A DNA stretch of 64,000 bases from Brachycybe producta. Its lineage: Eukaryota > Arthropoda > Diplopoda > Playtdesmida > Andrognathidae. The translations under genes and the position numbers were made by a program. Position 1 is the first letter of the stretch. Each line of letters starts with the position of its first letter. The stretch lies in contig JAUPFP010000102.1 in NCBI GenBank assembly GCA_036925085.1, forward strand, positions 186,001 to 250,000. The letters are read 5' to 3'. Shown here piece by piece: positions 1 through 64,000 of this stretch. The notes beneath the pieces were generated by a model, which was given only the letters and a program-made list of their open reading frames with translations, was not told where the DNA came from and made no database searches.

Positions 1-123
1 ACTTCAGTTGGCTCCGCCCTTGTTATGACGATCGGCAACTTTGTAATTGGCTGGTTATGAAGTCTGACGTCACATGCTCCACCCTTTTCAACGTCAGACT
101 ACATAAGATTTCTAACTGACTGT
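1..123. mobile_element. MITE family A, truncated by window start and internally deleted
   Basis: Reads from the conserved CTTCAGTTGGCTCCGCCC box through TGACGTCA to ACGTCAGACTACATAAG, then jumps to the right end ATTTCTAACTGACTGT. Most of the right arm is missing. The outer left end lies before base 1. Confidence 0.8.
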
Positions 124-126
124 CCC

Positions 127-300
127 CTAAATGTCTCTCTCTCTCACACACTCTTACCTGTCTCTCTCACCTTTGTCTCTCCCTATCTGTCCTACTATCT
201 CTCTTTCTGTTTATCTCTCTCTCACCTATGTATTTATCTCGTTATGACTCACACATTTCTCTCTCTCTCTCTGTCTGTCTGTCTGTCTATCCGCAGATCT
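127..300. repeat. CT/CTGT-rich microsatellite patches
   Basis: Interrupted (CT)n, ending in (CTGT)n at about 270-290. No coding signal. Confidence 0.75.
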
Positions 301-410
301 GTTACTGTCAACCTGCGGAAACAGTCAATCTACAGATTGCCTAGGCAATCTGTAAAACAACTAACCGGCTAGTGAATCTGCAAAATTTAATACATTTTAG
401 GTGTTGAATT
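300..410. mobile_element. Family B foldback fragment
   Basis: Shares GTCAATCT(G/A)CAGATTGCC and GCTAGTGAATCTGCAAA with the fuller copy at 24230-24620. The two halves are partly inverted. Confidence 0.6.
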
Positions 411-997
411 TCTCCCTATATCTATCTCTTATCATTCTCTCTCTCTATCTCTCCCCCTACCTCTCTTCAAAGTTTCCCTCAAAACAAAAACCCTTTTTAA
501 TCTAATAAAAATGCTATTTCTTCTTCTTCTTCTTCTGATGAACATATTGTTAGCATCATTTTTACTCCTTTAGTCTCTTTTTTTTTTTTTACAGAATAAT
601 AAAAACCCCTTTAAATCTAAAGTATTCAATGTCTATTAAAATGATTATTTCAGATCATTTTCTCTCTTTTTGAATTGTGATTGAGTTTTTTTTTTGTTCT
701 TCAAGTATGTAATAAAAGAATAAAATCGAAACTGAAGACATTTTTTTTTTCTAAACATAACAGAAACTAATTTGAATACCAATGAAATGAAATTACTCCT
801 TCCATCTATTTATATACACCTTTTTTTTTCTGTACTTAACATAATAACATTCTCTCTCTCTCTCTCTCTTTCTCTCCTAATATCATTATTTTATATTGTA
901 TTGAAAAAGCAATTGCAAAATATGCAAATGAAAGAGAACAATAGAAACTCTATGGTTATTTCTACATAATAGACACGCCAACATTAAGCTGTTTTAT
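411..997. other. No gene seen: T-rich/CT-rich DNA
   Basis: Homopolymer T runs, (CTT)n at about 520-537 and (CT)n at about 851-870. The small open frame at 772-969 encodes Leu/Ser/Ile runs from the CT repeat and lacks coding character. Confidence 0.6.
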
Positions 998-1212
998 GAA
1001 CAGATGATTTTTCAAACTGCGGGCTATTTTTACGTTTTGGGACCAAAATTAAGAAAGAAACATGTTTAGAAACTAGAACGGCAGCTTAGTAGTCACTTAA
1101 GAATATTTTCATATTGCTATCTTTCAAAATAAAACATTTAAAACACAGAAACTTAAAAAGAAATAGTTTATTTTGAAAGATATCAATCAAGCATGAAAAT
1201 ACCATTTTAGGT
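998..1212. mobile_element. Family H palindromic element
   Basis: Contains TTTAGAAACTAGAA and the inverted pair ATCTTTCAAAATAA / TTATTTTGAAAGATAT around a short loop, the core shared by all H copies in the window. Confidence 0.6.
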
Positions 1213-1219
1213 GAGAAAA

Positions 1220-1345
1220 AAAAAAGACTAAATTCAAAAAACAAAACTTAACACTTCAACTCTTCAAACAGGGTTCAAAGTTAGAAAAAAAAAATCTCTA
1301 AGATTTTTGTTTATATTGGAACCCTGACTTGGAGAGTTTGTTTTA
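1220..1345. mobile_element. Family P foldback, degraded short copy
   Basis: AATTCAAAAAACAAAACTTA, then CTCTTCAAACAGGGTT, facing GGAACCCTGACTTGGAGAG. These are the P arms seen in better copies at 21.6-22.3 and 46.4-46.9 kb. Confidence 0.5.
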
Positions 1346-1356
1346 AGTGCAAATTT

Positions 1357-1660
1357 ATACCTAGCACACACTTGATAATTTAAACGCATTTAAATAATGT
1401 GTTCTACAGAGCCCTGTGAAGGACAAACTCAATTTCAACTTCAATTTGTTCACAGTTAATAATCTGAAAATATTGAGTTAATACTTAAATATAATTTATA
1501 TAAACTATTGACAAAATATTGATTTAGTATTTTTTAATTTAAAATATTAATAATAAAGTCAATTTTTATTTGTGGTTCATGTCCTTAACTGGATTCCGTA
1601 TAATTCACCTAAACACATTTAATTTGAATTCATTTAACTCATGTGTTGCGTACACGGTAT
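1357..1660 (-). mobile_element. Family F element, about 300 bp
   Basis: Ends ATACCTAGCACACAC and GTACACGGTAT. Internal landmarks are GAGCCCTGTGAAGGACAAAC and GTCCTTAACTGGATTCCGTA. One of nine F copies here. The short open frame at 1570-1785 is inside it and is not a gene. Confidence 0.75.
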
Positions 1661-2617
1661 CACTGGTTCTTGAATTTGGAACAAATTCAGGTCATAAAAC
1701 CCCTTTTTTTAAGAGATTTATTTTTACAATTGGTAAAAACATAGAAGAGGCTGATGCTTTTAAGTTTGGTGGTTATTTAATTTAGAAGCCCATTGGTTAG
1801 GTCTATTAGTACCACACAAAGGGCATTTCGTTGTAATGTACCACCACCACCTAATTTGAGCTCTTATTTGCTCAACACCCTTTTTTTTTCTTCTTTTCTT
1901 CTAAATCCAACAGCAAAACATCTGCATAGTAATTTTTGTCGCTTTTTGCAGAAAAAAAAAAAAAAACTTTCCGACATTTATTCTATTCCCATAATGCTAA
2001 ATGGTGTTTTCTTAAAAAAAAAAACTCTTACTATTTTTCTTCTTAATCTTTTTTTTGTTACCTAAAGAAAAAAAGTTTGCATAATTTTAAATCCCTTTGA
2101 GGCCCTAAGAGAGAAAAAAGAGACATTTAGTTGCCATGGTAACACATCATAAGGCATAAAATGCCCTTAAGTTAGTAAAAATTTAAAACTGAAAATGAAA
2201 AATGTTAAAACATAAGTAAATAGAAAAGAAAAGTTAAACATTTTTACCATCAAAATTACTTTAGAAAAATGTTGAAAGAAGAAAAAGACCACAAAAATAT
2301 TAGTAGAAAATGAACAATTTTTTTTGCTGCATTTGAAAACCTAAAAGAAAAGCCTTTTTTTTAAAAAAAAATGCTGTAAAAGAGAATCTAATTATTCCCT
2401 GTAAATGGGCAATCACTGCAAGCATCTTCATATGAATATTTGTATTAAAGGGGAACGACATAGAAGAAAATCATGTACGAGATTCAATATGGCAACCCAT
2501 TTCTTCGGAATAAAAACAACTTTTTATTTAAAATCTTACATGTTGTATCCGGATTTTCTGTTTTTTCTTTACAGATAATAGCTTTTGTCTTTTCGTTTTC
2601 GAATGCAGCTAATTTAT
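1661..2617. other. No gene seen: AT-rich intergenic DNA
   Basis: Poly-A and poly-T tracts with no convincing exon or repeat family. CCCTGTAAATGGGCAATCAC at about 2399 recurs at about 12248, marking an unclassified low-copy repeat. Confidence 0.5.
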
Positions 2618-3532
2618 TATAGTAGAATCTCGATTATTCGGATCTTGGTTATCCGGGCTTCTCGGTAATCCGAATATAAATTTTTTTTTTTTAGCTTTTC
2701 AATGTTTTTTACTTTAATTTTTTAATAGAAAAAAAGAAAATTAAAAAAAAAACCTGGCAAATTTCCGGATTATTCGGATTTCCGGGTAATCCAGAACAGC
2801 GTTTAACATAATACAAATGTTTTTTTTAAGTTTTTCAATGTTTTCGACTGAACTTTCCAATTGTAAAATAAAAAATTAAAGTAAAAAAAAACTAATCGAA
2901 TTTCAGGATTAATCACACTTCCGGGTAATCCGGAACAGCCATAATATATTTAACATAACATAACATAATATATTTTTTTTTGAAGTTTTTCAATGTTATT
3001 GACTGAACTTTCCAATTGTAAAATAAAAAATTAAAGTAAAAAACAAAAACAAATCGAATTTCCAGATTATTCGGACTGCCGGGTAATCCGGAACAGCCTT
3101 TTCATAATATAATTTTTTTTGTTGAAGTTTTTCAATGTTATTGACTGAACTTTCCAATAGTAAACTAAAACATTAAAAGTAAAAAAAAAAATCGAATTTC
3201 CAGATTATTCGGGACTTCCGGGTAATCAAGAATGGCATTTATCAAAATATAAAATTCTTTTTAGCTTTTCATTGTTTTTGACTTAACTTTCAAATAATAA
3301 AAGAAAGAATTAAAGTTAAAAAAACCATCGAATTTCGGGATTATTCAAACTTCCGAGTAATCCGGAACAACTTTTAAAATATTTTTTTTAAAAAAAGTTT
3401 TTCAATATTTTTGACTAAACATCCCAATAATAAAAGAGAATGAAAGTAAAAAATAAAAAAACTCGGCGAATTTCCGAATTATTGGACAAGGTTCGGATTC
3501 AATTTATTCCGGATAATTGAGATTCTATTATA
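2618..3532. mobile_element. Family N: pogo-like TIR element filled with a tandem array
   Basis: Outer inverted ends are TATAGTAGAATCTCGATTAT and the reverse-oriented GATAATTGAGATTCTATTAT. Inside, about six units of 136-158 bp begin near 2763, 2900, 3058, 3197, 3333 and 3470, each carrying a GATTATTCGGA...CCGGGTAATCCGGAA pair resembling the terminus itself. No transposase frame is present. Confidence 0.7.
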
Positions 3533-3602
3533 TAAATAAAAGACTTGAGAAGGAAAGAAAAAAATAAGAAAAAGACGTGAAAAATCAATTTTTAGGTTGT
3601 CA

Positions 3603-3968
3603 TTTTTTATTATTATTATTATTATTCAGATAGAACAAATATATTTACAAGAGGCAATTATAATAATTATTAGGATTTTGGAAATTTGAAAACGGACAGA
3701 ATTTTGGTTTTTGGTGTTTTTTTTTTATTTCTTGCAGATCACAGCAGGACATTTTTTGGTTAGATTATATATATATTATTTTTATTAATATATAATTAAC
3801 TAACATTATATTTAATTGTATATGTATATATATATATGTATATTTTAAATATATTTAGTATACAGGCATCAAAAAAACAAAAACAGAAATTGAAATAAAT
3901 CTAAAACATCAATTTTTTTCTTTCTGAAAAGAATTTTAATTTAAGCTTCAAAATAAATAAAATAAAAA
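3603..3968. other. No gene seen: AT-rich DNA with (TTA)n and (TA)n patches
   Basis: Short ATT repeats near 3607-3627 and TA repeats near 3770-3850. No coding signal. Confidence 0.5.
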
Positions 3969-5133
3969 AATTCAAGAAGAAAAATTAGGCCTTTTTTTTT
4001 TTGAAATTTCAACTTTCAACTTGAATTAAAAACCCTCAAAGCAGGGTTTTTTCCGCCGCAACCATAGAACAAAATAATAAAACCCTCTGTTCGAGAGTAA
4101 CTCAAGAAATTATGTGTTGGAAACCCTGTTATTTTTTTTAATATTTAAATAAATAATTATATTTGGTAAGGAGCTTACAGGGCTTATGACAGAGGGACAA
4201 TTTTAGTTCAAAACTTATATAAAAATTTGTATACCGTTTAACACGAAAAATCTTACAATACGAAATAAATTTCCCCATCTGGTTCTTAAGAATTGGCATA
4301 AAAATTCCCTCTTCTAACACGAAAAAATATTTCTATCCCTTTTTTATTTCGTGTTAAACATGAATAGCAAGAAAGCATAGAAATTTTCTTCTTTTAACGC
4401 GAAAAATCGGATAACGTAAAATATACTTTCCATTTCTGTCCCTTATTTGTTTCCTTCTTTTAACACAAAAATATATTTCTGTCCATTTTTATTTCGTGTT
4501 AAACAGTTTCTATGCGGGGAAAATTGCACAACGTAAAATATATTTTCAGTTCCGGTTCCTTAAAATATAAAAATTACTTTTTTTTTTTTAACACGAAATA
4601 AATTTAATACGAAAAAATATTTCTGCCCCTTTTCTTTCGTGTTAAACAGTTCCTATGCGAAAAATCAGATAACGTAAAATATTTTCCATCTTTGCCCCTC
4701 AGAATAGCCTAAAATTTCATTCTTTTAACACGAAAAAAATATTTTTGTCCATTTTTATTTCGTGTTAAACAGTTTCTATGCGGAAAAATCCGATAACGTA
4801 AAATATATTTTCAGTTCCGGTTCCTTAAAATATAAAAATTCCTTCTTTTAAAACGAAATAAATTTAATACGAAAAGATATTTCTGTCCCTTTTATTTCGT
4901 GTTAAACAGTTTCCATGTGGAAAAATCAGATAACGTAAAATATATTTTCAGTTGCGGTTCCTTAAAATATTGTATAAATTCCGTTCTTTTAATACGAAAT
5001 TCGTTTAATATTTCCGTAATTTCCATTTCCGTTTTTTTTAAAAAAATGGTTTCCACCTGTGTAAATATTATGAGGGTTCAAAAGTTGAAATTTCAAAGTT
5101 TTTAAAGTTTTCTTCTTGAATTTCAAGCCTAAT
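3969..5133. mobile_element. Family P foldback with internal tandem array of about 140 bp units
   Basis: Outer arms face each other: TTCAAGAAGAAAAATTAGGC at the left and CTTCTTGAATTTCAAGCCTA at the right, with AAACCCTCAAAGCAGGG/GAGGGTTC inside. The middle (about 4200-5060) is a tandem array with CGTGTTAAACA landmarks near 4350, 4495, 4639, 4761 and 4899. Each unit also contains AACACGAAA...TTTCGTGTT inversions. Confidence 0.7.
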
Positions 5134-5748
5134 TAATTATTAATTAAGAAGATGATTAAGAAGAAGAAGAAGAATTGTTTAAAAAGAGACTGGGCGGATT
5201 TAATGAGGACCAATGGACTTTTTTTTTGTTTAAAATTAGATTTAAAAGATTGTCACACTTTTTTCTTTAAAAAGAGACGGATTTCGATTTCTTCTTTTGT
5301 TTTAAAACATGATTAATTAATTAATTACACATATTTGTTATATTGTAAGACACATTAAGACACAAAATAGAATTATTATTATAGGAAAAAACATTTCTTT
5401 GGTTTATTTTGGAGGGTTTTACACTTTTGGTTTTTCTCTTCTTCTCATCATGGGGCACATTGTTTTCCTAACAATTAATTATACTTTTAATTAATAAATA
5501 TCAAAGTTAAAATTGACTTAAAAAAAGGAGGAAAACAAATAGCAAACAACAATTAAGTTAAAAGATTATTCTTTTTTTTATATATAAATAATTAAAAATA
5601 ATACAGAGTTTTCGGGCTAAAGTTTTATTTTTTCGTCAATTTTTTTGCTTTTTCATATTTTTTTTTGAATAAAATTCTAGTCACGAAAAAAAAAATTATC
5701 AAAGTGTGAAATTTACTAGAAACGATACTTTTTTTTACTTTTCTGTGT
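5134..5748. other. No gene seen: AT-rich DNA
   Basis: Poly-A/T, ATTAATTAATTA patches and AAGAAGAAG near 5155-5172. Nothing else recognised. Confidence 0.5.
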
Positions 5749-6182
5749 ACAGTAGAGCGTCGGTTATCAGAAACCGCCGGTTATTGAAAACCGTCGGTTA
5801 ACGGAAACCGTCGGTTACTGGGAACCCTCGGTTATCGTGAATCGTCGGTTATCAAGAACAGTCTTTATCGGAAACCTTCGGTTACCGAGAACCCCCAGTT
5901 ATCGTGAACCGTCAGTTATCGGAAACCGTCTGTTATCGTGAACCGTCGGTTATCGGAAACCGTATGTTATCCGGAACCGCCGGTTAACGGGAACCAATTT
6001 TTTTTACTTATTCTTACGGAAATGCTATTTATTGAAATAAACAAAATTTCTTTGCAATCGTTTTTTTTTTTTCTTCTTACTTTTTTCTCCACAATTTTAA
6101 TGGGAGTTCGATTGGATGAACTTTGGATTATCAGAACTAGTCATGTCCGACATCAGTTCCGATAATCGACGTTCTACTGTAA
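5749..6182. mobile_element. Family M: pogo/mariner-like element with 17-bp minisatellite
   Basis: Inverted ends CAGTAGAGCGTCGGTTATC and GATAATCGACGTTCTACTG are each flanked by TA, as expected for Tc1/mariner/pogo insertion. From 5763 to 5997 about 14 direct units of 17 bp (type CGGTTATCGGAAACCGT) continue the inner part of the left TIR. No transposase is encoded. Confidence 0.75.
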
Positions 6183-6239
6183 TAAAGAGACCCATTTTAA
6201 ACGGGTTTTTTTTAACAATAGTTTCAGGTCCCAAGAGAT

Positions 6240-6398
6240 GTATTTTTTTAAGATTCTTTTCACACGAACAAACTTTTGGTGTGGTCGCGAGTTCAACTGC
6301 AAAAAATGTAATCTTTCTTGTTCGACCACTTTTCATCATCGAATTCAACCACCAAAAAAAAAAAATAAAAGTGGTTCGTGTGAAAAGGCTCTAAAAAG
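6240..6398. mobile_element. Short foldback element (CACACGAAC/GTTCGTGTG)
   Basis: TTCTTTTCACACGAACAAAC faces GTGGTTCGTGTGAAAAGG. The overlapping small frames on both strands are products of the palindrome. A half copy appears near 50815-50850. Confidence 0.55.
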
Positions 6399-7167
6399 CC
6401 CCGAGAGAAAAAAAAAGATCTTTTCCTAAACCGTGGCTGAATTTCATTCAATTACAATCCTCTAAAATGATATCTTTCTTTTTCATTTCGAACTTTATTG
6501 ACAAAAAGAAATTGTCATTTTTGTGCATTTTCGTCGTTTCTGAGTGATATTTCTTAATAACCAACCCTCAGCCTTACTCTGCCACTTGGCTTCTCCTTCA
6601 TACTCCACTCTTATCTGCCCCCTTAAGACTAACTTCTCTACCTGTCTATCTACCTTAACCCCCCCCCCCATCATTTTTCATCGATTTTTTTTTAAATCTT
6701 GTTAAAAAGGAAAAAAATAACCAAGAATAAGATTTTAATTTAAAGAAAACATTTTAAAACAATTAAATCACATTGCAGAAAAAAAGTCTGTCTGAAATTT
6801 TATGATAATTGAGGGGGGAAAGGGGGAGGGGGGAAAGGGGGGAGGGGGGGAAAGGGGGGGGGCCTTGAAAAATATGCTAAAAAAAAGAGAAAGAAAAAAA
6901 CCCCATTAACGTTTAAATTTAAGTATAATGATCGTTATCCATTACACACTTAACTAAGTTAATTTAGATTTTCAGGCCTTTTTTTTTGGCTCGCAAAAAA
7001 GAAATTTCAATTTTTCTTTGAAAAACTAGAAGATTAAATTGAGGAAGAAATAACTTTTAAGATTTTAAATGAGAATTATCTTTCAAACTTTAAACCTTTT
7101 TATGGGTAATTTCATTTTAAGTATTTTTTTCATGGCTAATTGTTGAAAAAACAACAAAAAAAAATAT
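6399..7167. other. No gene seen; G-rich tract at 6810-6864
   Basis: AT-rich sequence with poly-C at 6660-6669 and runs of 4-9 G separated by A's at 6810-6864, which is G-quadruplex-capable on the plus strand. Confidence 0.55.
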
Positions 7168-7436
7168 TATACATAGAGGTAGCTCAACCAAGAGTTCTTG
7201 TCTATATGGAACATTCTAATGGCATAACTTAATGTGGCCTATAGATGGCGCCACAAATGTGGATGGACGGGTTTGTAATTACAAAAAAAATCAAGGTTCT
7301 CTTTATGAGTAGAGAAATAGAAATAGATAATTATGGAGGGAACTTGAATAAAGAGAACCTTGATAAGAGGCTATAAAATTCAAAGCTCACTCATTAACAA
7401 CGTTTTCCTCCTCTTATATCAAGTTGAGCTACCTGT
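7168..7436. mobile_element. Foldback element with AGGTAGCTCAAC ends
   Basis: Ends AGAGGTAGCTCAAC and GTTGAGCTACCTG. An inner inverted pair TCAAGGTTCTCTTTA / TAAAGAGAACCTTGA surrounds a short loop. Includes ATAGATGGCGCCAC, a word shared with families R and Q. Confidence 0.65.
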
Positions 7437-8277
7437 ATGTATGTATCTTTGACAAACTGCCATAAAAAGCTCATTTTAAAAGATATCATCATTGATCTCA
7501 TCATTCTTATAACTCTTCTAGTTTCTAATTTTTTAAAGAAGGTTCTCACAACTGGGTCCGCAGTAAACAAACACAGTTATGAACTTATGTCCCCTTTTTA
7601 ATATTTGGCCAAAAAAAAAAAGTAATGCGCATGCGTGACATACAGTGTGCTCTATGGTAAGAAAAAGAAATTACCATAGAAATGTATACAAAAGTACACA
7701 AACACCGGCCATTCAAGATTCTCTTTATAAAGAGGCGTGTTTTTTTATTTTCTGCACTTGTGGTCGAACCACTATGGCGGATTATATGTCAAAATGCGCT
7801 CCTCCTTCCCCTCCCCTCCCCCTCTGCTCTTTAAACCGATTTTAATCTTTTTTTCGGATATTTCTAATCAAATTTGGCGAAAACCCCCTTTTTTACTGAC
7901 CATTTGATCGATTTAAAAAGATTACAAATTTTGATCTTGAAAAATAAAAATCTTTTTTTTATCTGAGGTTTTCATTTTCTTTCCTAAAAATTCAATTCCA
8001 CCTTCAAAGAAAGATTTTCAGAAGAGGAAATTCTGTAATTGAATTATATGAGAAAGGGCCACACAAATTCATTTTGAGGCTAAAAATAAAAGTCACATCA
8101 TAGGGGAAGCCCCCCCACCCACCGCCTCCTACCATCAAATGCTCACACCACCATTTTAAATAGCCTCCCCCACACACACACACCTTTGATTTATTTTTAA
8201 GACTTTGATTTCTGACACTTGATTTCCTAAATTCTAATAATTTTCCATTCTTTATATCTGAAAGGGGCAAATTTCAG
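7437..8277. other. No gene seen: mixed AT-rich and C-rich DNA
   Basis: Contains GCGCATGCGTGAC near 7627 (recurs near 25084) and C-rich/(CA)n patches at 8110-8185. Short open frames here lack coding character. Confidence 0.5.
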
Positions 8278-8398
8278 AACAGAAACTTGACACTTGAAAC
8301 AGCAACTTGAACTCTCTAAAAAAACCGTGTTTTTAGGTTATTATTATGTTAGAGCCCTGGCTCAGAGGTTAGCAAGTTTCCTTCTTGAATTCGGCCCT
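8278..8398. mobile_element. Family P foldback, short copy
   Basis: ACTTGAACTCTCTAAAAAAA faces GAGCCCTGGCTCAGAGG, followed by the typical end CCTTCTTGAATTCGGCCCT. Confidence 0.6.
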
Positions 8399-8429
8399 AT
8401 ATCTCCCACATATTTCATTCTATTATAAG

Positions 8430-8920
8430 TAAATTAAAAACCAAATTCAAGAAGAAAAAAAACTCGGCACTTGTACTCTCTGAGCAAGGGTACCAAGCAT
8501 AGAAATGTTTTTTAAAGGTGCTTAATAAAACCGGATTTTCCATGATGAAACAAGGTTTTCATATATCGAAACCGGGTTTTTCAATATCGAAACCGGGTTT
8601 TTCAATATCGAAACCGTGTTTTTCAATATCGAAACCGTGTTTTTCAATATCGAAACCGTGTTTTTCAATATCGAAACCGGGTTTTTCAATATCGAAACCG
8701 GGTTTTTCAATATCGAAACCGGGTTTTTCAATATTAAAACCGGGTTTTTAAATATCGAACCCGTGTTTTTTTTTATATTGAAATCATGTTTCAAAAGGTT
8801 CATATCAGGTTTTTCTTCATAGAAACACCATTGTTTAGTGAGTTCAAACCGGTTTTTCTATATTGAAACCCTGGCTAGAGGGTTCAAAAGTGCATTAAGT
8901 TTCTTCTTAAATTTGGTCCT
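8430..8920. mobile_element. Family P foldback containing a 21-bp minisatellite
   Basis: Left arm AAATTCAAGAAGAAAAAAAA...CTCTGAGCAAGGGT, right arm GAAACCCTGGCTAGAGGGTT...TTTCTTCTTAAATTTGG. About ten direct 21-bp units (core GAAACCGGGTTTTTC or GAAACCGTGTTTTTC) fill 8555-8770. The unit core matches the hairpin tip of ordinary P copies. Because 21 is a multiple of three, long open frames such as (SISKPGF)n arise on both strands. These are artefacts. Confidence 0.8.
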
Positions 8921-9539
8921 AAATAACAATCAGCAGTTAAAACATCCCATTTTACTCAATTAACATTGAATTTCATAAACTTTCAATAAATATTAACTCA
9001 AAATAAAACTTTTTAAAGCCCATTTCTTTTTAAATAAAAAAAGTATTTACAAAATAAATAAATAAAATTAAAAATAATAAAGAAATTTGGAATTCTCGCT
9101 CAAAATACATTAATTAAACAATGTATTTTATGTAAATATATACATACATTATACAGCAGCATATTCATAAAAACAAAAAGAATGTCACACAACAATAGGT
9201 TTTTTTTGTTCACAATATAAATCAAGGGCCCATTCTTTTTATGAACACTCTGTATATATATTTTTTATGTTTCTTATATTAAAAAGACAAACTTTCAATA
9301 ATAAATATTAATTATTATATATTATTATTATCATAAAAACGGACGATTGTGTTGGACGCAATTTTGTTTTTGTCAAGAAATACATTTTTTTTGTGTAAAA
9401 TCTGAAATCTTGTCTTTTCTTTTTATAATTTAATAATATTTCAAATTTCTTTTGAAATTTCAAAGAAAAAACCTAAAAATTTTAAATTAACTTTTAAATA
9501 TTAATAATAATTAAGGCAAAATGATAATATTATGCTTTT
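8921..9539. other. No gene seen: AT-rich DNA
   Basis: Poly-A/T and short ATT repeats. Nothing else recognised. Confidence 0.5.
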
Positions 9540-10240
9540 TACAATTAAAAAGGCTGGTTAGAGGCTACAACTCTAGTTTAGCTGTATTTCAAGTCTAGAA
9601 TAACTAGCCTCAAAGGAGCCTCTTTGATTGAAAAAAGCATAACTCTTTTTGACTTAATTGAAGCACACAAAAATCATGTTTTTTTTCAATCAATAAAGGC
9701 TTGTTTCGAGGCTATAAAACCTAGAAGAACTCTTGAATGACCCATGAGAGAAATCTAGCCTCTAACCAACCTCTTTCATTGCAAAAATGCATAATTCCGT
9801 CTGCCTTAATGTTAAATGAAGCACAAAAAATCATGTGTTTTAAATTAACAAAGACTTGTTTCGAGGCTATAAAATCTAGAAGAACTCTTGAATGACCCAT
9901 GAGAGAAATCTAGCCTCTAACCAACCTCTTTCATTGCAAAAATGCATAATTCCGTTTGCCTTAATAAATGAAGCACAAAAAAAATCATGTTTTTCTTAAT
10001 CAACAAAGACTTGTTTAGAGGCTATAAAATCTAGAAGAACTCTTGAAAGACCCATGAGAGAAATCTAGCCTCTAACCAGCCTCTTTGATTGCAAAAAGCA
10101 TAACTTTTTGACTTAATTGAAGCACACAAAAATCATGTTTCTTTTTAATCAACAAAGACTTGTTTCGAGGCTATAAACCCTAGCAGAACTCTTGAATGAC
10201 CTACGAGCCTCTAAACAGTCATTTTGAATTGCAGAAAAGC
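9540..10240. repeat. Family T tandem array, about 150-bp units
   Basis: Units repeat AGAAGAACTCTTGAATGACC followed by GAGAGAAATCTAGCCTCTAA, at about 9725, 9871 and 10034, with degraded flanking units. The GGCTGGTTAGAGGCTA box links them to dispersed T copies near 37.8, 48.4, 51.3, 52.3 and 53.8 kb. Confidence 0.75.
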
Positions 10241-10692
10241 ATAATTTTTTTAGTTGTTATGTAGTAATTGGACCTCACAAACTCTTTGAAAATCTTTTTG
10301 TTTTTCTCTCTTATCTCTCCTTTCATTCTTTCTTTATAATTAGCATCGAAATTAAACAAAAAAAAACTACGAAAACTAATTAGTTAAATTTTTACTTTTT
10401 GTAATAGAGATTTTGAGAAGCAGCATATGATTAAGAAATAGTGGAAGGAAAAAAAAAGGCGAAGAAGAAGAAGGAATAGGAGGATGAGGAGGAGGCTACG
10501 ATGAGACGACACAGAATTAATTAAGAACAAAGAAAATTTGCATGTTAATTATTACATTATGCCCAACTTTTCTGAAACACTAAAAAGTTTATTTTTGTTA
10601 CTTTCTTTTTAAAACCATCATCAATTCTCAATATTTTTTTCTTTTCTTAAAAATTATTTAAATGTGTTGTGTTGTTGTTGTTGCTTATAACA
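10241..10692. other. No gene seen downstream of the prohormone-4-like gene
   Basis: AT-rich, with a purine-rich patch (AAGAAGAAGAAGGAATAGGAGGATGAGGAGG) split across 10450-10500 and GTTGTTGTT near 10670. No exon seen. Confidence 0.5.
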
Positions 10693-10702
10693 TTTATTTA
10701 TT
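10693..10702 (-). promoter_or_regulatory. Candidate polyadenylation signals (AATAAA, overlapping pair)
   Basis: On the minus strand two overlapping AATAAA hexamers lie about 120-130 bases after the stop codon of exon 4. This position fits a short 3' UTR. In such AT-rich DNA the hexamer also occurs by chance, so it is a candidate only. Confidence 0.4.
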
Positions 10703-10819
10703 AATTATTTTACACATTCCTCTCTCTCTCTCTCTCTCTCTTTTTTTCTCATCAAAAATCACACTTATCTTTTGTTGTTGTTGTTGTTAATATTATTATT
10801 ATGGTTGTCGTTCTTTAAT

Positions 10820-11013
10820 TTAATCCATGAATCCCGTGTTGACCAATTTCTCCAAAAAGAATTTCACATCTCCCAATTCGGAATCTTTAATTCCCAAACT
10901 TTTCAACATTCCTAAATCTCCATTTTCGACCGCAAGAAACACATTTCGAAGATGTTCCAAATCGGACCGCATCAGGTGCAATGCCTTTCCAAAATCTTCA
11001 ATCGTTTGACTTT
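10820..11013 (-). CDS. Exon 4: conserved-looking C-terminal helical domain and stop
   Basis: A 194-base terminal exon encoding residues 145-208, then TAA at 10822-10820. The acceptor is TATTTACAG|AA, phase 1. The peptide begins ESQTIEDFGKALHLMRSD and ends KFFLEKLVNTGFMD. It looks like two or three amphipathic helices: DFGKALHLMRSDLEHLRNVF, then an acidic turn ENGD, then LGMLKSLGIKDSELGDVKFF. From memory, the tail of insect prohormone-4 is similarly well conserved, which would be unusual for a neuropeptide spacer and would argue that the tail itself has a function. No cysteine, no dibasic site and no glycosylation sequon is visible here. A plus-strand reading of the same DNA is only a shadow. 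Confidence 0.84.
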
Positions 11014-11089
11014 CTGTAAATACATATTTTAATATTGAAAAATAAAATAATTAAATATATTGTAAATAATAAAAAAATATTAAAAGTTA

Positions 11090-11345
11090 AGGTCCCTAAA
11101 GGGACACTTGCCCTAAAACCATTTGCCCTAAAAGGAAATTTGCTCTAAAGGGACATTTGCCCTAAAGGGAAATTTGCTCTAAAGGGACATTTGCCCTAAA
11201 GGGAAATTTGCTCTAAAGGGAAATTTGCTCTAAAGGGACATTTGCCCTAAAACCATTTGCTCTAAAGGGACATTTGCCCTAAAACCATTTGCTCTAAAGG
11301 GACATTTGCCCTAAAACCATTTGCTCTAAAGGGACATTTGCCTTT
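11090..11345. repeat. Minisatellite, 32-34 bp units (CTAAAGGGACATTTGCCCT)
   Basis: About seven to eight units alternate ACCATTTGCTCTAAAGGGAC and GGGAAATTTGCTCTAAAGGG. Located in intron 3, 80 bp from the exon 4 acceptor. It abuts family Q and may be an expansion of Q's AGAGCTAAAAGG end. Confidence 0.75.
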
Positions 11346-11585
11346 TAGCTCTAAAAGCATCCAAAACACAACCTTAATTATCAGAGCACGTGGACAAACT
11401 TATCCCCAGAACGTAACATAAGTGAAGAGAAAGAACGTGTTGAAATAGCGATGACGCAATTAAAAGTTTGCCACGTGCAAAAAAAAAAAGGAAAAGGTGA
11501 GTGTCAGTACATTTCTATAAGCGGAGGGCTAGTGGCGCCATCTAACGATACGTGCACAAAATAAATGATCAACTTGTATTCTTAA
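11346..11585. mobile_element. Family Q element
   Basis: Contains CAACCTTAATTATCAGAGCA, GCGATGACGCAATTAAAAGT and GGCTAGTGGCGCCATCTAAC. The same blocks recur in reverse at 33050-33345 and 56215-56570. Confidence 0.65.
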
Positions 11586-11606
11586 AAGTAATTTATTATA
11601 AAAGAA

Positions 11607-11864
11607 CTAGTGGGGTAACCCGTCTCATAAATGACGAGAGTCAAATTCTAGTTTAATTTTGCTACTAAAATTATTTAACTATTTATTCAAATACTTCTTA
11701 AGGATCTTACTATTGTTTGAGTTCTTGGATGGGGAGAGCGCAACATAAAGTTGACCATGATAAAAAAACCAGTTCATTTAAAACTAAATAAATTACGACC
11801 GTTGCTTAAACGTTTTTTGTCCTTGTTTGTACAGCGTTATACACAGACAGACAAAGCTTAATAT
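11607..11864 (-). mobile_element. Helitron-like element, short copy without the nested MITE
   Basis: On the minus strand it ends GGGTTACCCCACTAG followed by T, with a decayed hairpin upstream. The other side ends near AAGCTTAATATATAT. It lacks the C MITE and so provides the empty-site comparison for the copies at 26231 and 57303. Confidence 0.7.
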
Positions 11865-11866
11865 AT

Positions 11867-12371
11867 ATCAAATAATTTCAAGTTCTATTTCCGTTTTTAT
11901 TTTTCTAGCTTTGATATTTATAGCCTTCAAAAAAATTTCCACAAAAGAGAAAAAGTTCTAATCTAAATGGCAAACAATTTCTGTTTAATGTAAAAAAAAA
12001 ACGAAATCTAAACGAATTTCAAAAGAAACATCTATTTTTTTTATCCCACAAAATTACTCTTCATTTTTTCTTTCTTTCTTAATTTATAAATTAATTTTGA
12101 CGCCGAACTCAGTCATGTTCAATTTAGTTTAGTATAAAGTCTCAATTCACTTTATGCAAAAATAACATCTGCTTTTTATTCCTTCTAAAGTTTCAACCAT
12201 TTAAACGCCATTTTTTTCTTCTTCTTCTTCTCAAAATACAACCAATCCCTGTAAATGGGCAATCACTGCAAACACCCATCACACACCTAAATTCGGAATC
12301 TTAAGTACATTTCATTAAATTGCTCTGTAAAAAAAAGAAACTAGAAGGGTTATTGCTATGCCAAACTAGAC
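11867..12371. other. No exon seen: AT-rich intron 3 sequence
   Basis: T-rich and A-rich, with (CTT)n near 12220. No recognised repeat except CCCTGTAAATGGGCAATCAC near 12248. Confidence 0.5.
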
Positions 12372-12770
12372 ACTTCTTTAAGATGGGTTTATGCACAACG
12401 GATTTTTTGAACTCTTCATTATTGTCTGTCTTTCAAAAGAAAAACTAGAAAATGTTTTTAAAAAAAAAACTAGAAGGGTAACTCAATCACTTGAAGAGTT
12501 ATTTTCATGGTTGATATCTTTTAAAATAAACATTTTATAGACAAAAATTTTTAAAAAATATATCATCCTGCTTAAAAGTGGGGTCATTTTCAAACTTACA
12601 TAAAAAGCTTATTTTCAAAAACAAAATAATCAACATGTTAAGTGATGGCGTTACCCTTCTAGTTTCTAATACATTTTCAAGTTTCTCTTCATTTTGCATC
12701 TGAAAAGACAGAAAATAATCAAGCGTTCAAGAGGTGTTTATTACTTTAAAACCACCTTAAAGAAAGGAAA
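12372..12770. mobile_element. Family H palindromic element, near full length
   Basis: Arms: AACTAGAAGGGTAACTCAAT facing GTTACCCTTCTAGTTTCTAA, and inner GATATCTTTTAAAATAAAC. The outer end CTTTAAAACCACCTTAAAG is shared with the 42.6-kb copy. Confidence 0.7.
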
Positions 12771-13075
12771 AAAAAAAAAAAAAGAATTTCCGGATGTGCT
12801 TGAGTTTTCGCCATTTTCTTCTCAAATATGAGGCCATAGAAAGCCTCATATGAAGGTGGCCCTGCCATTGGTGCATAAATAACGCATAAATTATACATAT
12901 TCTGACCCTCACACTGAAGATCGTCGCCATATTGAATTTAATCATCTCGACAAAACAAGTTGTCAGAAATTAGATGCTTTCTTTCTTTCTTGAGAAGTGT
13001 CGGTCGGAGAGTTAACAATAATTCTCGGACACTTTTTAGACTTTAAAACTGCTTCTTTAGATGCCTTCCTTTTTA

Positions 13076-13260
13076 CAGGCATCTGTAGACAGCTTCAGAA
13101 TTTCTTTGGCTCCGCCCCTTTTATGAGCTTTAGACCAAATATCAACCAATTAAAAATAAAAAAGGCGGGGCATGTGACATCAGACCCAGTAACAAACCAA
13201 TTAGAAACTGATGACCTTCATAAAAAAGGCGGAGCCAAAAAAATTCTGAAGCTGTCTACA
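13076..13260. mobile_element. MITE family D
   Basis: Ends ACAGGCATCTGTAGACAGCT and AGCTGTCTACAGA. The inner arms GGCTCCGCCCCTTTTATGAG and CATAAAAAAGGCGGAGCC face each other. Carries CCAATTAG boxes and a TGACATCAGACC core. Copies at 28825 and 30803. Confidence 0.8.
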
Positions 13261-13262
13261 GA

Positions 13263-13408
13263 ACAGGTAGTTAGAAATAGGTGAAAACTTCAGTTGGCTC
13301 CGCCCTTGTTATGACGACCGGCAACTTCTAATTGGTTTGTTGTGTCGTTCGACGTTGAAAAAGGCGGAGCATGTGACGTCAGACTACATAACCAGCCAAT
13401 TAGCCAAT
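13263..13408. mobile_element. MITE family A, right arm truncated
   Basis: Starts ACAGGTAGTTAGAAATAG and continues through GGCTCCGCCC and TGACGTCA to CCAGCCAATTAG, where it breaks into Helitron-like sequence. Confidence 0.75.
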
Positions 13409-13411
13409 ATA

Positions 13412-13877
13412 CAGTATATATATATAAATGAACCGCTTTTTTTGTTGCACACTCCCCATCCAAGAACCCCATGATATTAAATTGGAGAGGGGGGAAGGTT
13501 AGAAAGTGTAGAGAGGGGGGGAGAGAGAAACGTGGAGGGGAAAAAAGTGGGAGGGGTGAGTGAAATTGAAATGAAGAGTAAAAAAGGAACAAACAACGCG
13601 CATGCGCACACCAGAGAAAATGAAAAACTCCTTTTCTCTTTCAAATATAAAAAGGGGAGGGGATAATAGTAGCAAAATTAAACTACAGTTTATCACAGGC
13701 AGCTGTGCCCAGCATTAGAATTTCTTTCGCTCAGCCCTTTTATGAACGTCATCAATTTCTAATTGGGTTTGTTACTTGGTCTGACGTCATAAAAGGGCGG
13801 AGGAAAAGAAATCCTAATGCTGGGCACAATAACCTGTGAATTTCGCACCTGTCGTTTATGACGGGTTACCCCACTAG
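13412..13877 (+). mobile_element. Helitron-like non-autonomous element with nested MITE C
   Basis: The 3' end is a hairpin (GTCGTTTATGACGGG region), then TTACCCCACTAG, followed by T, as expected for Helitron CTRR ends. Contains the conserved CTCCCCATCCAAGAACCCCA block and GCGCATGCGC. The 5' part is lost at the junction with the A copy. Small open frames here are not genes. Confidence 0.7.
13695..13837. mobile_element. MITE family C, nested in the Helitron-like copy
   Basis: Ends ACAGGCAGCTGTGCCCAGCA and TGCTGGGCACAATAACCTGT, with TGACGTCA and AAAGGGCGGAG inside. Confidence 0.8.
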
Positions 13878-14467
13878 TATTATATAACTACTAAGACAAG
13901 AGTGAATGTTTTCACAATTTCCTGTATATATTTTATATTATGTTCTTCTTTTCTTTATATTATGTAAAAAAAAACACCCAAAAATATCGTCGAATATTTT
14001 ATTAAATTCTATTTACATAATGTAAAAATTTTGCAAAATGCAAAACAGAAGGAAATTGACAAGAAATAAAACCTCAACTAGCCCGAGGTCCCCATTGGGA
14101 GGTGGAAATTTAGAATTGTTCAAAAGAAACTCATCCGGAAGAGTAAAAACAGCAAAGAAAAATTGTTTGCAGAAAACAAAAATAAATATTTCATTTTAGA
14201 ATATTTATTTATATGAAGAAAAAAAAATGTCTTCTTCTGTTTGAATCCCATTTTAAAAATAAATTCTGATTTAGATATTTCATCATTTTGGTGGATTTTC
14301 GGATTCACCAATTGTAATCTGGGATCAAAGAAACGACCATTTTTTTCTTCTTCTTCTCTTCTTCCTCCATTTCTTTTTCATTTTTCACGATTTCTCTTTT
14401 TTTTTATATTTATATCTTTTTCAATTATTATAGTATATTCAAATTTCACTATCTCTTTAATTCAAAC
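13878..14467. other. No exon seen: AT-rich intron 3 sequence
   Basis: TA-rich and T-rich, with TTC repeats near 14345. Short frames here show no coding character. Confidence 0.5.
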
Positions 14468-14545
14468 TATAGTTGGATCTCGAATTATCCGAATTAAATG
14501 AGACCGGATCTCGACCGGATTACGAAATATCCGGATAATGGCCGT
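14468..14545. mobile_element. Pogo-like TIR fragment (family N relative)
   Basis: ATAGTTGGATCTCGAATTAT and ATCCGGATAATGG resemble the N termini. Confidence 0.45.
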
Positions 14546-14749
14546 TTTTTTTCCATTTTTGCAAATGATTTATTATTATTTTAATTTACACAATTATATT
14601 ATCTAGATTTTAATGTAATTTTGAAATAAGAATTAAATATTCTATATCGATTGAATATTTTTTTTTAAAATCCTCATTTAATTAAAAATTAAATCTTATT
14701 AATTAAAACTAATTATTAAAATATATGCTTAGATATAATTGTTATTAAG

Positions 14750-14920
14750 CGTTCACAGACGAACTACTTTTAGTGGTTGACGACATTTTCTGCAAAAAAT
14801 GGCCGGCGTGTGGTTGCCAAAATCGATCACTCAAATCCGATTCTAAACGACCACTTTTTTTGGAGTCCATCTCGACCACTAAAAGTGTCGCTTTTCTTTG
14901 AACGACTCTTTGGTTTCGTA
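14750..14920. mobile_element. Family V foldback
   Basis: CTACTTTTAGTGGTTGACGA faces TCGACCACTAAAAGTGTCGC. The GACCAC/GTGGTC words are shared with V copies at 18257, 33605, 34190 and 63590. Confidence 0.5.
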
Positions 14921-15310
14921 TATAATGTTCAATGACCTAAAATAAAAGTAGTTATTTATTCCTTTGAAAACGTAATATTAAGAATTCAGTCGATGATTCC
15001 AATAATAAGAATAATATAAAAGGGACCCCAAAAGAAAAAGAAACCTGCATCAAAAGGCTACTAAACTGGGTGTAGAAGTAGAATCATCATCTCCATTTCA
15101 TTCCCTCTCTCTCTCTCTCTCTCTGACTCTTCTGTCCACTGAATACTAAATTTCTATACATTAAATGCGTGAGATGACCACACATGCGATGACCGATGAC
15201 CACCACTTCCCATCCCTCTTTTCTATTATGAATGGAATATCACTTTCTCCAACTGTTTCTTTGAAATAACAACCGGTCAAGTCGGAATGATGACCAGTGG
15301 TCAATGTACT

Positions 15311-16479
<1,169 letters not shown>

Positions 16480-16632
16480 CTGAAAGGGTGACAGCCACCT
16501 GCTGAACTCCACCTAAAGGTTCCAATGCATCTCTCGCTTTATTTCCGAACAGTTTTTCTAGATAATTGGGACCGTGGTTGGCAAGCAAACTCTGAAGAAA
16601 ATTGGCTGTTTCTTCAACCGGTGGCCTTTTGG
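16480..16632 (-). CDS. Exon 3: spacer region after the second KR site of the prohormone-4-like precursor
   Basis: A 153-base exon encoding residues 94-144. It begins AKRPPVEETANFLQ, so a second dibasic KR lies just after the LDLa domain and would release the C-terminal part. Visible blocks are NFLQSLLANHGPNYLEKLFG, then NKARDALEPLGGVQQVAVTL, largely helical with a Gly-Gly turn. I see no cysteine and no recognised catalytic motif. The acceptor used is TTTTTGAAG|CC, chosen because it restores the frame with exon 2. The donor is TCAG|GTAAAC. Introns of 1.35 kb (to exon 2) and 5.5 kb (to exon 4) flank it. The stretch is non-repetitive and GC-richer than its surroundings, as expected for a real exon in this repeat-laden DNA. 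Confidence 0.82.
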
Positions 16633-16729
16633 CTTCAAAAACATCAAGAAAAAAAAAAACCAAAAGTCAATTCGAAAATTTCTCAACATTTTTTTTTTCA
16701 ATTTACAAAATCTAACACATATTCAATAT

Positions 16730-17282
16730 TATAGTTGCCTCATCGTAAGATGAAGCCATGTGACGTCAGTGGAGGTTGACAACATTTTTTTCGGCTATTG
16801 TCATTTTGTTTTAATTAAAAACAGGTAATTAACTTATACCTTGTACACACCTGAGTTAAATGAATTCCAATTAAATGTGTTTAGGTGAACTTATACGGAA
16901 TCCAGTTAAGGACATGAACACCAAATAAAAATTCACTTTAATTATTAATATTTTAAATTGAAATACTAAATCAATAGTTTCTATTATTATATTTAAGTAT
17001 TAACTCAATATTTTCAGATTATTAACTGAATAAATTGAATTCAAGATATTGTTTGTTTGTCCTTCACAGGGCTCTGTAGAACACGTTTATTATTTAAATG
17101 CATTTAAATTATCAGGTGTGTGTACTAGGTATTATGCAGAAAACCTTTTGTTTAAATTTAGAAATGTTTTATATCAATTCGTTTTCTAAGTGACACAGTT
17201 GACTAAGTGACACAATAATAATTTTTTTTAATCAACCCCTCTGACGTCACAAGCTTCATCTTACACGATGAGTCAAACTATA
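16730..17282. mobile_element. Foldback element split by a nested F copy
   Basis: Outer arms TATAGTTGCCTCATCGTAAG and TTACACGATGAGTCAAACTA face each other, with GTGACGTCAG/CTGACGTCAC inside. The F copy at 16836-17132 lies between them, so F inserted later. Confidence 0.7.
16836..17132 (+). mobile_element. Family F element (nested)
   Basis: ATACCTTGTACACACCTGAG to GTGTGTACTAGGTAT. Sits in intron 2. Confidence 0.85.
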
Positions 17283-17334
17283 AAGTAGATTTTATTTAAT
17301 CAGATTTCAATTTTTTTTATAAAAAATTCAAAGT

Positions 17335-17895
17335 AATTTTTTTTTTTAGAAACTAGAATATTAAGAACTTGATGTAAAAATCCGATCCTCTAAAAGTTAT
17401 TTCAAGAGAAAACGTTTATTTTGAAAGATACTCTGAAAAGTTTATTTTAAAAAAAAATGGTTGCCAAATTAAATAATTTTAGAAACAATATTAATTCAAA
17501 AAATGTTTTAGAAACAAGAATAAATAAAAAGGTGATGTTAAAAGTATTTCATAAGAATATTTTTCAAAATTAACTTTTTCTCATGAAATACTTCATAATA
17601 ACATCAGAATCCATCACCTGTTATTTATTCTAGTTTCTAAGAAAAGACTATTTTGAGTCTTTTAATATTGTTTCTAAAATTATTATTGAAGTCTGCGACA
17701 AACCTTTATAATAAACTTTTGCGATTATCTTTCAAAATAAACGTTTTCTCGTGAAATACTTTAAAAGCATCAAGATTTTCAACCAAATGTGATCATTCTA
17801 GTTTTTTAAAAGTTGTCTCTGAATTAAACAATTTTATAAACAGTTCTAAGTTTATAAAATTATTTAATTCAGAGATAACTTTTAAAATAAACTTT
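17335..17895. mobile_element. Divergent family H cluster in intron 2
   Basis: Repeated TTTAGAAACTAGAAT / ATTCTAGTTTCTAA and inverted AAATAAACGTTTTCTCGTGA words form two or three overlapping hairpins next to the exon 2 donor. Confidence 0.5.
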
Positions 17896-17979
17896 TTATG
17901 GTCAAAGTTTACGTTCCAAGTGGGTCCCGACCCGACCCGTCTCTCTCTCTCTATTTAATAAATACACTGAATGACTGAC

Positions 17980-18123
17980 CTGCGGTACAAAGACGTGGAT
18001 CTTCATCGTATCCATCAGGACAATCGGCTGCCCCATCGCACAAATACTGAATGGAAATACAAATGTCATTTTCACCCGGACAACGGAATGGTTCGTACGG
18101 TTGGCACCGGTTAATAACATCCT
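17980..18123 (-). CDS. Exon 2: LDL-receptor class A domain
   Basis: A 144-base exon encoding residues 46-93. Six cysteines at about residues 52, 60, 67, 74, 80 and 91 have LDLa spacing, and the calcium-binding signature CDGAADCPDGYDE is intact. The acceptor is a pyrimidine tract ending TCTTCCGTAG, and the donor is GCAG|GTCAGT. Both borders are phase 1, the usual arrangement for shuffled extracellular modules. With the G from exon 1 the junction reads Ala-Glu-Asp-Val, so the LDLa domain starts a few residues after the KR that releases the peptide. LDLa modules normally bind ligands or calcium outside the cell. Their role inside a neuropeptide precursor is not established. Taken alone this exon could belong to any LDLa protein. 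Its assignment rests on exons 1, 3 and 4. Confidence 0.9.
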
Positions 18124-18179
18124 CTACGGAAGAGAAAAATAAATACAAAATAACCATAATTATAATTAAGTGATTAAGC

Positions 18180-18760
18180 TATCTTTCTAATTTCTAGAAC
18201 ATTTTTTTTCATTTCGCACCTGAAAGTCAGAAAATAATCAGAATTCGAGAGACATTTAGGGGCCTTTGGCACACAGGTTATTTTTGAAAGACTTTTCGGC
18301 GACAAAATGTAGTCGAAGGTCTCTAAAGGCTGTCGTCACTATGTATTTTCTATAAACGGACGGCAACGTTGGCACACAGTTAAAAGTCGCCTGTGTTGCC
18401 AAGGTTGGTGGTGTCTTTCCATAGAAAATACATTGCGACGACACCACCACGACCTTCGACTACATTTTGTCGTCGAAAAGTGGTTCAAACGTCGTCGGTA
18501 TGCCAATGCCCTTACACTTTAAAACCCACACACTTTAATATCTTAAAATAAACTTTTTATGTCAAGTTTGAAATTGATCCAACAGACTTTAAGATGTTTA
18601 TTTTGAAAGATTTTGAACGTGAAAAATACCCTTAAATGATTGGGATGTGTGTGGGGCTTGGGGGCTACCCTTCTAGTTTCTAGAACACTTTTCTAATTTC
18701 TCTCTCCTAAAAGACAGAATAAACAAAGTTCGAAGAACAATTTGTCATCATTATTTAGAT
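18180..18760. mobile_element. Family H element with nested V foldback
   Basis: H halves at 18180-18256 and 18530-18760 (CCTTCTAGTTTCTAGAACAC) are separated by the V foldback at about 18257-18511 (GGCACACAG...; TCGACTACATTTTGTCGTCG faces CGACAAAATGTAGTCGAAGG). Confidence 0.6.
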
Positions 18761-18960
18761 CACAAGAGTAAAAGAAAGATAAAGAAAAAAGAGACCATCA
18801 ACAAAAATGGACACCAAATGTGATTCAACAACACATCCATTAGTGTCAATACATTTTTAAACAACTAGGACCATTAGTTCAGTTGTGTGTGACTTCATCA
18901 TCCCCACCCCCCCCCCCCCAAGAGTCCAAAAAAAGGCCCTACAAAAAAAAAGAGATCACG

Positions 18961-19250
18961 TGACATTCCTATTTTCGCCTTTTGTCAAACGTGTCATAAA
19001 AGTTTATTTTAAAAAAATATCATCATGAAAACACTTTTAGTATTATCACCAACTATTCTAGTTTCTAAAACACTTCTGAATTTTTTTTTCGTAATCTTTA
19101 TTCTGAAAAAACGTTCGCTTGAAAAATAATCGCAGGTTGGGGAGAGAGGGGGAGAGAGACCTCCATATAGAACATAATAGCCACTGCAGTGGCGCCATCT
19201 GAGAGGACAAAAACAAAATAAATATCTATTCAGCCACCTTAAAAGCCTCC
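18961..19250. mobile_element. Family R element, right half
   Basis: ACTATTCTAGTTTCTAAAAC, then CACTGCAGTGGCGCCATCTG and CTATTCAGCCACCTTAA, the R end block. Confidence 0.6.
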
Positions 19251-19439
19251 GAAATGCAAAAGTGGCAAATAAAAACACAACATCAGAAGAGAGAAAGAGA
19301 GAGAAAAAAAAATAGAAAAATTATACTTGCAAATCAGATTCAGACAAATATTAAAAAAGAACAAACACACAAAACACTAACAGAAATAGAAGACAATTTC
19401 AATTATTGTTTTTTTCTATTTCTCTCAGGATGAGAAGAG

Positions 19440-20095
19440 TGAGAGGGGGGGGAAGAGAAATAGAAAGAGAGAGAGAAATAGGGAGGAAAAGAGAGAGAGA
19501 AATAGGGAGGAAAAGAGAAATAGAAAGAGAGAGAGAGAGAGAGAGAGAAATAGGGAGGAAAAGAGAAATAGAAAGAGAGAGAGAGAGAGAAATAGGGAGG
19601 AAAAGAGAAATAGAAAGAGAGAGAGAGAGAGAGAGAGAGAAATAGGGAGGAAAAGAGAAATAGAAAGAGAGAGAGAGAGAGAAATAGGGAGGAAAAGAGA
19701 AATAGAAAGAGAGAGAGAGAGAGAGAGAGAGAAATAGGGAGGAAAAGAGAAATAGAAAGAGAGAGAGAGAGAAATAGGGAGGAAAAGAGAAATAGAAAGA
19801 GAGAGAGAGAGAGAGAAATAGGGAGGAAAAGAGAAATAGAAAGAGAGAGAGAGAGAGAGAAATAGGGAGGAAAAGAGAAATAGAAAGAGAGAGAGAGAGA
19901 AATAGGGAGGAAAAGAAAAATAGAAAGAGAGAGAGAGAGAAATAGGGAGGAAAAGAAAAATAGAAAGAGAGAGAGAGAAAGAAATAGGGAGGAAAAGAGA
20001 AATAGAAAGAGAGAGAGAGAGAGAAAAATAGGGAGAGAAAGAAAGAGAGATGGAAAGTGAGAGAGAGAGAGAGCTGGAGGGAAAGAAAAGTGAAT
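19440..20095. repeat. Purine-strand minisatellite (GAAATAGGGAGGAAAAGAG...)
   Basis: About 13 units of 40-60 bp, each GAAATAGGGAGGAAAAGAGA followed by a (GA)n run of variable length. The plus strand is almost all purine. All long frames in it (Ser/Leu/Phe or Arg/Glu) are artefacts. Confidence 0.95.
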
Positions 20096-20194
20096 TGAAG
20101 ATGAAAAGAGAGACAATTAAATTAACACGAGAAGACGAAAAGGCGAGAAGGACCTCAAAATGGAGGAGGAATAAAAGGGCGCCAATCAAACTGA

Positions 20195-20245
20195 AGGGGT
20201 GAGGAGGAGGAGGAGGAGGAGGAGGAGGAGGAGGAGGAGGAGGGC
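20195..20245. repeat. (GGA)n microsatellite
   Basis: About 14 GAG/GGA units on the plus strand. Confidence 0.9.
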
Positions 20246-20589
20246 TATGTTAAGAGTATGATCAGTGTAGGTGGATGCAATGCCACCCCCTCCCTCCCCC
20301 GAAAAAGGAACCCATGAAAACTAAGAATCAGATAAAAGATGAGAATGAGATCGCAATAAACTTCATTGGAAAAACAGCAACAACAGGAGGTTTTCTTTAT
20401 TATTATTGGTCAAACAATTGTAGGCTTATTTTGGTGAACAACTTAGGAAGTCTTTCTTATAATATATAATCAATAAAGAATTTCAGTTTAGGGTCCGAAA
20501 TTTTCTCTTCTACAAGCAGAAAATATATTATTACGTTTCTATTTTCGGAAACATAAGTGTTTTTGTGATCAGCATTTTCCATTTTCCTT

Positions 20590-20800
20590 GTTAGGCCTTG
20601 CTTCCATTGGGGTGAAAATTTCAACAGGTGAAAAATTGAACAAACGTGGCCCAACCTCCGCCTATTCACTATCATAAGCTGAAGCCAACGTTTGTTTTAT
20701 TTTTCACCAGATGAAATTTTCAAAAAGTTCAAATTTCTACCTCCAATGGAAACAAGGCCTTAGGGAAGAATCACACATGCTGAAAAAAAAAAAAAACAGA
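20590..20800. mobile_element. Family I foldback plus abutting family J end
   Basis: AGGCCTTGCTTCCATTGG faces CCAATGGAAACAAGGCCTTA (I). It is followed at once by GAATCACACATGCTGAAAA, an end of the palindrome seen whole at 29985-30093 (J). Confidence 0.65.
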
Positions 20801-21610
20801 AATTAGAAATAAGAAATACAAATAAAAAATCACAATGTTTCAATGGTTCTTTGCACTGAGGAGCCAATTGAAGTTCTTTCCTATTTCTAATTTGCCTGTG
20901 AGTCAAAGAGTTGAAGAAGTGTCGTCAGTACATTTCTATGGGAGGAGGGCTAGTGGCGCCATCTAACGCTACACGCACAAAATAAATGATCTACTTGTAT
21001 TCTTCATCCGTTTCTTTTTATAGTCGAGTATTTTATATGAAATGATGTCTTAATGAAATTATTTATTTAAATTGCACACACAGAACAGTGATGAAAGTGA
21101 TCACGAAATACCAACTATAAACTCGGCTTTTAACTGCCTAAACCTGTAGTGAATTTATTCTCTCTCTCTCTCCATCTCTTAATATATATTCATACATGGG
21201 TTTCTTTTTATTTTCATCTTTCAAGATGAATGTAATCTTCTAGAAAAACACTGAAAAAGTGTACATAGAAACCAAGAAAAGTGTTCAGAAGAGCGGAATA
21301 CAAACACAGGAAGAGAGAGAGAGAGAGAGAGAGAGACAACTTACATAGTAAAACACATAGACAGAGAGAGAGATACTCATAGAAAAATTCACTATATGAA
21401 CATCTCTCTTTTTCTTTCTCTCATCCTTCTGTCTCTCAAAAAACATTGTTACATACTAGAAAGAGAAACAAATGAGATATGTGATCATGTCTTTTTTTTT
21501 TTTGTGACAATATAGAAAAAAGTTGTATTGTTTAAGATATTTGTCAGAAACAAAAAAAACAAACATGTGTTTTGAGTGGCGGCGGCGGCCACACTGACAG
21601 TGACACACAT
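20801..21610. other. No exon seen: Q fragment at 20920-21010 and GA/CT microsatellites
   Basis: GGGCTAGTGGCGCCATCTAA near 20950 is the Q end block. (AG)n at about 21313-21336. The remainder is AT-rich with a GGCGGCGGC patch near 21579. Confidence 0.55.
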
Positions 21611-21611
21611 T

Positions 21612-22670
21612 TATACACAAAAAGAGCACTTAAATTCCTCCTTTTTGCGATCCAAAAATTCATAAAAGAAAAACTTGGCACTTTGAACACTCTGAACAGG
21701 GTTCCACAACATAAGAAAACAAAAAAACTACTGTTTTATTGTGAGGTCTTTAAAATAACGTGGTTTTTCTATGTTGAAACTCAGCTCAAACGAGAGAGAG
21801 AGTTCAAGTGCCAAGTTTATAATTCTTGATTTCTTAATTTCAGCACTTGAAACATCAACTTGAACACTCTGAACAGGGGTTTCAACATAGAAAAACACCT
21901 GTTTCATTGAGTGACCTTGTATAAATGTTTTTTCTATGTTGAAACTCAGCTGTGAGAGAGTTCAAGTGCCAAGTTTAATTCTTGAATTCTTAATTTCAGC
22001 ACTTGAAGCCATCAATTTCAATACTTTAACATGGAGTTTCAACTTTCAACAACAAAAAACCTCCTTTTTCATTGAGTGGCATTCATAATAACATGTTTTT
22101 TTTTTTCTATGTAGAAACCTCAGCTTTAAGAGAGTTCAAGTGCCAAGTTAAACTTCTTAAATTTTTTTTTATCTCAGCATCTAAAACACTCTGAGCATAG
22201 GTTTCAAATATAGAAAAACCGCTCCTTGATTGAGTGTGACCTTACATAAACATTTTTTTAATGTTGAAACTCAGACTCGGAGAGTTCAAGTTGAAGTACA
22301 AGGGCCAAGTTTAGTGTTCAAAGCCCTTGAGGGACAGACTAAACGTCTGTATGATGATATTGACTAGTCAGTATCATCATACAGATGTTTAGACCTTTAT
22401 CAGGGGAAGACAGAAATTCATACCGATACAGAGTGGACTCTGTATCGGCCTGAAAATTCATAAATTGCCGCACTTTCTATGATTATACTGACTAGTCAGT
22501 ATCATCATACAGACGTTTAGTCTGTCCCAGCACTTGAAGCCATAAAAAAACCTGCTTCATTGAGTGGCTTTCATAATAACAAGGTTTTTCTATGTTGAAA
22601 CTCAGGCTCAGAGAGTTGAAGTTGAAGTACAAGTGCCAAATTAACTTGTTTTCTTGAATTTGGGCCTATT
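21612..22670. mobile_element. Cluster of family P foldbacks, 4-5 tandem copies
   Basis: Repeated CACTTGAAACATCAACTTGA / TTCAACATAGAAAAACACC, each facing TTTTCTATGTTGAAACTCAG / GAGTTCAAGTGCCAAGTT. The last copy is interrupted by family K at 22331-22528. Confidence 0.75.
22331..22528. mobile_element. Family K TIR element nested in P
   Basis: Starts GGGACAGACTAAACGTCTGT and ends ACAGACGTTTAGTCTGTCCC, perfectly inverted over about 28 bp. A third, inward copy of the arm (GTCAGTATCATCATACAGAT) sits next to the left arm, giving an immediate hairpin at 22331-22395. Confidence 0.75.
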
Positions 22671-22950
22671 TTTGCGGTAACTTCATTAATTTTCCACACA
22701 CGCGGTAACAATTGTGAGCGCAATAATTCTCATGTAACCAATTAAGACTAAAAAAACACAACAAAGATGGGTTTCTCATTATTTCTCTCTCTTTTTAGCT
22801 TTTTAGACCTTTTAAAAAATATAAGTGTTTCATTTCAAGTTCTCTTTTCAGCAGCTTTTTTTTACTTTACTTAAAATAAAAATCACATAATCTTACAAAA
22901 TGGACACAAAAAACAACAACAATAACCATATAATTATATTTATTATAATA

Positions 22951-23822
22951 CAGTATGGACTCAGAATCAATTGTCCAATCTTATTAAGAGGCGACATCAC
23001 TAAATTTACTTCGAAAAATCTCCGCAAAGAACGCTAGCATCGTTTTTCTATTGAGCCCATAGACCCAATAGACAAAATGTTAATTTTTAAAATACACAGT
23101 CGCAGTGGCAATATGTTTATTTTTCATATTTAAAGTTGTCCAATTTTGATGGTTCAAATTGCAATGTGCACCTTAAATATATTTTTATCTAATGATAGAA
23201 TGACAAAAAATTGGTAAGTGTGGTTCTATTTTTTAAAAAACTATTTCAAAATCGCGAATTTTTAACTCTTATGTTAAACTCCACTGAGTACATCCTCATA
23301 AGAAATAAAGATCCATTAAAATATGTTGGTAAAAATACCTAAAAATAATTTTAAAAACCCACAATTAACGCCACAGTGAAGCCAACACATTGGCGCACGT
23401 GCTGATTTTTTTTTTCTGGTTTTTTAAAATTATTTTTACTTATTTTTACGAGCATTTTAATGGATGTTTTTTTCTTAGTTGGGCGTTAATGGAGTTTAAC
23501 ATAAAAAGTTAGAAATTCGTGATTTTGAAATAATTTTTTAAAAATAGAACCGCACTTACCAATTTTTTGTCATTCTATCACTCGATCAGCATATATTTAA
23601 GGTGCACATTGCACTTTGAACCATCAAAATTGGACAACTTTAAATATGAAAAATAAACATATTGCCGACTGTGGTGTATTTTAAAAATTAACATTTTTTT
23701 CTTTAACATCGGGTCAATGGGCTCAATAGAAAAACGATGCTAGCGCCTCTTTGTGGAGATTTTTCAAAGTATTTTTGCCATGTAGCCTCTTAAGAGTTTC
23801 TATTTGTTTCTGATACATACTG
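22951..23822. mobile_element. Family S long palindromic element, copy 1
   Basis: Ends CAGTATGGACTCAGAA and TTCTGATACATACTG, each flanked by TA, the Tc1/mariner-type target. The arms of about 400 bp are nearly complementary (AAATCTCC...GCTAGCATCGTTTTTCTATT faces AATAGAAAAACGATGCTAGC). No open frame. A second copy is at 35314-36050. Confidence 0.8.
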
Positions 23823-24229
23823 TATATAAAGTTATGACAATAATAAAAAGCCATCTCTTTACATGTCTTAATTATTCCCATTTATTATATGTAGGCCTAC
23901 TTATACAACTAAGTTTTCTAAACAACATTTAAACTAAAAGATAAACAAAAAGAAGATTATGTCATGTTTTTTTATTACTAATGTAATAATACATTTTGAA
24001 CATTAAATACAGAGAGACATGTGTACATATTTGCATTCCAAAATGTATTCTATGTATGAGTGCGCGCGCGTTCACCAAATTTGTGATGCAATATTTAAAT
24101 GTGGTGTGAACATGTCTATAAAAACGTCATCAATCACGTTACTAGTGTTAAGTTGTTAAGTTATAAACATAACACATATTTGGCTCCGTGCGAAAATTGA
24201 GTTTGTTTGAAAACTCGTTCCAAATTTAT
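23823..24229. other. No exon seen: AT-rich intron 1 sequence
   Basis: Contains a short TGCGCGCGCG patch near 24060. Otherwise nothing recognised. Confidence 0.5.
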
Positions 24230-24620
24230 GTTACAGTCAATCTGCGGAATCAGTCAATCTGCAGATTGCCTACGTAAACCAACTTTGCTAGTGAATCTGC
24301 AAATATTCAACACCTAAAATGTATTGAATTTTGCAGATTCTCACTAGGAGATACAGGCAGTTAGAAATCGGAGAGAACTTCAGTTGGCTCCGCCCTAGTT
24401 ATGACGACTGCCAACTTTTGTAATTGGTTGGTTATGTAGTCTGACGTCACAAGCTCCGCCCCTTTTCAACGTCGAACCACACAACAAACCAATTAGAAGT
24501 TGCCAGTCGTCATAACAATAGGCGGAGCCAACTGAAGTTCACCCCCCCCCCCATTTCTAACTGTCTGTCTAGGAGATTGGTTGTTTTACAGATTGACTGA
24601 TTCTGCAGATTGACAGTAAC
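24230..24620. mobile_element. Family B foldback split by a MITE A
   Basis: Outer ends GTTACAGTCAATCTGC and GCAGATTGACAGTAAC. The A copy at 24353-24568 interrupts it and is flanked by the 9-bp duplication CTAGGAGAT. Confidence 0.8.
24353..24568. mobile_element. MITE family A with 9-bp target duplication
   Basis: ACAGGCAGTTAGAAATCGG to CTAACTGTCTGT, with long arms around a TGACGTCA core. The target CTAGGAGAT is present on both sides (24344-24352 and 24569-24577). Confidence 0.9.
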
Positions 24621-24646
24621 TTTATATACTCTCAATCCTTCAGCCA

Positions 24647-24732
24647 ACCTCCTCCTCCTCCTCCATTTTATGCCCCTTATATCCAATATGTACTCCATAT
24701 TGAATATAAGGGGCATAAAATGGAGGAGGAAG
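24647..24732. repeat. Perfect short hairpin
   Basis: CCTCCATTTTATGCCCCTTA faces TAAGGGGCATAAAATGGAGG around a short loop centred on GTACTCC. Followed by (AG)n at 24784-24826. Confidence 0.8.
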
Positions 24733-24778
24733 GGATGTGATAAATTAAGAATGAATTATTCAGTAGAAAATAAGAGAA

Positions 24779-24831
<53 letters not shown>

Positions 24832-25149
24832 TAAAAGTCACTTCTTTCTGTATATTTCATGTCAGTGAAAAATATAGTGTATTTGTATCACAGACACACA
24901 TATATATAGTCAATGAATGAAACTTATAAAATATGCAAATGTGTTAGCTTATATATGGTGTATAATGGGTGTTCTATACACCCACCCACACCCCCCCCCT
25001 TTACTTACGAAACAGAAGCAAACCCCTCCTCCCCCCTCCCTCCCACCCTAAAAAAAACTAGAAAAGTTCATCACCGAAATTTACGCATGCGTGACAAACA
25101 TACACAATAAAAACTAACTATTGTGAAATTTGTGACACGGATTCACAGA

Positions 25150-25362
25150 CAATAGTCACAGCACTAGCTTTTCGTTTGCTCACCCCCCCCCCCCCCCCCG
25201 CTTTTTTATGAGCGTCAGACCAAATATCAACCAATTAGAAAATTGATAAAGGCGGAGCATGTGACATCAGACCAAATAACAAACCAATTAGAAATTGATG
25301 ACGCTCATAAAAGGGCGGAGCAAACGGAAAAAGCTAGTTGCTGGCAACAATTGCCAGTACAA
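25150..25362. mobile_element. MITE family C variant with poly-C insertion
   Basis: GCACTAGCTTTTCGTTTGC faces GCAAACGGAAAAAGCTAGT. A C run at 25182-25199 interrupts the GC box. Includes CCAATTAG boxes and TGACATCAGACC. Confidence 0.65.
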
Positions 25363-25649
25363 TTAATCTCGCAAACATGTGCCAAGTGGAGGAAAAAAAA
25401 TGCACAAAAATTGAGATTTTAATGACTTTTTTTTGTCATAAGACACAACTTTGTTTGTAAGAAAACTCAGAAATTACATGTATTTTATAACTTGAAAACT
25501 ATTCTTAATTTTTCATCTATTTTTCTATTTTCTGTTCGTGTTTTTTCCCCCCCTCTGCAGGTGTAAATCAACCCTTAAAAATACACCTAAAGGGCCTTGT
25601 TTCCATTGGAGCGAAAATCTGAATTTTATTTTTAAAAATCTAAACTGGG

Positions 25650-25863
25650 CCCTGTTTCTCAAAGATAAACAAGTCTTGTAATGCAAGTGAATTCTACGGA
25701 GCCCTGATCAAGACACGCATCAACAAAATTCACAATTTGTTTTTAAGAATTAACAATTCGAAATGACAAATTGTGAATTTGCGACGTGTGTCCTTCTTTA
25801 CAGGGCTCCGTGGAATTTATTTGTATTACCATGACTTGTACTTTTGAGAAACAGGCCCCAGGT
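25650..25863. mobile_element. Family G palindrome
   Basis: CTGGGCCCTGTTTCTCAAAG faces TTGAGAAACAGGCCCCAGG. CTACGGAGCCCTG faces CAGGGCTCCGTGG. CAAAATTCACAATTTG is near the centre. The overlapping small frames are artefacts. Confidence 0.7.
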
Positions 25864-26230
25864 AAAAAAAAATACAACAAACGCGAGCGCCCCCGCTCCC
25901 CCCCCCCCACTTCACTATTATACGTGAGAGCCACGTTTGAACTATTTTTAATAGAGATGGGACATTCAAATCCCGCGAATCTTGAAAAATATTCGAGATT
26001 CGAAAACTCGAATCTTCGCGCTTTTTTTCGTTTATCGAATCTTTCAAATCATAACCTAAAAAACTGTTAAAAACTTTGGTAAAATTAGTATAAATTCCCT
26101 TGACGTTCAATAGAAGCGTTCACTAACAAAAAAACCGGTGATTTGTTGCAATTTCGGTGGTCGGACCCGGATCACCTTGTGGCCTGACCCTGAGTGCCAC
26201 ACTTGTTTATTAATTATTTAATATTTAACA

Positions 26231-26772
26231 CTAGTGGGGTAACCCGTCATAAATGACGGGGAGCAAAATTCACAAGCAATTGTGCCCAGCATTAGAATTT
26301 CTTTTCCTCCGCCCTTTTATGACGTCAGACCAAGTAACAAACCAATTAGAAATTGATGACGTTCATAAAAGGGCGGAGCAAAAGAAATTCTAATGCTGGG
26401 CACAATTGCCTGTGATAAATTCTAGTTTAATTTGGCTACTATTATCCCCTCCCCTTTTTATATTTGAAAGAGAAAATGAGTTTTTCATTTTCTCTGGTGT
26501 GCGCATGCGCGTCGTTTGTTCCTTTTTTACTCCTTTCATTTCAATTTCAGTCACCCCTCCCACTTTTTCCCCCTCTACGTTTCTCTCTCCCCTCTTCTAC
26601 ACTTTCCAACCTTTTCCCTTCTCTAATTTAATATCACGGGGTTCTTGGATTGGGAGAGTGCAACATATAATGCAGTTGACCTTGAGAAAAAAAGCGGTTC
26701 ATTTATTCATTTAAATTTATATAAATTCCGATGTGGTTCAAGGTATTTGTCCTTGTTTGTACAGCGTTAATT

Positions 26773-26803
<31 letters not shown>

Positions 26804-26826
26804 GACCTGGCTTAATATATATAATA
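26231..26826 (-). mobile_element. Helitron-like non-autonomous element with nested MITE C
   Basis: On the minus strand the 3' end is the hairpin CCCGTCATTTATGACGGG, then TTACCCCACTAG, followed by T. Internal blocks are GCGCATGCGC, GGGTTCTTGGATTGGGAGAG and a (CA)n before CCTGGCTTAATATAT at the far end. Confidence 0.75.
26272..26413. mobile_element. MITE family C with traceable target duplication
   Basis: ACAAGCAATTGTGCCCAGCA to TGCTGGGCACAATTGCCTGT. Left flank GCAAAATTC, right flank GATAAATTC. The uninserted relative at 11643 reads GTCAAATTC then TAGTTTAATT, which fits a 9-bp duplication. Confidence 0.85.
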
Positions 26827-26999
26827 ATAATTTCATTTATTTGTATCTTCTTAATGAATAATATAGGATTCTTATATGAAGGATTCGGATTCGAGAAAAT
26901 TTAGGATTCGTCCCCCACCTCTAAATTTTCACCAGCTGAAATTTTCAAAAAAAAAAAATTCAAATTTTCACCTCAGTGAAAACAATGCCTTATTAGACA

Positions 27000-28760
27000 G
27001 TTTTCAAAATTCTAAACACACAAATGTCACATACACATGTCAGTGTCACAACCACACTATACACTTAAAAGAGCAAAAACACACACATACAATTATTAAG
27101 CTAGTGAAAAAAAAACACACAGTACAGAGAAAGAAAAATACGTTTAAAATGAGAACACGCATATAATATAGATAAAAAAAACGCACACAAGACAGACAGA
27201 CAGAATTAACGCAGATGCAAACGCACACACGCATATTTAGCTCTACACAACACCAGAATTCCACCACATACACATTTGATGGAATGAACACCAAAACCAA
27301 CATCATTAGCACCGTTTTAGAGTCTACTTCATCCAGAAAAATCGTTAATAAACTCCCCTAACGCCCCTTTTCTTCCTCCTCCTCTATGTATAATTATGAG
27401 GGGCTTAGAAGCCAAGAGGAATAAGTGACTGAAGTAATGTTTTTTTCTTTCCTTAGTAAATTTGAGTTCAAAGGTAACTAACTCCCTCTCTCTCTCTCTC
27501 TCTCTCTCCATAGACATCAATGTTATAGTTGTACGTTTTTGACACGCTATAAAAGCAGCAATGAACAGCTTTTTCTTTCATCTTGTCCACTGAATTCATC
27601 ATCATTTCATTGACAAAATGTATTTTTATCTCCATTTTATTATATATACACATGTATAAAAATGTCACTTATCCCCCTTGGCTTCTAAGTCCCTTATTGT
27701 GTACAATGTAAGTGAATGAATGCACAATATGTACACAGGTTAGAGAATTAATCGACAGTGACGTCACAAGAACGCAAACACACATATGCCCTACAATCAT
27801 ACAGTCTATGCTCTCATTAAATATTCATACAACGTGGGCACCTCCTATCTCTCTATTTCTCTCTTTTCACTCTTTATTTGTCCTTCTCCATCTTTCTATC
27901 TCTCTATCTCCTTTTTTTTCTCTCTCTCTCTTGTTTCTATCTCTCCCTGGCTATTTCTGTCTACAATATATCTCTTTCTGTGTTTCTTTCACTCTCTGTT
28001 TCTCTCTCTCTATTTCTATCTCTTTTCTCTCCCCCTTTATCTGTTTGTCTCTCTCACTCTCTGTTTTTCTCTCTCTCTCTCTCCCTATTTCTATCTCTCT
28101 ATCTCTCTCCCTTTCTCGGTTTCTCTCTCTCTCTTGTTTCTATCTCTCCCTCGCTATTTCTGTCTACAGTATATATTTCTGTGTTTCTGTCACTCTCTGT
28201 CTCTCTCTCTTTCTCTCCTACTCTCATTCTGTTTTGCAACTGTGTTTCCCCTGAAAAATAATCAATAAAGATACAAAAAGCGTCAGGTGAAACTGAGGCA
28301 CAATTTTTTTTATGTGCTGTATACACCTAATATGTGAATGTATATACAGTACTGTACACATTATACTTATATAGGTTAAGATAATAAATTCCAAAACAAC
28401 ATAAGGAATAAATGCCCCTCCCCCCCTTTTTTTTTGCTACTTTTGTTATAAACAATATCTAGCCTTTTGAGTGACACTCTGAAATATTACTTAAAGATGG
28501 CCCTCCCTTCCCCCCCCAAATAAAATACAGAAGATGCGAAAGAGGGCCAACAATGAAACCTTCCATCAAAAAAGATGAATTGCCAATCAACTTAATTGGA
28601 TAACAGCAATCAATAAATAATAAATGAAACACACATTGAAAACAAAAAGAGAGAAAAAATTACAAATTACAAAACATCCTTATAATTCACTTGAATCATT
28701 TGTCTGAAAGAATCAATTAATTGATTAAGCGCCATCTTTCTTTTTTTTTCGTGTGAGAAA
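27000..28760. other. No exon seen: CA-rich and CT-rich simple sequence
   Basis: ACAC-rich DNA at 27010-27260 and pyrimidine-rich simple sequence at 27840-28225 with repeated CTGTCTACA(A/G)TATAT blocks. The Ser/Leu frames here are artefacts. No recognised gene. Confidence 0.6.
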
Positions 28761-29170
28761 AGTCAAGTCAAGTCAAGATTACTGGTTGAATTATTTAAAT
28801 TAGAAATCCTTTTTTTTTTCCCCCACAGGCATCTGTAGACAGCTTCAGAATTTCTTTGGCTCCACCCTTTTATGAACGTCATCAATTTCTAATTGGTTTG
28901 TTACTGAGTCTGATGTCACATGCCACGCCCTTTTTATTTCTAATTGGTTGATATTTAGTCTGATGCTCATAAAAGGGTGGAGCCAAATAAATTCTGAAGC
29001 TGTCTACAGATGCCCCTCTTTTTTCCATTGCAATTCTATTAAAAGTCTACATTTCTCAGCAGATAACAAAAGAAGAAGACGAGGAAGCTCCTACAACCAA
29101 TCAAAATTAACTTTAAAAGCTAGTGACGTAACTTTTATTGAAATAATTTAACCAGTAATCTTGAGTTGAG
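28761..29170. mobile_element. Foldback (GATTACTGGTTGAATTATTT) split by MITE D
   Basis: TCAAGATTACTGGTTGAATT faces AATTTAACCAGTAATCTTGA. MITE D at 28825-29014 lies inside. Another arm-like piece (CTCAGTAATCTTGAG) follows at 29520. Confidence 0.65.
28825..29014. mobile_element. MITE family D
   Basis: ACAGGCATCTGTAGACAGCT to AGCTGTCTACAGATGCC, with GGCTCCACCC and GGGTGGAGCC arms. Confidence 0.85.
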
Positions 29171-29192
29171 ATAAGAGTATCAGCCTTCTGAT

Positions 29193-29398
29193 ACAGGCAG
29201 TTAGAAATCGGTCAGAACTTCTGTTGGCTCCGCCCTTGTTATGACGACCGGCAACTTCTAATTGGCTGGTTATGTAGTCTGACGTTGAAAAGGGCGGAGC
29301 ATGTCACGTCAGACTACATAACCAGCCAATTAGAAGTTGCCGGTCGTCATAACAAGGGCGGAGCCAACAAAAGTTCTGACCGATTTCTAACTGCCTGT
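29193..29398. mobile_element. MITE family A, fully palindromic copy with 9-bp duplication
   Basis: ACAGGCAGTTAGAAATCGG to CTAACTGCCTGT. The target CCTTCTGAT occurs on both sides (29184-29192, 29399-29407). Confidence 0.92.
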
Positions 29399-29857
29399 CC
29401 TTCTGATTGGTCGCGACGAGGCACCCACCAGCTTCATGCCATTTTTAAACCAACTTATATGCGATCACTAACGTTAACTTTAAAGAAAGAAAAAAACGCA
29501 CGTCATTTAAATAACTAAACTCAGTAATCTTGAGTTTAACAAGATTACCCGGGTTTGGATTATTTAAATGAGTCACACACACTCACCGTTTCAAATATAA
29601 TCAATAGTAAAGATGTGTGAGAAAAATAAAGCCATATTAAGCTGGCACCCAACAGAGAGGGTGAGAAAGCGAAAAACACTTCAAAGGTTTCGTCGTTTCA
29701 AATGAAATTGTCATTTTTTTGAGACACACTGTAGTTCGGCAGCCATTTTTGTATCCTTCAACATAATTTCCATTAATATACCTGAAGTCACTTAAAAAAT
29801 GTTACCAAAATAAAAGAACATTGAGAATTCTCACAACTACATCACAGAAGAGTCATA

Positions 29858-30093
29858 AGTAGGCTTGCCACCTTTTCCCCTCCTTTGTGGAGGACAGTCC
29901 TCCATTCGGAAGAATTGTCCTCCGACCAGGACCGTCCTCCATATAAGGCAAGCCTAGTCATAAGATACAAAAACAGAAACACAATTAAGGACGAATCACA
30001 CATGCTGAATAAAATCCCACTGAAAGGATCACAAGAAATATAATCTTATTTTTTATTTCTGCTGGTTTTTCAGCATGTGTCATTCGTCCTTAA
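29858..30093. mobile_element. Two short palindromes: GGCTTGCC element and family J
   Basis: GTAGGCTTGCCACC faces ATAAGGCAAGCCTAG around repeated GTCCTCC (29858-29960). Then AAGGACGAATCACACATGCT faces AGCATGTGTCATTCGTCCTT (29985-30093). Confidence 0.75.
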
Positions 30094-30165
30094 CACACCC
30101 AAACTGCTGGGCCAAATAGAAACACACATAGACAAAGGCAGTTGAGTGCAGCCAGAAAAACTGTT

Positions 30166-30462
30166 ATACCTTGTACACACTCACACATGAGTTAAATGAA
30201 TTGAAATTAAATGTGTTTAGGTGAATTATACGGAATCCAGTTAAGGACATGAATCACAAATAAAAATTGACTTTATTATTGATATTATAAATTGAATAAT
30301 ATTTTTATCAATAGTTTTTATATTTAAGTATTAAATCAATATTTTCAGATTAATTAACTGAATAAATTGAGTTCGATATATTGTTTGTTTGTCCTTCACA
30401 GGACTCTGTAGAACACGTTTATTATTTAAATGCATTTAAATTATCCGGTGTGTACTAGGTAT
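30166..30462 (+). mobile_element. Family F element
   Basis: ATACCTTGTACACACTCACA to GTGTACTAGGTAT. Contains TTGTCCTTCACAGGACTCTG. Confidence 0.85.
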
Positions 30463-30603
30463 TCGCTTCACCCTTTCATGAGCATCAGACCAATAACAAA
30501 CCCATAACAAACAGAATCAAACACGTACAACAAACCTAAATAACCAATCAGAACGAACTTTTCTGGCTGCGCCCAACTGCTTCTCACACATACACGCACA
30601 CAC

Positions 30604-30795
30604 ACAGGCAGTTGTGCCCAGCACTAACTTTTAGTTTGCCCCGCCCTTTTATGACCGTCATACCAATTAAACAATTAGAAATTGAAAAGGGCGGAGCACG
30701 TGACATCAGACCAAGTAACTAACCAAATTAGAAATTGATGACGCTCATAAAAGGGCGGGGCAAACGAAAAATTAGTGCTGGGCAGAATTGCCAGT
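30604..30795. mobile_element. MITE family C variant
   Basis: ACAGGCAGTTGTGCCCAGCA to TGCTGGGCAGAATTGCC, with GCCCCGCCC/GGGCGGGGC arms and both CACGTGACATCAGACC and CCAATTAA-type boxes. Confidence 0.8.
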
Positions 30796-30802
30796 CACAC
30801 AC

Positions 30803-30992
30803 ACAGACATCTGTAGACAGCTTCAGAATTTCTTTGGCTCCGCTTTTTTTATGAGCGCCATTTCTAATTGGTTTGTTACTGGGTCTGATGTCACGTGCCC
30901 CGCCCTTTTTATTTCTAATTGGTTAATATTTGTTCTGACGCTCATAAAAGGGCGGAGCCAAAGAAATTTTGAAGCTGTCTAAAGATGCCTGT
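30803..30992. mobile_element. MITE family D
   Basis: ACAGACATCTGTAGACAGCT to GCTGTCTAAAGATGCCTGT, set in CACACAC simple sequence on both sides. Confidence 0.82.
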
Positions 30993-31063
30993 CACACACG
31001 CACCCTAGACACTACACAAGCACGCACGCAAACACATCACTGATTAGGTAGGCACTTAATACG

Positions 31064-31269
31064 ACAGGCATTTAGAAATCGGAGAGAACTTCAGTTGTCT
31101 CTGCCCTTTTTATGACAAGCGCAACTTCTAATTAGTTGGTTATGTAGTCTGACGTCACATGTTCCGCCCCTTTTCAACATCGAACCACACAACAAATCAA
31201 TCAGAAGTTGCCGGTCGTCATAAAAAGGGCGGAGCCAACTGAAGTTCGTCCCGATTTCTAATTGCCTGT
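31064..31269. mobile_element. MITE family A with 9-bp duplication
   Basis: ACAGGCATTTAGAAATCGG to CTAATTGCCTGT. The target CTTAATACG is on both sides (31055-31063, 31270-31278). Confidence 0.92.
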
Positions 31270-31440
31270 CTTAATACGAACACATACGAAACAGTCATAA
31301 ACACAAACACGTCACAGTTGACATATTTACAACCCATCTTTTTTTTAATATAATGTAGCACTCATCATTTTACACCTGAGCCACAAAAATATGAAATGTT
31401 TGCCTATGAGATTTTCTTACAAGTTTGCATCTCATTAATA

Positions 31441-31593
31441 TTAAAATGAGACTATACTGTGTGTGTGTATATTAATATAAATCCACGTAAAAAGCGAGAA
31501 AATTCACAAAATTAAGGGAAGAGGGGAGGGAGGGGTCCCTCTCTTACCCTCCTTTTCTCCTCCACTAAAACCAACATTTCAAAACTAAAATCC
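31441..31593 (+). repeat. Duplicated block, copy 1
   Basis: TTAAAATGAGACTATACTGT through GGGAAGAGGGGAGGGAGGGG to CTAAAATCC, nearly identical to 32681-32831. Confidence 0.9.
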
Positions 31594-31806
31594 ACAGGCA
31601 GTTAGAAATCGGAGAGAACTTCAGTTGGCTCGGCCCTTGTTATGACGACCGGGGCAACTTCTAATTGGTTTGTTGTGTGTGGTTCGACGTTGAAAAGGAG
31701 CGGAACATGTGACGTCAGACTACATAATTCCAACCAATTAGAAGTTGCCGGTCGTCATAACAAGGGCGGAGCCAACTGAAGTTCTCCCCGATTTCTAATT
31801 GTCTGT
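31594..31806. mobile_element. MITE family A with 9-bp duplication
   Basis: ACAGGCAGTTAGAAATCGG to CTAATTGTCTGT. Flanked by CTAAAATCC and CTAAATTCC (one mismatch). Confidence 0.9.
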
Positions 31807-31815
31807 CTAAATTCC

Positions 31816-32615
31816 TCCTTTTGACCCTGTTTGACTCTTTTAGAATAAAAAGAAAGCCATTTCACACATGGTACTCTCACAGCTACGTTTACACCACCCT
31901 TTTTTTTTTTTTTTGGCAACAAAATTCTAACACGTGCCCATTGGTTAGAAAACAACACACACAACATTACAACAAGGCGATGTTAGGGATTTTTTGATTA
32001 AATTACCACCTGCTTTTCTATTATTACCAATAATAATTGCCATTTTTACAATATCTTAACAATTTATGAGTTCATAATGAAAAATAAAAAAAACCCAAAA
32101 ACATGGAAAAGTGGGATGTAATACTCTTTTTTCATGACGTCATTACATGAAAAACCGATAATAATATCTAAATATATTAATATATTTATATATATATATA
32201 TATATATATATTACCTTCACTTTTTGAAAAGGCTTTTTACTAGATTATATTTCTGAAATTGTTTCTATGTTATTTTGTCTTTTTTTTTTTTTTCTCGTTC
32301 TAACTTTTCTAACAAAAATCCAATTTCTCTCTCCAAATACAAAACTGCAAAAAAGTCGATAAAAAATGACTGAACTCGTATTTTTGTAATATATTTTCTT
32401 GAAGATTTTTTAATGGTTCAAATCCATTATTATTAATTATTATTTAATAACCTCCCAAAAAAAAAACAATTTCAAAATATGGGAAATAAAAAAGAGTAAT
32501 TGTATTTTCCACCCCACCCACCCCTTTGAAACAGGCCCAAAAGTTTATCAATAAGAAAATAATGGCTCGTTTAATGGATCTGTTAAATAAACTAAATTAA
32601 CTACTTTTTTGCATA

Positions 32616-32680
<65 letters not shown>
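31816..32680. other. No exon seen: AT-rich, (TA)n at about 32183-32211 and 32621-32680
   Basis: Unique AT-rich DNA between the two duplicated blocks, ending in about 30 TA units that abut the second block. Confidence 0.6.
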
Positions 32681-32686
<6 letters not shown>

Positions 32687-32831
32687 TGAGACTATACTGT
32701 GTGTGTATATTAATATAAATCCACGTAAAAAGCGAGAAAATTCACAAAATTAAGGGAAGAGGGGAGGGAGGGGTCCCTCTCTTACCCTCCTTTTCTCCTC
32801 CACTAAAACCAACATTTCAAAACTAAAATCC
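32681..32831 (+). repeat. Duplicated block, copy 2
   Basis: Matches 31441-31593 with a 2-bp GT length difference, and continues into the first bases of a MITE A. Confidence 0.9.
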
Positions 32832-33030
32832 ACAGGCAGTTAGAAATCGGAGAGAACTTCAGTTGGCTCCGCCCTTGTTATGACTACCGGCAACTTCTAA
32901 TTGGCTGGTTATGTAGTCTGACGTCACACGGCTCCGCCCTTTTCAACGTCAGACTACATAACCAGCCAATCAGAAGTTGCCGGTCGTCATAACAAGGGCG
33001 GAGCCAACTGAAGTTCTCCCCTATTTCTAA
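32832..33030. mobile_element. MITE family A, right terminus decayed
   Basis: Left end is identical to the 31594 copy, but the centre has the opposite arrangement (GTAGTCTGACGTCACACGG first). The right end breaks at CTATTTCTAAGTCAC without CTGCCTGT. Confidence 0.82.
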
Positions 33031-33045
33031 GTCACTTTTTCCTTT

Positions 33046-33345
33046 TTTTTTTCTGAACGTGGCAAACTTTTAATTGCGTCATCGCTATTTCTCTACACGT
33101 GCTCTCTCTCCTCACTTATATTCTGTTGTGGGTTGTTTGTCCACGTGCTGATAATTAAGGTTGTTTTGGACGCTTTTAGAGCTAAAAGGCCTGCATTATA
33201 TTTAAACTAATTGACACGTGTGAAGTTTGGCCACCTAATGAGGTTGTTGCAGACGCCATCTACTTGACATTTACACAAATATTTTTCTATGGAGCCATCT
33301 TAAGTGACTGAGCTGCCCTTATTTCTAAGACACTTCCAAGTTTCT
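33046..33345. mobile_element. Family Q element
   Basis: GGCAAACTTTTAATTGCGTC, CACGTGCTGATAATTAAGGT and GGTTGTTGCAGACGCCATCT, colinear with 56290-56540. Confidence 0.7.
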
Positions 33346-33414
33346 CTTAAACCAGCTTAATTAGATGTAAACCGATTAAAGTCACAAGGATGTCTCATCA
33401 TGCCTAACCAATCA

Positions 33415-33599
33415 ACAGGCATTTAGAAATCGGGACGAAAACAAGTTGGCTCCGCCCCTTTTCATGACGACCGGGAACTTCTGATTGATTGGTTGGTTGT
33501 GTGGTTCGACGTTGATATAGGCGGAGCATGTGACGTCAGACTACATAACCAAAAAAGGGCGGAGCCAACTTGTGTTCGTCCCGATTTCTAAATGCCTGT
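33415..33599. mobile_element. MITE family A, internally shortened
   Basis: ACAGGCATTTAGAAATCGGG to CTAAATGCCTGT. Flanks AACCAATCA and GACCAATAA match at seven of nine bases. The right arm lacks the GTTGCCGGTCGTCAT part. Confidence 0.85.
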
Positions 33600-33604
33600 G
33601 ACCA

Positions 33605-34420
33605 ATAAACACTAAGCATAGTGGACTCCTTATAGTCCACTGGACACCTGGTGGTCAGTTTCGACTGCAAAATAAAAGTCGAGTCGTCGCCAAAACCGAC
33701 CACTTCGAATCTTTCCATAAAGAATACATTGCAGCCACAGCCATAACCACCTGCAACTTCATTTTGCAGTTGCTCAAAAAGTGGTCTGTGTGCCAAGAGG
33801 CCCCAGGCTCAGCTCCAGTGACCTTTCTAAACCAAGCTAATGACCCTTCCCTTGCAATGTATTGATTCGGCCAAAAAAAAAAACGGTTCAATACTACACG
33901 CTATGCATGGTGGGAGTGCCACAATTGGAAATCATATAAAAATAGAAATACACAAAACGATGAAACTAAATATATATTTATAAAAAAAAAGTCAATAATG
34001 TAAACGGGAATTAATTATAAATATCACAAAATATGAAATTGGTTCGTGTGTGTGGGTCGTAAAGAGAGTAAAAAAACAAACAAATTATTATTTCCCAGTT
34101 GGCACTCACGTTGTTTCTACTTAAAACTAATCTTAAAAGTCATCAGTGAAATATGTTTTTGGGCGTTTTACGGCCATAAACTTAAATGCTCTGGTCAAGT
34201 ATACGCGGGAGGAAAAATGTGAGGCGATTGGTGGGTTGAGTTCAGCCACAAGTGGTGACACCACCGCCTTGAATTACAGTGATAATCAAGATCATAACAT
34301 TTGGCCCCACACTGACAGCTAGGTCATTGTTTTCAATGGTGGTCCGTGTGAAGGAAGTAGTATCAACCACTTTGTGTGGTGCCACAAAGTGGTCCATGTC
34401 AAATTGGCTTTAAATTTGGA
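33605..34420. mobile_element. Two family V foldbacks
   Basis: At 33605-33820 TAGTGGACTCCTTATAGTCC and CAACTTCATTTTGCAGTTGC with GTGGTC words. At 34190-34420 GGTGACACCACCGCC and CCACTTTGTGTGGTGCCACA. AT-rich DNA lies between. Confidence 0.45.
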
Positions 34421-34449
34421 CCTGAATGTTCCGTAGTGAAATGGATTGT

Positions 34450-34678
34450 ATTCAAAACACTCTCTCGCTCTCTCTCTCTCTCTCGCTCGCTCTCTCTCTC
34501 TCTCTTTCCTTTTCTCTCTTTCTTGTCTTTCCCTATCTCTTTCATTATTTTATCTTTTTCACAGTCTATCTGTCTCTCTACTCTATTTTGATTGTCTCCC
34601 TCTCTCATCTCTCTGTGACTTTCCCCTCTATCTCTTCTGTCTCATCACTATCTCTCTTTAATTCACTTTCTCATTCAC

Positions 34679-34740
<62 letters not shown>

Positions 34741-34780
34741 ACTCTGTTCCCATTTTCCATTCGTCTCTCTCTCCCTTCGT
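34450..34780. repeat. (CT)n-rich simple sequence
   Basis: Long CT runs at 34461-34504 and 34680-34738 with interrupted CT between. Ser/Leu frames here are artefacts. Confidence 0.92.
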
Positions 34781-35313
34781 GAATCAACCATCAAAAGGTA
34801 GAATAAGAAATTAGATTAATTTGGATGACACACAATCACAAACACAATTTATAATGTACAGTTAGTTGTGTTTATGTGGAGAGAGAGAGAGAGAGAGAAA
34901 ACCCCCAAATGAAAAAAAAAGCTGTCGTTCCCATTTTCAAAATGAAACGACAAACCCGTCAAAATTGGTTAAACAACAGATAATAAAAATGTTCAAATTT
35001 GAGTGTTGTTCAAACAAAAATATTATCAATTTTTGTTTCATTATTAAATGGCATAAAATAGAAAACAAAATTCTCAAATCGGAATCAATCAATGAATAAA
35101 TCATCAATCACTCAAAGCTAAATACGGATGGAACATTTCATTTTCCATTGTTTATTTCTCAATGAAAAATATGAGTTATTTTCAATATAAATGAGTTTTT
35201 AAAAACTAGAATAGTAAATGCAACGCAAAAGAAGATTTTCATAGTTACAAATCAAAAAAATTAAAAATTATCGTAAAACGTTTATTTTTAAAGATACCAA
35301 CCTGAAAATATTG
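34781..35313. other. No exon seen: AT-rich with (GA)n at 34878-34899
   Basis: A degraded H remnant (AAAAACTAGAATAGTAAATG) near 35200. Nothing else recognised. Confidence 0.5.
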
Positions 35314-36050
35314 CCTTAAAAGAGAGACTACATCGGAAAATGACTTTGAAAAATCTCCACAAAGAGGCGCTAGCATCGTTTTTCTATTGAACTAATAGAC
35401 ACGATGTTAAAAAAATGTTAATTTTTTAAAATACACCAAAGTCACGGCGGCAATATGTTTATTTTTTATATTTAAAGTTGTCCAATTTTGATGGTTCAAA
35501 GTGCAATGTGCACCTTAAATATAAGCTGATCGAGTGATAGAATGACAAAAAAATTGGTAAGTGCGGTTCTATTTTTAAAAACTATTTCAAAATCGCGAAT
35601 TTCTAACTCTTATGTTAAACTCCATTGAGTACGCGCTCGTAAGCAAAAAAAGCATCCATTAAAATATTGGTAAAAATACCTAAAAATAATAATTTTAAAA
35701 ACCAGAAAAAAATCAGCACGTGCGCCAATGTGTTGGCTTTACTGTGGTTTAATTGTTTTTTAAAAAATATTTTTTACGTATTTTCACGAGCATTTTAATG
35801 GATGTTTTTTTTTTGCTTACGAGCGCGTACTCAATGGAGTTTAACATAAGAGTTAAAAATTCGCGATTTTGAAATAGTTTTTTTTTTAAAAATAGAACCG
35901 CACTTACCAATTTTTTGTCATTCTATCACTCGATCAGCATATATTTAAGGTGCACATTGCACTTTGAACCATCAAAATTGGACAACTTTAAATAAAATAA
36001 AAAATAAACATATTGCCGCCGCGACTCTTGTGTATTTTAAAAATTAACAT
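35314..36050. mobile_element. Family S long palindromic element, copy 2
   Basis: Same arms as 22951-23822 (GCGCTAGCATCGTTTTTCTA at the left), but the outer right arm stops at AAAATTAACAT, and the terminal CAGTATGG ends are lost. Confidence 0.78.
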
Positions 36051-36052
36051 AG

Positions 36053-36358
36053 TTGAATTTGAATTTGTGTTTAAATCACAAAAAAATGAACAGGGGTAGA
36101 AGAAGACCAATAGATCCTATTTATAATCCCTTTGAAAACCATCGTGCTGGACGTGGAAAACGTGTACGTGTACGGCGGACGGCGTACGGCGTACGTGTAC
36201 GGAAAGAAAGTGTTAAGTGCAAAAGCAGACTGTATGAGGAAAAAAAAAAAAACTGGCTTAAAAGATTGAAATTGTCTAAAACCTGGGGGGGGGGGGGAAT
36301 CCATTATTCCCAAACGGTAAATACCATGGTAATACCTGGTAAATACCACCTCTGTTAA
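36053..36358 (+). other. Orphan open frame rich in Arg (uncertain)
   Basis: After the in-frame ATG at 36086 the frame reads MNRGRRRPIDPIYNPFENHR, then GRGKRVRVRRTAYGVRVRK. Composition differs from the surrounding simple-repeat frames. The Arg/Val part comes from a GTACG/GGCGTACG repeat (36167-36201). It follows directly on the truncated S copy. No domain recognised. It could be a transposon-derived fragment, or chance. Confidence 0.2.
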
Positions 36359-36659
36359 ACCAACCCTGGTTGAGAGCGGGGTTGAATGGTAACCAACATT
36401 GTGCAACAATTGGCTCAATTATGAGTTTCAAACAAAAAAAACCCTTCCTCAGGGTAGCAGCATTATAACAATATAATGTGGTTACTTCATTATTTCCTCC
36501 ATTATTTATGACCATCAAGACACAAAAAAATAGATACTAGAAAGGGCGAAAAAAAAAAAAAGCTGACCACCTACTGTTAAAAATAATAAGTTAGTAACAC
36601 TCAAAATGTGAGCAATGCTGAGAAATGGAAAACCATTTTTAAGGGGGAGCTTTTTTTTC

Positions 36660-36776
36660 TTCTTCTCCCATTGCTCTCTCTCTCTCCCTCTCTCTCTTCT
36701 CTCTATCTTTCTTTCTCTCTCTCTCCCTCTTTCTCTCTCTCCCTCTCTCCCTCCCTCTTTCTCTTTCTCTCTCTCC

Positions 36777-36813
<37 letters not shown>

Positions 36814-36848
36814 TCCCTCTTTCTCTCTCTCTCTCTCTCTCCCTCTCC

Positions 36849-36892
<44 letters not shown>

Positions 36893-36893
36893 A
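36660..36893. repeat. (CT)n/(CCCTCTTTCT)n simple sequence
   Basis: Pyrimidine plus strand with periodic CCCTCTTTCTCTCT. Arg/Glu and Ser/Leu frames are artefacts. Confidence 0.95.
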
Positions 36894-37339
36894 GGAAGAG
36901 ATAGTTGATATATATTTCTCAATAAATCTCTCATTCAATTGGAGAGAAAGATAGAAAGATAGTGAGACAGAAAGAATAAGAGATAGAAAGATAAGAGAGA
37001 AAGAAATCAAAATGAATCTCTAGAACAATACAAATTGGATTCAGTGATTCATTATTATCAATGGAAAAAAAAACAAACAACCACCATTTGATGATAAATG
37101 ACCATTTCTTTATCTTCAGCATCATTTTTTTTTCTCTTAACACGAAAAAAAAAGCACACACGTGCCACTGATACGGGCCTATGTATATACATTATAAATA
37201 ATGGATCTTTAACAATGGATATCTAAACAATGGATTTATAAAAGATAATCATCATCATCATTTTCTATTTTGTTGAATGGAAGACATTCAATGACAAGTG
37301 AGAATTAACTAGCAATGATCAAAATGAATACACGAAGAA

Positions 37340-37800
37340 ATTACTTAAGGTGGCTGAATAGATATTTTTTTTGTTTTCGTCAAACCCATCCTAGATGGCG
37401 ACACCGTAATGATTAATATTATGCTTCATAGACTTTTTTTTTGAAAAATTTGGACGCAAAAACGTCAAGCAAACGTTTTTCCTTTAAAAAAAAAGCAACA
37501 TTACCGAAATAAATTCAAATTTGTTTTCAAAACTAGAATGGTAAAAGATTATGTTAAACGTATTTTTCTTCTTCATGGAAATATCTTAAAAAATAAACAA
37601 TTTGATAGTTCAGTTTGAAAATTATCCGATTTTTAGGTTTTTCAATTGACATTTCTTTAATTCGCTTTTTACAAAATGTTATGAAAAGTTTATTTTGAAA
37701 GATATCAAACATGAAACTACCTTTAAGTGATTGAGCTACTCTTCTAGTTTCTAAAACACTTTCTAGTTTCTCGTCATTTTGCTCCTCACAAAAATTATCA
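37340..37800. mobile_element. Family R palindrome
   Basis: CTTAAGGTGGCTGAATAGAT, TTTGGACGCAAAAACGTCAA and AAACTAGAATGGTAAAAGAT at the left, GAAAGATATCAAACATGAAA and CTACTCTTCTAGTTTCTAAA at the right. Confidence 0.65.
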
Positions 37801-37824
37801 TTTGAGCAACTGCAACTATGCTTT

Positions 37825-38110
37825 TTCTAATCAAATAAGGCTAGTTAGAGGCTAGATGTCTGGTTGCTATGAATTGACAAATAATAGTTCTAGCCTCAAA
37901 CTAATATTAATGCAAAATAGCAAGCAAATGTTTCTCAATTTGTGGCTCAAGTGCAAATTGTGAAGTAATTATCATTATAAAAAAAGGCTAGTTAGAGGCT
38001 AGATGTCTTGGTTACTATCAGTTGTCCACTAAAAGTTCTAGCCTCTAACCAGGTGTTTTTGATTTTTTTTAAAAAAAAACATAATTGTTGGTTGATCTAA
38101 ACGCGGGATT
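37825..38110. mobile_element. Family T foldback, dispersed copy
   Basis: GGCTAGTTAGAGGCTAGATG occurs twice, and AGTTCTAGCCTCTAACCAGG faces it. Confidence 0.65.
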
Positions 38111-38770
38111 GTTACTTCACAATTGGCTCTTGGGCCACAGATTGAGAAACATTTGCTTGTTATTTTGCATACCTTACTAATGAGGTTCCACTTTTTTAGA
38201 ACCCACCCTGTACATTTTATCATTACAAAGACACAACTTATTGGAATGCAACGCAACAATTTAAGTTGTTCGTCGTATCTTGGCAACCGGCGTAAATAAA
38301 TCTTGTTTGTCGGTGGCAATTTTCCTTTAAACCGTTTATCTACTTAATGGGAGTTGCCATTGCACCAGATTAGAATCTATGAACGGTTTCTCTCTCTCTC
38401 TCCCCCCACCTCCACACACACAGAATGTGGGGCCCAAAGTGCCCCCACCCCCACCCCCACACACACCTCCACCCACACACTTCAAACAAAACTCATCAAT
38501 CTCTCCCCTCACTCATTCCGAACCACCTACTCCTTTTATGATAGAACAATGGATACAAAAAGCTAAACAATGAACAAATTAACTTAAGAAATTTTTTCTT
38601 TTAAAACGCCATCAAATTATGAATAATTTGTGTAAAAATGACTTTCACAGCGTTTTTTCTTTATTGAATTAATTTTTTTTTAACTAAATAGATTAATTAT
38701 TAAATGGACTTTAACTTTCAAAATTAAGGTATAAAAATGACAAAATGAATAAATAAAATGTATGGATTAA
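38111..38770. other. No exon seen: CA-rich/CCCCCA patch and AT-rich DNA
   Basis: CACCCCCACCCCCACACAC at 38440-38470. The frames crossing it are low-complexity. Confidence 0.5.
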
Positions 38771-38779
38771 AAAAGTTCC

Positions 38780-39585
38780 AGTGGAAACGCTCCTCTCAAA
38801 CTCTTGATTATTATTTCTGTCTTTCAGGTGTAAAATTAAGCGAAAATTGAACGTGTTTTAGAAACTAGAAGAGTAGCAGTGTCCCACCCAATCACTTATG
38901 ATTATTTTTCTGAAGATATCTTTCAAAATAAGCTTTTTCATCAAGAGTTTAAAAATGGCCCAACTTTAAGCAGACGATTTTTTTTAAAAAAATTGTCTAA
39001 AAAATATTTTGAAAAATATCAACATGAAAATACCATTGAGTGAGTGAGCTGCTGCCACTACCCTTCTAGTTTCTAAAACACTTTAGTATTTTCTTCTAAT
39101 TCTTAATTTTGCTCAGCTGAAAGACAGAAAATTCCGAGTTCCAAAAATCAGCTATTCATAAAAACCATCTTAAAAATAGAAACTGCAAAGTGTTTTATAA
39201 ACTAGACGGGTACCAGAGTACCACCACCTTTCTAGTTTCTAAAATACTTTCAATTTTCTCGTAATTCTTAATTTTGCTCTGCTAAAAGACAGAAAATTCC
39301 GAGTTCCAAAATCAGCTATTTATAAAACCAAGAGAAACTGTAAAAGTGTTTTATAAACTAGAAGGGTAGCTTGATCACTCGGATATCAAACTTATCTTTT
39401 AAAATAAGCTTTTTATGTCAGTTTAAAAATGACCATCAACATGAAAACACCCTTAAGTCATTGAGTTACCCTTCTAGTTTCTAAAAACCTTTTCCTAGTA
39501 ACTTTCAAATTTGCTTCTCATTTGTGCAAAACAGAATAATAATAAAGAGGTTTAGAGAAAATCAACTGTTCATAAACCATCTTTA
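38780..39585. mobile_element. Three adjoining family H elements
   Basis: AACTAGAAGGGTAG / CTACCCTTCTAGTTTCTAAA pairs at about 38870-39080, 39200-39365 and 39355-39485, separated by the shared GACAGAAAATTCCGAGTTCC end block. Confidence 0.65.
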
Positions 39586-39997
39586 ATGGAATCTGAATCT
39601 TTCGATGGAAACTTAAACTTAAGTCTTAAGTTTTTGGCGCCAATTTTGATAATAAATAATCTTAACGGGGGGAGGGCTGGTTGGAAATGACGTTGAAAGG
39701 ACGGTTCTTCCATTGTTTTCCATCTTATTGTTAAGCCAGAAAGACGCCAGCAAAAATAAGACTTGTTTCCGAGAAAATGCTTTTTGCAACTTTGAATTGT
39801 CATCATCATCATCATCCGCCCTTGTTTTTCTCTCTCTCTCTCTCTCTCTCCTCATTTCCTTCAGAATATATGGAGTGGGTTCTCAAACAGTTGGCCCCCC
39901 TCTTGAAAGAGGCTATAAGGACCAGGCCCCAATGCAAAATCTGTTAACAAGGGTCCTCCCTAAATGTTTATATATTAATCAAGGCTCCCCTCTTTAT

Positions 39998-40203
39998 ACA
40001 GGCATTTAGAAATCGAGAAGAACTTCAGTTGGCTCCGCCCTTTTTAAGACGAACGGCAACTTCTAATTGGTTGGTTATGTAGTCTGACGTCACATGCTCC
40101 GCCCTTTTCAACGTCGAACCACAAAACAAACCAATTAGAAGTTGCCGATCGTCATAAAAAGGGCGGAGCCAACTTCTGTATGTCCCGATTTCTAATTGCC
40201 TGT
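39998..40203. mobile_element. MITE family A, no clear target duplication
   Basis: ACAGGCATTTAGAAATCGAG to CTAATTGCCTGT. Flanks CCTCTTTAT and GTTGTCTCC do not match, so one flank may have been rearranged. Confidence 0.88.
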
Positions 40204-40387
40204 GTTGTCTCCAGAGAGCGCTCGATTTCATTGCATGTCATAAGTTGACCTAGAATTTTATGGAATTTTAAGCAAAAATAAATTCCAAGAAAGGAACTTT
40301 CTCACTTTTATGAACAGGTTGATTTTTCCGTACTCTTGAATAATATATTCCGTCTCTTTCAGAATATATACACAATATTAAGAGGAA

Positions 40388-41170
40388 CTAATAAGTGTTT
40401 TAGAAACTAGAAGGGTAGTTCAATCACTTAAAGAGGATATTTTCATGGTTGATTATCTTTCAAAATAAACTTTTTTGTTTATATAAAAAACTTATTTTGA
40501 AAGATATCAACATGAAAATACTCCTAAAGTTCATCTACCCTTTCTAGTTTCTAAAAAAACACTTTCATTTTCATGTTGATAATATATATTTTAAAATAAG
40601 CTTTTTATTTCACCTTGAAAATGTCCCGACTTTTTAAGCAAATGATTTGTCTATATAAAAAAAAGCTTATTTTGAAATATATCAACATGAAAATAGTACT
40701 CATTAAGAGATTCAGCTACCATTCTAGTTTTTAACACTTTATTTAATCTAAACATTGTTGTTCTTATGAAACACAGAATAATAATCAGAATTCGAAAATC
40801 ACCTGTTCATAAATATCTTAAATGATACACAATAAAACAGGCGTGTTTTCTATGTTTTAATATTGGCGTTAGAAACTAGAAGGGTTATTATTAATCAATT
40901 AAAGAATATTTTTATGTTGTTATTTTTTTAAAATTAACTTTTTATGTCACAGACGATATTTTGTTTTTAATATTTTGTTTTGTGAATAAAAAGCTTATTT
41001 TGAAAGATATCAACATGAAAATACCATCAAATGATTCAGCTACCATTCTAGTTTCTAACGCACTTTCAACTTCATCATCATCTTGAGTGTTGTTGCTATT
41101 CTGAAACACAGAATAATCAAAGACTTCGAAAATTACCTAATAATAAAACTATTTTAAATAATACATAATA
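40388..41170. mobile_element. Two to three family H elements in series
   Basis: TTTAGAAACTAGAAGGGTAG...CCCTTTCTAGTTTCTAAA at 40396-40560, a right-half copy at 40590-40840, and a third at 40868-41070 (TTAGAAACTAGAAGGGTTAT...CTACCATTCTAGTTTCTAAC). Confidence 0.65.
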
Positions 41171-41215
41171 AAAACAAGCGTTTTTTTATGTTGGAACCCT
41201 GGCTTTATACCTAGT

Positions 41216-41514
41216 ACACACACCTGATAATTGAAATGCATTTAAATAATAAACGTGTTCTACAGAGCCCTGTGAAGGACAAACAAACAATATATCGAAT
41301 TCAATTTATTCAGTTAATAATCTCAAAATATTGAGTTAATTTACTTAAATATAAAATATATAAACTATTGACAAAATATTGATTTAGTATTTCAATTTAA
41401 AATATTAATAATAAAATCAAATTTTTATTTGGTTTATGTCCTTAACTGGATTCCGTATAATTCACCTAAACACATTTAATTTCAATTCATTTAACTCATG
41501 TGTGTACAAAGTAT
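41216..41514 (-). mobile_element. Family F element, left member of head-to-head pair
   Basis: TATACCTAGTACACACACCT to GTGTGTACAAAGTATA. Confidence 0.85.
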
Positions 41515-41515
41515 A

Positions 41516-41822
41516 ATACCTGGTACATACATAAGTTAAATGAATTCCAAGTTTTAATGTGTTCAGGTGAATTATACGAAATCCAGTTAAGGACATAAAC
41601 CAAATAAAAATTGACTTGATTGATTGATTTAAATTGAAATACTATAAATCAATATTTTGTCAATAGTTTTTATATTTTATATTTCAGTATTAAGACAATA
41701 TTTTGAGATTATTAACTGAATAAATTGAATTCGACATATTGTTTGTTTGTCCTTCACAGGGCTCTGTAGAACACGTTTATTATTTAAACGCATTTAACTG
41801 TGTATGTGTGTGTACAAGGTAT
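41516..41822 (+). mobile_element. Family F element, right member of head-to-head pair
   Basis: ATACCTGGTACATACATAAG to GTGTGTACAAGGTAT. Only one or two bases separate it from the previous, inverted copy. Confidence 0.85.
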
Positions 41823-42529
41823 TAGAGAGTTCAAGTTAAAAGTGATTAAGTTTATTGTTAAAAATTTGAGCCATAATTACCAAACTTCTCAACAGTTTTC
41901 TTTAATAAATTCCTTAAAAGTAACTTACAAAAAAAAAGTTACTTTTATGTTAGACAAAAAAAAGCGGAAACTTAAAGAATCAGACATTTGAAATTCTGAT
42001 ATAAAAAAAAAACCGGAAAAAAAATATATATAAAACCAACTTGAATGAATCCTCTTGAGAGTAGTGTAAATTGCGCATGCGTACAGTATCAAGAACGTTC
42101 ATTTTGAAATTGCTTTTTTTTTTGTGTGTGTGTGTGTGTTTTGCAGTGAAGTTATCACAATGACACCAAAAAAAAAAAAAGGGGCCAAAAACCAAATTGT
42201 GAGAATCGAAATGTGAACACACACAATGGTCACGCAAAACTAATTTAATGTTTCTCTCTTTTTTTCTATATTGTCTACCCACACACACAAGACGAAAATA
42301 AAAAGCTAGAAAGACCAAAATATGATAACACAAACAGAATAAATTATAATTTATATTAAATAATAATATTTATGCAAAAAAAAACCGAATGACATTTTAA
42401 AGGTCATGATTTATAGGACCATTAAGATATATTTTATTAAACCGCTGATTTTCTAAATTTTGTTTTCTTTTTTTAGACATTTCCTGATATAAAAATGTTG
42501 GTGGCTATTTTTTTCTAATTAATTTTAAA

Positions 42530-43040
42530 TTTTAGCAATTTCTGGAAATTTTTTTTAGCAATATTTCACTAAAACCAAGGTCACACATTCATAAAAAGCG
42601 AACTGAAAATAGAATTTACTTTTTAAGGTGGTTTTAAAGTGTAAACCGCCTCTCGAACTCTTTGATTATTCTACTTTTTCAGGAGCAAAATTATCCGGAA
42701 CTTGAATGTGGTATAGAAACTAGAAGGGTAACTCAATATCACTTAAAAGAGTGAACACCTTTCTGCTTAAAATTGGATCTTTTTCAAACTCACATATATG
42801 TAAAAAAGCTTATTTTTAAAGATGTTAACATGAAAAAATACAATTTAAGTGATTGAGTTACCCTTTCTAGTTTCTAAAACACTTTTCAGTTTCTGATAAT
42901 TTTTGCTCCTGAAAAAGCAGAATAATCATGAGTTCGAAAGACGGTTTACACTTGAAAACCACCTTAAGAAAAAATTCTATTTTCAGTTCGCTTTTTTTTC
43001 TGCATGTGGGACCTTGGCCTTAGTAAAAAAATATTGCTAA
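42530..43040. mobile_element. Outer foldback with a complete family H element at its centre
   Basis: AGCAATTTCTGGAAATTTTT and GCGAACTGAAAATAGAATTT (left) face AAATTCTATTTTCAGTTCGC and AAATTCCAGAAATTGCTAAA (right). H occupies 42630-42975 (AAGGTGGTTTTAAAGTGTAA to TTACACTTGAAAACCACCTT). Confidence 0.75.
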
Positions 43041-43214
43041 AAAAATTCCAGAAATTGCTAAATTTCTGAAAATTAACAAACAAGTACAAAAAATGTTAAT
43101 TTGGAGAAGAAAAAAATAGAAAAAAGTTCGAGAAAAATAAATAAAATTACTAAAAATCAACAAAGAAAAACGCGGAAAACAAAATTTGTTAAAATTAACG
43201 AAAGCAATTCCTAA

Positions 43215-44275
43215 AAATGGACGAACAGATCACGAAAATTGTAAAAATTTAAAAAAAATACCTAAAAAATTACCGATAATCTCGAGAATTTGGAGAAAAA
43301 TAAATTAGAAAAAAAAAAGTTTGAGAAATTGAAATAAAATGAATAAAAATCGACAAATAGTTAAAAAAAATCTAAGAATGAGTAAATAAGGTTAGAAAAA
43401 TAAAGCAAAAACGGCTAAAATCAGCCAAAAAATCTGAGTAAATTGAGAAAAAAATCCATAAAAATAGAGAAGAAAAAAAAAAATCTGCTATATTTGAAAA
43501 TGTCCGAATTAGAAAAACAAGAAATAAATCCTCCAAAATTAAAACAATTTCATTAAAATTTGTAATAAAAAAATCTCTTTAATTTTAATCAATTTTAAAA
43601 TAACCAATTTAACCGAATTTTCTTTTGGTTATTTACTATTATTATTATCGTTATTTATCCAATTTTGACCTCCGAAATACACAAAAATGGGAGAAAAATA
43701 TTCGCCACAAAAATGCACAAAAAAGTGGGATTTGTTTCTAGTCTTTAAAATGGCGCCTAAGTTAAGGTATGCCGCTTCAAATATGACAATTTAATATAAC
43801 AGAAATGGTAATGTCTCCCCCGCCTCCTACGCGAGCGGTCCAAGTTTTTAACAAAATCTAACTAAACCTAACCAAACATAACTAAAATATAAACAATAAG
43901 AAACGATTTATTGGTAGAAAATGATTGGAAAGAAAAAATAAGTTTGTACCAGACTAGGGTCCAAGGATCAATTTAAAGCCGAATTGCACAAAAGCCGGAG
44001 GAGACGTTACCATTGGCGATGCGGCATACCTTAACGTAATGGATTTTTTTCTCAAATTTACTCAGATTTTTTGGTTGATTTTAGCCGTTTTTTCTTTATT
44101 TTTCTGACCTTACTTACTCATTCTTAGATTTTTTTTTTAACTGTTTGTCGATTTTTATTCATTTTATTTCAATTTCTCAAACGTTTTTTTTTTTTCTAAT
44201 TTATTTTTCTTCAAATTTTCGAGATTATTGGTAATTTTTTAGGTATTTTTTTTAAATTTTTACAATTTTCTAAAC
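43215..44275. mobile_element. Large inverted repeat with a nested TIR element
   Basis: The left arm (about 43215-43470) and right arm (about 44036-44275) are reverse complements with scattered differences (GGCTAAAATCAGCCAAAAAA faces TTTTGGTTGATTTTAGCCGT). Between them a second element begins TTAAGGTATGCCGC (about 43762) and ends GCGGCATACCTTAA (about 44034). Its middle has CTAACTAAACCTAACCAAAC. Confidence 0.7.
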
Positions 44276-44526
44276 AAGTCCGCCCCCCCCCCCCCGCCAA
44301 AAAAATTCAATAAAATACCCAATAAAAAATACCTAAAAAAAGTTCTGAAAAATAAAACAAAATCCCTTAAGAGATTTTTGTTTTATTTTATGTCATTTTT
44401 TTTTTTAAAAAAAAGTCCAAAGTACACCATAAAAATAACAGAAAATCCACTAAAATGTCAAAAAAATATAAACCATCATAAAATGAAAAATAATTTTTAT
44501 TGTAAAAAAAAAACCCCCCTCCTCAC
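44276..44526. other. Start of intron 1: AT-rich with poly-C at about 44283-44295
   Basis: Poly-A/T and C-rich tracts between the inverted repeat and the exon 1 donor. No other signal seen. Confidence 0.5.
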
Positions 44527-44662
44527 CTGCACGTTTGTTGACCGATATCCTGTTCCTTAGAAAACGTCCAATGTCCAAAGCAGCAACACCAGTAGAGCAA
44601 ACCAACACAATGACCATGATGGTCAACACAATGTTGTACCGTTGTTGTTGTTGTTGCACCAT
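44527..44662 (-). CDS. Exon 1: signal peptide and LDIGRF-type peptide of prohormone-4-like precursor
   Basis: Encodes residues 1-45 plus one base. Met1 at 44662 is followed by five Gln, then a hydrophobic core (residues 11-28, IVLTIMVIVLVCSTGVAA), a typical signal peptide. The likely mature peptide LDIGRFLRNRISVN follows, ending at Lys43-Arg44. It compares with the known IDLSRFYGHFNT-KR peptide: acidic residue at position 2, then R-F, then a basic/polar tail before KR. The start was chosen because the hydrophobic segment follows immediately and the context is favourable (A at -3, G at +4). The frame stays open upstream to an ATG at 44995, but that leader is low-complexity, with an Arg run from a GAA/CTT-type repeat, and would bury the signal peptide. 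The donor is GCAG|GTGAGG, phase 1. Ala could also be the first mature residue if cleavage falls one residue earlier. Confidence 0.83.
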
Positions 44663-44833
44663 TCTTCCAAAAGACTCAAAATATTTTAATGAAGTGTCCT
44701 TTCTCTTGACTCCCCCTCCTGAGTATCTGTATGTCTTGCTCGGAGTGCCTTGAATGCCTCTCAAACTTGACTTGTGTGGTGGTTGTGGTGGTGGTTTGGT
44801 GGCTGCTATGTTCTTATCAAACAATACTTTTTC

Positions 44834-44848
44834 TCTTATAAAAAGCCT
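44834..44848 (-). promoter_or_regulatory. Weak TATA-like box upstream of exon 1
   Basis: The minus strand reads GGCTTTTTATAAGAG about 175-185 bases upstream of Met1. If used, the 5' UTR would be about 140-150 nt. TATA-like words are common in this composition, so support is weak. Confidence 0.2.
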
Positions 44849-45480
44849 CTTCCTTCTTCTTCTTCTTCTTCTTTTTCCAGGAATGGATTTTCTGTAGAAA
44901 AAGTTGTAATAGTTATGAGGAAGAAAGAAAATAATAAAAAAAAATTTGCCACAAAAAAATACAAATGAAGAAGATGAATCAAAACCGAAACACAAAACAA
45001 GACTTCTTCTTCTTCCAACAACAAAAAATCACCACAAACAATACAGAGACTTTCGGAAATCGAATAAAATATAGCAACAAACACAAAAAAATTCCCTCTC
45101 TTGTCTGATAAGAAAATAAGATGAGAAACAGATGATAAGCAAAAGCATGCAACATTTAATGTGTTTCTCATTGGTTGTTTCCTCAGGTGTCACTTGACGT
45201 CATTGGCTCAACCAACCAATCAAGTGTCCACAATTTAACTTTCCACCCACCTTAATCTCTCACTTTATCGAACCGAACCGAGTGAGGGTGGAGGGTTGAG
45301 GGGGGGGGGAGGAGGATACGGAGAGAGAGAACCCTTAAAGAGAAAGGGGAATATGAGGGGGAGGGAGGAGGCTACATCCTCTCTCTCTCTCTCTCTTTCA
45401 AGAATAATAGAAGCAATATTATAGGCTTATAAATTTTATACATGTATATTTAGAATTACCTTGTTGGAATCTACGTCACA
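44849..45480. other. Upstream flank of the gene: no second gene seen
   Basis: Contains (TTC)n at about 44851-44872, GA-rich and G-rich patches at 45290-45370 and (CT)n at 45379-45397. Any promoter should lie here, but no clear element is recognised. The minus-strand frames run through low-complexity codons. Confidence 0.45.
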
Positions 45481-45484
45481 AATA

Positions 45485-45710
45485 ATGTTTTTGGGGTCCA
45501 AATTCAAGAATGGACAAAAATTGTGCCATTTTTGAACTTCAAACTTGAACTCTCTAAGCAGGGTTTTGAAATATAGAAACAAAAAAAAAATTCCAATGTT
45601 TTATTGATTAAATTAAGAAGTTTTTTCCTTTATATTTAGAAATTTTGTTCAGAAAGTTAAGAAGTTGCAAAATCAAGTGTGAAATTGCCTTTATTTGAAT
45701 TTGGACCTTT
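45485..45710. mobile_element. Family P foldback, degraded
   Basis: CCAAATTCAAGAATGG and CTTGAACTCTCTAAGCAGGG at the left. The right arm is weak. Confidence 0.45.
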
Positions 45711-46424
45711 ATCCAGTTATATTGTTTTTTTTTTGTGACGTCATTGAAATCACAAAATTTTAATATTTGTATCATTTTTCTATTGTTTCAATTATAAATA
45801 ATGAGGAATAAAAATCGGTCTTTCTATTTGATCTTTTTATCACAAAAATAATAAAAATATAAATATTTCATAATATTAAAGGGGGGTAAGGTCAGACGTG
45901 CGGTTAGTAGAGATGTCAACGGTTTGCAACCTGGTGGAACCGATTTGTCAATTTAGTGGAACTGATAGAACCTGGTTGGCCAGTATAGGTCGTAAATTTA
46001 AATCCACATGTTAGAACCATGCTCAGAGGGCCTTATAAGTCGTTGACGTCATTTATGAACAAATAGGTCCATTGAATAAACAATTTCTTAAAAAAAAAAC
46101 TTCACCCCCCCCCCCCTTAGCCTCTTCCTACACATATTAGAAGAAATTTAGTCCACATCACGTTTTTCAAATACCATCAGATTTATTTATTTTTTTTAAT
46201 AAATTTATTTCACTTTTTCAAGAAAAATAAATAAAATTCTATGTTTAAAAGCATTTTTTTTTTACTAAATAAAAATGCAATTTCAAAATGATGAATCTGC
46301 ATTTTCATTTTTGCGAGCATCTTATTTCTTAAATAGAAGAAACTCCTAACTAAAAACCAACTTGTAAGAAAAATCTAAAACCACAAGAGACATCTTAAGC
46401 TTAAGTAGATCTTATTCTAAAGCA

Positions 46425-46860
46425 TAAGGCACAAATTCAAGAAAGTAACTCGTTGAATCTCAACTTGAACTCTCTGAAAAAAAGGGGTTTCAACACAGAA
46501 AAAAAACAACACATGTTTTACCCTTTCAACAGGTAGTTTTTCTTTGTTGAAAAAGTTTTCTCAGAGAGTTCAAGTTGAAATTTCAAGTGCCAAGTTTCCT
46601 TCTTGAATTCACTTTCTTCATTTATCTTCCATTTTGAGAACAAAAAGGCACAAGTTCAAGAAAGAAACTGAAAGCTCGTTGAATTTCAACTTTGAACTCT
46701 CTGAAAAAGGAGTTTCAACACAGAAAAAAACCCTTGTTGTATTAAATACCGTTTGAAAAAGGAGTTTTTCTTTGTTTGAAACAGTTTCTCAGAGAGAGTT
46801 CAAGTTGAAGTTTCAAGTGTCAAGTTTCCTTCTTGAATTTATTTTCTTAATTCATCTTAC
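46425..46860. mobile_element. Two family P foldbacks in tandem
   Basis: ACTTGAACTCTCTGAAAAAA facing TCAGAGAGTTCAAGTTGAAA, repeated at 46455-46615 and 46690-46845. Both end CCTTCTTGAATT. Confidence 0.75.
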
Positions 46861-47139
46861 ATTTTGTTCTGAAAATAGCAGAAAATCTTATAATATCATT
46901 GTAATTAAATAAGAAAAAGAAAAGGTGGAATGAAGAGATAATGATGATGATGATGATGGAAAGAAAAGGGTTAAAACAAAAAAGACACATAAGAAAGATG
47001 ACAGTTTCTTCTTCATGTAATCTTGACACAAATCAAAATGGCTTAAATATTTTAAGAGAAAAAAAAAGGGTTGAGAGAAAGAGTTTTAACAATTGTGGAG
47101 GGTTGATGGGCCTAGGGCTAAATACAGAATGTCTCATAA

Positions 47140-47670
47140 GTTTAGCAGGGACTGGCTCACTACAGCTAACTGGGTCACTACAGCTACCAAAAAAAATATA
47201 TAGACCTTTATTTCATCAAAAGGGTCACTACAGCTACCAAGGGTCACTACAGCTACCAAAAAACATAGGCCTTTTTATTTATCAATACGTTTAGTTTAGA
47301 TTACATTCGGTTCAGTTAGGCTTCATTATGTTCGGTAAGGTTCGGTTAGGTTTGGTTAGGATCGGTTAGGTTTGGTTAGTATGGGTACTTTTTGGTTAGG
47401 ATCGTTAAGGTTCAGTTAGGTAAGGTTTCATTAGGTAAGGTTCGGTTAGGTTATGGAGAAAGGGTTATTTTTTTTAGCTGTAGTGACGAGAAAGTGATAA
47501 AAAAAGGTCTATATTTTGTCCCCCTATTTTTTGGTAGCTGTAGTGACCCTTTTGATGAACAAAAGGTCTATAAATTTTTTTGGTAGCTGTAGTGACCCAA
47601 GTAGCTGTTCTCCCCCTAGTAGCGCTTGTGAGCCTTGGTAGCTGTAGTGACCCCCAACCGTTTAGCATCA
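47140..47670. mobile_element. Foldback with GGTAGCTGTAGTGACCC ends and TTAGG-like core
   Basis: GGGTCACTACAGCTACC occurs three times on the left in direct orientation (one with TAAC) and faces GGTAGCTGTAGTGACCC three times on the right. The core at 47285-47455 is a degenerate array of GGTTAGG and GGTTCGG words. Confidence 0.75.
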
Positions 47671-47699
47671 TAGAAACAATCAAAAATGACAATTATTAT

Positions 47700-48273
47700 A
47701 TATATATTAAGACCCGTCTTTCTGTCTGTCTGACCTAATGCTGTACAAACAAAGACAAAAACCTTGAAGCACGTTGGAATTTATATAAATTTAAATGAAT
47801 AAAGAACCGCTTTTTTTCTCAAGGTCAATTATATGTTGCACTCTCCCCATCCAAGAACCCCATGATGTTAAATTGGAGAAGAGGAAAAGGTTGGAAAGTG
47901 TTGAGGGGAGAGAGAGAGAAACGTGGAGGGGGGAAAAGTGGGAGGGGGTGACTGAAATTGAAATGAAAGGAGTAAAAAAAGGAAAAAAACGACGCGCATG
48001 TGCCCAACAGAGAAAATGAAAAACTCATTTTCTCTTTCAAATATAAAAAGGGGAGGGGATAATAGTAGCAAAATTAAACTACAGTTTATCACAGGCAACT
48101 GTGCCCAGCTTTAGAATTTCTTTTGCCCCGCCCTTTTATGAACATCATCAATTTCTAATTGGGTTTGTTACTTGGTCTGACGTCATAAAAGGGCGGAGCA
48201 AAAGAAATTCTAATGCTGGGCACAATTGCCTGAGAATTTTGCTCCCGTCATTTATGATGGGTTACCCCACTAG
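47700..48273 (+). mobile_element. Helitron-like non-autonomous element with nested MITE C
   Basis: Starts near ATATATTAAGACCCGTC and ends with the hairpin CCCGTCATTTATGATGGG, then TTACCCCACTAG, followed by T. Internal CTCCCCATCCAAGAACCCCA as in the other copies. Confidence 0.75.
48091..48233. mobile_element. MITE family C
   Basis: ACAGGCAACTGTGCCCAGC to GCTGGGCACAATTGCCTG, at the same site within the Helitron-like element as in the 13.4, 26.2 and 57.3 kb copies, so they share one ancestral insertion. Confidence 0.85.
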
Positions 48274-48339
48274 TATATAGAAAAAGATAAAAATCCAGAA
48301 TTATGAGGTCCAGGTATTTAGCAGGGCTCGGATTTTTAT

Positions 48340-48605
48340 ACAAAATATCAATGTTTCTCAATCTTTGGGTCCAAAGTGCCAATTATGAAGTAATCATCAT
48401 TGAGGGCAACTGCAATTGTGCTTTTTCCAATCAAATAGGCTGGTTAGAGGTTAAATGTCTGGTTACTATCAGAGTTGTCAACTAACCTCTAACCAGTGTT
48501 TTTGATTTAAAAAAAACATAATTGTTGATTGATCTGAATGGAACTAATACTTCACAAATTGGCACTTGAGCCATAGATTGAGAAATATTCGCTTTTCATA
48601 TTTTG
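48340..48605. mobile_element. Family T foldback
   Basis: ATGTTTCTCAATCTTTGGGT faces CATAGATTGAGAAATATTCG. GGCTGGTTAGAGG faces CTAACCTCTAACCAG. Confidence 0.7.
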
Positions 48606-48838
48606 CATAAAAATCTAAGCCCTATTAATTATCTTCCTTTCTATAGGATTGTTTGATTTCTGAAACACCCTGTATAATGGTGTCACTGTCATTTTATTCT
48701 TATGTCAGTGATAAAGATTCTATAAAGTGACAACACATTGAAGTCACTAATTGGAGAATTTCCTAAGGATATACGATAACGACCGTGAAAACAGTTCTGA
48801 ACGAGAAAAAAAAAACAGTACGGAAAGAGGGGAGGGGG

Positions 48839-49046
48839 ACAGGTAGTTAGAAATCGGAGAGAACTTCAGTTGGCTCCGCCCTTGTTATGACGACCGGCAA
48901 TTTCTAATTGGTTTGTTGTGTGGTTCGATGTTGAAAAGGGCGGAACATGTGACGTCAGACTACATAATTCCAACCAATTAGAAGTTGCCGGTCGTTATAA
49001 CAAGGGTGGAGCCAACTGAAGTTCTCTCCGATTTCTAACTGCCTGT
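48839..49046. mobile_element. MITE family A in a G-rich target
   Basis: ACAGGTAGTTAGAAATCGG to CTAACTGCCTGT. Both flanks are GGGGAGGGG-type, consistent with a 9-bp duplication. Confidence 0.9.
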
Positions 49047-49084
49047 GGGGAGGGGGCAACTCCAAACTGATGGAAATAGAAACA

Positions 49085-49260
49085 AAGATGGGATTTATGA
49101 ACAGCTGATTTTCAAATTCCGATAAACTTGAAAGTTTTAGAAACTAGAAAGGGTAGTTCCATCACTTAATGAGTAATAGGCCTATTTTCATAATGATATC
49201 TTTCAAAATAAGCTTTTTTTTATTGAGACAAAAATTATAAAATATCGTCTGCTTAAAGTT
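49085..49260. mobile_element. Family H, left half
   Basis: GTTTTAGAAACTAGAAAGGG and TATCTTTCAAAATAAGCTTT. The opposite half is missing. Confidence 0.5.
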
Positions 49261-49640
49261 GGGTTGTTTTCACACTCAAGTACGAAAACGCCCCCATTTT
49301 TTTTCTCCAAATTTATTTAATTATTATGCAAATTTATACAATGAGTAAGTTTTTAAACTCAGCCGTTAAACAAACTATATACCAAAACAAAAACCACATT
49401 GATGTCACACGTCCATTAATATATAGAAACGATGACGTCACCGATTATTCCACCATTTTAACTATCGGGGGGGGGGGGGGGAAGTTGAGAAACGTATTGA
49501 CTGTTGCCGTGGGTGTCGCGTGCACAGGGCCTAAATATACATAAATAACACGCGTGACTAGAGTATGAAAAACAAAAAGAGGATATACTGTAATAACAAA
49601 GCAACAAGGAAGGATTATCTTTGGAGAACAATCCATCATA
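49261..49640. other. No gene seen: AT-rich, poly-G at 49469-49481
   Basis: Short frames only. One CGTGGGTGTCGCGTGCAC patch is GC-richer, but no exon can be supported. Confidence 0.4.
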
Positions 49641-49649
49641 ATGTATTAA

Positions 49650-50435
49650 CATTGTGTCTCAAGAGAGAAAGATAGAAAGATGGAGAGAGAGAGAGAGCGA
49701 AAGAGTGGAAAAGGTGGAGAGAAAGCGAGGGAAAGATGGAGGAAGAGGGGGAAAAATGAAGGAAGAGAAAGAGGTTGACAGAGAAAAAAGAGGGGAAAAT
49801 GGAGGGAGAGAAAGAAATATGGAGGAAGAGAAAGGGAAAGATGGAGGGAGAGAAAGAGGTGAGGAGAGAAAAGAGGAAAAGATGGAGAGATAGAAAGATT
49901 TGGAGAGCGAAAAGAAAGGAAAAATGGAGGGGGAGAGAGGGAAATATGAAGGGAGAGAAAGAGGTGAGGAGAGAAAAGAGGAAAAGATGGAGGGAAAGAG
50001 GTGGAGAGAAAAAAGAGGGGAAAATGGAGGAAGAGAGAGAGGGAAATATGAAAGGAGAGAAAGAGGTGAGGAGAGAAGAGGAAAAGATGGAGGGATAGAA
50101 AGATTTGGAGAGCAAAAAGAGAGGGAAAATGTAGGGAGAGAGAGGAAAATATGAAGGGAGAGAAAGAGGTGAGGAGAGAAAAGAGGAAAAGACTGAGGGA
50201 AAGAGGTGGAGAGAAAAGAGAGAGAGAGAGAGAGAGAGAGAGTGAGAGATAGATGGAGAGAAAGACGGAAAGAACAAAGCGAGACAGGAAGAGAAATGGA
50301 AAGAGTGAATGGAAGAAAGAGAGGAAAGGGAAAGATGGAGATAGAAAGGAAGAGATTAACAGAAACACAGAGAAAGAAATAGATGGAGAGAGAGAGAGAT
50401 ATGGAGAGAGTGAGAAAGAGAAAGAGAAGGGATGA
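49650..50435. repeat. Purine-strand minisatellite (GATGGAGGGAGAGAAAGAGGTG...)
   Basis: Variable GGAAAAGATGGAGGGA and AGAAAGAGGTGAGGAGAG units with higher-order repetition across about 785 bp. Long frames on both strands are artefacts. Confidence 0.95.
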
Positions 50436-50440
50436 ATCCT

Positions 50441-50925
50441 TTAGGCCCCCCTCTACTTGTATATATTTAGAATAAGACTCTCTCAGTCTCCTCATTCCTC
50501 GTCTATCTTTTAAAACGAAAAAAACAACGAAATCCCCAAATGTACCCTAAAGAAAAAACCAATACTATATTATTCAAAAGATGAATCATACACCTTTTTT
50601 GTTTTAAATCCCTTTCCCTATTAAATCTATTATTGAACATTTTTTAAAATGGAAATTTACTAAACAAACACGTAAAACACGAGACAAAATCAATTTTTGT
50701 TTTATTTGTATGAATTCATGTCAAATATTAATTTCATTATTCAAATTAAAAGGTTTGATACTAATTGTAATGTAGGTTAAAATAATACTCTACTGCGCGT
50801 GTGCATTGTTTAGGCTGGGTTTCACACGAACCATTCGGTGGCCGTCACTGAAGTAGCGCCACAAACTGGCGTCTATAAGCTTAAACTATGTTTAGGGGGC
50901 TCACCTTTTTATCTTTAAGGGTCTG
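50441..50925. other. No gene seen: AT-rich DNA
   Basis: Half of the CACACGAACC foldback near 50830. Nothing else recognised. Confidence 0.45.
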
Positions 50926-50929
50926 GTTT

Positions 50930-51345
50930 TATTAATCTCTCAGGTGCAAAAAAAATAGAGATAAATTTGAATGTGTTTTTAGAAACTAGAAGGGTAACTT
51001 AATCATTTATGGCTATTTTCATGCTAATATCTTTCAAAATAAGCTTTTTTATAGGAGTTTAAAAATGACCTAACGACATTTTTTAAAATTTTTGTCTACA
51101 AAAAGCTTATTTTGAAAGATATCAAAAATACGAAAATACCCTTAAGTGATTCAGCTACCCTTCTAGTTTCTAATACACTGTCTAGTTTCTCTTAAATTTT
51201 GCTCCTGAATCTTCGAAGCCTGCTCGAAAAATCAGCTGTTCAGTCAAAGAACCTGGTTAGAGACTAGTTGTCCATACAACACTAGTTAAAATGCAAGTTC
51301 AATATCTAGCCTCAGAACAGGTTCTTTTTGTTACCTCACTCCTTT
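50930..51345. mobile_element. Family H element followed by family T fragment
   Basis: TTTAGAAACTAGAAGGGTAA faces AGCTACCCTTCTAGTTTCTA (to about 51190). Then AACCTGGTTAGAGACTAGTT faces TATCTAGCCTCAGAACAGGT (51245-51330). Confidence 0.65.
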
Positions 51346-51442
51346 AAATAATAAAACTCAAAAACGTCCTTTTAGAGGCTACATCATCATCATTTCCTGC
51401 CCCTTTTTCCGAAATACGCAAGGTCGTCCTTACGAGTAGCCT

Positions 51443-51756
51443 TATACCTAGTAACACACCTGATAATTTAAATGCATTTAAATAATAAACGCCTTCTACA
51501 GAGCCCTGTGAAGGACAAACAAACAATATGTCGAATTCAATTTATTCAGTTAATTATCTCAAAATATTGAGTTAATACTTAAATATAAAATATATAAACT
51601 ATTGACAAAATATTGATTTAGTATTTTTCAATTTAAAATATTAATAATTAAAGTCAATTTTTATTTGGTTCATGTGTCCTTAACTGGATTCCGTATAATT
51701 CACCTAAACACATTTAATTTCAATTCATTTAACTCATGTGTGTGTGTACAAGGTAT
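51443..51756 (-). mobile_element. Family F element
   Basis: TATACCTAGTAACACACCTG to GTGTGTGTACAAGGTATA. Confidence 0.85.
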
Positions 51757-52164
51757 AAGAAGCTACACAGTAATTTCTTTAAAAAAATCCACTGCGCCAC
51801 CTAGCGGTTTTCATAAAAATATCCACATAATACATTATTATTATTATTACTAATATTATTATGATAATATATCATATTAATCGTTTGTTTCCTCGTAGAC
51901 AATATTAAAGAGAAATTAATAATTTTGTGTGTGTGTGTGTGTGCTAAAACATTAACTAGACCCAATATATAATAACAAAAGGGACCCAAAACAATAGACC
52001 AATATATATAAAAAACAATAACCCAAACAAAAAAACACTAACCGTAATTAATTTTTGTAGGGTGGTTGGGAATTGGGGGGGGGGGGGTTATTAAAGAAAG
52101 GAAGGAAGGGGATTAGGGTTTTTCGATTAAATTAACATCAGAGGTTGGATGAAATGAATTGTCT
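51757..52164. other. No gene seen: AT-rich with (GT)n, ATT repeats and poly-G
   Basis: (GT)n at 51925-51942 and poly-G at 52075-52087. CACCTAGCGGTTTTC near 51799 is a short GC-richer word, but no exon can be supported. Confidence 0.45.
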
Positions 52165-52199
52165 TGACTATAGCCTTTAGGCATTCTTATTATTATAAT

Positions 52200-52515
52200 C
52201 AGTAAGGCTAGGATTTTTATGCAATATCAAACCAACTGTTTCTCAATCTGTGGCCCAATTTGTGAAGTAATAATCTTCTTTCCCCCTCACGTTTAGAAAT
52301 TAGATCAACCAATAATTATGTTTTTTTTTCTTTTTCTAATCAATAACACCGGTTAGAGGCTAGTATTCTTTAGTTGACAGCTGATAGTAACTAGACATCT
52401 AGCCTCTCGCAAAACCCAGGAATTAAAAGCATAATTGCAGGTTGCTTTAATGATTGGCACTTGAGCCACAAATTGAGAAACAGTAGCTTTATGTTGCATA
52501 AAAATCCGAACACAA
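52200..52515. mobile_element. Family T foldback
   Basis: GGATTTTTATGCAATATCAA and TTTCTCAATCTGTGGCCC face GAGCCACAAATTGAGAAACA and TGCATAAAAATCCGA. GGTTAGAGGCTAG faces CTAGCCTCT. Confidence 0.75.
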
Positions 52516-52709
52516 GTAATCAAATAGAAACTAAGTTATTGTGAGAAAAACAAAAGGGAAATTTGGTTTTTTTTTTGGGGGGGGGGGGGGGGGGAGGGTG
52601 TTAAGAAAAAGAGGCGGCGGCGAGTTAGGTTCAAATTCAAGAAAGAAAATTTGGCAATTGAACGTTAACTTGAACTCTCTGTACATAGCAGGGTTCTAAA
52701 TCTGTTTCA

Positions 52710-53265
52710 ATTGTCTGAATAGATATTTTTATGGGTTTGGTCCCCCCACCCGCCAGATGGTGCTACTGTAGTGGCTAATGCTACGCTACATAGACGTTTT
52801 TTTAATTTGGACGCAAAAACGTCAAACGAACGTTTTTTTTAGAAAGAAAATTGTGAAAAAATTCAAATTGTTTTTAAAACTAGAATGGTAAAAAATTATG
52901 CTAGAAGTTTTTTTCAATGGCAATATCTTACAAAATAAATAATTTATTGTTAAGTTTGAAAATGACCCTTTTTTTTAGGTTTTTCCATTGACATTCCATG
53001 AAAAGCTATTTTTGCCTTTTTTTTTTCAAAATGTCATAAAAAGTTTATTTTGAAAGATATCAATCATGAGAAAAAAAACATTTAGCATTATCACAAACTA
53101 TTCTAGTTTCTAAAATAACTTGATTTCTTTCGTAATGTTTCTTCTGAAAAATATAAACTTTCTTAAAACCCTGAAGTGATTTCTTATAGAACATTAGTCA
53201 CTGCAGTGGCGCCATCTGGGGTGGACAAAAATAAAATAAATATTTATAAAACAACCATAATTTTG
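52710..53265. mobile_element. Family R palindrome, full copy
   Basis: CTGAATAGATATTTTTATGG and CAGATGGTGCTACTGTAGTG face CACTGCAGTGGCGCCATCTG and AATAAATATTTATAA. Inner AAACTAGAATGGTAAAAAAT faces AACTATTCTAGTTTCTAAAA. Confidence 0.75.
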
Positions 53266-54054
53266 CTCTTCTGAAAGATAAAGAATAACCAGATTTCTAA
53301 AAAAATCAGCTGCTCTTCATAAACCATCTTAATCGCATCCTTAAAGCTCAGTGAGCCATACAATAATAGGTTAGCCAGTCTGAACATGGCTCGCGAGCAT
53401 TAGTTTGCCGATTTCGGGTTCTCTTAAGAATGTTAATTATGCAAAAAAAAAATATTTAACCGCGAAAATATTTTTCAGAGTAATATTATCCGGGATAATA
53501 AAGTAATATATGTATATAAAAAAATAAAATAGGCAAATAAGGAGGTGAGGGGGGAACGGATCTCTCTGATTAGGTTCTGGAACCAACTTCAATCACGTGA
53601 TGATGATGATGATGATGAGTAACAAGAATTTATTGTGGTATCATTACGATTGTCAACAAGGGTCTAATAAAATTGGATGTTGTTCAAAGGCAAAAATGAG
53701 AAAGAGAAACAGAATTTATCATCAAAAACAATGTTTGTTCAAAAAAACAAACATGAATGATGATTAAAAGTAACCTCAAATTATGCCTCTTTTTTTTCTA
53801 ATCAAAAAGACTGGTTAGAGGCTAGTGATTTAAATCTAACGTAAATAATTAGTCTGACTATGGCGGGGCCCTTCATGTCAAAAAATAGAACCTTATTTTA
53901 ATATAAAAAAAGTTGGACTTTTCATATCAACAACTTACTTTTTGATATCAAAAAAAGTACATTTCTGATATCATAAAAAAAGTAGTGGTTCCAGTTGTCT
54001 CCACCTCGTCAACGACAAAGCTCTCTTTCTATTGGCTGAAAAATGAACCTTCTA
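53266..54054. other. No gene seen: T remnant, (GAT)n and GATATCAAAAA repeats
   Basis: (GAT)n at 53598-53617, GGTTAGAGGCTAG near 53812, and several TTTTGATATCA words at 53920-53980 with one beyond the F copy (54376), suggesting that F split an older repeat. Confidence 0.5.
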
Positions 54055-54340
54055 ATACCTTGTACACACATGAGTTAAATGAATTCAAATTAAATGTGTT
54101 TAGGTGAATTTATACGGAATCCAGTTAAGGACACATCAACCAAATAAAAATTGACTTTATTAATATTTTCAATTGAAATACTAAATCAATATTTTGTCAA
54201 AAGTTTATATTTTATATTTATCAGATTATTAACTGTATATATTGAATTCGACTACATATTGTTCGTTTGTCCTTCACAGGGCTCTGTAGAACACGTTTAT
54301 TATTTAAATGCATTTAAATTATCAAGTGTCTACTAGGTAT
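54055..54340 (+). mobile_element. Family F element
   Basis: ATACCTTGTACACACATGAG to TGTCTACTAGGTAT. Confidence 0.85.
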
Positions 54341-54396
54341 AACATTATTGACCTGCAGTCTCTTACAGGAACACACTTTTTGATATCAGAAAGTAC

Positions 54397-54440
54397 GAGG
54401 GGCAGTCAGAAAGTAAAGTTGCCCTCACTCACAACTCAAA
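54397..54440. mobile_element. Possible mariner terminal fragment
   Basis: GAGGGGCAGTCAGAAAGTAA resembles the terminus of irritans/mauritiana-type mariner elements. No partner end or transposase is seen. Confidence 0.3.
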
Positions 54441-54509
54441 AAGTACAAGAAATTTTATACTGCAACTATTATTTTTTACCAAAAATCTAAAACCTATTTT
54501 TTCTTGCAT

Positions 54510-54850
54510 TTTTCATATCTCTGATTGCTTGATATTTGATCCAACACTCATAAAAGGGCGGGGTAAACGACTGTATTCTGCTGAGTCCACTTGCCTGTCA
54601 CCAGAGGCTTAATGCAGTTACTGTCTATGGACAGGCAAGTGTGCTCAGCAAGATGCAGTCGTTTGCCCCGCCCTTTTTATGAGCGTCATACCAAATAGCA
54701 ACCAATTAGAAATTAAAAAGGGCGGAGCGTGTGACATCAGACCAAATAACAAACCAATTACAAGTTGCCGTTCCTTATAAAAGAGGCGGAGGAAAAGACT
54801 GCATCTTGCTGAGCACACTTGCCTCTCTGTCTCTGATGAGCAGAATTGTT
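54510..54850. mobile_element. MITE family C relatives, two copies joined
   Basis: A short right half (CATAAAAGGGCGGGGTAAAC...CTGCTGAGTCCACTTGCCTG) is followed by a full copy (ACAGGCAAGTGTGCTCAGCA to TGCTGAGCACACTTGCCT) with the shared CCAATTAG and TGACATCAGACC core but new termini. Confidence 0.7.
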
Positions 54851-55639
54851 AGCTAGTATAACAATTCGTCTGTCACTCTGGAACGCCTAAATTCATGAGG
54901 ATTATTTATATATATAATTCTCATAGAAAAAAAAATATATACCTGAATTTTTTCTTTCAAAAATCTTCTCTTTAGTCGATCCATAAAAAAAATCTAAAAC
55001 TAACAACCAATTCATAGAAATGTCACCTTTTTTTTATTCTTCTTCTTCTTCTTAAAGATTTCTTGCTTAAAAACTGAAAGATGATTCATTCAGGTCACGG
55101 GCAAGATTCCATCGACAGACAGAAAAAAAAAAGATAACAGCACACAGTAGTAAAAAAATGAGTAATCCCTACACCCCACACACAAAATACCCGAAAAAAA
55201 AAATCTAATGTACTAGATTACAAGACGAATACAAATAAGAATTTTGAAAAAAGAAGAGAAAAACCTTGACACTAAATTTAAGGAAGGAGGTTTTTAGAGA
55301 ATAAGTTGAAAGCATCCGCCATTTGTTTGATAAATGACTTTGAAAAAAGATTAAGAATGATGATGGCGGGCGGGGGTTGGAAATAACCGTACAATGAATA
55401 TTCATCATTAAGACTGAATGGAACCGGAAAATATAAAAAAGGCCCTTGATAATGGGCCCAAAAAATGTCTAAAAAGAAAGAAAAGTGTGTTAGAAAATTT
55501 GCATAAAGACACTTGAAGTCTTCGTTCTTGTTTAGTTAGGTTATTTATAATAAGTTAAGTTGTCCAGAATAATTAAATCTCATCCTATTTTTTTACATAA
55601 TTAAATTCAATTCAATTGGAATTCAAAAAGGCTAAAAAG

Positions 55640-55672
<33 letters not shown>

Positions 55673-56214
55673 AAAAATGGAAGGAATTTCGTATGAATAA
55701 ATTTTGGAACAAATTAAGCTTGAAAAGATAATTATGACGTAAATCTCTCTTAGTCCATTTAATATAATTTCTATTCATAAGTGGGAAAATATGCGGAAAA
55801 TAATTCTTAATTGTTCAACCCTTTTTTTTCTTCTTCTCCTCGGAATTCATTGTGAACAAACGTAAAAATTTAATAATAACGACAACAAGCATTAATATAA
55901 AAAAAATTGCCATAATTTTTTCATCAAATTATAACAAAAAGAGCCACAACACAAGAAATCTAATTATTAATAATATTTACATTTCAAATTAAAATGTGTT
56001 AAAGAAAATAATCGATAATCTCATTTTAAAGCAACTTTTTATTTTTTTTATTTAGAAGCAAGAAAAATTCAAAGTTTGTTAGAAACTAAAAATAAGTAAG
56101 CAAAAAAAAGTAAATTTTGAAAGATATATTATCTTTCAAAATTTACTTTTTAAAATTAATTTAAATATGAATTTTCATGTTCAATTTTGAAAGTATTAAG
56201 AATGCAAGTAAATC
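54851..56214. other. No gene seen: long AT-rich stretch
   Basis: (CTT)n near 55040-55052, (CT)n at 55640-55664 and an H-like ATCTTTCAAAATTTACTTTT hairpin near 56115-56150. No exon supported. Confidence 0.5.
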
Positions 56215-56570
56215 ATTTATTTTGTCCCTGTATAGCATTAGATGGCGCCACTAGCCCTCCTTCCATAGAAATGTACTGCACTCTTCAACTCTTAACTCGC
56301 CTTTTTTGTCACGTGGCAAACTTTTAATTGCGTCATCGCTATTTCTCTACACGTGCTCTCTCTTCACTTATATTATGTTCCGGGTGTAAGTTTGTCCACG
56401 TGCTGATAATTAAGGTTGTTTTGGACGTGGCTTTAAAGCTAAAAGGGGGCTGCATTCGATTTCAACTAATTGGCGACGACTGTAGTTTGGCCACCTATGG
56501 AGGTTGCAAGCGCCATCTATACTTGCATTTACACAATTATTTTTTTTCTATGGATGCTCTTAAAAAGTAG
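56215..56570. mobile_element. Family Q element, fullest copy
   Basis: TTAGATGGCGCCACTAGCCC, GGCAAACTTTTAATTGCGTC, CACGTGCTGATAATTAAGGT and AAGCGCCATCTATACTTGCA. It combines the blocks seen separately at 11.4, 20.9 and 33.1 kb. Confidence 0.7.
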
Positions 56571-56764
56571 AAATTATTTTGAAAAAAATCCGTCTATAAA
56601 AATATTTTCTGTAACAACTATTCTAGTTTATAACAATAGTATAATTTTTCTTCTTAATAAATAAATTTTAATAATAAATTTCATAATAAATTTTTGCCTG
56701 AAAAATTTCAAAATTACAAATTTACAACAGAGAGAAGAAACACCCTTTAAAGCTGTCCAGTCAA

Positions 56765-57290
56765 GCACAAATGCTATCAGTGATTGCCCCCTTACTATAT
56801 AAAATAAGGGGCCTTTAGTTATACTAATAATATGATTTACTTAATGCGGAAGGGCCAGGCCCCTTAGTACGTAGCCGCCACCAAACCCGAATCGACCCAT
56901 TTAGTCCCTATAGGCTTCCCCCCACACATAATAAATGGTCAAACAAAACTCGAGAAAAACTACTTATGACCCAATTTCGTGAATTGTTCCAATCCCCTGA
57001 GAAATGGCTTACTTTCTATACACTTGTGCTGTCAGTGATTGCTTACTTCTTTAAAAATGAGGCTTTGTATTTAAAATTTACTTAATGTGGATGGGTCAGG
57101 CCCTTGAGTACCTATACAAAGGCTCTGTAACCAGCGACCCAGTTTAATCTCTTCAACCTCCCCCCCACAAAACAAATGGTGACGTTAAAAATGAGAAGAA
57201 GAAAAACTTAAGTTATAAAAGCTCAATTTCACCCTCCCCTGAGTAACAACAGCTTCATTTCATAACACATGTGCTGTCAGTGATGGCCCG
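56765..57290 (+). repeat. Tandem repeat, about 240-260 bp, two and a bit units
   Basis: GTGCTGTCAGTGATTGC-type starts at about 56768, 57028 and 57270, followed by TTTACTTAATG(C/T)GGA.GGG(C/T)CAGGCCC in each. No open frame spans it. Origin unknown. Confidence 0.7.
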
Positions 57291-57302
57291 TATTATTTAA
57301 TA

Positions 57303-57862
57303 CTAGTGGGGTAACCCGTCATAAATGACGGGAGCAAAATTCACAGGCAATTGTGCCCAGCAGTAGAATTTCTTTTCCTCCGCCCTTTTATGACGTCAAA
57401 CCAAGTAACAAACCCAATTAGAAATTGATGATGTTCATAAAAGGGCTGAGAAAAAAAAATTCTAATGCTGGGCACAATTGCCTGTGATAAACTGTAGTTT
57501 AATTTTGCTACTATTATCCCCTCCCCTTTTTTATATTTGAAAGAGAAAATTAGTTTTTCATTTTCTCTGGTGTGCGCATGCGCGTCGTTTGTTCCTTTTT
57601 TACTCCTTTCACCTCTCCTGTCACCCCTCCCACTTTTTCACCCTCCAAGTTTCTCTCCCTCCCCCTTCTACACTTTCCAACCTTTTCCCCCCTCTCCAAT
57701 TTAATATAATGGGGTTCTTGGATGGGGAGAGTGCAACATATAGTTGACCTTGAGAAAAAAAGCGGTTCATTTATTCATTTAAATTTATATAAATTGTACA
57801 GCGTTAATCACTCACACACACAGACACAGACCTGGCTTAATATATATATATATATATATATA
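57303..57862 (-). mobile_element. Helitron-like non-autonomous element with nested MITE C
   Basis: On the minus strand the end is CCCGTCATTTATGACGGG, TTACCCCACTAG, then T. The far end is CCTGGCTTAATATAT in a TA run. GCGCATGCGC and GGGTTCTTGGATGGGGAGAG are conserved. Confidence 0.75.
57343..57485. mobile_element. MITE family C
   Basis: ACAGGCAATTGTGCCCAGCA to TGCTGGGCACAATTGCCTGT, same site as in the other Helitron-like copies. Confidence 0.85.
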
Positions 57863-58587
57863 TATTCACAAAAATTCGGGAGAAAAAAAAGTGGAAAACT
57901 AAAAAAATCACGTTCAACTAATCAAACAAAAAACAAAAATTGGAATCAACAGACAGTAGTAAATATGGTGTTGATGTTTTTAAAAAATAAAACCAGAGGG
58001 ATTATAATAAAATATTAATAATTAAAAGAAAACACAAGAGAGAAAAAAAAAACAGCTCAAAAAATGATGATGATGATGATGGTAGGAAATCGATATTACT
58101 AACTGCAACTGTTGAATTTACAATGTAGAAAAATATAAAACCAAGGCTTAAAAGTAACAAATGAAAATCTTCATTCATTTTTTTTCTTCTTTAATTTCAT
58201 TTTTTTTTTCAGTTTCTGATGCTTTTTTTGTGGTCTGTTTTGAAGCAACAAAAAAAAAATCGATTAATAAATTTCAGATTCGAAAATAATAAATAATCCA
58301 CTTTTGTTAAAAAAAAATAACAAAATTATTCATAAATTATTTAAAAATCATGTATTTTTTTTTTAGTTTGGAATATTTCTTTTATTGTAAAAAGAAAAAT
58401 ATCGATAAAATTTTGTATAAAAGAATTTGTTTTCTCAGTGCTTCAAAAATTATGTCAATTTATTTCACCAAAAAAAAAGCAAATTTTAAGGGCCGAGTCC
58501 ACACATAAAGCTGACAAAAGTGCAACATGAGTTCGAAGACAAAAAAGCCAGATCTTGAAAACAAAACCCTAAAATGAACAATAATCT
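57863..58587. other. No gene seen: AT-rich DNA with (GAT)n at about 58063-58081
   Basis: Poly-A/T. Nothing recognised. Confidence 0.5.
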
Positions 58588-59035
58588 TAAAGCCTCGTTT
58601 TCACGGTGGCGATAGTTCTTTCGTGAGAGAGTAGCTGTCATGAAAGTTGCGATAGTTCACTCTCACGATAGCACAACTGTCTACATGTCTTGAAGTAACG
58701 GTGATAGTTGTCTGTCACATGTGACAAGTGTGATGTCTACTTCACTAGATATCATTAAGCCAACAACAGTGTTGCCTCTCTCCCTCCATCAGAAGCCAAA
58801 TTTCCCTACAAAGTGGATATTTCCCTACAAGTGGTCACTCAACAACTATTACTATTGCGACAGTACTATTCAACTATCTATAGTCAAACGAGATAGGTGT
58901 GATAGTCACTATCGCAAAACAGTGCTGATAGTGACTATCGTGTGGTTTTCACGATGATAGTTCTCTCGCGATAGTTGCTGCTCTCACGTGACAGCAACTA
59001 TCTTGAAAACTATATCATCGTGAAAACGAGGCTTT
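58588..59035. mobile_element. Family W foldback with dispersed GATAGT words
   Basis: Ends TAAAGCCTCGTTTTCACGGT and CATCGTGAAAACGAGGCTTTA. Between them GATAGT/ACTATC occurs well over ten times in both orientations (GCGATAGTTC, GTGATAGTCACTATCGC). Confidence 0.8.
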
Positions 59036-59360
59036 AGTGTTGCTTTGAAGTGCTTTATTTCAATTGTTCTCTTATTGTTTTAATACTGACTGGAGTCCAC
59101 ACACTGCAAAGACAGAAAGTTAGCAAGAATGTTACTTAGAATACCGAGATAAAACAAAAAACCTTTTGATGTTTACCGACTTGCTGCCGGAAACATAGAA
59201 TATCTTGTGGAATTGCAGGGTTAAAACAAAAACAAAACACAAAAGTTGCAGAATATGTTTTAGAATTGTCGTCAATTTGTCTCGAAACACTTGAGTTTCT
59301 GTTTTGTCAGCTAGATGTGGATCCCGGACTAACAACTGAAGACTTGAAAAGTTTTTTTTA

Positions 59361-59391
59361 AGAGGGGGGGGGGGGGGGGGGGGGGTTCCTC
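59361..59391. repeat. Poly-G tract
   Basis: A run of over 20 G beginning near 59364, G-quadruplex-capable. Such runs in assemblies can be inexact. Confidence 0.85.
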
Positions 59392-59750
59392 CAGGTTTAA
59401 GTTTCTTACTTGAATTTAGGATTCAATACTCTTGAACAGAGATGTTTTTGCTATAATTCTGGTGCTGAGAGTTCAAGTGTTAAGTTTTTTTTTCTTGAAT
59501 TTAGAACAGAATATCTTTGAAAGAGAGTTTTTTATGCTAAAATCCTACTTTGAGGCTACAAAAAATTGAAGTTTAAGTGAGAAGTTAGGCCCTTTTGAAC
59601 ATGCTTTTTATGTTAGAATCCTGCTCTGAGGCTTCAAGCGATGTTTTCTTCTTTAATTTATTACTGAAATACCCTTGAATAGAGATATTTTTTTATGTTA
59701 AAATCCTGCACTAAAGGTTCAAGTTGAAGTTCAACAGCCAAAGGGTCCAA
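59392..59750. mobile_element. Degraded family P copies
   Basis: Repeated TTTTATGTTAGAATCCTG / CTCTGAGGCTTCAAG-like and TTCTTGAATTTAG blocks in direct order. Confidence 0.45.
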
Positions 59751-60165
59751 TAATAAAGTTGGACTCTTTAGATAATCCCCTCCCCCTCCTCCTTTCTCTA
59801 AATGACATTACGAAAGAGCCTTAAGGTCATAAGACCACTTTGTGTCGTCCACACACTCTTTAATGTAATAGTTATGTTATTATTATATGGTCTCATAATT
59901 AAACTTTGTTCCATCCGAAAAACTCCTAAGATAACACGATAAACTGCCAATAAGTGTTCTTATTGATACAATATATATTAATATGAAGAGATGATGACGA
60001 TGATGATGATGATGATGATGGAAATATATATATATCGTCATCACACGCTTTTCAAAGTAAAATCCTAACACCCAAAATCAATAACATTATTTGTACAGAA
60101 AAACAACATTCATAAACCATTCACTTTGCTCTCTAAACGAATATTTTTATGTCGTCAATACAGAA
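59751..60165. other. No gene seen: AT-rich with (GAT)n at 59993-60020
   Basis: (GAT)n followed by a short TA run. Otherwise nothing recognised. Confidence 0.5.
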
Positions 60166-60169
60166 TGTA

Positions 60170-60402
60170 GTTTTTTTCTCTATTTCTCTCTCTTTCTTTC
60201 TCTCTCTCTCTCTCTTTCTTTCATTTTCTCTCTTTCTTTCTCTCTCTCACTTTCTCTCTTTCTCTTTCTTTCTTTCTCTCTCTCTCTCTCTCTCTCGTTT
60301 TCTCTCTCTTTCTCTCTTTCTCTTTCTTTCTTTCTATCTCTCTCTCTCTCTCTCTCGTTTTCTCTCTCTTTCTCGCTCTCTCTCTTTCTCCCTCTCTCTC
60401 CA
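60170..60402. repeat. (CT)n/(CTTT)n simple sequence with 60-bp periodicity
   Basis: Two similar units ending TCTCTCTCGTTTTCTCTCTC (near 60290-60310 and 60350-60370). Frames in it are artefacts. Confidence 0.93.
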
Positions 60403-60539
60403 CACAGATAACCTCCTACATATTATCTCAAAGAATTCATTTACAGCATATAATAATGCTCTATTTATAGTCGAGTCTTTTCACCTGAAATGTGTAAACG
60501 ACCCTCAAAGGGTGTAAAAATGAACCTCAAACAATAGTT

Positions 60540-60899
60540 ATTCTGTCTTTCCGGGATGAAAACTAAAACGAAGAAAAACTTTGATGTGTTTTAGAAACTA
60601 GAAGGGGTAGCGCTTAATCATTTAAGAGTATTTTCATGTTTCACATCTTTGCAAAATAAGCTTTTTAATTATGGCAGTTTGAAAATGACCCACCTTTTAA
60701 AAGAAACTTTTTACGGCAGTTTGAAAAAGACGAAAATAGTTTTTCATGAAATGTCAATGGAACCGTCCCCCACCCCCTAAAAACCAATCATATTCAATAT
60801 TTTATTTTTTAAATTATTGCCATGAAAATACTTTTAGGATAATCGTTAACCATTCTAGTTTTGAAAATAATATGAATTTTTTTTCCATAATGTTCTTTT
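60540..60899. mobile_element. Family H/R element, left part (interrupted by RTE)
   Basis: GTTTTAGAAACTAGAAGGGG, CAAAATAAGCTTTTT, then AACCATTCTAGTTTTGAAAA and CATAATGTTCTTTT, where the retrotransposon begins. The R element continues at 61904. Confidence 0.65.
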
Positions 60900-61886
60900 G
60901 AGAGTTATATAGATATGGTGAGGGACATGTATAGGGATGCACGGACAAGCGTTAAGACTGCCTGGGGGTTCTCTGATAGTTTTCGTGTTAGGATTGGTGT
61001 GCACCAGGGCTCAGCACTTAGTCCATATCTATTCATTTTGGTCCTGGATGAGTTACTGGCAGGGGTGAGGCAGGAGGTCCCCTGGTGTATGCTGTTTGCA
61101 GATGACATAGTCTTAGTTGGGGAATCCAAAATGGAACTCGAGATAAGGTTAGAGGAGACTAGGAATGCCTTGGAATCAAAGGGGTTGAAAATAAGTAGGG
61201 CAAAAACGGAGTACATGAAATTTCAGTGGGATGGGGAAGAACAGTTGAATGAGGAGATTAGACTTGGGGACAGTTTAATGCAGCAGGTGCACGACTTCAA
61301 ATATTTAGGATCTGTGCTGCAAGATGATGGGAGCTTAGACTTAGACATCACAAACTGGATTAAAGCAGGTTGGCATAGGTGGAGGCAGGCTAGTGGGGTT
61401 TTATGTGACAGGAAGTTACCTATAAAATTGAAGGGAAAGTTTTATAGGACAGTAGTCAGACCAGCTATGTTGTATGGGTCAGAATGTTGGGCAATCAAGA
61501 AGGTGCATGAGGATAGAATGCAGGTAGCGGAGATGAGAATGCTAAGGTTTATGAGTGGGGTGACCAGAAGGGATAGGATCAGAAATGATTTTATTAGGAG
61601 TAGTGTAGGGGTAACAAATATAGTAGAAAAGATGCAGGAAAATAGGCTGCAGTGGTTTGGGCATGTCCTCAGGAGCGGAGAAGATGGGCTGCTGAGGCAG
61701 GCAATGAACTTAGACCTGGGAATAAAACGGGGTAGAGGAAGACCCAAGCAAACCTGGGACGTGGTAGTAAAACGGGATATGGTGGCATGTGGGGTCACTG
61801 GGGGCTTGGTGCAAAATCGGAACGAGTGGAGAGTTAGAACCAGCAAGGCCGACCCTGCTGCTTGCGGGATAAGGTACAGGAAATGA
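60900..61886 (+). CDS. Reverse transcriptase C-terminal part, RTE clade (partial, 5'-truncated)
   Basis: The frame is open from the truncation point (ESYIDMVRDMYRDARTSVKT) to TGA at 61884-61886. The Met at 60915 is internal to the original protein. Visible motifs: GVHQGSALSPYLFILVLDEL (RT motif 4), FADDIVLVGES (motif 5, catalytic Asp pair present), FKYLGSVL, and the C-terminal thumb and tail RPAMLYGSECWAIKK, RMLRFMSGVTRRDRIRN, RLQWFGHVLRSGEDG, RGRGRPKQTWDVVVKRDM. The endonuclease domain and the N-terminal RT motifs are missing, so it cannot move by itself. No stop or frameshift interrupts the remaining 328 codons, suggesting a fairly recent insertion. The minus-strand frames across it are shadows. 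Confidence 0.92.
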   Translation, partial: ESYIDMVRDMYRDARTSVKTAWGFSDSFRVRIGVHQGSALSPYLFILVLDELLAGVRQEVPWCMLFADDIVLVGESKMELEIRLEETRNALESKGLKISRAKTEYMKFQWDGEEQLNEEIRLGDSLMQQVHDFKYLGSVLQDDGSLDLDITNWIKAGWHRWRQASGVLCDRKLPIKLKGKFYRTVVRPAMLYGSECWAIKKVHEDRMQVAEMRMLRFMSGVTRRDRIRNDFIRSSVGVTNIVEKMQENRLQWFGHVLRSGEDGLLRQAMNLDLGIKRGRGRPKQTWDVVVKRDMVACGVTGGLVQNRNEWRVRTSKADPAACGIRYRK

Positions 61887-61903
61887 TGATGATGATGATG
61901 ATG
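60900..61903 (+). mobile_element. RTE-type non-LTR retrotransposon, 5'-truncated, with 11-bp target duplication
   Basis: AATGTTCTTTT occurs immediately before (60889-60899) and after (61904-61914) the insert. The element ends in (ATG)n/(GAT)n at 61883-61903, the short-repeat tail typical of RTE-clade elements rather than poly-A. It is 1,004 bp long, retaining only the 3' part. Its host site is a family R element. Confidence 0.88.
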
Positions 61904-62060
61904 AATGTTCTTTTATTAAAAAAAAAGTTCAGCTTGACGTTTTTGTGTCCAAATTTTACAAAAAAAAAAACGTCTATTGGAGCATAACATTTAGCCACTA
62001 CAGTGGCGCCATCTGGGAAGAAAAATGTCAAAATGAATGTCTATTCAGTCACCTTAAGTT
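61904..62060. mobile_element. Family R element, right part
   Basis: Starts with the duplicated target, then CTTGACGTTTTTGTGTCCAA, CACTACAGTGGCGCCATCTG and CTATTCAGTCACCTTAA, matching R at 19.0, 37.3 and 52.7 kb. Confidence 0.7.
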
Positions 62061-62149
62061 AAAAGTTTTAAAAAATGAACCAGTGCTACCCTAAAATAGC
62101 GTGGTTATGTCAATAAAAAAAAATGAATTTGCATCATTTCTCATAAATA

Positions 62150-62288
62150 GCTCTCTCTATCTCTATCTCTCTCTCTTCCTGTCTCTCTCTCCCTCTCCCT
62201 CTCTCTCTCTCTCTTCCTGTCTCTGTCTCTCTCTCTTCCTGTCTCTCTCTCTCTCTGTCTGTCTCTCTCTGTCTGTCTCTCTCTCTCT
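62150..62288. repeat. (CT)n/(CTGT)n simple sequence
   Basis: CT runs with periodic CTTCCTGTCTCT. Frames here are artefacts. Confidence 0.93.
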
Positions 62289-62619
62289 ATGAATTTATGA
62301 TATAATGTTAATGTGAAAGTTGATGGAACAATAAGTGGACCAACTGACCAACCGACTGACCACTCAGAGAGTAACAACAACAAAAATCCTAATATTAAAA
62401 AACCACTAATGACTTAATGCTTTATATATTCAATTACTTGGATATATATTATGGTAACTAAATATACAAAGCTTTCAGTTTGATGGAAGATTTTTTGAGA
62501 CAACGCCTCAATGGTGAAAAATAAAAAGAATCACGCAACAACCACCCAAAAAATGACCCACCTTCACCTCCTCACACCTACGTAGAGAAACACAATAAAA
62601 AAATAATAAGTGTTAAAAT
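62289..62619. other. No gene seen: AT-rich DNA
   Basis: Contains a short GACCAACTGACCAACCGACT repeat near 62338. Nothing else recognised. Confidence 0.5.
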
Positions 62620-62870
62620 GGAGGAGCAAAATGAAGACAGAAACTAGAAAGTCTTTTAGAAACTAGAAATTATGCTGGCTTGTAGGGCTCAATCACTTCA
62701 TGTTTGATATCTTTCAAAATAAACTTTTTATAGATGAATTAACAGCCAAAAAAAAAAGCTTACTTTGAAAAATATCAAAACATAAGAAAATTGAGTTACC
62801 CTTCTACTTTCTAAAACACTTCTCAAAGGTAGTCTTAAGATATTTTATGAACAGCTTAATTTTCAAACTC
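62620..62870. mobile_element. Family H element
   Basis: TTTTAGAAACTAGAAATTAT and ATATCTTTCAAAATAAACTT face GCTTACTTTGAAAAATATCA and TACCCTTCTACTTTCTAAAA. Confidence 0.65.
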
Positions 62871-62881
62871 TTAACTTATCC

Positions 62882-63145
62882 TTAAATGTGTTTAAGTGAA
62901 TTATACGGAATCCAGTTAAGGACACATAAACCAAATAAGAATTCACTTTATTATTAATATTTTAAATTGAAATACTAAATCAATAGTTTATCTAATTATA
63001 TTTAAGTTAATTAACTCAATATTTTCAGATTATTAACTGAATAAATGGAATTCGACTACATATTGTTTGTTTGCCCTTCACAGGGCTCTGTAGAACACAT
63101 TTATTATTTAAATGCATTTAAATTATCAGGGTGTGTACTAGGTAT
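62882..63145 (+). mobile_element. Family F element, left end missing
   Basis: Starts at CTTAAATGTGTTTAAGTGAA, without the ATACCTTGTACAC terminus. Ends GTGTGTACTAGGTAT. Confidence 0.8.
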
Positions 63146-63230
63146 TAGGACCCATTTATAACAATAACTATTAAAGGGCCCAAAATGACTTATAGATTGA
63201 GAAAAGTTAATCAAACAATTTTAAAATCTA

Positions 63231-63540
63231 ATACCTTGTAAACAAATGAGTTAAATGAATTCAAATTAAATGTGTTTATAGGTGAATTATACGGAATCCA
63301 GTTAAGGACACAAAACCAAATAAAAATTGACTTTTATATTTAATATTTTAAATTGAAATACTAAATCAATAGTTTATATATTATTATTTAAGTATTAACT
63401 CAATATTTTTAGATTATTAACTGAATAAATTGAATTGGACATATTGTTTGTTTGCCCTTCACAGAGGGCTCTGTAGAACATGTTTATTATTTAAATGCAT
63501 TTAAATTATCAGGTGTGTGTACTAAGGTATAGGGGTGTTT
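63231..63540 (+). mobile_element. Family F element
   Basis: ATACCTTGTAAACAAATGAG to GTGTGTGTACTAAGGTAT. Confidence 0.85.
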
Positions 63541-63559
63541 TTATAGTAAATCACAATAT

Positions 63560-64000
63560 GAGGTTGAGAAAAAGACCTTTTGACTGCAATATGAAGTTTG
63601 AAGGTGGTTGAGATGTGGTTGCAATGTATTTTCTATGGAAAAAAACTCAAGGTGGTCGGTTTTGGCGACAACCTCCGACTTCATTTTGAAGTCGATAAAG
63701 TGAACCCTTAAAATAAGAAATGATTCAAGAAATTTGATTCTGTATTACTTGGGCCTAAATAAAAGAGGGGGGGGGGGGGGGCTGAGGCCCCAATCTGATA
63801 GATCTATTTAAAAAGCCTCAAGAAAGAAGAGTTCTTGCCGACATTTCTCAAGAACAGCTAAAAAAGGCTAAAAACTCCATCATAACTTTTAAAGACAGAA
63901 ATATAATATTTCTTCCCTAAAGGTGTTACGCAGAAAAGTGTGAGAAAAAAAGGCGCATAAAAATGAGATTTTTTTTTTAAAAAAAAACGTCTAATCCTCA
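63560..64000. mobile_element. Family V foldback, then AT-rich window end
   Basis: TGCAATATGAAGTTTGAAGG and TTGCAATGTATTTTCTATGG with CTCCGACTTCATTTTGAAGT (63590-63710) resemble V at 33.6 kb. Poly-G at 63766-63780. Nothing else to the window end. Confidence 0.45.

Follow-up and report, generated by a model that had tools for sequence, protein, structure and literature searches.

The window, as we call the whole 64-kb stretch of DNA analyzed here, carries a gene on its minus strand whose four coding exons are genuine. The gene probably encodes an intact, secreted precursor of the prohormone-4 (IDLSRF-like) type that is homologous to the NMDA receptor auxiliary protein NRAP-1 and would give rise to two products, the larger of which, 164 residues in length, would act on NMDA-type receptors. 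The family is conserved and commonly classed among the neuropeptides, and taken by itself the gene is an unexceptional member of it; what is new here is the homology, at the level of sequence comparison, with NRAP-1 over the LDLa module and the tail that follows it.

Gene model

The exons (Table 1), of 136, 144, 153, and 194 nt, join into 627 nt that encode 208 codons followed by TAA, with 0 internal stops, and each of the other two frames of the joined sequence is interrupted by several stops. An intact 208-residue precursor assembled from four minus-strand exons, joined in phase 1 throughout and with about 1.9% of the gene span coding, had been proposed in the initial annotation, and this proposal holds: 3/3 introns are in phase 1, GT..AG is found at 3/3, and the coding fraction is 627/33,843, or 1.85%. 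Every intron splits a codon after its first base, and exons 2 and 3 are each symmetrical (1-1).

Table 1. Coordinates of the gene and its associated features within the window
Feature	Position	Strand	Content and support
Exon 1 (coding part)	44527..44662	-	Likely signal peptide ~1-28, LDIGRFLRNRISVN, KR; architecture only
Intron 1	18124..44526	-	26,403 bases; many dispersed repeats inside
Exon 2	17980..18123	-	LDLa, six cysteines, residues 52-91; Pfam PF00057 E 2.2e-7, tblastn E 2.0e-9
Intron 2	16633..17979	-	1,347 bases; one ~300-base dispersed repeat at 16833-17132
Exon 3	16480..16632	-	First half of cysteine-free C-terminal domain (RPPVEET...); tblastn E 1.7e-13
Intron 3	11014..16479	-	5,466 bases; long (TA)n array near 15316-15900
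Exon 4	10820..11013	-	Second half of C-terminal domain and stop TAA; tblastn E 1.6e-4
Polyadenylation-like signals, candidates	10693..10702	-	Two overlapping AATAAA, ~120 bases past the stop codon

The ATG of exon 1 carries A at -3 along with G at +4. Its open frame extends upstream to position 45028, and within it this ATG is the first Met following a stop; an untranslated exon may lie further upstream. Downstream, more AATAAA/ATTAAA motifs are present at 10819, 10593, 10149, and 9434, all of them candidates only as polyadenylation signals. Splice sites were ranked by a rough scoring that used generic weights. On this scale the donor of exon 1 (CAG/GTGAGG) is the single best of the 3,237 GTs on the minus strand (top 0.0%), and those of exons 2 and 3 (CAG/GTCAGT and CAG/GTAAAC) fall within the top 0.8 and 1.4%. 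Among the 3,586 AGs of the minus strand, the acceptors of exons 2, 3, and 4, which end in TAG, AAG, and CAG, fall within the top 0.8, 10.9, and 36%. Those of exons 3 and 4 are unremarkable by composition and therefore rest on the protein match.

Homology with the NMDA receptor auxiliary protein

In a phmmer search of the PDB, which matched 71 sequences, the best match of the 208-residue protein was chain 8v14_A, named "NMDA receptor auxiliary protein" (E 3.7e-38, residues 40-206), and the second-best chain followed at E 1.2e-6. Among the best 60 of the 71, no chain besides 8v14 extends beyond residue 95. From its name, we take 8v14 to be the Caenorhabditis elegans protein of the NRAP-1 paper. 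Going by the title of that paper, by Lei and others in Neuron in 2017, NRAP-1 is reportedly a presynaptically released protein that acts at NMDA-type receptors and modifies synaptic strength.

The reverse comparison, a tblastn search of the window with 160 residues of the 8v14 chain as the query, placed its top three matches in exon 3, exon 2, and exon 4, in that order of significance. The three are collinear on the minus strand, and their edges lie no more than 9 bases from the proposed exon edges. Because these three best matches stand against a fourth in the window at E 3.1 and, in a single control with the window reversed, a best value of 0.52, exons 2-4 are beyond chance, and for these exons the protein match is decisive.

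The joined protein and 8v14 are identical at 70 of 164 positions (43%) by blastp, in an alignment that is free of gaps across junctions 2/3 and 3/4. The resemblance covers both LDLa and tail and includes an unchanged RPPVEET run; a dibasic KR ahead of LDLa is also common to the two proteins, as is a C-terminal domain without other convincing match in the PDB. Indeed, the 115-residue tail without LDLa matched 8v14 at E 9.6e-19 and the next chain at 0.98, and a two-row profile of the tail recovered 8v14 at 2.3e-57, a value that follows from its construction, with all other chains at 1.1 or above. The proteins differ in that the tail of the window protein is five residues longer and in that the KR after its LDLa is TR in 8v14. 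A single-sequence structure model of the window protein had a mean pLDDT of 39.7.

The 8v14 chain, which reads RDIINGKRGADAATPC from residue 5, was also probed for an IDLSRF-like start with LDIG and IDLS before that residue, and neither probe aligned there. As the chain counts no more than 12 residues through the end of its KR and may be a trimmed construct, these failed probes are no proof of absence, and 8v14 is of limited use for judging the small peptide.

One further group invites comparison, the LDL-receptor family, in which the likeness consists of one LDLa module encoded by a symmetrical 1-1 exon. The window protein differs from these proteins in having a single module, in having no membrane-like hydrophobic stretch after LDLa, and in its tail, which was not found in them.

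A precursor of the prohormone-4 type

The precursor consists of a signal peptide, an IDLSRF-like peptide (LDIGRF...), KR43-44, an LDLa module (Pfam match over residues 51-86), and a cysteine-free tail. Its cysteines are at position 22, within the signal peptide, and at positions 52, 60, 67, 74, 80, and 91, with none after 91; no N-glycosylation motif was found in the 208-residue protein. Searches of Pfam and NCBIfam with the precursor matched no prohormone-4 family, NCBIfam returning nothing. Assignment to the prohormone-4 type is by published descriptions of architecture, not by sequence alignment, and these descriptions support it.

As described in excerpts of the respective papers, oyster prohormone-4 comprises a signal peptide, short peptides, an LDLa whose cysteines number six, and a long C-terminal part that is free of cysteine (PMC8398477), and the same order of parts applies, again by description, to the precursors of Cherax and cone snails; those of honeybee and ladybird also belong to this closest known group. 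The ladybird precursor is given as 208 residues (PMC12194362), the length found here. In Cherax the precursor is 219 residues long, of which 26 form the signal peptide; its KR lies at 40 and its product has 178 residues (PMC5141488), compared with 43-44 for the KR and 164 residues after it in the window protein. The label "prohormone-4-like" given in the initial annotation is therefore supported by the architecture: the domain order and sizes match the oyster and crayfish descriptions, and the small peptide resembles those of honeybee and oyster. The small peptides differ: LDIGRF... here, IDLSRFYGHFNT in honeybee, and MSVDFSRL in oyster. The family is placed at a stem-protostome origin in an excerpt of one study (PMC6425005), and another, on Conus, reports prohormone-4 transcripts, among them one that the venom gland overexpresses, and refers to a further Conus class that is prohormone-4-like (PMC6891753); the family therefore also diversifies.

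Proposed processing and function

The precursor would enter the secretory pathway and lose its signal peptide near residue 28, after which a prohormone convertase would cut at KR43-44 to release an LDLa protein of 164 residues and the small peptide, either LDIGRFLRNRISVN or, if a further basic cut follows, LDIGRFL. KR95-96 is probably left uncut, given the Pro after it and the TR at this place in 8v14, and LDLa and tail would then stay joined. LDLa modules contain three disulfides and a calcium. By homology with NRAP-1, the 164-residue protein would be released from neurons and act at NMDA-type glutamate receptors, and the small peptide may serve as a separate signal. An identity of 43% with 8v14 leaves room for a change of function.

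A different reading is that the gene encodes a classical neuropeptide precursor, in which signaling falls to the small N-terminal peptide alone, via its own receptor, and LDLa and tail are a by-product or folding aid. The small peptide does occur free in other species: excerpts of the literature describe MSVDFSRL as found in oyster by mass spectrometry and honeybee IDLSRFYGHFNT as found by peptide sequencing (PMC8398477), and an IDLSRF-like peptide has been described as imaged in ant brains. However, conservation of LDLa and tail to the degree seen with 8v14, including the unchanged RPPVEET, exceeds what a mere by-product would need, albeit in one pairwise comparison, and with so few residues of 8v14 through the KR, the small peptide cannot be compared on fair terms. 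We regard the classical reading as unlikely. The initial description of a "neuropeptide gene" is probably incomplete, LDLa and tail being homologous to 8v14.

If the precursor is instead of the two-product kind that we favor, a broader proposal can be made, to which we give roughly even chances: prohormone-4/IDLSRF and NRAP-1 may be one protostome family under two names, whose precursor yields a short neuropeptide and an LDLa protein, secreted and conserved, that tunes NMDA receptors. Were this so, the "precursor-related part" would be a synaptic modulator of glutamate receptors across arthropods, molluscs, and nematodes. In the available excerpts of the oyster and crayfish papers, prohormone-4 is without settled function and no receptor is named (PMC8398477, PMC5141488), and the NRAP-1 match offers a concrete candidate target, the NMDA-type glutamate receptor. 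The match would also link two literatures that, as far as searched, use the names separately: within the scope of that search, which did not extend to the original NRAP-1 paper, no paper named prohormone-4 with NRAP or IDLSRF with NMDA, and among the matches listed by a looser search there was none useful for prohormone-4 with NMDA.

Exon 1

Exon 1 and junction 1/2 rest on less than the remainder of the gene, being supported by architecture: the KR common with 8v14, the phase, the top-ranking donor, and a scan of the window in which exon 1 was the sole match. The likely signal peptide is indicated by hydropathy (a hydrophobic run at residues 11-29 with a mean Kyte-Doolittle value of 2.7), and LDIGRFLRNRISVN-KR, at residues 29-44, lies directly after it. 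The scan covered both strands for the combination of an ATG with a hydrophobic stretch, a dibasic site, and a donor in phase 1, and returned nothing in the reversed window; its recipe was drawn up after the exon had been seen, so the result establishes uniqueness without amounting to a blind test.

Exon 1 could also belong to another gene, in which case the LDLa-tail gene would begin with a different exon, located in intron 1 or outside the window. It is 26.4 kb distant and, except for the KR, has no homology match of its own. Yet it supplies that KR at the very position of the KR of 8v14, together with an IDLSRF-like motif after a likely signal peptide, and it combines the best donor score with the only match to the scan, post hoc as that was. 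A loose version of the motif, composed from the honeybee and oyster examples and the window peptide itself, occurs also at 44074 (+) and 3589 (-) and is absent from the reversed window. Taken together, these features make a foreign origin of exon 1 very improbable, and we retain it as the first coding exon of the precursor gene.

Repeat setting and other features of the window

The gene had been described as hidden in "34 kb of repeats." The setting is indeed repeat-rich, but the phrase is loose: tandem repeats make up 6.8% of the gene span and sequence with similarity elsewhere in the window 35.1%, with 41.5% falling into either class. None of the exon bases (0) lies in tandem or self-similar sequence. 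The combination of (TA)n, (GA)n, and palindromic elements would make a mollusc a plausible source. Such a setting might point to a pseudogene or an assembly accident, but with 208 codons free of stops and frameshifts, intact splice dinucleotides, and 6/6 LDLa cysteines kept, this explanation is scarcely credible.

Scans of viral contigs and of prokaryote genome contigs (one each) found no relatives, as expected for an animal gene, and a literature search for stretches of the proteins found none in papers. Across the window, there was no Rfam match at gathering score and no tRNA. A lax Rfam threshold yielded 46 matches, with microRNA families accounting for 44, and as 46/46 were below gathering score we read them as foldback repeats rather than microRNAs. 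Pfam found nothing on ten stretches (9 of 101 filtered ORFs, of which 70 were listed, plus the upstream part of a tenth). The window also contains a reverse-transcriptase ORF, which was covered by the Pfam scan of the precursor and not by that of the ten stretches.

Repeats and Additional Open Frames

The window carries seven full copies of a foldback (palindromic) element of ~210 bases, six of them within intron 1 of the prohormone-4-type gene, and the element looks like a MITE-type transposon. A second element, of ~730 bases, is present in two copies that match each other both ways round, and is therefore palindromic. A third family, of ~300 bases, is represented by nine copies, two of which adjoin at 41207-41822, inverted relative to each other.

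Repeat copies in the window
Element	Copy	Position	Feature
~210-base foldback	full	24353-24568	
~210-base foldback	full	29193-29398	
~210-base foldback	full	31064-31269	
~210-base foldback	full	31594-31806	
~210-base foldback	full	32832-33030	
~210-base foldback	full	39998-40203	
~210-base foldback	full	48839-49046	
~210-base foldback	shorter piece	13263-13403	
~210-base foldback	shorter piece	33415-33548	
~730-base		22987-23790	
~730-base		35323-36050	
~300-base		1357-1660	
~300-base		16833-17132	imperfect terminal inverted repeats
~300-base		30164-30462	
~300-base		41207-41516	
~300-base		41516-41822	
~300-base		51444-51759	
~300-base		54052-54340	
~300-base		62882-63145	
~300-base		63228-63530	

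Intron 3 contains a (TA)n array of just under 600 bases (15316-15900); the several open frames across it are nothing more than a by-product of its simple-repeat sequence. At 33539-33862, two open frames of protein-like composition overlap on opposite strands; neither has a Pfam match. A further open frame, of 331 residues (60891-61886, forward strand), encodes a partial reverse transcriptase domain (E = 3.4e-16, matching positions 111-203 of the 205-position Pfam profile PF00078) and closes with an (ATG)n run, like the ends of some LINEs.
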